From Sipunculus nudus (taxonomy: Eukaryota; Annelida; Sipuncula; Golfingiida; Sipunculidae), in assembly GCA_026874595.1 (NCBI GenBank), contig CM049321.1, positions 47,361,797 to 47,425,796 of the forward strand: DNA of 64,000 nt, read 5' to 3'. Numbering within the stretch: the first letter of the stretch is position 1; every line of letters starts with the position of its first letter. Below the pieces are notes generated by a model. It had not been told where the DNA came from, searched no databases, and saw only the letters and a list, made by a program, of their open reading frames with translations. Positions 1 through 64,000 of this stretch are shown here, piece by piece. The position numbers and the translations under genes are program-made.

Positions 1-125
1 AACCAAAACAAGCAGCATGTGTACGGTGATATCCACGTTTTCTGGCCATTTTTTTTTTTTTTATAAAATCCCCAAGGGATTACCTTTCGTTAATAAAGGT
101 CAGATAGGTGATTGGGCCCCTTTAA
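1..125 (+). mobile_element. TTAA-flanked MITE family, right-end fragment at window edge
   Basis: The sequence up to GGTCAGATAGGTGATTGGGC and a terminal TTAA (122-125) matches the right end of the complete copy at 18827-19303, including the shared ttctggcc and ggattacctttcg segments. The element begins outside the window. Confidence 0.6.
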
Positions 126-2429
126 ATGAAGTTAAGTGAATCGAGCCCCAAAACGCTTTGCAAGGTTATTAAGCAAAACGTATATGTCATGCAGCAGCTA
201 CAGTGTATTGATTTATTTGCTAATTATGGGACAAATGCGATGGTCTGCTAGTATGTTACTTTTAAACCAATCAGGACTCATGTTTTCATACCAGCTGCCA
301 ATCAGAGTCCTCGCACAAATATTGACTTGACCTCTTAATGGCCCAGGCAGAATTATTCAATAAGAATTTGTGACGCAGCTGGCTCGGTGTCTCTTATACA
401 ACCTGGCGTTTCTACTCGGCGTATCTGGCAAAGTTACATAGTGTATGAAGGTCAAGAACACGTATGTTTTAATCCCTTGTGCGTGAATATTTGACCCGGA
501 TTAGAGACGGGGCGCTGATTTGGTGGTGTCAGTGCAACGTCATGGACCGTGCTGGGAATTGTATGACTTATATATATATATATATATATATATATTTGGT
601 TTATTTTAATCATTTTGAGCTGACAGTTGATGAAACACTGTCTTTAGTCAAGACCCCTTATAGCTTCCAACAGTTGAGGATTTATTTCTATATCAAGATT
701 TGGGTCATTTTTTTTGCGGGGCGAACTTTCCAGGTCATCCAGTGCTAGATCATCGATTACGTTTATTTATTTCATCTGCCAGTATTTGCGGCTGATCTGT
801 ATTATGGCTGATTTTCTAAAACTGACGTTAAGGCTTATTGAAGAAGCATTCTTTTGTTGCATAAAAATCAGCTGTGCCCATCCTGTGCATGTTTTTCATC
901 TTATTGAGTTCATATTCTCTAGTAAACAATGTATCTGGTATATTAATCATGACATTTTACCCTGAACACTATTTTTATAACCTGGTGTGTCAAAAGGATA
1001 AGTTGCTTCGGTAAATCACGTCGTCATTTTCAACGTCTATTTCGTCTTTTTTCAAGTGCGTTTGTAACTTTGTAACTGTCTGTTTGAGCTGATCCCGAAA
1101 TGGTGCTATGTGTATTAACAGCAGATTACTTGGGTCCGATGCACGGACATACAACACCCGTGCATTATTTGGCCCATTGAGCACCTTGAGCCGTAAGAGG
1201 TTGGATCAAGGGTTTGTTTCTTTGATCTAATGCGTTCCGTGACAGCTTCGTATGTTAAAAATCTTTACACAACTAGATTTATCTTCTTTAATTTTTAAAG
1301 TTGACAAATATGCACCGTGTTAATTAACTAATATTTTTACATAAACTTAATTCCCAATAACATAAATTCAATAATCGATCCCTTATTACCGCTCGGCTCT
1401 CCCATTGATTATGTTGATTTGTTGATTTTCCAAAACTGACCTTTGACTAAAGTGATAATTATGGGTGATAGCTCTGCACCTGACATTTATTTTTTTTACC
1501 TTGATCTAATTTTCAAACTACACGGCCGATTCCTTTTTATTTGCTCACTTAAGGGTAACAGACCGGATGAGTGTTTCACTCGCGATTACCTTACCTTAAA
1601 TTTGGTCAACATAATACAAATAAATATAATGGTCAGCTTTAAAAATCATCCGTTATTGCGATCAAGTACAAAACGTGGCAAAAAATCAGATATATAATTT
1701 TCTCGCAAACTGTTTGTACTTCATGCCCACTATGAACCCCTCTTATATTGGACTCGGATGTTGATATAGATACAATCTCAAACAGACAGGCTTGATTAAT
1801 ACTAAAAGATTCGTTTTCATAACTATTCCATTCAAATACATACGTGGCCAACAAGAGGTGCCAAAATGAATTTCGTCTTTTTATAAAGTATGCCTTATCA
1901 GGCAGAAAGTTTCATATATTTAACTTAAGACCGTTGTTGGTCTTTGAAAAGTAAAAATAGCTCAATAAAGACCACTCACATTTGCGATTTGGGACTCTGG
2001 GGTATGGAGTATGCCCCCTATTTTATGCATAATAAACTTATCTGTGCGTTCTGCAGCACATTTTCCATGAAACCAGGCGTGCCCATAGTTAAATCCCCAA
2101 CTTTTTACTCTCACACTTTCTGGGAGGGGAGCCATAGAAAAAGGCATTTTTTGCATTTGAAGAATTTATTAGGAATATATAACGTTTAGGTAAGGCTAGA
2201 AATAGAGGAAAACAGACATGTAGGAATTGAAAAGGAACATGAATTTATTGAATAAGTGCCGAAAGCCGATAAAGAAACTTTATTGCTAAGATTACGAGAG
2301 ATATTTGATAGAAAATTGGGACGCCAGCAGTGTCACTAGAATGGATTTGGTATAGCCAAGCTAGTTAACTTGTGTTTTGAAAAAAAATAGAAGAAAATTT
2401 CTTTTTAAGGGAAGGGAATATCAATAACA
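126..2429. other. Intergenic DNA, no gene seen
   Basis: AT-rich sequence with only short ORFs lacking family similarity or splice context. A TA microsatellite lies at 569-595. Nothing else stood out. Confidence 0.5.
569..595. repeat. (TA)n microsatellite
   Basis: A run of about 13 uninterrupted TA units. Confidence 0.95.
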
Positions 2430-2590
2430 TTTTCATTATTATTATTAGTAGTAGTAGTAGTAGTAGTTGTAGTAGTAGTAGTAGTTGCAGTAGAAGTAGC
2501 AGAAGTAGAAGAAGTAGCAGTGGTAGTAGTAGTAGTAGTTGCAGTAGTAGTAGTAGTAGCAACAACAGCAGTTGCCGCAATAGTATAGCA
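2430..2590. repeat. (AGT)n trinucleotide repeat, imperfect
   Basis: About 160 bases of att/agt/agc triplets, mainly TAGTAGTAG with AAG, TTG and CAG variants. Translation gives poly-leucine or poly-threonine ORFs on the minus strand, which are artefacts of the repeat. Confidence 0.95.
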
Positions 2591-5365
2591 GTAGTTATAG
2601 TTCACGTTTGTGTATTATGTCAACTAACTTACCGCCATCTCGTGAGAGCTTCAAGAACTAGTGAACCATAACAAATTTTAGCTCGAAAGCTGATGAACTT
2701 TGAATATTCAGATACTTATGATGTTAATTGTAACCTTAGAGGAACAGACTCGCCATGCCAGTAATGTCATGATCGTTACATGGCCATGAAGGGAGACTTA
2801 TTTTAGTGTCTTCAATAGGATATGGAGCGTCCCCTCAGTCTGAGCTATATGTACTTCAGCTTCAAATTTGAGCTGCAAGTCGTGTTTCGCTTTTTAGCTT
2901 TAAATTGGTTTACACAACACATACACAGTATAAACACACGGAAACTCGCACGCCCATGCGGTCACCAATATATGTACATGTACACACATGTACATGCACA
3001 TATATACATTTATAGATTTCTATACATATTTAAAACTCACAATATTTCCTTTGGTATTATCTCATTACCAACAATAATAATAAGTTTTATTATATGGCAT
3101 ATCATAACTTGACACATATATGATATAAACATGGAAAAATGGAGCACCATGGTATATTATATTCATTAATAAGACATGGACGCTTTTACTGCATAATATG
3201 ATCTTATAAACACGTTACGTCCTTGATATAGAGAAATGACCTCGGCGATTCCTTATTATGTCTCAACGACTTGTTAAATTTTATTTCTGGATTATTCTTA
3301 AAGCCTTTTGATAGTGTCCAAAATCGATTAATTAGTGGCTTCAAGAAAAAGGTCATCTTTCTTGTATATGTTTACCTTACCTTCTGCCATTAAATGCACA
3401 GTAAAAAAACTGGTCATGATCTTATTTGCTCAGGGCCGTTACAACTGGGAGACTGGAAGAATCATAAAGTGAAAAAAATACGAATTTTTACCCAGTATCA
3501 CCACTCATAGTCTACCTATTTGTATACTCCATTTCAAAAGCCCTGTCAACCTGTTTTTTGGGGTTTTTTTGTGATTATCTTTAAGGAAAGACTTGCACTA
3601 ATGACAGAAAAGGGAAAATACGTATTATTTTGAATAAGAGCTGCTCATAAATCGTAGAAAAAAAAACTAAAAAACCGTTACTACTAAATACAGACAATAG
3701 CCTTATTTCCAGCACAGAAAACTAAATGCTTACCTTTCAGAATATTAAATGAATCTGTTGAATAATGAATATGAATATATTTAAATTTGAATTTTGATTC
3801 TACTGATATAATCCATGTTGGTTAGCAAGGCCAACATTGTAAATACAGCTATCTAACTAAATAATAATAACTATAAATATCAGGATAAATATAAATTTGG
3901 AACGAAATAAGAAATAAATGATCATTAATTTATAAATGTTATAATAATGTAATATAAGCAAGGCTAACACTGCCAGTACAACTATGCACTAAAAGACGGC
4001 CGTTACATATAATAATTTCAAATATAAATATGAATATGAATATATAAGTCTGAATATCAATATTAACCTGAACATTCATATCCAAATAAATATGAAACAA
4101 TAAACATATTAATATTAATATTGATAAAAAAATAACCTTATATAATATAACATAATGATACATATTTTAAAAAAATATGAAAAGAGAGAAGAGAGAATAA
4201 ACATTTTAAATCCAAAATATAACATAGTCATTTTATACCAAAGCCTAACACCATTGCTACGGATTTATGTGCTTATATTTATCTACAAACTGTTAGTAAA
4301 TAGAGAAATATAGCGAACGGAAACTAGATATATCAGCAGGAGCTGTTAAAAGCTTTCAACAGAGGAGCAGTTTTTATTTGTAGTAACAGTGACAATTACG
4401 AACTATCTGCTCAAATGGATGTTCAAGAGATATTTTCAACATCCGGGTTAAATTGTTACGGAAAATAGCAGCCCCCATGAGGGGTTTCGAGAAACTGGAA
4501 GAAATGAACTTGTCAGGGTTTCATAAGACCAGAATTAATCCACGGAGAGAGTTAGGTGGCAAGCTAAGGTATGCATTTCGGCAAAGTTTAAAGTGGAATT
4601 ACACCTCCTTTGAACCACGCCCAAATCCTCAAATTAAAGTAGCATTATATGGCAGATAACTGAAGGAATCCCTTAAACATTGGTATTAAATTACCATATT
4701 ATTGATGGGTGCGCTTCTTAAATCTTATATCAATTTAAGAAAGCCACTTTCCATGAAGATTTTCTTTTTTCACTCTGTTTCCCGGTCGACTGCAAAATAT
4801 AGCCTCTTCATCAAGCTCCCCGCTGGGGGCTTGGGTTGCGGAGCGCCACCGTGTGTCTGTGTAAGAGACTACTACAAAATATAATACTATTAAGGAAGTT
4901 GGTCCACTTTTGTCTACGATGTTCTCTGAAACCGCGTTGCATTTGACATTGTGCAATATTTCATTTTAAAGGTTATTGTTCAAGCAGTGAACTCGCTAAT
5001 ATGAGAATAAAATATTTTTAATGTAAACATCAGGTTGAGTATATTTAACGTGTTTATTCAATTGCATGGAGGTTATTGTCGAAAACAGCCCAACTGCCTT
5101 CGGCAAAGACCGGAATGCCTGCATCGTCGCTTTGTGATCTGGTTATTCACAACCTAGGTGTGTGACTCAATCAAGTTACAGCGAAGGATTAAGGACTAAT
5201 GAGCATATGAATAACCCCTGCTGTCAGTGACGGATCAAAGCATTATTCGCCTGATATTTTGCTCAGTCACTGACCCACTTGCTTGGAGCGTAAATGTGAT
5301 AAACATGTGACTCTTGATCCCTTATCAATCATTTCTTTTGTTAGCATGCACTAATGGTTAATCTC

Positions 5366-5368
<3 letters not shown>
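2591..5368. other. AT-rich intergenic DNA
   Basis: Very AT-rich, with many TATAAATA-like tracts at 3750-4200. Two diverged copies of a 40-base segment containing agcaaggc.aacac lie near 3829 and 3955. A short dispersed repeat lies at 4462-4532. No credible gene was seen. Confidence 0.4.
4462..4532 (-). repeat. Dispersed repeat C, copy 1
   Basis: The reverse complement of this segment matches 9705-9785, sharing AGTTTCTCGAAACC, then GGGGCTGCCATTTT-like sequence, and a CTTATCAAACC-like end. It is probably part of a short non-autonomous element. Confidence 0.55.

Positions 5369-5439
<71 letters not shown>
5369..5439. repeat. (TA)n microsatellite
   Basis: About 70 bases of TA units with one TTTA interruption. 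Confidence 0.95.
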
Positions 5440-5441
<2 letters not shown>

Positions 5442-5940
5442 TAGTTTGCACTTAATCTCTATCACTTTATAAAGATTTTGTCATTTTGAACAGGACTCTG
5501 CCACGTAGGCCTCCATCACGTTTTCATCAATTGAACTGTATTTCCACACTTTTAGCGGTTTTCAACTTTTTATACATCTTATATAGTCCGTACAAAACAC
5601 ATTATTCCTTAACTTCCTCAGCTTAAATAAATAATTTGGTCACTATAAAACACATTATTTAGAATGTTCTCTCTTTTACCTCTACCGTCATATTACCGCA
5701 TACTGTCAGGAGGATGGGTCGGACCACAGAACTAACGAGGTATATACAAATTCCAGTTTCGTCCTTTAGGAACAGCTTCCTTACCTCAAACATACACTAA
5801 ATTCATCTTTCTTATCTTCTTTACATCAATCTTACCTTTATGTACAACTTACAATAATAATATACGTAACCAGTCAAAGATCTTCGAAAATCTGAATGCC
5901 CCCGCTTCCTGCTCCGTTTCGCAGACGTAAGCATTATAAC

Positions 5941-6158
5941 CAGGGGCGGATTCAGGGATTTAGTAAAAGAAGGGGTCTAACCAAGGAGGACTAATGACAA
6001 ATTAAAAAAAAAAAGGTACCTTGGATGGGAAAAGGGGGAGGGTCCAAGCAGCAAAAATTGGCCTGAAACCCTTTAGAAAAGGTTGGGGTGGCTGAAAAAA
6101 AAGGGGGGTTTCGGAACTCCTGGACCCCCCCCCCCCCCCCCCCAAGGACCCCCTTCTG
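5941..6158 (-). mobile_element. CAG...CTG MITE (family A), copy 1
   Basis: It starts CAGGGGCGGATTCAGGGA and ends GACCCCCTTCTG. The flanks ATAAC (5936-5940) and ATAAT (6159-6163) look like a 5-bp target duplication with one mismatch. The interior holds the family segments CAAGGAGGAC and a long C run. It is inverted relative to the copies at 18585 and 22580. Length, ends and duplication size suggest a non-autonomous hAT-like element; the class is inferred. Confidence 0.7.
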
Positions 6159-6496
6159 ATAATTGACCAGGTCTTTAAGCTAAACATATACCGATGTAGA
6201 ATTTCCGGGTTTATCAATTGGTACTTCTTTAGAATTCAAGCCAATCCGGTGTCACTGGAGACGTCTGGTGGTGAGTTTTAAAAACACTCCTTTCTTGCAG
6301 TCGATTCTTCACTTGGGCCCCAGTTTGAAACTGAAACAAGAAATGGTGATTGAAATTTGAGATAACTTGTCCTATATACATTATTAAAATCATAATGAGA
6401 AGCACTAAGCTATAACTTTGAGTTATATAGTTGTATAGTATAGAGTTATATATATTATAGTTATAAAGATGTATAGTTGTATAAGTTTTTTTTCTG

Positions 6497-6540
6497 TCAG
6501 TCTGTATCTGTCTGTCTGTCTCTCTATCTGTCTCTGTCTG

Positions 6541-6585
<45 letters not shown>
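6497..6585. repeat. (CT)n / (CTGT)n microsatellite
   Basis: CTGTCTGTCT passes into a pure CT run of about 40 bases. The Arg-Glu and Leu-Ser ORFs here are artefacts. Confidence 0.95.
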
Positions 6586-6586
<1 letters not shown>

Positions 6587-6964
6587 ATCCTATCTGTAAA
6601 CACACAATATTTCCCGGAATGTTACTCATGTTAGTTATAATAATTAATCATAATATTGAGGTATTTTAGAAGAGTGTTATCGTGATTGTCTGAACCTACA
6701 GAACCGTCACATGTTTTGGACGCCTTGACGGTGTATCGTTTACGAGATATATTGTTCCTGTTTAACCATAAGAATATAATACAGATTTTTAATATCCTTG
6801 TGTTTTGTCTGAAAACATTCCTCGGGTATTCATGTTAACACATGACGTCACACTTAGACTTAAAAATCTAAAATACAGATTTGCTTATTAACCCTACTAA
6901 CTCTAGTAAATACATGTATTTGAAATTTCAATTACACTGAACCATACACTGCATGCGACTATCC

Positions 6965-7010
6965 GGGGGGGGGGGGGCGGTCCTGCAGGGGGCGACACCC
7001 CCCCCCCCCC
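6965..7010. repeat. Facing poly-G and poly-C runs
   Basis: A 13-base G run is followed about 20 bases later by a 13-base C run. The two could pair as a hairpin, and the G run could join a quadruplex. Run lengths may be unreliable in the assembly. Confidence 0.8.
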
Positions 7011-7393
7011 TTCCCCCACCCGACTTTGCTTATAATAATGAAGCTAAAATTAATAGAGGCTCGAAAAAATATATCATAAAAATCATTAAAAAAAAAACTT
7101 GAAAATATCAGTCAACTGTCACGACTGTGCACTTTCATCTGCAAAAATGTATATACAGAGATCTATACCGGGGACATTATTACTTAATCTGTCATGAGAT
7201 AACAAAGAAACTCGAGGTAATAAATCATGGATTCCAAACTAATAATTAATGAGTTAATTGTAATGATTAACTCTTTTGTGTCCTTTCCCAAATGTCATCA
7301 ATGCTTTGGCAATTGTTCTCTTGTTTTGTGTAATAACGTTATAGGAATATTGAAATTCTGTTATTTTTAATTTCCATATATAATTAAGTATAT

Positions 7394-7530
7394 TAGGGCC
7401 CTGCGCGGGGCGGGATTTAGCGCGGGCTCCCGCTCAGAATAATGTGCGGGGCGGGGCGGGCCAGATTCTAGAATATGCGGGGCAGGCAGAAATAAAGTAT
7501 GTGCCGGGAGGGGCGGGCTGCGGGTTGATA
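7394..7530. repeat. GCGGGGCGGG-rich dispersed repeat fragment
   Basis: An abruptly GC-rich patch opens with AGGGCCCTGCGCGGGGCGGG and repeats GCGGGGCGGGGCGGGCC and GGGAGGGGCGGGC in very AT-rich DNA. Such CAGGGCC-GCGGG ends resemble the termini of some hAT-type elements. No matching opposite end was found, so it is called a fragment. Confidence 0.4.
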
Positions 7531-7812
7531 AGTTATTCTTAAATTTCAGTAAACATAAATAAAACTTTGTAAATTGTAAATCTTATATAAAATGTTTTAA
7601 GCAAATGTACAAATTTTACCGAAAAAAAGGTTAATGTGAACAAATTTTAATTTATTTCTTTTAGAGTTTACAATGTTAACTCTGACTGATTGTTGTAACA
7701 AACACTGTACATGTGCACATATTTCTTTTCTAGCTATAAAGTCGCTCAGTTATACAAAATAGATGGTGCATCATTAAATGAAATCTAAATTTAATACAAT
7801 TGCCCTTTTCAG

Positions 7813-8041
7813 TGGCAGCTGGTCTAGTCCAGAACTGAATGCTGATGTTCCTCACATACAACTGATTGCAAAGCAGGTATTCCTGCAACACCCTAAACCC
7901 CATCACCGGTACCTCACCAAACATCTCCACCTCGACTATCGCACGAACGAACGCAAAAGTAGATTCGGTGCTCAAGCTAATCACGTTGACTTCAGGAAGC
8001 CGAGGCCCGCATTATCTTCCTCACCAACGAGGAAAGATTAG
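7813..8041 (+). CDS. Unidentified exon-like ORF ending in a stop
   Basis: A pyrimidine-rich acceptor (gcccttttcag) precedes an open stretch that ends at TAG 8039-8041, about 76 residues. It starts SGSWSSPELNADVPHIQ and later has HHRYLTKHLHLDYRTNERK and RFGAQANHVDFRKPRP. The composition is hydrophilic and basic, like a real carboxy terminus, and the GC content is above its surroundings. The minus strand is also open over 7730-7984, so strand is not certain. I recognise no family. It could be the last exon of a gene upstream of Cav-beta, or a transposon remnant. Confidence 0.35.
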
Positions 8042-8111
8042 TTAAAATTTAGCCTCCAGGAATAAGCCTGTACATAAAAATGAAATTAAGTTTTTACAAT
8101 ATATATTTGAA

Positions 8112-8300
8112 GTTGCCACACCAAGTCAAGCGCAAATGTATCCGAGACGCCTTCCCAGGTTAGCCTCAGAACACCCGATACCGAAGTCAAGACGAGAAGT
8201 CGGACGTTCCAGCAGAGCAACAGCACCACGCCCACTCATCGATGAAAGCCTAGCTGGACATCCCAGCCACCAGCATGCAGACAGTTTGGCACTAGTCTAG
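8112..8300 (+). CDS. Second unidentified coding-like patch
   Basis: A GC-rich open frame from about 8112 to TAG 8298-8300 has an internal ATG at 8136. From the ATG it reads 54 residues beginning MYPRRLPRLASEHPIPKS, rich in arginine, proline, serine and histidine. It lies 70 bases after the preceding exon-like ORF in the same orientation. No family was recognised. Either it is another exon of the same unknown gene or part of a mobile-element ORF. Low certainty. Confidence 0.22.
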   Translation, partial: VATPSQAQMYPRRLPRLASEHPIPKSRREVGRSSRATAPRPLIDESLAGHPSHQHADSLALV

Positions 8301-9063
8301 AACCTTTTATAACGAATGTTGAAAAAGCGATCTTCTTTTCTTCTTAAGCAGCTATCGCACGAATAAGATACGAATATGCATTAATACACGAGATACTTGT
8401 TTATATTTATATATGTGACTCTATATTTTGCGCCGAAACACACGTCCCACGCAGGCTCCTGCATGTGTTACATCTGTTGATTTGGGATGATAATTGGCGC
8501 TCTGCCTCCAAAGTTTCTCTTACATGTTTATGGTTATGTCAGCAAGATGAATGACGTCATACTTGCTGTTTATATATCTGATTTCTCACCTGCGCCAGGG
8601 ACGCATGTTCAAGGTAAGGTGAGATTAATTTGTGTATAGCACAATTAATAAATTCTGCTCGTTTGTGCCAATTAACCGTAAGAGATGAAAACATGTAAAA
8701 ACAAATGGGCCAAGGTTATTATTACGTGTCTTGTTACAGTCTCAGTGTACATGTCATCATACTTACAATTATACAGCGTAAAGTAGGCACCTTGACCTTA
8801 TCTTCGAAACTTGTTTATGTACTTGGTATATGTGGGTGACAAAACCAAAATTCACCTTTTTGGTCGGAATTAGTATATAGCGTGATGTAAGTATATATTG
8901 CGTGGTTACGCGTTAGTAAGGGTCCTGCACTTGTGCCCTATTACCCCGGTTAAAGTCTTAACCACAAGGGTTCCGCCCTTACCACCCAGTGTGAATTAAT
9001 ATGTGCACTGGTCATGAATGGATGACAGTCAAATCAAGAATTTATGACATATATATGAATAAC

Positions 9064-9065
<2 letters not shown>

Positions 9066-9118
<53 letters not shown>
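9066..9118. repeat. (TA)n microsatellite
   Basis: About 26 uninterrupted TA units. Confidence 0.95.
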
Positions 9119-9119
<1 letters not shown>

Positions 9120-9221
9120 CCCCTTATGACTGCTTGGGTTCTTCTAAACTTATTTATTATACGTACGCGTGGATTTTACAAATATTTATCATAACTAATT
9201 TTTCATAACTTCCGTAGTATG

Positions 9222-9364
9222 CAGAGGTGGCGGAAACCGGAGAACCCGGAGAAAACCACCGGCATTGGACGAAAATCTATAATCCACTCTCATAACAATA
9301 ACGGGGATCGAACCGGGGTCGCTAGCGGAGAGAGCCGGTCTTTTGACTCAACTGTCCTGGCCCC
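9222..9364 (-). mobile_element. tRNA-derived SINE, minus strand
   Basis: On the minus strand a tRNA-like head with a perfect pol III B box, GGTTCGATCC (complement of 9305-9314), is followed by a body containing GGTGGTTTTCTCCGGGTTC and TCCGGTTTCCGCCACC. That body is a segment I recall as shared among SINEs of many invertebrates, but I could not search for it. No clear tail or target duplication was identified. Confidence 0.6.
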
Positions 9365-9403
9365 TGTATCCCCCCCCCCCCGAAAGTTACAAATATGAAA
9401 AGA

Positions 9404-9555
9404 ATTCTACATTCTAAGGAATGCAAGCCTCCGCTATCAAGTGGGGGTTTCCTGTTGTGGGATGCTCCCTAAACCGTATTTACATTCACTTATTTGTGAA
9501 TATTCCTTGATGACGTACCTGCATCCGGATCATGTGCTAGATCCGACCAACATCT
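9404..9555 (+). repeat. Dispersed repeat B, copy 1
   Basis: It shares TCTACATTCTAAGGAATGCA, then AGCCTC, a GTGGG segment, TTTGTGAATATTCCTTGATG and a GGATCATGT..AGATCC end with the copies at 30220 and 44781. Confidence 0.7.
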
Positions 9556-9704
9556 GATCGGTCCTTCATTGCCTGTAGACGATTTGGACGTGGTTAAAAA
9601 AACGTTATTCCGCTTTAAATTTTTGTTGAAACAATTCCCCTTGTCACCAAACTCTTAGCACATAGATTCTCGCCTAGTTACTGAGTTTTTTGTTGTTGTA
9701 TTCC

Positions 9705-9785
9705 CGCGCCCTTATCAAACCATGACAAGTTAATTTCTCTCAGTTTCTCGAAACCACTCATAGGGGCTGCCATTTTGTGTACAAA
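9705..9785 (+). repeat. Dispersed repeat C, copy 2
   Basis: It contains TCTCAGTTTCTCGAAACCAC and AGGGGCTGCCATTTTGTG, and matches 4462-4532 in the opposite orientation and 50976-51049 in the same orientation. Confidence 0.55.
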
Positions 9786-10379
9786 CAGACACATGGATGT
9801 CACAGGTGGTCGGAATTATGGGTATACGTAAGGTATACTGAATGTATTTTTGCATTATAAGAGGAAAGTATAGTTAGCTAAGTGTTGTGTCCCTACATAG
9901 CTGACCCTTTAATACAGGATCAGCAGGTGAGGTATACACCGAGCCTGGATGACTCGAGGATAACCGTTGCTCCCCCCCCCCCCCGCCCGTCACGTAGTCC
10001 TAAACCACAATGGAATTTGTAGATGTACACAGTATTTAGTTAAGCAAGCATTAAAAATTGAGGCTATTGCTTTTACCAAGAGAATTAAAATAAAAATTGT
10101 TTGCTCATGTCAAATAACCATATATAGTAATGATTGCCAGGTCTCTCATGGGACAAGCTCGGTATGCATTTCCATCCCTTAAAATTCTGGAAGCAGTCAT
10201 TTTCCTACTTTCAAATCTGTGGCAGCTACGCTATCACAGAGCTTGATTCAGCGAGCCGTCCTGTCGTCTATTTCATGAATTTCATGAACAAGGCAATTGA
10301 ATAAATCAAATGACTCACGTACAATTATCAACGCGGCTGCCGAAGCTTATAGGCCAAAATCTTAATATTTAACCCATGA

Positions 10380-10440
10380 CCGTTTCGAGAAGACAGGAGA
10401 AAAAAAAACTGTCAGAGTTCGATAAGGGTGCGAACATGCG
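10380..10440 (-). repeat. Dispersed repeat C, copy 3 (diverged)
   Basis: GTTTCGAGAAGACAGGAGAA and GTTCGATAAGGGTGCG align with the complement of copy 2. It is more diverged than the other copies. Confidence 0.4.
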
Positions 10441-11160
10441 TAACAAAAGCACTGAGAGGACAGTGTCTGCGGAGAGATTTAGTTTGACAATAGGAAACGT
10501 GTATCGGCTAATTTTAGATCGGAATAATGATTGTTGGATCAAGCCCAAATCCGCTAATTACAGTAGGATACTTTTCTTTTAATATTTTGAAATTCCTTCT
10601 GAATGGAGAGTGAGTGATTAAAATACATTATGTTACATTATCAGGGCTATAGCAACAGCCCATGTAATATAAGAGTCAGCTTAGCAAAGATAACAATAAT
10701 AACAGGTGAAGGTTCAAACAGAGGACACGTCGTGGTTGACATTTTAACAGACAAGATCAAAGACGTCAATAATCCACCCAAGACGCCCCTGTCATATTGT
10801 GACGTCAGCAGCCTGTGTGATGGCCTAAATATAATGCATATAGGTTAATTTAATATAGATGCAATGAGATAATATACAAATCTTTAAGTACTGCATGGGC
10901 TGTATCTGTGCATACCGTCCATGTTTGTGTATACGATGATGACAGGGGTACAAACTGGGTGTGTGTGTGTGGGGGGGGGGGGGACGCGCTCAACAGCCTG
11001 GCACAGGTAAACAGATTTGCCGGGGGTGCTTTTGTACTAAAGTACATACTTTATACAAAACACCCGGTCACGTGCAGAAGTTGGCCATAAAACCTATCGA
11101 GACCCGAAATCATACGCTGCTTTTCGGTATTTAGTGTGTCTTATTCTATTTCCTGGGCGC

Positions 11161-11184
11161 GGGGGGGGGGGGGGGGGGGGGGGG
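11161..11184. repeat. Poly-G run
   Basis: A run of about 24 G with quadruplex potential. A second G run lies at about 10972-10983. Confidence 0.9.
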
Positions 11185-11296
11185 TCGGTCGGATGTCACT
11201 GCTTATTCACAATAAGTAAACTTGGAATGACTATAATTATAAAAAATGTGCCTTATATTTTGCCATGTTGCACGACAGTCCATGAGTACTCTCAAA

Positions 11297-11538
11297 AAGG
11301 TGTGGCTCTCGGGCAATTTTTTTCAGAAATCAGTGCGGGCGGGGAATATTTGATATTTGACCATTTTTGTATGTTTTGATAAAAATTTCATATGATCAGG
11401 TAAACAGGTAAAAGCACCACATAACAAAGGAAATCTTATCAAAATTGAATTATTTTATCTTCTTGAAATATGAATATCAAAATAATTTTTCATGCGGGGT
11501 TTAAAATTGACGAGGGCGGTGCCTGAAAACCATACCTT
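11297..11538. mobile_element. MITE family D, copy 1
   Basis: About 240 bases bounded by inverted ends: left AAGGTGTGGCTCTCGGGCA, and the right end in complement AAGGTATGGTTTTCAGGCAC. The interior (ATGTTTTGATAAAAAT, GTAAAAGCACCACATA, GGGCGGTGCCTGA) matches the copy at 20060-20332. No transposase is encoded. Confidence 0.7.
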
Positions 11539-12099
11539 CAATTGTTTGGCCTTACAGCATATAAATATTATATATACTATAAAATTAGGTAGAATAGTAT
11601 GTTTACATTACATTTTCTTATTATCAAAACGTAACATATTGTAATCAGGTATCAATATCAGTCTTTGTATAAGTAAAAGTATTAGCGTTAGTATTAGTAT
11701 AAGTACGAGTATTAGTATTTGTACAAGTACAAGTAGTTGTAGTTATTTTTGTTTATCTGACAAGGATGATTTGTAAGAACAAAACGTTTATTTTTCTTGT
11801 TTACAAAGGGAATTCACATACCATTTGCCGATTTAACGCGCTCCATTGCCAGGTTTATATAAATAGATAAACAATTTTTTATGACCTAGTAACCAGGTAT
11901 AGTATTATTGTTAGGTTTATTAAACTGGTGGCCCTTAATCTGTAGTTTTGACTGATATTTCATGCCGATATCTGCATTTAAGTGAACATAGACTAAAATA
12001 CACAAATTGTGTTTCACAGCCTGAAATTGGGTCCGGAGTTTAATTTAATTTAATTAATATTATAACGTATATATATTGCTTATATTTTGGTGTGTAAAT

Positions 12100-12722
12100 G
12101 TTAATTTCAGGCAGAAACTTTGAGGGATTTGTTTTTCACTCGTTATCCCAAACCTCGGTCCAAAGTTCTTACGTCACAACCACTTGTGTTCTTGTCCTGA
12201 CATCTGGCGGCACATCAAAGCATTCCTGGAAATGGCCGACAATACGCTGACAATTTTTAAGCCAATCAATGTCGAGTATTCCCTTCAGTGCGGTTCGCCT
12301 TCCATGAATTCTAGGAGAGGCCCGAACGGAAACCTGTCACTCAGTATCAGCGTAGCCAGATATGATTTTTTATGAAAACCCTTTCATGTAATACCACCTG
12401 ACGATCTCTAGTATGAACATATCTTGCGGGTGCTAGATAGCTTAAAAACAGCTGCGAATCCCGCCATCTAAGCGAGGACCCTGACAAAACATGTAAGCTC
12501 TCTGTGAGCTTTCGGGGCTCAGAGAGAAAGCAGAGCTACCAAGAAGACCTTTGGATGTAGGCATCGGGCATCTCCAGTATTTTGATGTGAGAACGTTTGG
12601 ATTTCGGAGGATTATATTAGTGTGTAGCGGCTGAACGTGGGGAGGAGTTAAGTTTAACATTTTCCCATCAATTTTGACCGGTACTGGATGGATATACAGA
12701 CATAAAAAGCCGGTTATGAACC
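12100..12722 (+). promoter_or_regulatory. Probable promoter and 5' leader region of exon 1a
   Basis: This stretch is visibly richer in G+C than its surroundings and leads into the exon 1a start. It holds a CRE-like half site (CGTCA within TTACGTCAC, about 12169-12177) and a short ORF at 12232-12375. No convincing TATA box at a useful distance was seen. The transcription start cannot be placed from sequence alone, so the extent of the leader is a guess. Confidence 0.35.
12232..12375 (+). CDS. Short unidentified ORF (47 aa) upstream of Cav-beta exon 1a
   Basis: An ATG in good context (GGAAATGGC) opens a 47-residue ORF beginning MADNTLTIFKPINVEYS and ending SVARYDFL. Its codon choice looks less AT-biased than neighbouring intergenic DNA. 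I do not recognise the peptide. It may be a long uORF in the Cav-beta leader, a fragment of an unrelated exon, or chance. It ends about 350 bases before the exon 1a ATG. Confidence 0.2.
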   Translation: MADNTLTIFKPINVEYSLQCGSPSMNSRRGPNGNLSLSISVARYDFL

Positions 12723-12754
12723 ATGTCGCGAGGGGGCCCCGCGAATTTCGCTGA
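12716..12754 (+). promoter_or_regulatory. Overlapping upstream ORF at exon 1a
   Basis: An ATG at 12716 lies 7 bases before the exon 1a start in another frame. It opens a 12-codon reading frame that stops with TGA at 12752-12754, inside exon 1a. If it lies in the mature 5' leader it would compete with the main start and could lower translation of this isoform. The effect is inferred; only the reading frames are seen. Confidence 0.5.
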
Positions 12755-12791
12755 TCTGCAGGCAGAGGTTTACTCTATGAATCCCACACAG
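12723..12791 (+). CDS. CACNB-like: Cav-beta calcium channel subunit, first coding exon 1a
   Basis: This 23-codon exon starts at an ATG in a good context (ACC before it) and ends in CAG followed by the donor gtaggg, in phase 0. An in-frame TGA at 12717-12719 shows that this ATG is a true start. The peptide begins MSRGGPANF and ends EVYSMNPTQ, which resembles the amino terminus of vertebrate CACNB1 (MSRGP near the start and EVFDPSPQ before the KRKG block). Cav-beta is a cytosolic subunit that binds the alpha-1 interaction domain of Cav1 and Cav2 channels and controls their trafficking and gating; alternative amino termini tune inactivation and localisation. Phase 0 matches the exon at 53973-54053. 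The splice is inferred because no transcript was available. Confidence 0.78.
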
Positions 12792-13121
12792 GTAGGGTTT
12801 ACGACACCTTATTTTGTGATAACCATATTAAAATGGACACTTTAATGAACCTCCCTAGGTCAGAATTAACCTTAACCAAATTAAACAGTAAATTTATAGG
12901 TATTCAATCACCATCTACCAACAAACTGCCGTTATTTTGACAACACCCCCTCCTTACCAGCTTACGATACGTTATTTGAAATAAACCATATTAAAATGGA
13001 CAAATATGATGGAAAAAATGAAAATGAATGCTTACCTAATGCAGTTTTGACTATGTAAATTTGCATGTAATCCAGCACCGTCAATATACAAATTGCCCTC
13101 ATTTGACAGCTAACCCCCACC

Positions 13122-13150
13122 CCCCCCCCCCCTACACCCCCCCCCCCCCT
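13122..13150. repeat. Poly-C tract
   Basis: Two C runs separated by TACA in otherwise ordinary intronic DNA. Confidence 0.85.
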
Positions 13151-14146
13151 CCTGCCACACCCCTATTTTGACACAATGTAAACATACCCACATGTTTAAA
13201 GGGGAAGTACTTACTCACGCCCCTGTATGATGTGATTGTACTCACTGTGAGTAAAAACCCTTAACGCTCATCACTGCACAAGACCATACGCCTCATAAAG
13301 AACTTGGTGTTCCCTCAGACACCTGGCTCGTATAATGTATATCTTCTACCATTCAGAATGACATGCACTGTAGGAGCTGTTAACCTATATATTTCTTTGA
13401 GGGGGAAAACACGCTTCAGGGGCAATTGTCTATTTGTTATATGTTGAGTGCTGTAGTGTTTGTATGTTATTTATTGGTGGTTCTGTCGTTTGCATAGTAC
13501 GGTTAACAGTATCTTTAAATATATTTGTCATACAGGCAAATTACAGGATTAAACTAAAACATCATTTAATTTTGTTTTTATTTTCATCTACAGAATCAGA
13601 ATAACAGATAATAAATATGTGGTTTTCTCCATTTATCAGCTGTTTATCTCAAATAACGGACAAGCTTGTGTAATACAGTCAGATAGTTTTGTTGATATTT
13701 TATTATTTTCTGTCTGTGAAGTTGTGTAGCATCTCTCCTGTGACCACAGATTCTCCTGTTGAAATTGTAAAACATAAAACAATATCACAATGAATACTGG
13801 GTGTTTCTTTTGGAAATTTTATGCAATGATCTTAATATTATAAATATAAAGTATGTAATGTATGATAATGGGAAACATACAGATTATATAATGTGTGCTA
13901 GATTTTACTTAATTCAAACATGCAAATAATCACTTCTACATAATCTGATTATTTCAACAAGTTTGACTTGTTTAACTAGGTAATCCTGGTGTATCAACGA
14001 GAGACAGGGTTTGCATGCGACCCAGATAAAACCTAAAGCAGGACCAAAGCTTAATCCTTTCTTTGATTCTACAGCAGAAGTTATACACACATTTGTGAAT
14101 ATTGGTAGCAAGCCAAGTGGCTCTGAACTCACCATCCCTGTCTTAC

Positions 14147-14315
14147 CAGGGACAGATCTAGAATTTGAGAAAAGAAAGGGTCCATTCCAGGAGGACTAGT
14201 GATGAAACCTTTAAAAAGAGATAGAGTGGGAGGGGGAGTCCAGGCCACAAAAAGTGGTCTGAAATGTGTAAAAAAATTTGCTTTGGATGAAAAAGGGTGG
14301 GATGTGATGCACTCA
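14147..14315 (-). mobile_element. CAG...CTG MITE (family A), copy 2, truncated
   Basis: It opens CAGGGACAGATCTAGAATTT and carries CCAGGAGGACTAGTGATGAA and CACAAAAAGTGGTCTGAAA in the same order as copy 1. The far end does not match the other copies, so it is probably truncated or decayed. Confidence 0.6.
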
Positions 14316-14384
14316 CTTTTAACTCATGTTAGGGTGTGCAGAGCATATATCAGTTATCACTTTATTCAACAGGAACTATGAGTG

Positions 14385-14500
14385 ATACCCAGGAATCCTG
14401 GGGAGAAACCTGTTTTACCAAGCCTTGGTTTATCCAAAACCAGTAAAACCCAGGTCTTGTCCAGGTTTTGGGTAAAACCTACAAAACCCTGGCCAATTGG
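14385..14500. repeat. Fold-back repeat of AAACCTGGTTTTACC type
   Basis: Several degenerate, mutually inverted copies of GGTTTTACC and GGTAAAACC with AGGAATCCTGG-like spacers. A related short patch (AACCTGGG) is at 23345-23395. It may be the remains of a fold-back element. Confidence 0.45.
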
Positions 14501-15429
14501 GACACTGCTGTTATATATTTGCTTAATTAAGTGCTGTTCACTGACTGAGACAAGGTGAGACTTTTCGGTTTGTGGTGTCTGTCTCTGTAATTCAACAGGA
14601 TCAGTGCTGTTTGCCATGCAGAGAAACTGACATAAATTTATTATAATCAAAGTTCTGTGTATAATAATATTTAATTGCAGTGTTTCTTAAATTATTGTAA
14701 ATGGTCTTATGAACATAGCAAGTATCCAAATGATATAAATTGAAATTTGGCTGGCCAGACACTGTGCAGTGCAGAAGTGCTATCGCTCTTTGAATCATTG
14801 ATACTATCTACTCCAGTGGTATTTAGTTTGATAAGCTATGTAAATGATGGTAGCTTCTCACTCGTAATAAATTCTGATAGTGGTGGATTGGAATGTACGT
14901 ATATATATATATGAACCTGTTTTACAATATATTGTAAATTTACTCTGGTTGGCTTTTTGTTTGGGAAGGTATCAATTTTGTGATGTTTGAAAACAGGAAA
15001 TTATCACAAAAATAAAACTCTGTGAATAAAACACCAAACCTACAAAAAATATTGTACCTGTAGCCTAATCTATGACATTATACATATGTTATCCCTGCCT
15101 ACATCATCACAGATCTAGGATCAAAACTTAAACTATAACATATTTTATGTTATTCTTAATTAATGACTTATATTATTGATAATATCAGACTTATTTTGTC
15201 TACGAATAATGAAGAAGGAATTACCACTCGATTTTTTTCCCTTGCTTCTTCATCAAATAATTATAAATAGTTATAAATATACTGTGTTGGTTACTATATA
15301 TCATGAATTTGTGAATTTGAAACCCTCAATACAAATGAGAATTGCGAACAAAAATTAACCACACGAATATATAACCAGCACAGTATTGGCATGGAATGAT
15401 TTGAAATATGTTATAAATGAAACTTATAC

Positions 15430-15845
15430 TGCTGCCAAATCGGGCAAGTGACAACTAGCTTTCACTTGCTTTACATGAATTTTTACTTGTCCCACAATAA
15501 TCAAGGATCAAGGCCACAACCACAAAAAGTGTGATCCACATGATTACTTTGTAACAATATACATACCGGTATTCAAATGTTTCTTTGTCAATTATTTCTT
15601 CTCCTTAGAATTTGCACAGATAAAAACATGCAGATAAATTAAGCTAAAGGTATTTAAATATGATTTTACTTCCCCTGAAAAAAGTGGCTAACTTAAGATT
15701 AGTCAAAATTCAGGCCTTTTACTAAAGTTTTAGTAATGTTTATGTTGCAGTAGGAAGTAGGAAGCCACTTTTGGTTGCACTACAACCATTTTCTGGTACT
15801 TTGACTTGCCCAAGGCAAGTGTTTAACCAGTAATGTCGAGCCCTA
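15430..15845. repeat. Dispersed repeat F, copy 1
   Basis: It begins near TCGGGCAAGTGACAACTAGC and ends AAGTGTTTAACCAGTAATGT then CGAGCCCT. Shared internal segments (ACATGAATTTTTACTTGTCC, ATTCAGGCCTTT) match 19312-19905. The outer parts are loosely inverted relative to each other. Confidence 0.55.
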
Positions 15846-17580
15846 ATACATAAAAACAGTACTATTTATAATTGATCTGACTAGAATTATGAGCAGCTTG
15901 GGGCAACCACCATCGGTGTATAATCTGATATATAACTATTAGTGGCATACTAATCAATCCATTATATTGATGATTTGTTTTCTTTCATAATCTATCAAAT
16001 CAGTGGCATTTTTTGCATATATTTGATCATAAATTGATCATTTATCATGGATTATGCAAAAATGCCTATGTGTTAACATCCAAAGAAGTCATATTATCCT
16101 GATAAATATTCTAATTCTGTCAGATATGTAAGGAAGTAAGCTTGATGGGGCACTCAACAGCAAATTGCATTAAAGTTTATCCTTGTGCAACAAATATACA
16201 TGTATCAACAGCCCTAGTTGTGACCTTGACCTTTCAGCATAGTGTAACAGTTAAACTGTATTTACTGGGTCCACATTTCAGATTTAATTCTATACAGCAG
16301 ATTTCATGGAAATATAGATGGTACATAACATAAAGGATTGATAATAGGTCAAAGGTCAGAAAATACTGCATGGTATTAATTATCAATAATTAACAGTACT
16401 ATATATCACATTGTGAATATGTATCAGGATGGTTCACTCATGATATGGTATGTGAAATTATCAATCAATGCAATTATATATATAGAGTATGGGTACACCA
16501 TAGTAGCATTTTAAAATAATGTCAAACTGATATCCATAAAGCAACAGTTGGTTCATTAGTATGTTCAGCAGTTCACGCTTACCTCTGCAAGTTTGTATTC
16601 AGCGAGAGAGTTATAACTTCTAAGCATCCAATTACATCTGATTATCAAACGGAAGATATCAACCAGTATTTTCTTAAGGTTGATTATAAAATGAGAACTG
16701 ATTTCCAACACTTCTGCTTACATATTTCACGATTTCACCCCTGAAAGTCCAGCCAAAACAAGGTTTCTGAGTGAAGCTTTCAAGTTGTCATCTCGGGAAG
16801 TAGGCATGCATGGTATGTGGTTATACATATAAGTAAAGGATGTTCATAAGAGCAGGGTTCTGCTCCACTGAATCTTGTGTCAGAGTGCATCAGGTCAAAG
16901 GTCAATGGGATCAGCGAACCTTATTCCCTGCTTCTTGACCAGTCGGTACACCTGTAATGCATGGTTGATCAGTCATGCGTGGAGATTCTTCATAGGACAC
17001 CACAGGATGTTCACACCCTGTGTATATATAGGGATATACCCATTAGAAAACACCTTTCAGGCTTAGTGTGTATCTTGCTTGAAAAAAAAAAACACATTGG
17101 ATCTGCCGGAGATTTTGTTTTTAAAAGATACTACTCAAAATTAAACTAGGAAAGAAGCTTTTAAAGTTTACTTGATTTAATGATCTGGAAAATGGATATA
17201 TAAGTGAAGATATTGGATATATTTGTAATGTATATTTACTCAAGTATTGTGCCTGTTGACAGTGGGAATATATGCTGCTTGTGATGTTTTAATAACCAGT
17301 GGCTTAACAGCCAACCAAAGAGTGAATATTTATAAACCATTTTGGAAGTTAAACAAGACCTACAAGAGAGGACCGGATGACTTCCGGCACACAATTAAGA
17401 TTATACCAGCCATGCGCGTCTATAAGGAACTGTTACGTTATTGGTTGATGTGAGTTCTCACCACAGAAGGCGTTATTTTGTTGCTGTTTGTGATTTTTAT
17501 GGGTTACAGGTTGTTTCGAGAAGTATGTACATAATATGTTAAAAGGGCAGTGGAATATTACAGTATACAAGAAATTGAAG
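15846..17580. other. Intronic DNA before exon 1b, no gene seen
   Basis: AT-rich sequence. A 68-codon open stretch at 17247-17453 lies just before exon 1b but has no recognisable family and is followed by a stop. It could be leader DNA for exon 1b or chance. Nothing else was seen. Confidence 0.35.
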
Positions 17581-17640
17581 CCTTAAATAATCCTGCGAGT
17601 AGTGTACATATTAAATTTTAGAAAAATTAATTGTGTAATA

Positions 17641-17925
17641 ATGTCATCAAGGGGACAGTGGTCTGTACCTCAGGATACCTGGGCTGATGATGAAATGTCA
17701 TACTCTGAGATAGATAGTTGTAGAACGAGCAGCAGTGACGTCGATGATGATTTCTTGCAAAGATTTGCAATATTCAACCTTCAAGCTCAAATGCGGAGAT
17801 TATCATTACAGCAGCAGCAAGATCGCGCTGGTACCAGCCATCTTAATAACTTACAGGGAGATTTGTCCAGTTTATCCACTACTCTGACATCAAAAGTGTC
17901 ATACCGTCAGGCTGGAGATGGACAG
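17641..17925 (+). CDS. CACNB-like: Cav-beta calcium channel subunit, probable alternative first exon 1b
   Basis: A 95-codon open stretch starts at the first in-frame ATG after a TAA at 17584-17586 and ends in GACAG followed by the donor gtgagc, in phase 0. The peptide starts MSSRGQWSVPQDTW. It has an acidic, serine-rich segment (about residues 16-38), an RRLS protein-kinase-A-type site at residues 52-55, a QQQQ run at 57-60 and a serine/threonine-rich end. I recognise no homologue. It is assigned to Cav-beta because it lies on the same strand between exons 1a and 2, has the same phase, and the family commonly uses alternative amino termini. It could instead be the first exon of another gene. 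Confidence 0.6.
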
Positions 17926-18204
17926 GTGAGCACAATGAAAGCCATTATGACATAACAATTTTATTTTGTAAAGGCCATAGGGAAAATAAATTGACATATG
18001 TAATGCATATTACATTTCTTGGAAATATAAATATACCAGTATATCATGCATCTTTTCCAACATGCCTGCAAAAGAGGGAAATGTTCCATCCGACTTTTCA
18101 CACTTAAACATTGCAGTCGTGAACAAAACCAGTTCTGACCATGCTTGCCATACATGTGTGTTAATCGTAATCTTGATGCATCAGGGAACACAATAAATGC
18201 GCAT

Positions 18205-18330
18205 TTGTTAGTGTGTGCACTTGGCCATGGGGCATGTCCTTCCCATTTAGCCTCCAGCATGCTCACCCTTGGTGGGGGCCGAGTGCAAGAATTCTCACCA
18301 TCCTGGCTGAGATCCGAACTCACTTTCTGA
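18205..18330 (-). mobile_element. SINE family S, fragment
   Basis: The reverse complement matches the middle of the SINE at 35164-35572: TGAGTTCGGATCTCAGCC (B-box region) followed by GGTGAG, a CGGCCCCCACC-like segment and GGTGAGC. Neither end is complete. Confidence 0.6.
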
Positions 18331-18584
18331 TAAAAAAAAATTACAACACCCTTCATTATATGTGTCAGCAAGGTTCCCATTTGAGTACTTGGCATGGATT
18401 TAGCTGTACTAGTAGAATCATTTATTTACCAGTGGAGATTATCACTGCTTGGGTCATGCCCTCTCAGGGTTTGTTATAGAATTACATGAATGAACATTCT
18501 GGAAAAGTGAGCAGACAAGGAGGAACTGTTTAAAATTAGAAGAAATTATCAAACCTAAGTTCTCTTTTACTTCTTTATAGGTAA

Positions 18585-18776
18585 CAGAAGCGGGTCCAGG
18601 GGGTCCGGACCCCCCCTTTTTCATCAGAAACAACGTTTTTTAAGGGCTTCAGACAAAATTTTGCCGCCTGGACCCCCCCCCCCCCCCTTTTTCAGACCTG
18701 AGGACCTTTTTTTAGGGTTTTCATTTGTCCTCCTGGGTTGGACCCCCCCTTTTCTTGAATCCTGGATCCGCCCCTG
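18585..18776 (+). mobile_element. CAG...CTG MITE (family A), copy 3
   Basis: It starts CAGAAGCGGGTCCAGGGGGT and ends CTGGATCCGCCCCTG, flanked by a perfect 5-bp repeat GGTAA (18580-18584 and 18777-18781). The interior segments CATCAGAAACAACG and TTCAGACAAAATTTTGC are shared with copy 4. Confidence 0.8.
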
Positions 18777-18826
18777 GGTAATAGTAAATTAAAGTGTTAC
18801 AGAGGTTTCACTCACACAGCTTGACA

Positions 18827-19303
18827 TTAAAGGATTACCCAATCACCTACCTTCTGAAAAAGAATTTATACGATTTCTGGCTTCCTCTGTGTATATATTA
18901 ATGATCTAAGGTTAATTTTAGTTGTGAAATGTTCTTATAGCGCCTTCGTTAAGGATGTATGAACTTGTTTATCAACAACATGTTTGTAAACACAGCAATG
19001 TTGACAAATGGGGAAAAACATGTAACCTAAGGTGGTAGGTAGCATATATGGGGAGGTAAAAAGGTCACTTGTTGCAAAACGCAATTTGCAAAGCTCTGGC
19101 TTATCTGACTTGCTGCCAGATGCCCCCATTGTCGAATTTGTTTTAATTATTTTAGCAGGCCCAAACAAATAATAAACATGTTGATGTAAACATAACAAGG
19201 AGCCTGTGAGCTATGATGTCCACATTTTTTGGCCTATTTTTATGAAAGCTCAAAGGGGTTACCTTCAGTTTATATTGGTCAGATAGGTGATTGGGCCCCT
19301 TAA
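18827..19303. mobile_element. TTAA-flanked MITE, complete copy
   Basis: Inverted ends: left TTAAAGGATTACCCAATCAC, and the right end in complement TTAAGGGGCCCAATCACC. TTAA occurs at both borders, as expected of the target duplication of piggyBac-like or Kolobok-like transposons. It encodes no transposase. Partial copies lie at 1-125, 30004-30125 and 33640-33825. Confidence 0.65.
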
Positions 19304-19311
19304 ACTTTGAA

Positions 19312-19905
19312 AGTACTTGGCCAGTACTGCAATTGCCAGGTAGTTTTTACTTTTTCTACATGAATTTTTTACTTGTCCAGTCAACATCATTGACCTCAGC
19401 CACTAACACAAAGGGTGCTCCATATGTTTATGATTTTTTTTTATATTGCATGTCTGACAAGAAGAATGTTGGAAAGTTTATTTGTTTACAGTAAATCTCT
19501 TTAGTATCTCCACACCTAAACATACAGAAAATATGAAATGAAGAGGTATTATCAATAAGATTTTAATTCTCCAAGACAGAAAATGGATACAGAAGATTTG
19601 ATTAGTTTTATACCTTCAAAAAAGAAAATTGTAAACTGAAGATTAGTTGAGATTCAGGCCTTTGGGTTAAAGTTATGTTGGACCCACTTGCCAAGTTGGG
19701 AATCAGCCATGACAACATGACACTCAGGCCTTCGGAAATAAACTGATAGGGCCTGGACATCGTCTTCAGCTCATCTAAAATCGACGTTTGGGGTGACAAG
19801 CTGTCGCTAAGTTGGGAATACAAGCACAGTTTTTGTTGACTTACCACCATTTTCTGGAACTCTTACTTGCCTAGGACAAGTGGTTAACCATTAATGTGGA
19901 GCCCT
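19312..19905. repeat. Dispersed repeat F, copy 2
   Basis: It shares ACATGAATTTTTTACTTGTC, an ATTCAGGCCTTT segment and the end ACAAGTGGTTAACCATTAAT then GTGGAGCCCT with copy 1. It is longer because of extra sequence around 19675-19830. Confidence 0.5.
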
Positions 19906-20059
19906 GTTCAAGGAAATACAGTTGGGAATTGTGTACTGTAAGGTTGGACAAGCCTGACTGTCAGCTCCATGATTTCTGTACCTGGACACATGTACATGCA
20001 GGGATGTACCTGTACACACATAATAATAAAAATAATGATAATAATAATAATGACAAAAA

Positions 20060-20332
20060 AAGGTATGTTCTCAGGCACTTTTCATAAATCAGTGTGGGCA
20101 GGTGTTTTTTTATTACCTTTGTGTGTATGTTTTGATAAAAATGATCAGGAAAAGGCATGATAATAACATATTTTTTTCTAAAAACAGGTAAAAGCACTAC
20201 ATACCAAAGGAAAAATTCTCAAAATTGTACTAATAATAAATTTTAACTTCTTGAAAGAGGGAAAAATCAAAATAAAAATGCTTTGATGCGGGGGGTTTAA
20301 ATTGACATGGGCGGTGCCTGAGAACCATACCT
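20060..20332. mobile_element. MITE family D, copy 2
   Basis: Left end AAGGTATGTTCTCAGGCAC; right end in complement AAGGTATGGTTCTCAGGCAC. The interior matches copy 1 throughout (ATGTTTTGATAAAAATGATC, GGTAAAAGCACTACATACC, GGGCGGTGCCTGAGAACC). Confidence 0.72.
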
Positions 20333-20935
20333 TTTATTTTTATTGGCCTTATACTAGATAGTATTTATAAAGTGCTATCTGTAATAGACAGACCCACAGA
20401 ACAGTTCACACACACACTCAAACCTACTTAAAAAAGATAATTTCATGGGTACCATCTCTATGTCCTTCTCCCTAAACCCATTTTCATTCTCACCATCTCT
20501 TGCATGTTTATCCAATGTAACATATTTAAGAAACACATAATTGATATTAATGACCAGAAAGCTTGCAGAAAGAGAACAGATTTTAAATTGGTTTAAAATT
20601 ATGTAAGAAGGAAGGAATGTTCACCAAGTTTCATATTACAATTTGGTGCTTTAAGATTTAGACTAGCTGAAAGCAAAGGGTCATAGTTTATTATTTTTTC
20701 AGAAAATATATGATGGAATAGAGCCATCTAAATGATAGTAAATAAAAATATTTGGGATTTTGTAATGTATATTGTACTTAACGGGAAGCCAAAAAAACTG
20801 TTTGAGCAGTGGCTCAATATGGTCAGTCCTACACTTAAGAAACAGGCGCCCAGTATTTTTCTGAACCATCTGCAACCACAAGACTTGCTCTGCAGGTAAC
20901 CTGGCCAGCATGAACTGGTGTTACATATGGGGGTT

Positions 20936-21008
20936 TACCTGTACACATGTATGGGGCTGAACCTGTACACATGTATGGCACTCAACCATAACACATGTAT
21001 GGGGGTGT
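20936..21008. repeat. Minisatellite, about 3 units
   Basis: Three imperfect units containing ACACATGTATGG at roughly 25-28-base spacing. Confidence 0.7.
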
Positions 21009-21520
21009 TGATGTACCATACCATCGTTTTGTGTGACACCTGCACTGTCATGATTCATGCGTCATAAGCTTACTGTGAATCACGTCACAGAGTTTGTAGT
21101 GTCATTGTTTGTTTACATCAGTGCACTCAATTACCTTACCTAAATGGGAAATTTGTTTTATTTACTCATTATTACAACACAATAATATCATTCAGGTATC
21201 AGGTGTTTCATTGTTACTGGACACTCCCATTTCTATACAGTATCTGTCATGTATGGCTTTAAATAATGCTGGTACTGTTTACATTAAAATCCTATTTGGT
21301 TTTCATTGAGGTGTCAGTTAAATGTTTCATGACCCATTTAAATGATATTTGGTGAATGATATTTTATATAAACAACACTAATATATCGGTCTGTATTGAT
21401 TCCTGTTTTTATCTGTCACATTTTACTGGTGAAAGAATTTGAAATTAAGTGAAATATGTGAAATATGTGAAATAAGATCACTCGTAGGACTCACCAAAAG
21501 TGGTCTTAATTCATTGGTGG

Positions 21521-21955
21521 TCTGGGGTGAGTTTCAAATACAGTGTGCCAAATATAAATATAAATACGATAGCTGGTCTCCTCCAAATACAAATACCATT
21601 GCAAATATGCAAATATAAGTTACGTAGAATATTTATTTATTTCCAGCACCATAAGTATTCAAAATATCTAAGGGAGAAGTGAAACGCTTGACGTAATGCT
21701 GTCTTTTAAGGTTGTTAAGAAGTTAGGCAGTTGTTACATTTTTAAAATTATGGCAGATATGAATGTGTATTTATACATATGTATTTGTACAGTATTTGAT
21801 CAAATACATCAAATATTGAGATCAAATACAAACACAAATATTATCATTTTGCACAACACAAATACAACTATAAATACACATACATACTTTTACTGTATTT
21901 AAATACAAATACCAAAAAATATGTATTTGACCCCAACCCTGGCTTGGTCATATTA
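21521..21955. mobile_element. Fold-back MITE rich in AAATAC
   Basis: Inverted ends: left TCTGGGGTGAGTTTCAAATA, right end in complement CCAGGGTTGGGGTCAAATAC. The interior is a degenerate series of AAATACAAATAC and its complement, which could fold back extensively. Confidence 0.5.
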
Positions 21956-22579
21956 GATAGGTTGGTTATAACCAATGTGACTGCTTTTGGTTCACTCAAG
22001 GTTTGCCTTAAAAGACAGGTGGTCTTTCAGACAGGTTCATCTCAACTGTTATGATTACCATGACAGCCACCTCTTTCTATAAATAAAACACCAGAATTGG
22101 TGCTGTTAGTTTTTTAATATGTAAACAATAGTGATATTTGTCTTTGCTGGTGTTAACTGTATCTATATAATCTCTGTATGTTTCAGGCATGAGCTTTTTC
22201 TGCGGAATTCCAAGATTTTTAGAAAAAAACTGATGGTTCCTCCGATAAGTCAAGATTTGTAATTAATTTTGGTCAATTAGGCCACCTGCGATTCGCAGAA
22301 CTGAAGCCAATCAACGCCCCTCCTTGATGTTTCTTCTGCTACTGTTTTATATATGCATTAGTACACTTGTCACAGAACTGTTCATGAACATCATCATCAT
22401 TCACCATGACTACACCATCACTTAGCCATACATGATGAGTGTCAGTATGGCTGTCTGGTTAGTCATTAGGAAAAACGGACTACAATGTTGTGCAGGTATA
22501 TACTAATTTACATAATGATCACTGAATGTGTGTTTAAAAGTGTTGAAAAGGGTACTCCTGTCCAGGTACTTGCTGAGTA

Positions 22580-22793
22580 CAGAAGCAGATCCATGGGGGG
22601 TCAAGGGGGACCGGAACCCCCTCCCCCCTTTTTTCATCAGAAACAACGTTTTTAAGGGGCTTCAGACAAAATTTTGCGGCTTGGACCCCTCCTTTTCCAG
22701 ACCTGGGGACTTTTTTTAGAGTTTTCTTTAGTCCTCCTGGGTTGGAACCCCCCCCCCCCCCCCCCCTTTTCCTAAATCTGAGATCCGTCCCTG
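22580..22793 (+). mobile_element. CAG...CTG MITE (family A), copy 4
   Basis: It starts CAGAAGCAGATCCATGGGGG and ends GATCCGTCCCTG, flanked by a perfect 5-bp repeat GAGTA (22575-22579 and 22794-22798). It has the same layout as copy 3, with a long C run near the end. Confidence 0.8.
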
Positions 22794-22849
22794 GAGTACA
22801 AGTGTTGCCCACACTGTTGGGAATCATTTGTAATTTCATGATCAATCAT

Positions 22850-23960
22850 CAGTAAAAATCAGGTGTCCTCAGCAGACTGATAATTGGAATTAATCGGTTG
22901 TATAGAAGTATGACTTTTTTTACCACAAACAGACCAATACACTGTTCCGGCTGATCGATATTCAGGCCTACATGTTTGCTAATGTATGTGGTAATTCTAT
23001 AACATATATGTTGTCGTTAACTTGGGTATGAAGTTGTTAGTAAACAATGACTCTTCTAGATTTTGCTCACATTAATTAATTAATTTCAAGCATACATTTT
23101 GATGAATAACAAAGACCATCTGTAATCTTTTATGGCACTGCAAGATTGATGATAAAATCATTTTACACCAACTGGCTGATCAGTGATCATAATTGGTCAT
23201 CTGCCAATCACTACTGAGTACTCAAGTAAAAAATTTGGACTCTACCACTTGGTCTATATTTATTTGTTACCTATGCTAGGGTCTTGCATGATAAAAATTA
23301 ATAAACATTTGAAAAGCATGGGTAAACTCTGGATAAAGAATTTTAACCTGGGTTCCACCAACTGGCTTAAGTAAAATCGGTTTAACCTGGGTCAGATGCA
23401 AACCCTAGATGTACCTCGTAACAGGTAACATGACATGTTTGCCATAACAGGTGATGTTATGTATATATATTACCTGTACTTGGTACTTGTATGCCTGCAG
23501 TGATAGACATTGTAATATTTAGCCCTCATCAGGGAAAGTACATCAATTAACCCTACATATGATAGGCAGAACACACCAGGGGGCCCCCTGGCATGGATAC
23601 GCTCATATATACAATGTATGTACATATGTGTGTTGGCTACTTGCATGTACCTCCAAGGTATATAGGGCGGCAGGAACGTAATGTAAACATCATTACATCT
23701 GCATGGAGAGTGTCAGATGGTTAACACGTCCATGTTGGTCTAAGCATGCCATGCCGGTTCCATCCTTTCTCTGACACCTTAATGAATTTTTTTTACTGTT
23801 CACTTTTGATCATAAAACTAATGATTAATTGATAATTCTTATATCCTACAAGATCCTGACATCTATTTATATAGATATATATTGGAGCTATATATGGAGC
23901 TTTATTCTTTAGCTTTAAGTACTGTTACCTCCCCCAGGAAGTTTAATGCTTTTGCCAGCA
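22850..23960. other. Intronic DNA, nothing recognised
   Basis: AT-rich unique-looking sequence. A short GAAGCGGATCCGG segment near 23970 resembles the outer end of MITE family A but has no partner. Confidence 0.4.
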
Positions 23961-24039
23961 TAGGTTACAGAAGCGGATCCGGGGAACTGATTATTCCACA
24001 ATATAGTCCAGAGCAGAAGTACTAAAGGAATAATGCCAG

Positions 24040-24430
24040 AAGTATGTCATTGTCATCAGCATCAATGGGGCCAACACCACTGTTACTACTCATCATTATC
24101 ATATTCATTGATATCATCATCATTGATAAAATCAAGATCATTGATATTATCATCATCATTGATATCATCATCATCATCAGTATAATAGAAAAATTATTGA
24201 TATCATCATCATCCTAATCCTCAGTATCATGATCTGTATTGACTTCAACATCATCATCATCTATAACACCATCATTGATAGCATCATTATTATCATTGAT
24301 ATCAAGCATCATCATCTTCGTCGATATCATCCTCCTCTTCCTCATTGATATCATCCTCATCATCAACATCATCCTGATGCTCCATAGCATCACCATCACC
24401 ATCATAAAGACCATCTTTATCGCCATCACC
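24040..24430. repeat. (ATC)n trinucleotide-rich region
   Basis: About 390 bases dominated by ATCATC, TTGATATCATC and CATCATCATC. ORFs on both strands here are low-complexity artefacts. Confidence 0.92.
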
Positions 24431-25325
24431 AGCTTGTAAGAATATGGTTCTGATAAACATAATGATGGGCAGATACAGAGAAGAGCAAGGCCTTGTGGGT
24501 ATAACATTGACCCAAGGTATGGAAGGTTAATTGTTCAAAGGCTGCCAGAGCCTCCTCAAACAGTCCAAGCCAAACAACAAAATATGATAAAACATCAGAA
24601 CTTGCTCTTATGTCTTAATGTCAGCTACTCGCCTACCTTTTCTGTAGAATTTAATGTTATTTCTCACTTACTCGGTGACTAAATCAATGATCTCTAGGTA
24701 ATTCTTGTTAAGAAAAGTTTTTATAATGCCTCTGTGATGGATGTATCTCTTCAAATTTGTTTATCTTTAAGCTGTCACAACAATTATTCATAGACCTTTG
24801 TATAAGTCTGTAGTACTTCATTATCTTAATAATATCATTCATATTGTGATATTTTCCCCCAATCCATGTTCATTAGACACTGCCACTGAAGAACAATGAA
24901 CTTTATCTTTTTATAAGAAAAAGCAGATAGATGTGAGACAGACATTGGTAAAAACATGACCTCCTTTCAACTTCAGTTGGCTCAGAAAGTAACAAGGTAT
25001 TATAAATAGGCATGCTCACACCTGTACAACTGTACTACCTGCCAAGTACGCAGAATTACTTCTTTGATACCCATGTTTTATATGTGTAACGGAGAGTCAT
25101 GATACTCACCACAGCTGTCACTTTCATTCAGGTAATCACATGTTTAAATTTTTGCTAATTATGCTGATTGGTTTTAATTTCATGAACAGGTGCTAGTCTG
25201 GTGTTTGAACGTGAATCTGAAGGTTTAATCAGATGCAATGTTTTTCGTCAACTTCGTCTGTTATAGGTGTACCGTAGAATGTTCCGACACTGCTTGTTCC
25301 CTGTGTTAGTTCTTCAACAACTATA

Positions 25326-26221
25326 GTCTGTTCAACAGTGGGGTGCCCATTAAAATTTGGCAATATTTTCATAAACTGGCAGATTAAGTCCAGACGGTAT
25401 GCTGCTATGAAGGAATGGGGTATTGGCCTAATTAACTATAATTAAATTAAAATCATATCCTGCAAAATTTAAAGTAATGCAATTAAATCAATATCTGAGT
25501 AAACAGTCTATTTTTTACACTTCAACTCTATTCATGAAGGTCAAGGTCAATGGTCACATGCTTAAACAACTGCACTTGAAAGCTCCTGATTGGCTAATAA
25601 TTGGTCCTAATATAAAATGCAGTTGTCTGCAACCAGTGACAGGGCTGATGACGAAAAAACTTGCTAAGACAGCCTAAATGGCCGAAACTGCAAGTATAAA
25701 ATGGCTTTCCGTCTTGAAGCACTGTCATTGACAAGATCGGATTCGGCTCTTGAATGGCATGGCTGGGTCTCTGCTGCTGGGATCGGTAGAGGGAATGTCG
25801 GTTGCTTCTGCCTTTGCGGCTGTGGATGCTGTAGCTTTCCTGCAAGGTCACTGGTTCGGAATGTACAGTGGCGGTCTCTCGCAGCTCTTTGCTTAGCTTG
25901 GTGTGGCATTGCGTCTGTTGGCTCAGAGAACATGCTTAAGGATCGCACAGGGCTGAGGTCTTGACCACAGCAATCTGTAGCTGCTCGACAAGTGTAAACT
26001 TCTTCTGCTGCTGCTGCAACCAGTGACAGACACTATGTCACTTGGCCACAAGTTTCAGAAGAACCAGAGGACTGAAGAATATAAATGTTGTTTTTTTATG
26101 AAGTTTACATCTCATAATAGGCCTTTGGCCCTCATCAGTTTTAAGGTCAGACTGTGTGATAATTTTTGAGTTTCAGAGAATAATTGCTAAATTTCAATTG
26201 GCACCCTACTGTGAAACGGAC
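25326..26221. mobile_element. Inverted-repeat element with hammerhead-like boxes
   Basis: An 896-base element whose ends are inverted copies over about 48 bases (left GTCTGTTCAACAGTGGGGTG; right in complement GTCCGTTTCACAGTAGGGTG), with TATA at both borders. Inside, AACCAGTGACAG occurs twice, near 25631 and 26020. The plus strand has CTGATGA (25645-25651) and, 32 bases later, a small GCC-TAAAT-GGC hairpin followed by GAAAC. The minus strand has CTGATGAG plus GGCC-AAA-GGCC (complement of 26120-26138) without GAAA. These boxes recall hammerhead ribozymes found in Penelope-like elements and retrozymes. Overlapping ORFs look non-functional. Confidence 0.55.
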
Positions 26222-26229
26222 TATAGATG

Positions 26230-28659
26230 AATAGTTCAGGGACAATTGTCTGTGCTTAGATATTCTGTAGAATAGATATCTCTAGATAATTATTAGTTTT
26301 AGGAATCAGTTTTAAAACCATATTTGATGATTGAAAGATAAAAAACGACCAGTGATCATTATTGATCACTTGTTTTAAGTACAATCTATATAACCAAGAA
26401 ATCTGCTGTATTGAACCTTAAATATTGCCCGAGTAAATTCAGTCTAGTTCGTACTTCATGCTGAAAGGTCAAGATAATCGCACGGTTGTTGACACTTATT
26501 CCTTGCATGCACAAAATGCTGTTTTGCGCACCGTCTTTCTTATATCTGTGACAGAATAAGACTGTTTTATCGAGATAATATGACTTGGATGTGCGTACAG
26601 GAATAATCATTTGTGATCCATAATGCAAAAATGAAATCAGTTTATTCAGTTATAAAAAAAGAATTGCCAGTCATAGATGTTATCAATTAATTGGCACACC
26701 ACTAATAATTATTTGCAGTAAACCCTTTTCATGCCAAACATGAAAGCACTTCCAGAGCGCATACCTGCGCCAATGCCCAAACTGATCCTCACCCAACAAG
26801 TTATTCAAATTTTTCCCTAATCCTTTTCTTTCTCTAAACTACCATGTTGCTGGAATATTGATATGCATACAATCATCAAACTACTCAGTGTTCACCCAAT
26901 AATAAAGTTCTAATAATTCATAGAAAATTTGCAGATATGGATGACAAATGCATTTTATTTGAAGCCAGGGATAGGACATAGCCAAGTTTAAGTATGGACT
27001 TCAGAGCTGAAGGTGCCTGGTTCCAATCTGGGCTATGCCTCAATGGCATAATGGTTAAATCTTGCTAGAACCTCCGATTTTTAAGGTCGATCACTCTAAT
27101 TTCAACAGGTTACAACTTCTGTGTTATTCCAAACCCATGCATGTAAAATATAAGTAAGGCAGAAGACAAACCAAAGTCTATGATTCTAGTTATTCATATA
27201 TTTAAAATAATTTCATATTACATATTACCTTTTAAATTTTCATAAATCCAATATATATCATTTTTACTTTGACCATATTAATTGCCATATTAATGCCCCT
27301 GTGTAATAAGCTGTGTTTTCGTAAACGCGAATTTATGGGAAGGCTAAAATATATGGAAACATATATGATTTGGGACTCGTATTTGTATTTAAGGAAACGT
27401 AGCATTAGAATAACATCAGGTAACACAGACACACAGTAATATTGGAATGACTGTCCAGAAAGTATTGATATATATTTCTATTTGATCAAAATCAATCAAA
27501 TTCCTGGTAAGTTATCATAGCGACACCACAGAAGCCTAGTTACCTCTGACCTTATTAAATATGTGTGGATTTTGCCCATATAATCAAACTCGGGCTAGAT
27601 AATCTACTGGTAAGTAATTATATATGGGGAGTTTTGTGAAAATCCACAAAAGCCTTGTAGGTTATCACAGTGGCTTTTAAGGTTAATGGATGGACGGACT
27701 GACTATAGGTATACCATATAATAAATCCTGTCATAGATTGCCATATAAAAAAAAGACAATCTATGTGAGGAGTCTGGATTTTCAGTCATGTCTCATCAGC
27801 AATATTTCCTTTCGAAAGTTTTCTGTCCAACTGTTTCCTTGACACTCCCTCCTGTCAGTTACCATTATACAATACAAATCCCAGAAAACTGCAGTGGCAC
27901 ATATTTTATATAATCTTGAAAAAAAAAAATATAGTCTACTGTATTTAGTTTTTCATTACACAAGTGAGTCTTTTCTTTTGTTCTGTGAGGTAGTTGTCTG
28001 TTGGCCTGGTGTTTTCTTTATGAATATTCATGAAGTTCTCCATATTGGCACGACAACCATGCATATTTTATATACCTGTGGTCTGGTGACTGCATGGCAA
28101 GTATACTTAGTGTGGGAGGACTCATCTGCCTGTCTCCGCCCACTCTCTTCATCTGGCTCTGCCAAGCTTACTGTCTGCGGAACACTGAGCTAATTAATAA
28201 TAGCAGCAAGAGAGCATTTGTATCAGGATTCTTAATTTACAGAAAAAAAAAAATATATATATATACATTTAAAAAATCTTATTAATATAAACTCTGACAT
28301 GATGTATTTTATAATAATATTACAAGTCATCATATATATCATGTTTATAATATTTGTCATATCAAAACAAGTCATATTTTCTAAAAGGAGATTACTCTGA
28401 AAGAATTGTTATTATTTTTGTTAGAAATTGGTTGTAAATCAGTTGTGAAACAAAATTGTGCTTTTTATCATGTACAAATTTAAAGTTTCTTGACTGTCTC
28501 TAAATAAATTATTTATTTCCTATAAATACAAATGTTTAATATACCAGACTTTGTAAAATTTATATGTACCAGTCAGCAAATGTGCAGCAATGTATAGAAG
28601 TATTCATTTTATAGGTATTAATTAATGGAATACATACAGTTCAGTATTTATCAATGATG
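26230..28659. other. Intronic DNA, nothing recognised
   Basis: AT-rich sequence with poly-A and TA stretches. A tRNA-like gene was considered near 26990-27060 but no clear A/B box pair is present. No exon with credible splice signals was seen. Confidence 0.4.
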
Positions 28660-29120
28660 TAGGCCTTGAGTCTGGAAACAATTTTTTAGGGACTTTGACT
28701 GGAGGGTCCTGGACTCAAACTTGTAGTTGTACTCAATGGTATGGACTTGAGAAATGAACCCAAGTCCATTTTGAGTCCAACAGAAAAAAAGTCACGTACT
28801 ATAACAACTTGTGTTATATACATGTGCAAACGACAAACAGAATATTACAAAAAAATAACACTATATATATACATACCAAGTTTCAATGTGAGCCAAATGT
28901 TGTAACCCATTACAGTAACTAACTTATAAATTTAGATTATATTCTGAAATCACCATTTTAAAATGCTTTGTTTGAATATTTGTATTGGGCTTGGACTTGC
29001 AAGGACTCTTCTTACAAATGACTCAGACTCATAGAAGGTGGACTTGGACTCAAAACTCTAAGACTTGGAATGAGACTTTTTTAGCCTGGACTCAGACTTG
29101 AACTTAGGCTTGGGTGGTGT
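28660..29120. repeat. Degenerate GACTTGGACTC repeat clusters
   Basis: Two clusters (28660-28790 and 28985-29115) of degenerate GGACTTGGACTCA-type words and their complements enclose about 200 AT-rich bases. It may be a decayed fold-back element. Confidence 0.45.
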
Positions 29121-30003
29121 TGGCTCTATTTCCTTACTGGTATTTTCATTACTATCTATATCGACATGTTTAGGAGAAAAAGGTTGGTACTAAATGACTG
29201 AAATATAAATAAGTTATTTAATATCACACAAGGTGTTCAACTATGCATGCACATTTTTCTGCTTTCTGTTTGCTCTGAATAATATATGTAATGTAAATAA
29301 TGATGGGGCATATAATTTTTTTAAGGCTGAGCCCCCTATGATCAGTAGCATAAAGTATATATTTGCTTGTAAATTATTGTAATTATCTGTACCATGTTTT
29401 TATTATGTTATGGTCTAGTTCCCTTTATAATGTTTCTACCTAAAAACTGAAATTTAAAATTAAAGAGTCATTAAAAAACATCATTTCATTTTTCAACAAG
29501 ATGGAAACATGATAGAGAAATTTAAACAAAAATTGCTTTTGAGATTTTGCCATGCAGTTAACTATTAACATTAGTCCACTAAAAAGTTGCTCACTATAAT
29601 TGGGTGTCTAAAATAATGTACCTTGTAAAATATTTAAAAAAAATGTTAAAAAATCATTTGAAAATGATTGAAAAATTAAAAATATGCATACTATCAGAAA
29701 GAATGCTGTACCAGGTTAAAAATAGCTTATGTATTCTCTATGGGGTCAGAATATTATGAATTTAATACAACTTTTAGATCGTTTTTAAATACAGGGTTTT
29801 TGCCAATTATGCTTCATTGATATTACCTTCACAGAGCTTTTGTCTTGTGTCATATGTTACTCGTGAACAATCGTCAATATATGATCCATACATGCATCCT
29901 GCAGTTGCATTTGATTTATAAAATAATTTTATGCTATATGGAGCACTTCATGTATTTGCTAATGTGAATGCAGGCCTGTACATCTGGTTTAAACAGTTGA
30001 TGT

Positions 30004-30125
30004 TAAAGGGGCCCAATCACCTATACTATAGAGCATGTTGGATCAACAACCTTTGTATTTATAAAGCAAAACTGAACTGATAATGTGAAAGAAAAGGCAT
30101 AATGTTGCTCCTGATTATCTCCCTT
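30004..30125. mobile_element. TTAA-flanked MITE, left-end copy
   Basis: TTAAAGGGGCCCAATCACCT starts the copy, and ACTGAACTGATAATGTGAAA is shared with 33655-33690. The other end is missing or decayed. Confidence 0.55.
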
Positions 30126-30219
30126 AAAGTATTGTAAATATCTTTTAATATTGCCTATAGAAATCCCTGACTGATAGATTATCCTTCGATATATCCTGTA
30201 AAAACATCATAAACTAAAA

Positions 30220-30397
30220 ATCTACATTCTAAGGAATGCAAGCCTCTCCCAAGTGGGGGCTCCCTATTGTGAGATGCTCTGAAACCTGTGTTCACTTATT
30301 CGGCCCATATTCAGGTTCATACCAGCATACGAAACTGTCTAATTTGTGAATATTCCTTGATGATGTTCCTCAATTCGGATCATGTACCAGATCCACA
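30220..30397 (+). repeat. Dispersed repeat B, copy 2
   Basis: It contains TCTACATTCTAAGGAATGCA, AAGTGGGGGCTCCCTATTGT, CGGCCCATATTCAGGTTCAT and TTTGTGAATATTCCTTGATG. It is the fullest + strand copy. Confidence 0.7.
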
Positions 30398-31566
30398 TGA
30401 ATATCTAATTAATTTTTTCTTGGCTCATTCCTGAAGTGCCTTTAAAATTTCATGAGATTCTGTTCTTGAATGCCCAAGTCATGTTGGGAACAAACACAAA
30501 CATACACATGAACCGGGATGAAAGCGTACACTCCTGCAGAGGCAATAAGAGATACCTGCTTTGGAGGTTGGTCCCGTACATGTCAGATCACAGTACACAT
30601 CATAAAGGAAGACAGGTTTTTTTTATGAACACATACACTGTGAGGTGGTAAAACCTAAAGAAGGGGTTCTGCATCTGGCTGTGGTGAATCCCTGTTATTG
30701 CAAGTGTTCTGGGTGAGGGGCGGTCATGTTTATACAAGACTTTTTACCGAGTTGTTCTTCCGGTACAGAATATACCTGCTCTTGCTGGTAGGGACTGGAC
30801 AAAAAGTCTGACCCCTGTAAAGGTTAGATTTTACAGCGCTTGAACAGCTTTGCTCCTGCCTGTTGTGCAGCCCTCAACAGCAAACTTGCACTTCACCTCT
30901 GTTGTAGATGGTGTTTTATTTATAGATTAAGGTTCCGGGCTGTATATGGGTCTGTTTCTCAAGGATGATCAGGGATTATAAGTGGCGTTAAAACAGGTTA
31001 CAAATTTTGTTATATAGCTAGCTCTGTGGTTGCCACTGATTTGTTAATCATAGAGATGATTCAAGATATTTAATGTCATAAATAAATTTTAAAATATTTA
31101 TTGTTTTTCATGGCAAAATCATCAATTTAGATTATATATATATGCTGCACATACGCTTAAATTAAGAGAGCTTGTTCACATGCTGTCAGAACAAGAACAC
31201 ATGTTCCAGAAAACGGACTGGTTAATATGGCTTAATTTGATTTGTTAGAATCTTCATGCCTTTCCAGCAGTGCTAAATGTTTGATTAAAACATCACACCA
31301 GGCATCTGTGTAGAATAAGCGTATGTGTGTCATATGATAGGTTCAATTGCCTTGTTCATTATTCATGAAATAGGTGCCAGAATTGGTCCCTGAATCAAGG
31401 TGTCTGTAAGTAAAGTGCCATTGACTTGATAGTGTGAAGATGGAAAACACCTTCTGGGCAGGATTAAAAACAAGCCAGAACAGATTGAAAACACTTCCCA
31501 TTCATATTCAAAAATGGTTGCTTTACATGTGGCAAGTGAAAGGGTTTCAAAAAGCTATATAGCCGA

Positions 31567-31602
31567 ACCCCCCCCCCTCAATCCCCCCCATCCCCCCCAC
31601 CC
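31567..31602. repeat. Poly-C rich tract
   Basis: Several C runs (AACCCCCCCCC, TCCCCCCCAC) lie within about 36 bases. Confidence 0.85.
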
Positions 31603-32637
31603 CTTCAGCCTCCTCATCAAAGTCTGATCATGGTTCAAACAACATACCATCCAGTCATAAATCTACAGGAAGGTTTAGCTCTTGGTGTATACAAACATAG
31701 AGGGATTCTGTAGGGGTTAGATTGGGGAAGCTTGTAGTTATTTGTCAGGGAAGTGGGGTACAGGGGTTAATGTCTGGGGTGCCTCTGCCAATGTCGAGTC
31801 AGCTGTATATTGTCTGACCTCTAAAGGTCACCAGCTGTACCATCAGTTTCTACCTGTCAATCATTTTGCTAGACCCATGCCTGACAGGTTTATACACACC
31901 AATCAAACATCAGTTGTTCCAGCTGTCCACCAATCAGCAACTGTGGTAAGTTCCTGTGCAATTCAGGCAGAGCCTCTGTAAACAGTTGAAGTGTCTGGTA
32001 AATATACTTGGATTCATTTAACAAATGTTTACAGAGCTTAGCCACATAGTGTGAATAATGTAAACCCCATACCCCATTTAATCAGTCATTCTGCGGTTTA
32101 AAATATTGATGGAACAGTAGCAATAGCAGTTATCTGAGCCAGTTCCCTACAAGACAAAATAAGTCCCTAAATTTAATTGCATGGTTAAGTTGGTCCAGTA
32201 TGACTTGTCAAATTTGAAGCAAGACTTGGAATTTTCTGGCATCCTTTTTTGTTAAAACAGCCTATTTTAATATCTGGCTTCTATAAACTAAAGATAATCC
32301 CTTCAAGCTTTTATAAAAACAGTATAGTCAGAGCTAATCCCATGAAATACAGGCTGTTGGTTATGTTTGTATCAGCCTGTTAATAACATGTGGGGGGCCA
32401 CCAAAATAATTGAAACAAAATCAACAAGGGCATATGGTGGCAAGTCAGATGTACCAGAATTTTGCCAAGATTGTTTTCAGAAGTGACCTCTCAGCTTTGG
32501 CACATATGCAACCAGTTTGTTTAGGTTACATGGTTTTATCCTTTTGTCAACATTTCTGTGTTTATTAACAGGTTGTAGATAAACAAGCTCATACACAACA
32601 TAAGTTAATATATTGATATATGTTTGCAGACCGAGTA

Positions 32638-32937
32638 AAGCTAAGATTCCTCATGTATTAAATGCGTGACGTGAATCCAGCATGTGGAATGCGTGTTGCG
32701 AAACTTCATATGTACAGGCAGGGCAGCACGCATATATGTATTCTGTATGTTGCCCCCTGGATACCATGCGCAACTGGCAAAAATTGCAACGTTTTATTCG
32801 TTTTGCCAGATACACATTCGCCATGCCTGATCCTGGCATTTGGAATCTCACATTTATTAAGTCAATAGCTATTTTGTCCATATCACGCATTCTGCGTTAC
32901 ACATTCCGCATTCTGTACATATAAGGAATCTTAGCTT
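32638..32937. mobile_element. 300-bp MITE with 14-bp perfect inverted ends
   Basis: AAGCTAAGATTCCT at 32638-32651 is exactly inverted at 32924-32937, and similarity continues inward (ATGTA, GCGTGA/GCGTGATA). The interior has further small inverted words (ATGCGT, TGGCA, GCAAC). ORFs on both strands are by-products. No clear target duplication was found. Confidence 0.65.
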
Positions 32938-33639
32938 AAGCTTGAATTCGAATAAGTTCTACAGTAAAGGTAGGTTAGTTGCTGGCTGTAAACTTTGTCA
33001 CTACCATAGAGTATACCCCTCATGTAGCCATAATACAAAACAGTTCTTCCATTACTACTTCCATCTAAATCTCAGGTTTCTTGATTGGTGACCCACTCTC
33101 ATTGGTGTGAATTTTACTGACCTCATGCCAACTGCCTGGTGGCAAAACCCACCAAACCATGCTATATGTTAAACAGGCTTTGTTAATATGGAAAAGTGCA
33201 CTAATAAAGCATGTTGAATTGACATGAAAAATAGCGTCTTCTCTTTGAAATAGTTTGGTACCTGCCCAAATTTTGTGCTGAAACCTTTGGCTTACTCCTT
33301 TACACAAGTATTAAAAACAATAGACTGGGAAAGATTACAGGTGTCAACTTAACAAGGCACCTGGGATTGTATGCACCACCTGGGTCAAAACATATGTCAA
33401 TCAGGAGATGCCCTGACTGTCTTGGCCTCAAAAATGTAATACATGTTCCCGATGGCTGAAACAGCTCATGTTATCTCGCACATGTGCAAAAATCGGACCT
33501 CAAGCCAAATGGCCTTGTTATTGTAACCAGACACATGTGAACTGTGTTTACAAACACGCAAAACCATTACAATGTGTTAAAAGAGCTCAAAAAGAGATTA
33601 TACTGAGACAGTGGGCTGGAATAGTTTTGCCTGCAGACT

Positions 33640-33825
33640 TTTTGTCTAAAGCAAACATGAACTGATAGTGTGGGTGTGAAAGAAAAAGTAAAATAATAAT
33701 ATTGCTTCCCCTTATGTTACTAACACATGGATATAATAAACAGTCTGTGGGCAGTGCGGACAGTATTTTCTGGCCTATTTTTGCAAAGGTTAATATACGT
33801 CAAATATCAGAATAGGCTCCTTTAA
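33640..33825. mobile_element. TTAA-flanked MITE, right-end copy
   Basis: AAAGCAAACATGAACTGATA matches the interior of the 30004 copy, and ATTTTCTGGCCTATTTTTGC plus the end AGGCTCCTTTAA matches the complete copy's right end. Confidence 0.5.
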
Positions 33826-35081
33826 TATATGAAGGACAGGTTTTGACTTGATCCTGGATCATTCGCAATCCCTGACATTGTCCTGTCTGTATGTTTGTCC
33901 CAGAACCTCCACAGAAATGGACCGTGACAGTTGGCCAGTTTTGCTATTGGCATCAATCAGATGCCCTAACAGAACGCACACCAAATTGGCCCTTCCACTT
34001 TCACACAATTCAGTTCTCCGCAGCATCACATCATGGCTCGCTCGTGCAACATCACACCAAGCTTGCCATTGTTGACCTTCACCTTGGCCCATTACCACAA
34101 CGACGTATATAGATTGGTTCAGTATATACCACCAGATGTAGCTACCTTATGGGTCTTGGGAATTTGCTACCTTAAGGGTGTGGCCGCACAATATTTGGCA
34201 ATATATATAAACCCTTCCTCTGCAATGGGACCCAACAGGTCCCCATTTTTGAGTATAACCTGAAAAACAGAAGAGTTTATATTAATATATCACTCATATT
34301 GTATGGTAACCCACATAACTACACACTTATTCATTACACACTGTCTCGAACAGGCAGTCTTTAAAAAAGTGACATCAGGTCTAGGCTTATATAGACCAGT
34401 GCATAATGGTTTGATCTACAAATTTACTCAATTTATTGTACTGTACATTCATATTTATAGAGTTTGTGCAAGAATCAGATCTTAAGGATGCGAATGATTT
34501 GTCTGTCAGGGAATTATAGACTCTATGCCCGGGCAAGAAACAAGATGTATACAGGATATAGATTTATGACACTGTTGCATCCCTGGACACAATGATTGGC
34601 CATTTACAGTTGTCTTATCTGGATCTGTAATCTCAAGAGTCGCTTGGAGATTTAGAATTAAAGTTTACCAGATGTTCATTGTAAATTCAAAATGCATTAG
34701 TTTCTGAATAATTCCACATTTATGCCCTATCATATATATCTGCATATCCTGCCATGGTCTACCATAACATGCTGTTTCACATTTTCTTAATAGCCCTTTG
34801 TCTGTCAGTTGTCTGTCTCTCTGTCCATTGTTATACCTCAGATTGACCCTTATATTTTCTTAATGTGAGGAGTGTGGTCGTGTAATGGTTAGCGGGCTGA
34901 ATTTTTAAACATAACTTTCTTGGTTTGCATACTGCTCAGAAGACTGTCTACGCTAAGACTCCTGGCCAAGGTCTTTATCACAAGGGTTCATTAATATATT
35001 CCACACTCTAGAATTAATATACATATAAAGTCTCAGTGCATGACTCAAATGTTAGTTATTGCATTGATGATAATGTTAAAA

Positions 35082-35590
35082 CAGTGAAACTTAGAATTAC
35101 GACCATAAAAATGACCTCAATAAAGTGGTCGTTAAACTGAGGTGGTCATTAAGTGAGATTTTAAAAAAATTTTGTTTTTAATTTTTTTTTGTCGGAGGTA
35201 ACCACCTCCACTTTTTTTAATGCTGCCTTAACTAAATATATATGTACATCTGCAAATTTCCATTCCGGTTTCGGACTACGTGACAGGGCAGTATCACACG
35301 CTTCCTCTCATTTTATATCCTGGTGTTAACCAGGCCCGGTGACTACTGCACCTGTGGGCCCTGGGTTGGTAATCATACCACTGATGACCCCCGAAAGGCG
35401 CATTCGTTTGTGAGTGAAACACGGTTGTTGGGCACGACCTTCCCATTAAGCCTGCAGAGCGCTCACCTTGGGTGGGGCCAACCGTGAAAAACCTCACCGC
35501 CTCGGCTGAGATTCGAACTCACAATCTCCCGGCTTTGAGTCCTGTGCTCTACCCCTGAGCCACAGAAGCCGGTTAAGTGAGATTTTACTG
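35082..35590. mobile_element. Small pogo/Tc1-like MITE split by a SINE
   Basis: The left end CAGTGAAACTTAGAATTACG and the right end GTGAGATTTTACTG are inverted relative to each other (CAGTAAAATCTCAC in complement). The internal words GGTGGTCATTAAGTGAG and AAGTGGTCGTTAAACTGAGG are typical of this MITE type. The SINE at 35164-35572 sits inside it; removing the SINE and one copy of its duplication leaves a MITE of about 85 bases. Confidence 0.7.
35164..35572 (-). mobile_element. tRNA-derived SINE (family S), full copy
   Basis: On the minus strand a tRNA-like head with A-box-like TGGCTCAGGGGTAGAGC and B-box AGTTCGAATCT is followed by a conserved body (GGCCTGGTTAACACCAGGAT, GAGAGGAAGCGTGTGATAC) and an A/T-rich tail. 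It is flanked by a perfect 15-bp duplication TTAAGTGAGATTTTA (35149-35163 and 35573-35587), proof of insertion by target-primed retrotransposition. Confidence 0.85.
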
Positions 35591-36933
35591 TATATAAAAC
35601 ATGGGCTTGCCCCCAGGAGAATCCTTCAGGTCATGTAATTATTCCCCAGATTTGATGACTGACTATCAGTAAAACAATATTATATGTGACTTATGAAAAC
35701 ATACAAAAGTAATTACATGCTGATATCTTTAATGTGTGTAAAACTAAATGAAATATGAAAAAGTGTGCACAAAATAGGAAAAGTATTCTTATGTCAAAAA
35801 ATAATAATAATACTTCTAAAATGGAACATTTACAGAAGCAGTGTTGATAGTCTTTCAATGTTCTTATTATAATGAAGGGGAAGTTCTCCGAGTTTTACTG
35901 ATGTACATATGAGATGACTTCCACTATGCCACAATACAGCTGAACATTCCAGTTGTGTAATCAGTATCGAGCTATATATGCAATGTTAACAATAGTCAAA
36001 AGGTTGATTACATGCAAGTCATATCAACCGCTATGACTAGATCCAATTTGAAGCTTGGGGCTCCTGGCCACTTAAAAAAAAGAGAATAACATGTTTATAC
36101 CATTCAGTTTGCCATAAATGAGATTAAATATATCCACCGATGTTTGGTAAATATGCGCGGTCCATCTGGACAATCAACACTGAGGGAGCATTTCAGAAAT
36201 AAAAATTGTCCGCCGACTCTGTATGAATCATTAAATAATTGCAAGTATATACCGTGGCATTATTTTCCAAACATGGCTTTCATGCTGGGGGACACAATAG
36301 CATGTCCAGGAAAAACAAGTCTGTATGTGACGAACAAACATTATTTGTTACTAATCGCCATTACTGATATCAAAAGCAATGACTACATGCATGATGCATT
36401 AAACAACACTTGGGTCATGTGACACACTCTGGCTCCAGCTGTTCAACTTTTGTGGCTCCGGACCCCTAGACCCAGCACGTGTGTTGTTCGTTTTCACAGA
36501 ATCATCGCCTGCCACTGATTCAGTACACATGTACCAAATTAACGTGTAACAGTTGTTCTGATGGGTTCAAAGTGAAAATGTCACATGGATGAACAAATGA
36601 GATCTTGCCATGTGAAAACAATAACTGGTATAATAAATCTTTGATATCCATGTTTTTATTGTTCTTTTAATAATACCAACATATTATTAATAACGAAACA
36701 TTTGAATCACGTACAGCCGCGTGATTACCCTGATCATAGTAACTGTGGAGTTGACACATTTGATAAATATAAAGTCATTTCTCCCAGCAAATCCACTGTG
36801 GGACAATAATTAAAGAATAACAGAGTTTTATTTTATTATTATCTGTTATGATATTAATACTGATGTAATGCATTATTCAAGTTACATTTCAGATATTATT
36901 ACTAACATTAGGATTTGTACTTGTAATATAATT

Positions 36934-36963
36934 GTATCCGCCAAAACAGAGTTTTGCGGATAC
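36934..36963. repeat. Strong hairpin, GTATCCGC stem
   Basis: GTATCCGC and GCGGATAC form a perfect 8-bp stem. Inside it AAAAC and GTTTT pair around an AGA loop with one unpaired C. It marks the left edge of the degenerate array that follows. Confidence 0.75.
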
Positions 36964-37900
36964 TGTTTTCAGCTGGACGCCGCCGCCGCATAGGTGTTCG
37001 GAAAACTCCTCCGTAACCACTTGGCAGAATTTTACGAAACCCGGGATTAAGTTTGGGTCACATGTGAACTGCTGCGCCCCAAATTTGTTTTTACCTCTGA
37101 CCTTTCTTCTGCGCTCTGCGTCCATCTGTGCGTCTGTTATGACACATTAAACCACATATCTCGGGAACTGTTTGACCGATCCGGAAAAAATTTTGCAAAA
37201 ATGTAGCCCTTGGATAGCTTTATAACATACATAACCATTTTTGCACAGTGCCCATCTGTTCATCTGCCTTGGGATAAAATCACTCATATCTCTGCATTGG
37301 TTGGACTTATCCACCTGAAATTTTGCATGTGTATACATCCTGGAAAGCCTTCTTGATTTTATGACAGGTGGCGCCACCTACATTCACGTTTACACTGCAG
37401 ACATCCAAGCTCTTATCTCGGGAACCGTTTGACCGATTGGGCCAAAATTTTGCATGTGCATAGACCTCACATAGCTCTTTATCATACGCAAAACTGGTGG
37501 CTCCTCCTGCAACCATTTCTCCAGCGCATCCATCTGTTTGTCTGCCATGGGATAAAATCACTCATATCTCTAAAGTGGTTTCACTGGTTTGATATATCTG
37601 CCTAAAATTTTGCAGGTTTATACATCTTGGATAGCTTTCTGGATTTTGTGGCAGGTGGCACTATCTACATTTAGACATCTGCAGACATCCAGGCATATAT
37701 CTCAGGACATGTTTGCTGTATCCTCCTGAAATTTTGCATGTGTATAGATCTCACATAGCTCTTTATGATAAACAAAACTGAAGGCGCCACCTGCAACCAT
37801 TTTTGCAAAGTGTCCGTCTGTTTGTCTGCCGTGGGATCAAATTTAAAAAATAAACCTCCATTAATACTCCCAAAATTTGCACAGGTTTGCATTAGGCCTG
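36934..37900. repeat. Degenerate tandem array, units of about 280-300 bp
   Basis: Repeated in order are ATCTCGGGAAC.GTTTGACCG (37159, 37414; a more diverged form near 37700), AATTTTGCATGTGTATA or similar, GGTGGC.CCACCTACATT, GCAGACATCCA and GGGATAAAATCACTCATATC (37270, 37549). About three diverged units are visible. ORFs on the minus strand show no known domain. I recall similar repeats from marine invertebrates but cannot name the family. Confidence 0.65.
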
Positions 37901-38210
37901 TAGGCCTTGTTATATATTTGTAAATATGTACCTGTAATGTTTTTCCTGTTAAGGTGAGCATGAATAAGCTTTAACTTTCGTTTTGACTGGTACACACATA
38001 CACATACACATTTACATCAAAATTCATGTCATTCATTATGGATTACTATATATGAGTTCAGCTGTCCTTAGGTATATTTTCCATGTACTACCCATCTCAT
38101 ATTGAAGTACTTTTATTATCATATATCAAAGTGCTTTTATTATTATTGAATGTTTCATTATGACAACCTTATCATTAATGTAATGTTATTGATCAGACCA
38201 CAACGATGTA

Positions 38211-39031
38211 TGAACCACCATTACTAACTGACAGTTTTCATGCAGTACTTATGGCAGGGCCTATAGCAATAATTTTCGTGCAGTAATAGGGAGCCGGAAT
38301 ATGCAAAATATCCTGAATATCCACCAGACGGTGTGGCCTTGCACAAACAAATGAGCACACTTTGAGATTATCAGGAATTCATAACGAGAGCCCTATGGTT
38401 AAATTTACATGTCAGGCAAGTCGTACAACTTGTCTGTACCATTACAGTTGTTGCTGGGCCAGCACTGAGAGCAGCGTTACAAACAGCTGTATAATAGCAG
38501 CTTATGAGGGCTGTAGTTAGGCATGTCTGATATGCAGGGGTCGCTGGTAGAGGGGAATAGAGTAATCATATAGCTTAATGGCTGGTGAAGCACCCCAGCA
38601 GGCTGCCAGTCAGTGGTAACAGCATGGCATATGCAGCTAACAACGTAGTGTGTTGTAGGGGTCTGAATGTAACATATTGGGTTGATGAAAGGGGAGGGAG
38701 ACAGTTATATGTTTTCGCATATACATGTATGTTATAACATGAGGTTGCATGGGGTTGAGATGAAAGGGGTGAGTTGTGTGGAAGTACAGTAAAGCATGGT
38801 ATATCCAAAGACCGTTTATCCGAAAAATCATTCATCCAAAATAAAACCTGAGAATTGAAAATTTGACCATTTTTCCGAAATCTGAACAATGACAAAATTC
38901 CAGAAAAAATGGTATTGAAGATCATCTAATTCTGATTAAATGTACCAGATTTGCAGTGATACATATTGCTGACTAATTAGTGCATCCGAGCACAGGTCGT
39001 AGGTGTGATAATCACCAGTGTTGACCTCTTC
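38211..39031 (+). repeat. 821-bp tandem duplication, unit 1
   Basis: Starts TGAACCACCATTACTAACTG and is followed immediately by unit 2. By eye the only difference is A at 38688 against G at 39509. It carries a 245-base left end of the pogo-like element (from CAG at 38787). ORFs of 116 codons on the minus strand occur in both units and show no known family. Confidence 0.92.
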
Positions 39032-39852
39032 TGAACCACCATTACTAACTGACAGTTTTCATGCAGTACTTATGGCAGGGCCTATAGCAATAATTTTCGT
39101 GCAGTAATAGGGAGCCGGAATATGCAAAATATCCTGAATATCCACCAGACGGTGTGGCCTTGCACAAACAAATGAGCACACTTTGAGATTATCAGGAATT
39201 CATAACGAGAGCCCTATGGTTAAATTTACATGTCAGGCAAGTCGTACAACTTGTCTGTACCATTACAGTTGTTGCTGGGCCAGCACTGAGAGCAGCGTTA
39301 CAAACAGCTGTATAATAGCAGCTTATGAGGGCTGTAGTTAGGCATGTCTGATATGCAGGGGTCGCTGGTAGAGGGGAATAGAGTAATCATATAGCTTAAT
39401 GGCTGGTGAAGCACCCCAGCAGGCTGCCAGTCAGTGGTAACAGCATGGCATATGCAGCTAACAACGTAGTGTGTTGTAGGGGTCTGAATGTAACATATTG
39501 GGTTGATGGAAGGGGAGGGAGACAGTTATATGTTTTCGCATATACATGTATGTTATAACATGAGGTTGCATGGGGTTGAGATGAAAGGGGTGAGTTGTGT
39601 GGAAGTACAGTAAAGCATGGTATATCCAAAGACCGTTTATCCGAAAAATCATTCATCCAAAATAAAACCTGAGAATTGAAAATTTGACCATTTTTCCGAA
39701 ATCTGAACAATGACAAAATTCCAGAAAAAATGGTATTGAAGATCATCTAATTCTGATTAAATGTACCAGATTTGCAGTGATACATATTGCTGACTAATTA
39801 GTGCATCCGAGCACAGGTCGTAGGTGTGATAATCACCAGTGTTGACCTCTTC
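39032..39852 (+). repeat. 821-bp tandem duplication, unit 2
   Basis: A near-identical second copy. Its right part continues without a break into the satellite-bearing element, so this is the original context of the right side, while unit 1 is truncated at the junction TCTTC/TGAACC. Confidence 0.92.
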
Positions 39853-40044
39853 TGGCTTAAATCAGAATGCCAACCCTTAGCAAAATGAAAAGTTTGCCGC
39901 TGCTTTGCTGCAACCGTGCTGCAAAGCAGCAGAAACCAAAATAGGCTGCAAGAAGAGTGTGCAGGAAGGCTGCGGCTAGTTGCATGCTTCCCGCTGCCTG
40001 GCAAAGGCTGCAGGAAAGTGTGCAGCAAATCTGAATTGTGTGCT

Positions 40045-40267
40045 GGAAGGTTGTGGGAGGGTTGCGGCTAGCCGCAGTCCTATAGAGTATTTTAATACTG
40101 TGTGCAGGAAGGCTGCGGGAGGGTTGCGGCTAGCCGCAGCCTCATAGAGTTAACTGGATGCTGTGCGCAGGAAGGCTGCGGGAGGATTGCGGCTAGCCGC
40201 AGCCTCATAGAGTTAACTCGATGCTGTGCGCAGGAAGGCTGCGGGAGGGTTGCGGCTAGCCGCAGTC
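40045..40267. repeat. 62-63-bp tandem repeat with palindrome TGCGGCTAGCCGCA
   Basis: Units start with GGAAGG at 40045, 40107, 40170 and 40233. Each holds the perfect 14-bp palindrome TGCGGCTAGCCGCA followed by GTC/GCCTCATAGAGT-type sequence; the fourth unit is partial. Confidence 0.9.
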
Positions 40268-41379
40268 TTTTACAGTTTTATTTGCTCTACTATTTCCTGT
40301 CTTACCCTGCTGTGATTGGCTAAACTGATTTTGGAGGGAAAGGCAGCCATTTTTGCAAAATTAGTAAAAGACAGTGCTTTGTTAGCTCTTCTAAAAATAT
40401 GAAGATCTGTGCCAAATAGCTCAAGTAAGAGTAACATTCAACAGATCCAGCATGTTCAGAGGACTCATTGGATTAATTAGAACATACAATTAGTTGATGG
40501 GAGGAACAAAGAGAGGGTGTTATGTTACTACCACCAGTAAGTTTGAACTACATATTTGTACCCTAAGGGATGCCGCAGCAAGCATTGATAAAGGGCTGCC
40601 CAGCACTGATAAGATTGATTTTTCCTCAAGTAATTTTATACACAGAAAGTGTAGTATTAAATTTTATTTTGTGGAAAAGTAAAAACTAAGTCTAAGATTA
40701 ATGGTGGGATTGAAAGATGTTTTCAAGTTGGAAGGCAGATATATCAAAGGCAGCATGAAAACAATTCTGTGGTTAACGTGTATATCATGCATTTATTGAA
40801 CTCCAATGCATTTTGAGTTTTATTGATTTGAATATGAAACAGTAAATTTAAATAAGGTTTGGTTTTCATCTTCACACAAACTTTAAAATTCTCAGGCTAA
40901 GCTTCATTTAAAGTTGATTTGCTAAATTCTGTTTGACTTATGTCTATAGATGTCACCCTAAGTAAACGGGAAATTCCTTAAAATATTGAAGTAACCCAAT
41001 GTCACTTTGTGGTTCATGTTTCCAGTCCTTGGCTTGACAATATACTCACCCAGAACTTTTATTCAGCTATGTAGCTACACAACTTCATGCAGGATTCGTG
41101 TGACTGTGTAGTGTGTACTCTGATTCATATTCATCAAGGTGTAATTTCTAACAAAGCTTGATTAAGTTTGGTTTATATTTAAAAGCCATTATGTATTAAG
41201 GTTTAATTGTATGTGCAAATTAAATGGAGTTTCATGAGAGCTTGTTCTGTTGAGTACCTGCATTTATATTTGGAGCAGAGACAGTCACTGACTAATGACA
41301 TGGCATGTCTGCTTGTACACAATAACTGAGCCCACGTGCTATTGTTTATACATATCATGGCTGCTATCTAATTGGCCCC

Positions 41380-42360
41380 TGCTGCGGGAAAGTGTGCGAG
41401 AAGGCTGCGGGAATGTGTGCGAGAAGCTGCAGAAAGTGTGCAAGGCTGCAGGAAGTGAGTGAGAAGGCTGCGGGAAAGTGTGCAAGAAGGCTGCGGGAAA
41501 GTGTGTGAGAAGGCTGCAGGAAAGTGTGCGAGGCTGCGGGAAGTGTGCGACAAGGCTGCGGAAAAGTGTGTGAGAAGGCTGTAGGAAAAGGGCTGCGGGA
41601 ACATTGGTTGCAGCAAGCCTGCAGCAAGGTTGCCGCAAACTAATTTGCATGGCAAATTGTGACCTTGCTGCAAGGTTGCTGCAAAGCTGCAGGAAGTGTG
41701 CAAGGCTGCAGGAAGTGTGCGAGCAGGCTGCGGGAAAGTGTGCTAGAAGGCTGCAGGAAAAGGGCTGCGGGAACATTGGTTGCAGCAAGCCTGCAGCAAG
41801 GTTGCCGCAAACTAATTTGCATGGCAAATTGTGACCTTGCTGCAAGGTTGCTGCAAAGCTGCGGGAGAGTGTGCGAGAAGCTGCAGAAAGTGTGCGAGAA
41901 GGCTGCGGGAAAGTGTGCGAGAAGCTGCAGGAAGTGTGCAAGGCTGCAGGAAGTGTGCGAGCAGGCTGCGGGAAAGTGTGCTAGAAGGCTGCAGGAAAAG
42001 GGCTGCGGGAACATTGGTTGCAGCAAGCCTGCAGCAAGGTTGCCGCAAACTAATTTGCATGGCAAATTGTGACCTTGCTGCAAGGTTGCTGCAAAGCTGC
42101 GGGAGAGTGTGCGAGAAGCTGCAGAAAGTGTGCGAGAAGGCTGCGGGAAAGTGTGCGAGAAGCTGCAGGAAGTGTGCAAGGCTGCAGGAAGTGTGCGAGC
42201 AGGCTGCGGGAAAGTGTGCGAGAAGGCTGCAGGAAAAGGGCTGCGGGAACATTGGTTGCACCACGCCTGCAGCAAGGTTGCCGCAAACTAATTTGCATGG
42301 CAAATTGTGACCTTGCTGCAAGGTTGCTGCAAAGCTGCAGCAAGTTTGCTGCAACAGTGT
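41380..42360. repeat. Higher-order satellite of GCTGCGGGAAAGTGTGCGAG units
   Basis: Short units of about 20-30 bases (GGCTGCGGGAAAGTGTGCGA, GCTGCAGGAAGTGTGCAAG) are grouped into larger repeats. A landmark AATTTGCATGGCAAATT (7-bp arms, 3-base centre, containing the octamer ATTTGCAT) recurs at 41642, 41814, 42052 and 42290, giving periods of 172, 238 and 238. The last two large units are nearly identical. The 130-211-codon ORFs on both strands are by-products. Confidence 0.9.
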
Positions 42361-42832
42361 GCGGCAAGCTCGTTTTTTGCTAAGGGACTTAGGCTGGGGA
42401 TACAACAGACCATAAAAAGTTGAGTAGGCAGGAGGTGTGAAAAACTGTGCTTCTCCGGTCCGTGTAGTCCCTTGCTAAGCTTTAATCAGGTTGGTTTTAA
42501 AATATGGCGTTGATCTTTGTTCCGGTAGTCATCTAGGCCTCGAGCACTACCATTAGCATATATGTTGAGTTTATGTGGGCCTTTGTTATTTACTCACAAA
42601 TTCTATTGGCCAGAATATTCTGTTTATCAATCATTTATCTGAATGATCATTTATCCGAACAAAAAGTGTGTCCCCAAGGTTTTCAGATAAACAACGTTCT
42701 GCTGTATATGTTATATATGTAGTATTTAAGGGGGGGAGGAGCTGGTCAGTTAACTGTTGTATTTCTGTATGTATATAAACTTGGATTTCGCTGGATTTGT
42801 TTGGAGCAGTTCTGCAAGTATTCTTTGATTGT

Positions 42833-42849
42833 GGGGGGGGGGGGGGGAG
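42833..42849. repeat. Poly-G run
   Basis: About 16 G in GTGGGG...GGAGG context. Another poly-G lies at about 46319-46333. Confidence 0.85.
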
Positions 42850-43124
42850 GTGTTAGGTTATCATATCAGTATGTAACATGTTAAAGAAAGGGAAGAAGAG
42901 AGACTGTTTCGCAGGAGCAAATAGTGGTAAAATGGATAGAGAAATTCTAATTCCCCAAAAGATGCTGAAGTTCAGTCATTTTACTAGGAATTGATGAGTT
43001 CACACAAAACCTATGCCAGAAAAATTCTCCTGAATTTTCCTGTGATTTTCACATATCACTGCCCTGATATGTCATTTCACATATCACTGCCCCATATGTC
43101 ATTGCCCTGACCCCAATCTGGATT

Positions 43125-44010
43125 GGTAGTCCAGAACAAATCCCGTTCGGGATTTAGTCTGGCCTAAACCTTGATTGGGATTTTGGCTGGACCATTGCTC
43201 GACCAGATTCTGACCGGGACTTGGTCTGGACTAAACACTTATTGGTTTGGACAAATTCCCGATTGGTTCAGACTAAATCCCATATATCCCTTGACCAGTC
43301 CAAACCCTGATCAGGATCTGGTCCAGCCCAGATCCTGATTCAGACTGTGATTTGACTTAATACTAAATGATGCCTACAGAACATACTTCTGATTAAATTA
43401 AGGAAAATTCACCTTATTTCAACCTACTCATAAACTTAAATCTAATTTCATCATGACAAAATTTAATTTACGCCAAGCCAAACTTTGAAACTTAAGAGTT
43501 AGTTTAAGAGTTAGAACATGTGAATATGATACCTGACATGAATTAATTAATGGAATAAAAGAATACTACGGGCTTTTGTTGGACAACTTAACCTTTGTAA
43601 AAATTTGAAATATGTTTAACTTGATGAATAAAACTTTTTTTCTGGTGTATGACCTACATGCATCATGTATGTATGAATCAAATTAATTAAATTCTGTTTC
43701 TAAAATATACGAGAACATTTGATGAATTATTTATATAAACAATTTTACATGATGATTAATGTGGACATGAAGTCAGCAGGCAGACAGGGTTATGAGCTGG
43801 ATCAGGGGTACGGGTAGCTATAACCTTCAGCTGATTAGACAGGAGGTCAATCACTTAGTTATTAATTGAAGATCGGGATTTAGGCCGGACTGAATCCCAA
43901 TTGTGGTCTGGTCTTGACCACTTCCGATTTTGTCCAGACCAGATCCTGAATGGGTTTTGGTCTGGACCAATCAGCGATTGATCCAGATTGGGATCTGGGC
44001 CTTTAGATAT
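43125..44010. mobile_element. Fold-back element of GGTCTGGACC words
   Basis: Two arms (43125-43350 and 43865-44010) consist of degenerate, mutually inverted copies of GGGATTTGGTCTGGACCAAATC around about 500 AT-rich bases. The words are themselves near-palindromic. No transposase was seen. Confidence 0.5.
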
Positions 44011-44289
44011 ACACTGACTGACACTATGTAACACCACAGATACAAAATTCTATTAGTGATTTTTCTCACTTTTACTCACACATGAAAACACAGCTTTAGG
44101 GTGAAGGTACTGTGTGTAAAGTACCAGCACTTGTGAATCAGTGTCAGATGCCATGCCTCACTTGGTGTATGTGTGCCAGGATCATTTTGGTGTCAGCAGT
44201 GGGATGTCATGTGGATGATTTGTCATCATCATGTCACCCTTCTTACACCATGGTTATTGTAACAGGGTTTGAGTAGGACAGATTGTGTG

Positions 44290-44415
44290 TTTGTGGTGGG
44301 GTCAGTTAGAGAGAGAGGGAGGGGAGAGGGGGAAGGAGGGAGGGAAAGAAAATAATAGAGAGAGAAAGGAAATGAGAGGTAGAGCTGAGGATTAGAGAAG
44401 AGGAAGGGTAGATTG
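44290..44415. repeat. Polypurine tract
   Basis: About 120 bases almost entirely A and G (GAGAGAGGGAGGGGAGAGGG and similar). It has triplex potential; no gene context. Confidence 0.85.
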
Positions 44416-44780
44416 AAATCCAGTCAGACATATTTTTGAAGGAGGAAATGAGTGTATCTCTCTTAATCCAATATTAAGTCCTTTCTTTAAAAAATGTTGG
44501 TACTGTATTATATAATATGGAGTGTTTTGCATGTTCCTTTACTTTTTTCCCCAGTTATTTTGCCCCTGCCTAGTTCTCTTATATATTTATGTTACAATAG
44601 ATGGGAAAACTCCTTTTCAGTAATTGCAACCGCCAGAAGGGTATACTATGCATTCGCTTCAGTGTATGTTTGTGTTTGTTCACGACATAACTCATGCAAT
44701 CTGAGGATCAATTGGAATCTCATTAAAATTTCAGGGCATTTAGGGAATGGGCAAGTGAAGAAATGATAAGATGTTATTGT

Positions 44781-44964
44781 GGATCCGGTATGTGATCCAG
44801 ATTCAGTAACTTTATTCAGGAATATTCACAAATGTATGGTCACTTATGCATGATGAACCTGGGAATATGGGCCAAATAAATGAATACAAACACGGGCTTG
44901 GGAGCATCCCATAATAGAGATCCCCATTGGCGGAGGCTTGCATTCCTTAGAATGCAGATTTCTA
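44781..44964 (-). repeat. Dispersed repeat B, copy 3
   Basis: Reverse complement of copies 1 and 2: GGATCCGGTATGTGATCCAG, CAGGAATATTCACAAATG, GCTTGCATTCCTTAGAATGC. Confidence 0.7.
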
Positions 44965-44995
44965 GTTCATATGTATTAATATATCAATACAAATA

Positions 44996-46270
44996 CAGTG
45001 AAAACTGGTCTAACGGACACCTCACTTAGGCAGACAACTGGCTATAACGGACAAGATAGTTAAGTCCCTTCAAAATTCCTATATGTTATGCATAAGCGGA
45101 ACCTCTGTAAGGCGGACACCTCCCTTCTGCGGACAACGGACAACTCAAACCAACATTCTAAGAGTAAATGAACCTGACAAATGCGGACACCATACGGCAC
45201 CTTCGTGGACACTGATCACTCGCACTGGGTGACATCAAAGACCACCTGTACTGTTGTTGTGCCTGGGACTGGAACACAAAGGATTATGCAATGCCCACTT
45301 GTTGCCTTAATGCGTGTCCATGCTCATGTCACAAAGTGATGTGCTCCGAAGTTAAACACAGCAAATATGAAGCGATTAACATCGTGTGACTTTATTTCAC
45401 GGTTGATCATTCACACGTTGCGAAGCTGCATATTTTCGCTCGACCGCAGGGTCATTAAATTGATTAAAGCTACCGATTACCCATGCGTCCCTGTTCTCAC
45501 CACGCAGTATCTTACTGTAAAATGAGCCACTTTGTTATAGCAGGCTGTTTGATATTAATTTATCGGTTTTGCTCAGTATATCTCAAACTGATCTGCTCAG
45601 TGTCAAACATCTGCTCCCTCCGTAGCCGTTTGTACCACGCCGCTGTGCACAGGCTGCTCGGGGTTCTTTTAATCTCGAGTGCCTTCAACGTTAAAGCAAA
45701 TCAAACCAAACAGCCATAATCAAAGAAATTTTATTTTAGGCTAAAGGTACATTCACCTATAAAGATGAATGTTCCCAGGTTCATAGCCATTACAATCTTC
45801 GCATTATCAATGCCGTCATTATCTTTGAGATTATCGCATTTGGACAGCTGAATGAAGACAGTTTTAGGCAATGCCGCAGGGTGGCACCACACGTACTCCT
45901 GGGCGGGAGCTTATGCTATCTGAGAAAGTCAAGCTTATTGGACTGAGTGAATCAGCAAAAAGAGCATACGCGAGCATATGAACATTGTTTTTATGGATGT
46001 CTTCATATTCTCCATATATTGATGACTTGAGATAAGTAAAAATAATCACAGTTTGTATATGAATATTGAATGCAGGATGTGTGTATGAATATGTATTACA
46101 TATACATGAAATCTGATATAATACAATTAACTCATCCTTGCATCTGTTCGTTGTGTATATTTATAATCCCTCAGTTATCAACCAAGGTCTTCCTGCCTAA
46201 TAAGGACACCTCACTATTATGGACAAAATGATAGAGTCCCTTGACTGTCCGCTCTAGACAGGTTTCACTG
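44996..46270. mobile_element. 1.3-kb TA-flanked transposon remnant
   Basis: Left CAGTGAAAACTGGTCTAACG and the right end in complement CAGTGAAACCTGTCTAGAGC are inverted and bordered by TA (44994-44995 and 46271-46272). The repeated words GCGGACACCTC and GGACAACGGACAA lie inside both ends. The interior includes a 78-codon ORF at 45483-45719 without a recognised domain. It is probably a non-autonomous pogo/Tc1-like element. Confidence 0.6.
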
Positions 46271-47209
46271 TATATACATCTGTTGTTTGTGTATTAAGCT
46301 TGATGCAAAGCAAGAAGAGGGGGGGGGGGGGGGATGGAGCAAACCCGTACCAGTACTACCAAAAGTAACCATGGGCAAGAATGAATGTCACATGGGGTCT
46401 GCAGCCTCTGATCAGGGGCTGTGGAGCTCGCTGGGCCACCAGTGCTGGCTTTTATGGATTTAGGGCCATTACGGGAGAGTAGAGTAGTTTGCTGTGAACC
46501 TGAATAAGGCAGAGCCCTCTGGATTTTCTATTCATTGAGTTAGGGGCCCCGCTGTGGATTGATGACTTTGGGAAAGTTTGATACACATTAATACCATGGG
46601 AATGGCTGGTTTATTTAACGTCCCAGGTAAAACAAGTGAAACAACAGATAAAGATCAGTATTAAACAGACCAAAGATACATACAGGATCGTTTTATATCT
46701 GCTTGGAGACAACTCCCCTGACTGGGAGTTTTGGACTCACAGAGTGGTTCACATTATCTAGCCCACCAACATGTCCTGGCGCCTATAATATATTCATGAA
46801 TATAAACGTACCGCTGGTTTGATCCATAAACATAGACTATTAATAGTGCGTTTGATTCTGTAGAGTCTCAAGGTTTTAAAATTTTTTGCTTTCTTGTGGA
46901 CTCTTACATTATTAAAATGGTTGACATATGATTGTGGTAATTGGGGTTGTGCATATATTATAAGAATCAAAATTCATGCTGGTACAGGATATAGTCTGAT
47001 GTTTAATTAGGTAGGGTTGTAATGATTTACCGGTGAACGGATAATCACAATACAAAGTCAAATAGTGTATCAATATTGTGAGATTACACTCTATGACTGT
47101 GTGACCAGTCTGACATATAACTAAAAAGCTCTGGTATTTAAAACATGGGCAACAGCCATCGCATGTGAGGAAAAACATTTTAATCCAGAAACCAGCTAAA
47201 ATTGGCATA

Positions 47210-49990
47210 GGATTGGCGAACTATCACATGATTAAACCAAATGAAGGGATTGTTTCCTTATTCATTACATCTTAATAGGGTCTATTTTGATATCTAACAT
47301 TTATAAACTAAAGATACTCAATTGACCCTTTTATAAAAATGCCAAAGGCCAGAAAATGCGAATCCTACTGCTCATAGGCTGTTCTATTTTGCTCATATCC
47401 ATGTGCTTGTAACATGGGGGGGGGGCACCAAATTAATCTAAACACATTCAATAAAGACATCTGACAGGAAGTCAGGTGCACAAGAGCTTTTGAAAGACCA
47501 TTTGCAACTAGTGAAATTTCTGCACATATGCAACCCTCCACCTCAGATTATGTGGATTTTCCATTTGTCAACTTTGCAGTGTTTACTAACAGCTTGTGTA
47601 TAAACAAGCTCATACATCTGTCACAGAGGCATTATAAGAATGTCCTCCCCAAGAATTACCTAGAATTTATAAATATGTACATGTATAGAAGAAGCCAGAA
47701 ATCTCATAAATACTATAGAAAATAAAATAATGTACAGTATTTGGAATGAAATATGCAAGTATGTACATGAACAAGGTTTATTCTACTATTGCTGTTTATA
47801 ATTGCATTATTGGAGGATCTGATAAATTACAGCAAGTACAGTAGTTAACCTTGTACCATGTCTGGACTGCTACTTGTTGCTGACAGCATGCTACCAGGTA
47901 GTGAGTGACTGCCAGAGGTGTTGAGTTGGCTGTCAAGCACCAGTACAGGCTGCCAGTAACTGGTAACGGGATGAAGAAAACTTGTATCAGCCGCTTTATA
48001 TGACGTCATCTTGGCCATGCTCGCAGGTTGCTTGTTTTCTCTTCATGTGGAACAAAACACACACTTTGTTGTCTTTATAGTTCATGCTTCATAGCTGTCA
48101 ATTTATCTGACCTAAATTGGGGTCAGTGATTGTTATACTAGCATGCAAAAGCTCAGTTCAGATCCACAAAATGCGCTACAGGTGTACATGGGTTTGGTGG
48201 GCTTCCAGACGTGTAGTGATGTCAGGCCTTGTTAGCCGTGATTAGTTGTTGAGTACCTAGTGCTATAAAGATGAGAAATCCTCCACAAATATTTGTTGGT
48301 TGGTGCTGAAGATTAAAGGGATACCCTTAATATTCACCATATGCTGATGTTGCTTTCTTTGCTGCATAATAGAACTTTAGAACACTGTTTCAGGTTCTGT
48401 TGCTGCCAAATATAAATTTACAACAGAATTTATAGTGTCCTTTTCATACTTTTGAGCAAACTTTAATTTATGGAGAAATAGTTCAGTTTTACATTTTACT
48501 CTTGAAAAGTCATCTTCATGGATTCACATGGAATATTTTGCACAAAATTTTGGAACTTCACATACTGGTACCTGTGAGTTACCTGTTACAAAGTACACAC
48601 TTATACATATACAGGTCTTGGCGTACACTGATGTCCAGCTGTTAACATTAGTTCTGGTCTCTCCAGTCTGATTGCGTAAGTGGCCACACAGCCCTGCGTC
48701 TGCGTGATGAGGCTGATGGCGTCCCCTCGACCCCTGCTCAATATCCCATATGGATATATATAGAGAGAGACATAGTGTTTTCTGTAAAAGTATATTCTTC
48801 ATTAGCAACCAGGTCCTTATTTATATTTCTTAGAATAGTAGAGTATCAGGTGGGCCTCTTTGTTCTCTGTATGTACATATATGCCATGATACCTTACTTT
48901 ATTTAATTTTCCAGTTATTAATCATTTTTCAGTTGATAAATTAAGATCTACATAGTATAATCTAAGTTTATTTCACATTTCAAGTTAATTATAATTCGTG
49001 AATACGTCACAATTAGTATTACTGATAAAGTGTTGTGTGAGCTATCAAGCAAGGTATTATTTATTGTTGAGCTTATAATAGTCTTTGCTTAATAGGCATT
49101 TTAAGAGCAGACAGGAAACACACATTTACTCTGAAGTGGACAGATAACGATACCAGCATCAGCCTTGTAGCCCTTGTTTCGTTAAGGTCCTCACTCACGC
49201 CTCTAGAATGTATATGTATACTGGGATGGCATTGAAAAGGTAGTCGGTGTCAAGTGTCAAGTCGAGAAGTGTCAGGTCAATTCGGAGGTGCCAAGTCTCA
49301 AGTCTCCTGTAGCCTGCTGTCTTAATATATTTTAGTGTATGTGCATGGTGCGAACCTGTACGGCTTTAATATATTGATTAAACATCGTCTTAACGTCTGT
49401 CTGGAGTTCGAGTTTTCATGAAAGAACCTGCGAGTCGGCAACCCCTGACATACCTGTAAAGCTGACAGACAAATGACGAGAAGGGACATGAAAGAAGAAA
49501 CACAGGATAAACACCTGTTTGAAGCTTTATAAGATTTGATTAGCTAAGTTGTGGTGTACGGCACTATGTTTATGTTTTCTGCCACTGATCGCTCCTGTTG
49601 CAAGTTTATTTCACTCAAGTACATGTATGAGTAAGCAGATGGATTTATATTGCCAGATATCATAATATTTTAAGGAGAATATGCTATATTACTTCATGTA
49701 TATTTCACATATCTGGTATGTGAGAAGGTCCTGTTAAAGACAGGGATGGAACACTCATGTACATGAAGTTTGGTGACTCTGACATGGACGCTGTATTAAA
49801 CCATAACCTTTAAGGACTGTTAACTGGGCAGGATATATTAAGTTAATGGTAATATATAAAGTGGTGTGGTTTATATTATATATAGAGGGAAGAATCTGAT
49901 TAATTATCAGGTACATAATGTCTTGCACTTGTTAAGATGTGGTCAGGCATAGTCAAAATTAAGCTATGTGTGCCATATATAGCCCACCAG
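47210..49990. other. Intronic DNA, nothing recognised
   Basis: AT-rich sequence. A pseudo-exon with decent splice signals at 48615-48675 has stops in all three frames. No repeat family was recognised. Confidence 0.4.
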
Positions 49991-49997
49991 AGTGTAT

Positions 49998-50000
<3 letters not shown>

Positions 50001-50060
<60 letters not shown>
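50001..50060. repeat. (TA)n microsatellite
   Basis: About 30 uninterrupted TA units. Confidence 0.95.
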
Positions 50061-50064
<4 letters not shown>

Positions 50065-50975
50065 AATGCATAATGGAGAATGTGGGGGTCGTCATTTTGT
50101 TGACATATGGCTTTGGAAATTTAATGGCATCCAACCTGAACAATTGACCTCACAACCAGAGCCCTTATGCCGAGCCCTTTTTAGCCCCAAAAACGCTCCC
50201 ACACAAAAGGTCTTCCTTCCGAGAGCTGTTTACAGTACAATAATGACATCACAAAGGTTGATGACGTAGACTTTGCATTGACTATCGCCATCAACTGGAA
50301 TTGCTGCACTGATTAATATATTGCAGTTATTAAGTGTCTTGCAATAATTTGGATTATATTGTCTCATACAATTTATGTGCCATGCAAGTAAGACATTATT
50401 ATTCACTCAGTAGTCTGAGGAATGGCTGTTGCAACCTTTGGCCTAGAACTTTATATAATGTCTCCTTTGTATAAAAAATATCCTGGAAAACATGCTAACA
50501 TGGGCACTGTTAGTGTTACAGACTACACATGTTCTGTTAGGGAGAGCTCTCCCAAATTATGCAAAATTTATTTTTGTCAGGTGACTGGCAGTTTACAGTA
50601 ATATCTGCGACCTGATTGGCTGCATGGAACAGTTATGTTCATTCTTATTCATTATATGAATATGCTATTAAGGTCACGTAAAGTTCATGATGAGGTCAAT
50701 TGGTAAAAAATGTCATTTAAAAATAAAGGACACTGTCAGGTACTGAGACAAGCACTCGGCTGTACTATGGTTGGCTTCATATTCGTGAGAGTCTCAAATT
50801 CACAATATTTCTGAAATCCTATTATAATTCGCAGATAAGGGTAGGGTCACCCTAAAAACATTACTCCATCTTCTACTTTAAAAGAGGAGGGTATAATAGC
50901 CACCAAACTTTCCCAATAGATATAGAATTCCACCTGGAGACTAAATGTCCTCGGAGCACTTTCTTATCACATTTA

Positions 50976-51049
50976 CATGCCCTTATCACATCCCGATCTC
51001 ACAATAATTCTGAAACTGCTCACAGGGGCTGCCATTTTGCATACAGACT
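50976..51049 (+). repeat. Dispersed repeat C, copy 4
   Basis: CCCTTATCACATCCCGATCT and CAGGGGCTGCCATTTTGCAT match copy 2 at 9705-9785 with moderate divergence. Confidence 0.5.
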
Positions 51050-51099
51050 AAAATCCTGTTGTCACTAGTCGCATGTCAGTATTAAGGGTTTACTGATTT

Positions 51100-53210
51100 T
51101 GGTTATAATATTAAAGGATAAGAATAGCTTTATGAAGAAGACACCACACAGCCGAGCTATTACTGTTTATTTTATTATAATTACTAATTATCATTTTGAT
51201 GTACAAGTTTTAATGAAATATCCACTATCACCATCAACCTTTATTGTGCATGCTAATATGGTTGGCCTTGGAAAGAAAGCACAGATAATTATATTGTCTA
51301 AACACAAATTACTTGTTTTTATGGATAAAAATTACAAATTAATAAGGAATATTTTCATTTTGTATTAATGTTTATGAACCTATTTTGTACTATATACTCT
51401 TTGGAACTTTTCTGTTGGTTGGATCATGAAGTTTTCATCCTGATATTGGTGTTTATCATATTAATTATGAGTGGGCCTATATGGTCTAAAAGGATCAACT
51501 TGATATTTTACAATATATGCAGACTTCATTATAAATAATACCATAGACAGAATAGATTAGTCTATATATAATTTACACTGAATGGAAATGTTCACAAAAC
51601 ATGTATGCAAATCTGTATTGATTTAGTGAACTTCATCTTTGTGTCAGACAACTGCGCCATCTGTTGGACATGGTGAGACTTACACAGGAGTCTTTCATTG
51701 TAATTAAATTTGAACCATACCATATGGATCACACAGTGTAGAATAGGACTTGCAAGAGTACAACTGCTGGTTATGGTGTGTGGGCTTAAAAAAATGCAAC
51801 CCATTATATGAATACACAGCGGGGCTTCTTAATATTCCATAAGTGTAGGTATACATTTAGTGAAAAAGATGTCGTAGTATGTTCAAATATGTTGGAAAAG
51901 AATTGTTTCAAGGCAAATTATATAAACATGTGTGTTTATGCAGTAAGGACTTTACAATATAAGTAATATTTTGTGAAATGTAAACAGAAGGTGTTTCCTT
52001 GAAATGTAACAAATTTTGATTTTTAAAAGATTGACAGTTCTAGTCCCAGCTGGTGCAATCACTGCCTAACTGGAAGAGGTTCGTTTTGAGTAGAACAACC
52101 TCTGGTGGAAGGGTATACTGTGGTTGCCTTTTTGTTCGCGAGGGTTTTATTTTCACAATATTTGCGAATGGGAAATAATCGCGAAAAAGAAACCCTCAGG
52201 AATTATAGACAATTTGAGTATGACCTTCTTATTTAATGTAGTCAATACTCGTATGGGGATAGGTTAGAACAGTGAGAAGTTTTAAAATAAGTTACATCCA
52301 TGCAGATATTGGGAAAACGTTCCCTTAAATTTGAACTAAACGATCTGTGCTGTGTGTACGGGCCCATCGTTATATGAGAAGAATATCACAAACTCATGAC
52401 TTATTCTCATTTTATAATACACACAGGTGTGGCTTTACCAAAGATTTGATATAGGTTCTGGTGAGATCGCGAAAATGAAATCCTCGCGAAACATAATCAA
52501 ATGGAGAAATCGCGAAATTTCAGCCTCACTAAGAATATGAGGCCAACCACAGTATATGTCTATGTCAGACATCGAGGCCATCTGTTGGTCATGATCAATC
52601 TTACAACCCAAGTTGATTATAATCACATGATCACTTAAGAATAAAACTCTGATAGCTGATAGCTGTTGGAAATTATGAAACATATGAAACCCTAACTATT
52701 TGGTTGAAGAACCTAACAACAGATTTCTTAGATGTTGAAAATGAATATTTGTTGGAATTTATTTTTATCTGCATTGATCATTCCAAATAGTTCCAGTATT
52801 ATAATTGCTAAATGATGAAAATTAATTAAATAACCTGATAGCTTGGTCCACTGTATCTTTTGTGGTCATTGATACAGTTTATTCAGTTACTTATTCTTTA
52901 GGCTGCTACCCAGCTCCCTTTCAACAGAAAATGTTCATTTTTACCTTAATTAAGCAACAATAATCAGGATGCAAGTCTGCAGACTGGGCGCATTAATGTT
53001 CACAGATGCTCCTATTTATAAACATTCTGCATGGTGTTACACTTATAATACAGTGTGTGTTTGACACAGTGACAGTTATTTTCCCCACCCTCCCCCACAA
53101 AAATGTTCATAGACAGAATAATTACAAAGAAACCAATTTGGCTTCAAAGAGAGTTAATTGATTGTAATAATATAAATCTGTTCAACAATATCATTATCTT
53201 AATTTTTTGT
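51100..53210. other. Intronic DNA, nothing recognised
   Basis: AT-rich. Several ORFs of 65-90 codons lack splice context and family similarity. Around 52090-52560, loosely inverted words (TCGCGAAA, GGCC.ACCACAGTAT against ATACTGTGGTTGCC) suggest a further decayed inverted-repeat element. Confidence 0.35.
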
Positions 53211-53215
53211 TTATA

Positions 53216-53394
53216 CAGTGAAACCTCGAAATTATTACCACCAGTGGTACCTTGATAAAGTGGTTGTATATCCGAGGTGGTCACCAAAGCAAGGTCATGT
53301 GTACTAGCATAAGAGAATCTGGACTGTAAACATGTGGTAGTTATTTTGAGGTGGTCACCAAACAGAGGTGGTGGTTAGCTGGGGTTTTACTCTG
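53216..53394. mobile_element. Small pogo/Tc1-like MITE
   Basis: Starts CAGTGAAACCTCGAAATTAT and ends AGCTGGGGTTTTACTCTG, with inverted GAGGTGGTCACC words inside. TA precedes the left end. Length is 179 bases. It lies about 580 bases before Cav-beta exon 2. Confidence 0.65.
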
Positions 53395-53972
53395 ATACCT
53401 TAATGCCAGCCTCAAACAGGAGCACCTATCCACAGAAAAATAATATAAATTGTATTCATTGAGGGGGGACCATTTTTTTCACTGATTCTTAGCTATTCTG
53501 ACCTGCAATTGGCAGACTGTTGACATGAATGAAATATGGCCAAAGCTATCAGAGACAAAAATCTCCAAACATCTGAGAGAAACCAGCGACTGAAATATTG
53601 ATGTCTAGTGTCCCTCAATCTTAAAAGCAGTGAGCTGCGTTTTTATTTAAGCGACGGAGCCAGGTTAGAGAATCGTGTTGGCGGTTAGATACTTCCATCT
53701 GATCAGCTGATAGCCACGGGGCTGTCTGACACGAACAGCAAATGCTGCCTGATGGGAACACGGAAGGTTAGTTCATTATCACGGGAGCCAGGGTTTGTTG
53801 ACATTAAAGGGTCAGAGTATTTTGGCTGGAGATGCAGTGGTAATCAATATATTTGGGATGCTGGGGGATAGTCCTTCTCCCAGCTCTGGTCATCACTGTT
53901 CTGGTCTGTATTACAGCACTGTCTCCAGTCTGATGCAGCATTTTACTAATACCTTGTTTATTTTCATTGCAG

Positions 53973-54053
53973 CCTGCCAAAACAAAGCGAAAAGGCAAGT
54001 TCAAGAGGTCTGACGGTAGTTTCTCTGATAGTTCGAACAGTTTTATCCGGCAG
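53973..54053 (+). CDS. CACNB-like: Cav-beta calcium channel subunit, exon 2 (KRSDGS block)
   Basis: This 81-base, phase 0 to phase 0 exon follows a pyrimidine-rich acceptor (ttattttcattgcag) and is followed by the near-consensus donor gtaagtg. Its 27 residues begin PAKTKRKGKFKRSDGS and end SNSFIRQ. Vertebrate CACNB1 has KRKGRFKRSDGS and SNSFVRQ at the same place, immediately before the conserved GSADSYTSRPS segment and the SH3 domain. This match is the firmest gene identification in the window. The exon lies about 41 kb after exon 1a and 36 kb after exon 1b. The following GSADSYTS exon was not found before the window ends. Confidence 0.9.
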
Positions 54054-54964
54054 GTAAGTGAGCTCCTCATTTTTGTACGTCGCAGGGTTGAGTGACCTTT
54101 CATAATGATTGCTTACCCAACTCAATGCATGGTGATGTAGGGGAGAGCCCAGTTGATGGAACAGCCTGTCAGCATGGCTGCCTCATTCACTTGCTGTTCC
54201 ATCCATTGGCTTTACCCCAATTTCTGCGTTTGTGAAATGTGTTGATGTTCAATGTATCAGTGACTTGGCTTTTAGCAGAACACAACATCAGGTACATGGG
54301 GTCCCTGTGTTATGAATAACAAAACCAGTATCATTTTCTTAACCTGAATATTCCATCAGTGAAGCATTTATGTGTTCTTTTGCTGGTCTGTTTATGATTT
54401 AAAAACTATATGAAAGCATGTTCTTAATTATTAAACATGTGATCATGTTGCATGGGTGAAATATTAGAAGTTATGAGGTTTTTAAAATGACAGTTGAAAT
54501 GATGAAAAGGTGACACTCATACATTTTGTTCCAGCAATTACCTATGGCAAGAAGTCTTATTACTGCTTAGTTTATTTTAGAACATTTCAGCTCTTGGCTA
54601 CAAAAAGTGCAAATTATTATGATTCATGATATATCAAGCTAGCCTGTCCTGCCAAAAAATCATGTTCAATTCTTTATGTTTGAATAAGTACCTAAAAAGT
54701 TTTCTGCAAGAGTAATGAAATGCTAGTAATTTTGTTCAGTATGTAACAGTGACAGAACATCAGGTGGACTAAAGCCATGGAGTTTGTAATATTCCATTCA
54801 AACTTGTTGAATAATATATATACTTCGCAACTTTCTTGACCCCATGTATTGACAGTGCAGGATGGCACCTTTTGGCTCGATCATGTTTTATTGCTATCAT
54901 TATCTGATCAAAGTTGGTCAAAATGTGTCCTTGACCTTGTTACTTCTGTCCGTTAATCATGATG

Positions 54965-55092
54965 AAAATAGACTGTTTCCTCCTATTTTAAAATACTGTA
55001 TTTTCTTTTAATAAAATAGACTGTTTTTTTTTCATATATTAAAATAGACTGTTTACTCATATATTAAAATAGACTGTTTTCTCATATATTAG
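54965..55092. repeat. Minisatellite, AAAATAGACTGTTT units
   Basis: Four to five imperfect units of AAAATAGACTGTTTTCTCAT type, about 28-30 bases apart in the cleaner right part. Confidence 0.85.
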
Positions 55093-55800
55093 ATTTATAG
55101 TTTCACTCATATTCTTTACAATATATGTTGGTTGTTTCCTTATTAGGAAATTCTGGAGTACCCAGTGCTGATTTTACTGACTGGTGAAAAAATATCGCCA
55201 AAAATGATGGGTGCTATTTGGTTGGATGGACTGTAATGAGCAAAAAGTGTGAAATTTGTTGAGACTGACAGGCCCTGCATATGTATTGCTAGATTCAGAC
55301 CTTTTACATATAATTGTAACATACTTGAAAAATTCACTAATTAAAAACTATCTGTGGTCTCAGTTATAACTAATGGGTTTGATTCCTAAGAGAACCTGTG
55401 GTATTCATTATCTGTAGGCACCGATTTAATATGAATATTATAAAAGGATTTCCAACCCATCCCTGTCAGACAAATACTGCTGTAAAATTAAACTATTGGT
55501 TGGTCTGGTTTTTACTACCACTAATTGTAATGAAAAATGATATTGTTGAATAACAATCTGCAAATGTTATAAAACTTATCAGTTAATGTCTGTTGTTGTG
55601 TGTCAAAATAAAGCAAGTCACTCGTTGTGCTGTGAAAGTTGATTGAAGAGATAATACAAATATTGATTAGCAGATTTTTTAACAACTGACTGTCTATAAA
55701 CTTATATAATGAAGTATTGGAAGAAATGTTAAAGCCAGCTACTCGCCTACCTTTCATATAAAAAATATATGGCATCTTCCTTTATTAGTTTGCCAAAATA

Positions 55801-55976
55801 CAGTGGAACCCCGCCTTGCGACCACCCTGCAATTGCGACCACCCCACAAATACGACCACTATTTTTGGTCCTAAATACACGATCCAGGTAACTTAGAGTT
55901 TCACAAATACGACCACCCCCAAACTACGACCACTTTGGTCAGTCCCCCAGGTGGTCGTAATTGTGGGGTTCCACTG
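55801..55976. mobile_element. Intact small TA-flanked MITE
   Basis: CAGTGGAACCCCGCCTTGCG at the left is closely inverted at the right (CAGTGGAACCCCACAATTAC in complement). Internal GCGACCACC and GGTGGTCG words are repeated, and TA lies at both borders (55799-55800 and 55977-55978). It is the best-preserved MITE of this type in the window and lacks a transposase. Confidence 0.82.
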
Positions 55977-57394
55977 TACTAGTGAACTTTAGGTAGTTCT
56001 AGCTACAGGCTAGTAATGCAAACAAATCTTAAATTTTCCTTTCTTGTTTAGTGTTACTGCCCCTAAGGTGGGGAGTTTACCCTGTAAAGTTTGGTCAGAT
56101 CTGACTAAAGTGGCTCTGAATATGATATTTTGCAATATGTGTAAGAACATGCAACATACCTTACATATTACACATAATACAGTTGTGTTGACTCAGTTGG
56201 GACATTAATAGTAACTGAATGTTCAGTTTGTATGAAAATATTAGCACTTACTCTCAAGAATATAAGGTAATTGTCCTATTGACAATTGTTTACAGCCTAG
56301 CTAGACATGCTGTGATAACTTTGGAGAGACTGTTCTTGGACAAATTCATGGAGATATGTGAGTGAACCAACATCTATTGTGTGTTTTAGGTAATTTTCTT
56401 AAATCCCCCTCCTAATTTGCATGTGATTCCAAATTGGGGTCATGTTGAATTAGAGGGGAAACTAAAATACTGAAATGCTAAAAACTCTCCCCTACAGCTG
56501 TTCAGACTCATTTCCTGAATGGAGGATGAATTGTTGGGCTATAGGTAGTTCTTGTCATTTTAGAGATCAAAGGCATACAGGGGCAGGAGAAATAAATAGA
56601 AGAAAAAGCAAAATTTTGAAATGGATGTAATGTTGATATAGATATATTGATATATTAGAAAAAAACTCATCAACCCCAATAAGCTTCCCTTCCTATAGTG
56701 GGAGGTAAAAAAGTTCTACATATGTTATTAAACTGATCAGGAACTGTCTGTCAGTGTTAAGTCAAACTAAAATGAGTGACTGGATATGTTATGAAAGTTG
56801 ATCCAAAATATGCAGACCCTGAAACTCATTGGAGTTGGTTAACGAGGTCTGTTTTATATTAATAAAGTCCCTGATAGTTAACTCTGATCATATTTCCCAG
56901 GACGGATCCCTGGAGCCGCACTCACATATCCCAGGGACCCATCATTATGTAGATTACTGCTAGAGACTGTATGGGGAGATCATGGGAATACTACTGACTC
57001 ATTAGCTATGATAATTTATGTATAAGATTGGTGTAGCCTTTAGGCATTATTTAAATCTCCATGAATATTTATGAGGATGTCCTTAAAAGGCCTGTTCTAC
57101 TTTTTTAACATCTAGACAATAGGGACCATACAGTTTATATAAATCTCCAAAACTATCTTACACATATTTTGATGAAAAAAATAGATCATCTTTACATATA
57201 TGTTAATTATGCTGAAGAGAATTTACAGCCGGAATTTCTTTAAAAGTTCTGCTACTTTTTTAAATATGCTCACTTGCTAAATACTCCAGTAGGGGTTTAT
57301 CCATTAAAGGTCAGACAGATTTTTACTGAAAAGATTCATTGATGACCATATTAGAATTAATATATCAGGCCTGAGTATTGAATGTAGTGGCTTA

Positions 57395-57740
57395 ATGGTT
57401 AAGGCGTTTGATTTGTGACTGCAAGCCAAGGTTATGTGATTCGCTTCGATGGTCTGAGGGTAGAGCATAGGGCTCAGAGCCGAGATTGTGAGTTTGAATC
57501 TAAGCCAAGGTGCGGTGAAATTTTTCACTGTCGGTCCCAACCATGGGTGAGCACACCGCAGGCTTGATGGGGAGACTGTGCCCAACAGTCATGTCTCATT
57601 CACAAACAAGTGCGCCTTTGGGGGTTACCTCGGTGTTATATTACCTAGCAATGGGGATGACACTCACCCAGGATCTACAGGAAAGGCAAAGTGAGCCTGG
57701 TTGATTCCAGGATGTAAACACATGTAAACTGGTTACCTCC
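57395..57740 (+). mobile_element. SINE family S, copy with extra tRNA-like head
   Basis: GGTCTGAGGGTAGAGCATAG (A box) and GTGAGTTTGAATCTAAGCC (B box) begin a body matching 35164-35572 (GGTGAAATTTTTCACTGTCG, AGTGCGCCTTTGGGGG, GGCCTGG-like end). Just upstream, GGCTTAATGGTTAAGGCG looks like a second tRNA-type A box, so the copy may be a dimer or have inserted next to another SINE. Confidence 0.65.
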
Positions 57741-60501
57741 ACAAAAAATTATAAAATAAAGGTTATGGGATTGGAAAAAAATCAGAATGCCTTCCTTGTG
57801 GAGACTCGTAGTCAAACTATTTTCCACATAGTGTGCTCTCTCCACCCAGGAGTGAATGGGAACTGGACATAGGCAGCAGGCAAATGTGGAATGAATATAT
57901 AACCTTCTAGTGCCTATTATGGTTGCTTGGGTTGTATGCTCCCCCTGAGGCTGACAGAAACTACAAGAATGAAGAGGCCACAATAGCAGTATCACAAAAT
58001 ATAGAAGCTTGTATTAAGACATTAACTGTTTATGTCATTTGTATCATTTATTTAATAGTTATTTTATGAGAAGGATTTGAGCAAGAATAATGAATATATA
58101 AACAAGAAGTGGTCAGAGATGACCACAGACCTCTGCAAAGATTATCATGAAACTGCAATCTATTCCCAGGTCACCTCCATAACAAAGCCGCACCTAATCA
58201 CAGTGAAAAGCTCGGTTTTAAGGAATCCATTGAATTAAAACAGATTTACCTCCAAAATTTAATAGATAGTTCCTGTGGTGTGATCCTAACTCTCCAATTT
58301 TTTTAAATCTATTTTTTTTTCTGTAAAATTGCTGACAGAATAAGCATAATATCTCTCACCACCTTACAGAGGTATTATTACTTGTTCACAGAATTAGATT
58401 GACCTGATGGACTCTGTTCTGTTGATGAGAATAGTGTTGTTATGCACATGGACATTGCATTTCCTCAGAAATTCTTACAGTACCTGTTATACAGGGCCAT
58501 CTGGTGGCCAGTGCACACACTATTTTATGGCTCTCTTTTGCTTTTTGTGTACAATGCTTGCAGTCAAAGAGATGGTACCCACCTACCAAGTCAAAGCCTG
58601 ACAAAGGTTATCTTTTCTGACTTAGCTCATGGCCTGAATAGCTTGAAAATGCACTGACCTCTGACCCATATTAATGAACATGCAAAATATCAAAGCAGCC
58701 TGAAAACAAGCCAATGCTAAAAACGGCCAATTTATAAAAGAAAAATATATCAGATTTGAAAACCTATTCAATCAAGTTTAATTGAAACTTTCTAAATTTG
58801 AAGGCACGTGTTACAAAGCAAATATAAAGGAAACCAACAAGTTCCTATATTAAAGGCCTTACAGCTGGGCTTGACTTGAATAGAGCTGCTCTTATTTTAA
58901 GTCTAGTATCTGCATGTAAAGTCTCTAAATATTCCTGTTCTTAATGAAAGGGTTGAATTTGAATAATGTACCTTCTGTTTTAAAGTACAGTATTTTTGTC
59001 TGGAGGTAATGTTCTACTTCTAGGCTTGAAAATAAGAGTTGGATTTGAACTTGTTATCAAAAGTCAGATATCAATAACTGCTGTAAATTCTAGGCATGTG
59101 AAAGGTCAGGTTTGAACCCATGACTGTGTACACTGATTACAGCTTAAGCTTCAATCCTAGCTGAGCATGTGGTGGAATTAAACTAGCTTACACTGTGCAG
59201 CACTGGCAGATCTGCAGTTACTGAGACTGTGAGGCTGGAGCAGCTCGCGTTAAATATTCATGTACAGTAACCGGTGACATGTCATAAAGCTACAGTATAC
59301 CTCCCAAAAGACCAGATATCTTACCTGTGTTTAATCGACAGGCCAAGGTTACCTATATCGCAGTTTGCTTTTTATTTTCGGTAAAATATTCTTTAAGTAT
59401 ACCCACAAGAGCACTTAATTCTTAAGCAGGTAGTTCATGAATTCCCAATCTTTGTACTCATCATATTTTTGAGTCAGTTATAAATTCAAACATGATCTTG
59501 TTTTATCTGATTTTTTTTACCAAATGGAATTTTATATATCAGGTGCTAGATTTATTCTCCACTGATGAATTGTGAATATTAATAATTTTTTTTTATGAAT
59601 GAAGATAGTAATATCAAGGACGTGTGGCTTTTGAAATCCTAAAAATATCATGAAGTTTGCAGATTGAAAATTGCACACTTTAGGTCATGAAATAAAAAAA
59701 AGAACCTTCAAATATCCTTGAAAAAGTCAAGAAATTTCACTTTTGAGTGTGTTTAGATTGTCTCTCATTAGTGTTTCTATGTCAGCAATGTCATGTCATT
59801 GTAAATCATCACAAAACCACAATAATATATCCTTAAAATAAATATGATATAAAGACTGGTAAGGTTTTCAAAATAGCCCCATGATGTGGTCTGTATTCAT
59901 GTACACTAGTAGTTTGCCAGTGCATTGATTATATCTTTCATAATTGATTAAATTAATTGCATAATAGATTACAAACAAGTATGTACACACATCTAAACAA
60001 GTCCTGTAAAGCTATTATCATAATAAAATATTCTAATTCTGTCAGAGATGGAAGAAAAATAAGGCAGAAAAGAGCAAACAGTTTTTACATTTTTTTTTCA
60101 TGTGGTTCAAGACTATAAACCAACATTCAGAGGTTTGGTGAGTTTTTTTGAAGTCAAGCTATAAACATTTGATATATAATAAACCCTTTTTATCCCCATC
60201 AAGTTTTCATAGTAGTCCATAAAGATTCTATTGCTTCTCCAATACTTTTAATTGACTCTTCGTAACTTGGGCAGAAAAGATGCCTTTCTTTCTCTTTATA
60301 TAGGGTATATTTATTAGTTAAAACAACTATTCCTGATAAAGGAAAGGGCCATGGCCTCTAAGCCTCATGGTCTGTTTAATCAGAACGAAAGGAACTGTTA
60401 AGTACATATACTAGTAAATATATACCTATATTTTAATATATAATTACACTTAATTTTATTATTTTTTATTTGATTTATTCTGTTTAATTATAAATACACA
60501 T

Positions 60502-60509
<8 letters not shown>

Positions 60510-60554
<45 letters not shown>
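60510..60554. repeat. (CA)n to (TA)n microsatellite
   Basis: ACACACACA passes into about 22 TA units, followed by a short duplication containing TTCAATATGATATA. Confidence 0.93.
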
Positions 60555-60560
<6 letters not shown>

Positions 60561-62819
60561 ATGATATACATATTCAATATGATATAATCAATATAATATA
60601 TTTAATTATATATCTATAAAATGTAGTATTTATAAATATGAATATTTTAAATAAAAAGTTATCAAAGACACATTGTACACATTAATGAGTAGTTGCACTC
60701 TGTAGAATATACATATAATCATGCCTGTATATTTTGCCATTTGTGTTGTGCCTGGCTCGGTAGACCATTAATGTTCATGGTTCAATACATTCTACTTGCA
60801 TAAGGAGGTCCCCACTTATCCACATCTCATGGCTTATGGCTAACCTTATTTCAAGCATTCTTTTTCTTGGCCAGTGACCTTGACCCAGATATTGATGGCC
60901 AGAAGAGTAAAGCAGGACAAACAAGATGCGTTTCATGGATCAATAATCCCCCAAGATCTGTTTGCTCTGATCAGCAGCGGAGCCAGGGGGAGTGGCGACA
61001 GGTGGAATAGCCACATGAATATTTTATTTGGTGTGTAAATGGACAGGGGTCGCTGTAGCAGGGCTGAGGCTGCTGACTGTCTGACTGATAGGCTGGAACT
61101 GTCAGCACTGCAACTGTTAATGTTAGCAGTCATAATGCTGCGTCCAGCAGTTCTCCTGCAGCTAAACCTGGATGAAATAAGCCATAAAAATATGCTTTAT
61201 TTTATTGCTATTTAGAATTGAGGTGCTCCATTGTTGCAATTTAAGATTAAAAAAAATGGTTTTTCCTATAGTAGTTTTTTCCAATTTAAATATTTCTATT
61301 TCATATTATATGAAGAACCTATTCTAAGGTTCTAATAATTAACATTAGTTAGATTTATGACAATGTTGATATTTGCTTATATAGAATACCAAATATTGTT
61401 ATTTGATTTTGAGTGAGTGCAATTCAAATGATTAGTGTTCAGATACTATAGGCTTTACTGTATACCAAATTTATGTGAGCCGGTATCTGATAGAATAAAT
61501 TGAAAAATTTTTTTGATTGCTATTAATAACATATAAATGTAGGAATTAGGGTGACATGAATTTACAGTAATTGTTATACAATTTGATTGATTTTTTTTTG
61601 TAGTTGGACAGATTCAACATGGCCCACAGTAAAAGATCTGTAAAGTCCTATTTGATCACTTTCAAAAATCAACGAGCAATTCGCTCTGAAATTGAAGTAC
61701 CCTTATGTTGGATATTCCATCAAAATATTTGTGAGGGCATTGATTTCTGTGACATCTTGCTTTGGCCATCTGTGTATTCAAACGACTGTCCGATTAAAGG
61801 GGCAGGTTGGGTCCATTTTCGTTGATTGCCCAGGCAGGTCAACAAGTACGTGGTTTATTGAGCACAGCCCAGACTCAGAGATCGTTATTGTATTATTCAT
61901 AGAGGGTCACTCTGATGTTAACAGCTGACTGAAAACTTGCTGGCCCACAGGATATTGTATCATACAATATGTCCGTATACAAGTACAACATTACACTGGC
62001 AGTTTGAATTTAATATCTCAACAAGCAACGGAATAATTTATTAGATTTAATTATTAACCTTGTAGCATTTGATGAAATTATCTGAATATTACTTGTTTGT
62101 GTAATTGATATCATAATGAAAATAAACATTAACTGCCATGGCAATTATGACATAGTGTTTAATTCCAAGTTGATGGTAATTTAATACATTTTTATTGTAT
62201 TCATTATTGTGATGCTGGTGTGTTATTTCAAAGATTAGTGTTTATCAAATTAGGCAGTTATCACTTAAGATTTTTATTTGCCGGACATGCAGTTTTAGAT
62301 TTTACATTACATATTTGGATGAGTGGCACTTTTTCTCCTCTTTTATAAGAGAGTCTGCGAGGATATACAAGGATACCATCAGCCATAGCAAAAACTGTTC
62401 TGAAAATCTCATTATAAAAATATTTTTGTATTTTTCATGTACACCATATTACTGCTTACTGCTATCATTACAAAATCTGCTATATAAGCAACGACAATAA
62501 TATTTGAAATAAGTTAAATATGATGGACTGACAGATAATATAGAAAAGTGAAAAAAATTATTGGTGGCTTTCAAGTAATTTTGTTTGATGGTTCAGTAAC
62601 AATATCTTTTTGCTTGATGACAAAATGTGTAGTTTGACCATCCTTTAAAACATAAAAACCACCATTTTTGGTTGCAGCTGGGTACAAGTATTGAACCAAG
62701 GTAAATGCATGCTAACCATTTACAAAACAGTTGAAAATTGATGATTTGGCATTTCTTTGAGTTTAATTTAATCAGTACTGAATATTTGGGCAATGTTAAC
62801 TCTGATTAGATGCCTCACA

Positions 62820-63035
62820 GGCAAGTGCACCTTTCAGGGGTTCCTCAATGGTATGGCATAGCAATGGGGACAATTCGCACCCAAGTGCAGGTGCAGTTGT
62901 CAACAGGCCTGGTTAACACCAGGATATAAAATGAGAGGAAGCGTGTGATACTTCCCTGTCAAGTAATCCGAAACGGGAATGAAATTCTGCAGATGTACAT
63001 ATATACCTGTATTTAATTCAGCTAGCCTTTTTAAG
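62820..63035 (+). mobile_element. SINE family S, 5'-truncated copy
   Basis: It begins near GGCAAGTGCACCTTTCAGGG and runs through AACACCAGGATATAAAATGA and GAGGAAGCGTGTGATACTTC to GCAGATGTACATATATACCT. This is the 3' two-thirds of the SINE at 35164-35572, sharing its tail; the tRNA head is absent. Confidence 0.75.
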
Positions 63036-63846
63036 ATAGAGGCGGGTACCATAAAAAGAGTAAATTCTTTATTAGATGTCTGGGTTCACTAACTGTTTAT
63101 TTATAAGCAATGATGAAGAATTGGTGATCTAGATCACCTTAAAAATGTTATTGGACTGTGCCTTGGGTTTGTCACACTTTGATCCTCCACAAATTTTCAT
63201 CAAAATTGTGTGTAAGTCAGTGCATTTAGAATAGTGTCTTTTAATAAAGTGGTTCTTAGAACATATAATATTTTGAGGTAGCCGTAAAACAAAAGTATGC
63301 AATGTGTCATACTTTTTATCTGGTTTGATTTACAATAATGTAATTTATTGATTTAATTTTACATGGAAAATTGCTTCAGACACCTTCAGACTCTGGGAAG
63401 GTCTTTTACCCGCTCGCACAAGGCTAACATTTGCAACCCATTGACCAGCACAAAAGATCTTAAAGATTGTCTAAAACAGATACCTGCAATGAATTGTTGG
63501 TTATTTTTTACCCAAAAAAGCATTAAATTTGTACCTTATAAGTATGTTTACAAAAAGGAATCATTCGAGAGCCAAAATAATCATTACAAAATAGTTATAA
63601 CACATAGAGCAGCGCAAAAATAAAGCATAAAATATTCCTAAACCAAATGTGTGCACTTAGTGTAAATACCTGACATTATCATAATTTATGCTTGATGAAA
63701 TTGGGAATACTCCAGAAACTCCTGACCTCTGCGATTGAACTAACTTGGCCGCTCCAATCTCCTAAAATTTGGCACTCTTTATCCAGCTATATATCCCTGT
63801 GACCAATCATACATATAATTGTTAAATTGCCATACCACTAATGTAT

Positions 63847-63870
63847 ATTATATATATATATATATATATT
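63847..63870. repeat. (TA)n microsatellite
   Basis: About 11 TA units. Confidence 0.92.
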
Positions 63871-64000
63871 CAAATATTCAGTATAAACACAGTCAAGCTC
63901 AGAAGAAAGCAATTTAAAATGGTGATACTGAAAGTGTAATTCAGGTATAGTCAGGTGTGTTAATGAGACAGGTAGGTGTGTGACAGATGGGCTCTCTATG

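Follow-up and report, generated by a model that had tools for sequence, protein, structure and literature searches.

A candidate second first exon in the 41-kb intron at the start of a Cav-beta gene of Sipunculus nudus

Introduction

One of the Cav-beta genes closest to the one described here is that of the snail Lymnaea stagnalis. According to the LCavbeta paper (PMC3972191), its A N-terminus is built from two upstream exons, 1a and 1b, and comprises 50 residues with a block ending in FIRQ; isoform B begins with exon 2, which lies downstream, encodes 47 residues and is mutually exclusive with the A pair. The same text, published in 2014, describes the molluscan A-type N-terminus and places the choice between N-termini before the split of molluscs and vertebrates. 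Snail channels with A and B N-termini differed in tissue expression, with no measurable electrophysiological difference, whereas exchanging the N-terminus strongly shifts inactivation in CaVbeta of the sea anemone Exaiptasia (PMC10617991). The statement in the initial annotation that N-terminal variants alter inactivation in this family thus applies to the sea anemone protein and not to the snail channels that were tested.

Alternative first exons bearing their own ATG and separated by very large introns are likewise on record for the family (PMC2365960 and PMC3972191). In CACNB2, such exons are described as possibly under independent control, and a figure legend gives human exons 1A and 1B as alternatives that join exon 2A (PMC2365960). 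For CACNB1, PMC12963491 places the acceptor of exon 2 at c.85-1, with Gly29 as the first residue of that exon, and records transcripts that start in an exon 3' of exon 2. A Cav-beta gene with a start of the 1a-2 kind, and the idea that the N-terminal choice is ancient, are therefore already known, and nothing about this gene or its 1a-2 start is out of the ordinary. Here, we compare these systems with a 64,000-nucleotide stretch of S. nudus DNA (the window), in which a further first exon, 1b, had been proposed between exons 1a and 2.

Results

An A-type N-terminus where a Cav-beta gene begins

The positions proposed for the three exons proved exact, and all three exons have a GT donor directly 3' (Table 1). 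Exon 1a reads MSRGGPANFADLQAEVYSMNPTQ and is followed by GTAGGG; its ATG has an in-frame stop two codons 5' and no earlier in-frame ATG. The sequence of exon 2 is PAKTKRKGKFKRSDGSFSDSSNSFIRQ; a pyrimidine-rich TTGCAG acceptor lies on its 5' side and GTAAGT on its 3' side. With assumed donor weights, the exon 2 donor has the highest score among the 7118 GT sites on both strands, and the score of the 1a donor is attained by 0.67% of them. By a simple score, the exon 2 acceptor is equalled or beaten by 0.6% of the 3558 AG sites of the + strand. The ratio of observed to expected CpG around 1a is 0.80 against 0.45 for the window. This is just under the 90th percentile for slices of 801 bases and is a hint that 1a has a promoter.

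Table 1. Coordinates of the features at the start of the Cav-beta gene, in window positions
Feature	Position	Strand	Description
Exon 1a, first coding exon	12723-12791	+	Encodes 23 residues, the first half of the 'A' N-terminus of Cav-beta; donor in phase 0
Short upstream reading frame	12716-12754	+	12 codons; overlaps the 1a start codon
Candidate alternative first exon 1b	17641-17925	+	Unproven; encodes 95 residues; donor GTGAGC in phase 0
Exon 2, second coding exon	53973-54053	+	Encodes 27 residues in 81 nt; both ends in phase 0; conserved KRKGKFKRSDGS...FIRQ block

The short upstream frame would matter only if transcription starts 5' of it.

By phmmer, the 50 residues of joined 1a and 2 match CACNB1 chain 6jpa_C over their full length (E 3.3e-5) and chain 7vfs_D (E 2.2e-4); a single further match (E 0.87) is to an unrelated protein. 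Most of this signal comes from exon 2, which scores 84 against the CACNB1 block KRKG.FKRSDGS...F.RQ (permutation p 0.0002). Exon 1a by itself resembles the exon-1 piece of CACNB1 modestly (permutation p 0.003), a resemblance carried by MSRG, and with this motif stripped from both sequences p rises to 0.12. The alignment places exon 1a on CACNB1 residues 7-28, CACNB1 having six residues before MSRG. Q23, with which exon 1a ends, is aligned to Q28 of the chain, and the proline that opens exon 2 to G29. Since c.85-1 and Gly29 in PMC12963491 imply a phase-0 junction after residue 28, between codons 28 and 29, the two introns coincide, provided that the numbering of the chain is that of the human protein. 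In both genes, then, a phase-0 intron lies directly 5' of the block, and this common position and phase make the proposed likeness of 1a to the CACNB1 start firmer than residues 1-23 do on their own.

Exons 1a and 2 thus resemble vertebrate CACNB1 exons 1 and 2 in the MSRG start, the intron position and phase, and the block. They also resemble the Lymnaea A isoform in having two upstream exons, 50 residues, a block ending in FIRQ and large introns, a likeness drawn by length and block from PMC3972191; by the same two features, our exon 2 corresponds to the exon called 1b in that paper. Judged by the homology with CACNB1, a single Cav-beta gene has its 5' end in the window, as had been suggested. 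The assignment of 1a and 2 to the long-known A-type N-terminus is secure by homology, and the two exons are predicted to be spliced together.

Between exon 2 and the end of the window, neither tblastn with a piece spanning the N-terminus and SH3 domain nor Pfam yielded an SH3 or guanylate-kinase core. A piece of the Cav-beta core, used as a tblastn query for exon 3, gave stray matches only, none of them 3' of exon 2; the best had an E value of 0.39 and contained stop codons. The exon after FIRQ and the SH3/guanylate-kinase core presumably lie beyond position 64000.

A candidate first exon within the 41-kb intron

Candidate exon 1b sits in the intron of 41 kb that separates 1a from 2, 36 kb upstream of exon 2. 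It is a 95-residue open frame whose ATG has A at -3 and an in-frame stop 19 codons 5', with no other in-frame ATG in between. GTGAGC follows, a donor whose score is attained by 0.13% of the 7118 GT sites on both strands (same weights as above), and the frame stays open for nine codons beyond it, to a stop at 17953-17955. The candidate therefore combines a start codon, a phase-0 donor and a place in a large 5' intron, as a first exon would. Self-blastn of 17200-18400 (E 1e-3) returned the self-match only, giving no second copy in the window and excluding a repeat within it, and the shadow of an antisense gene is rejected because all three reverse frames of 1b contain stops and Pfam gave no domain in three minus-strand frames of 12001-26999. 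CpG observed/expected around 1b is 0.55 against 0.45 for the window, just under the 75th percentile of 801-base slices, and says little about a promoter for 1b. A bacterial promoter scan of 17200-18000 was also run; it is not applicable to an animal gene.

Over 64 kb and both strands, no ATG-initiated frame other than 1b combines a length of 90 codons or more with a donor this strong. A frame of this kind was present in 4 of 200 shuffles at order 1 and in 5 of 200 at each of orders 2 and 3; with phase 0 required as well, the numbers were 1, 1 and 4 of 200. For at least 95 codons with such a donor, the mean was 0.033 in 30 first-order and 0.05 in 20 second-order shuffles. All these figures were obtained at strict thresholds fixed on the candidate itself and with assumed donor weights. 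Looser settings gave ordinary counts: three observed against 2.0 expected for 40 codons with a donor of 8.9, and one against 1.15 for 60 codons with the same donor. Length by itself is not rare, as 18 of the 2820 ATGs examined on the two strands, each nested ATG being counted in its own right, open frames of at least 95 codons.

Tests of coding signal do not separate 1b from its background. Its TESTCODE value of 0.605 is attained by 41% of 1275 slices, and its period-3 power of 0.58, against a mean of 0.81, by 54% of slices, so that there is no three-base periodicity. Among the 86 stretches that reach 80 codons, the 122-codon stop-to-stop stretch that contains 1b ranks 11th by per-residue amino-acid composition, and the 95-residue part scores +8.1 bits on composition. 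On the + strand, eight frames, including 1a and 1b, run from an ATG for 15 codons or more and end in phase 0 at a donor of at least 8.5; the six others are shorter and look chance-like, two of them being near-identical copies 821 bases apart. With six chance-like frames in the same phase, the phase of 1b proves little.

The initial annotation had found 1b unlike anything recognised, and this held in each collection searched. PDB gave no relative up to E 10, and Pfam searches with the 1a, 1b and 2 peptides gave nothing beyond a NuA4 match to exon 2 that stayed below the threshold. Among viral IMG/VR contigs there were eight pattern matches and among prokaryotic GTDB contigs 102, none of them confirmed, a silence that is almost uninformative because neither collection holds animal genomes. 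There is also no resemblance to the CACNB1 exon-1 piece (permutation p 0.12). Five peptide strings had no match in a literature text search, and further literature listings gave nothing on a molluscan Cav-beta start. In one of five permutation tests, residues 62-81 of 1b aligned with 1a at p 0.003; this alignment is chance-like, and we do not accept it as homology.

What 1b would join

Exons 1a and 1b both end in phase 0, as had been noted, and exon 2 is in phase 0 at both ends. The observation that 1a and 1b both fit exon 2 is thus correct as regards phase. With its 81 nt, however, exon 2 can be included or skipped with the frame kept, so the fit cannot tell a 1b-2 join from a 1b-3 join, and the common phase is weak evidence for the former.

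Discussion

We regard 1b as a plausible new alternative first exon, a candidate that is probably, though by no means certainly, genuine. The reading we favour is that of one Cav-beta gene in which 17641-17925 most likely serves as a second, independently promoted first exon within the 41-kb intron. A fair case for this is made by a sole strong-donor frame of at least 90 codons with a stop 5' and A at -3, present as a single copy and matching a published family pattern. The upstream start would give the A-type N-terminus, with 1a joined to exon 2. Transcripts from 1b would be spliced in phase 0 to exon 2 or, leaving it out, to the exon that follows outside the window; the N-terminus of the beta subunit would then have 122 or 95 residues, respectively, against 50 for the A-type. 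The choice of transcription start site would thereby set the isoform, alternative promoters picking the N-terminus and 1b acting as the second start. We favour alternative promoters because the family pattern described in PMC2365960 combines alternative first exons, very large introns and possibly independent control. We infer transcription of 1b, its joining partner, and an effect on tissue expression and possibly on steady-state inactivation.

Other readings of 1b carry less weight. It could be a chance open frame in the first intron of a gene with the A start only, and possibly a B exon beyond the window; the missing periodicity, the ordinary TESTCODE value, the 18 ATGs with frames at least as long and the lack of relatives in PDB, Pfam, IMG/VR and GTDB all agree with this, but its length and donor strength together were equalled in just 4-5 of 200 shuffles, and we consider a chance frame rather unlikely. 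Still less probable is that 1b is truly coding but as part of a different gene or transcript lying inside the intron, or as a separate small protein. The junction of 1b is a prediction and its frame does continue to the stop at 17953-17955, as a nested gene would allow; against it, no Pfam domain was found from 17641 onwards in the three frames of the + strand (47400-49000 excluded), a search whose power for exon-sized domains is uncontrolled. On that strand, Pfam covered three frames of 2601-17599, 17641-32639, 32401-47399 and 49001-63999, which leaves out 1-2600, 17600-17640 and 47400-49000. On the minus strand, it covered three frames of 12001-26999, where it found no domain, and one frame of 36001-50997, with no positive control for exon-sized domains.

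Within the preferred reading of 1b as a true first exon, it might also skip exon 2 and join exon 3 in the manner of B-type starts. The frame would be kept either way, B-type N-termini are mutually exclusive with the upstream exon pair (PMC3972191), and CACNB1 transcripts starting 3' of exon 2 are documented (PMC12963491). The published B-type starts, however, lie downstream of the FIRQ exon and 1b lies upstream, and we hold this variant to be a minority possibility.

The same difference of position separates 1b from the second starts of Lymnaea and CACNB1. It is not the Lymnaea B exon, which according to PMC3972191 has 47 residues and lies 3' of the FIRQ exon, whereas 1b has 95, about twice the length of either snail N-terminus, and lies 5' of it; the second start of CACNB1, too, is downstream of exon 2 (PMC12963491). 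That the N-terminal choice is ancient, another point of the initial annotation, is in print (PMC3972191), but applied to 1a versus 1b it was over-read, as 1b is known from this window alone and the published alternative is the 47-residue downstream exon. The arrangement proposed for 1a and 1b, two first exons with one common second exon, is that of human CACNB2 in the legend to PMC2365960; CACNB2 is a vertebrate paralogue, and the likeness is one of arrangement alone. Exaiptasia CaVbeta offers a further parallel, drawn by description from PMC10617991, as an invertebrate protein with alternative N-termini of differing length; there the N-terminus sets the voltage of inactivation, whereas candidate 1b is known from sequence alone. 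If 1b is transcribed, it would be a third kind of start for a Cav-beta gene of molluscan type and would test whether a long N-terminus shifts inactivation, as in the anemone (PMC10617991), or leaves it unchanged, as reported for the two snail forms (PMC3972191).

More tentatively, 1b could stand beside A and B as a further, third class of N-terminus in the Cav-beta subunits of some invertebrates, although we doubt this more than we believe it. Were it true, a long, net acidic, Ser/Gln-rich start carrying RRLS could bring a control of inactivation absent from the two published molluscan isoforms. In beta2a, a cysteine pair has been described (PMC3972191), and 1b has a single cysteine, at residue 27. 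The 1b peptide contains 13 acidic and 8 basic residues, making it net acidic, and is rich in serine and glutamine. Its RRLS motif occupies residues 52-55 and resembles what we take to be a PKA site.

Repeats in and around the first intron

Within the 41-kb first intron of the Cav-beta gene, the paired repeat copies bounded by C-runs share 78–91% identity. Further along the window, a 300-base sequence occurs twice in identical form at an offset of 821 bases, and two ATG-started open frames ending at GT donors, each lying past one of these copies, match each other at the same spacing. Both 300-base copies probably belong to a longer, recent tandem duplication.

The 238-base tandem unit is itself composed of GC-rich subunits of ~23 bases. 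Long open frames on both strands there result from this array and are probably not genes. GCTGCGG motifs in the 63-base array resemble those of the 238-base array.

The weak tRNA match lies close to one arm of the inverted repeat and may mark a tRNA-derived short repeat.

Repeats and minor features of the window
Feature	Position	Strand	Details
Upstream ATG frame	12716-12754		12 codons
C-run bounded repeats (CCCCCC...GGACCCCCCC)	18610-18749, 22623-22753		paired; first intron
Inverted interspersed repeat	35237-35354, 62888-63005		118-base arms
tRNA match	35498-35569	−	30.7 bits (gathering 29), E 0.02
300-base copies	38211-38510, 39032-39331
ATG-to-donor frames	38685, 39506
63-base GC-rich tandem array	40037-40283		~3.7 copies over 40037-40265 (TRF)
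238-base tandem array	41381-42397		99% matches over 41684-42338

An upstream ATG at the first coding exon

The start codon of exon 1a is overlapped by the short frame of an upstream ATG. If the transcript includes this ATG, the A isoform (exon 1a joined to exon 2) could be translated less efficiently.
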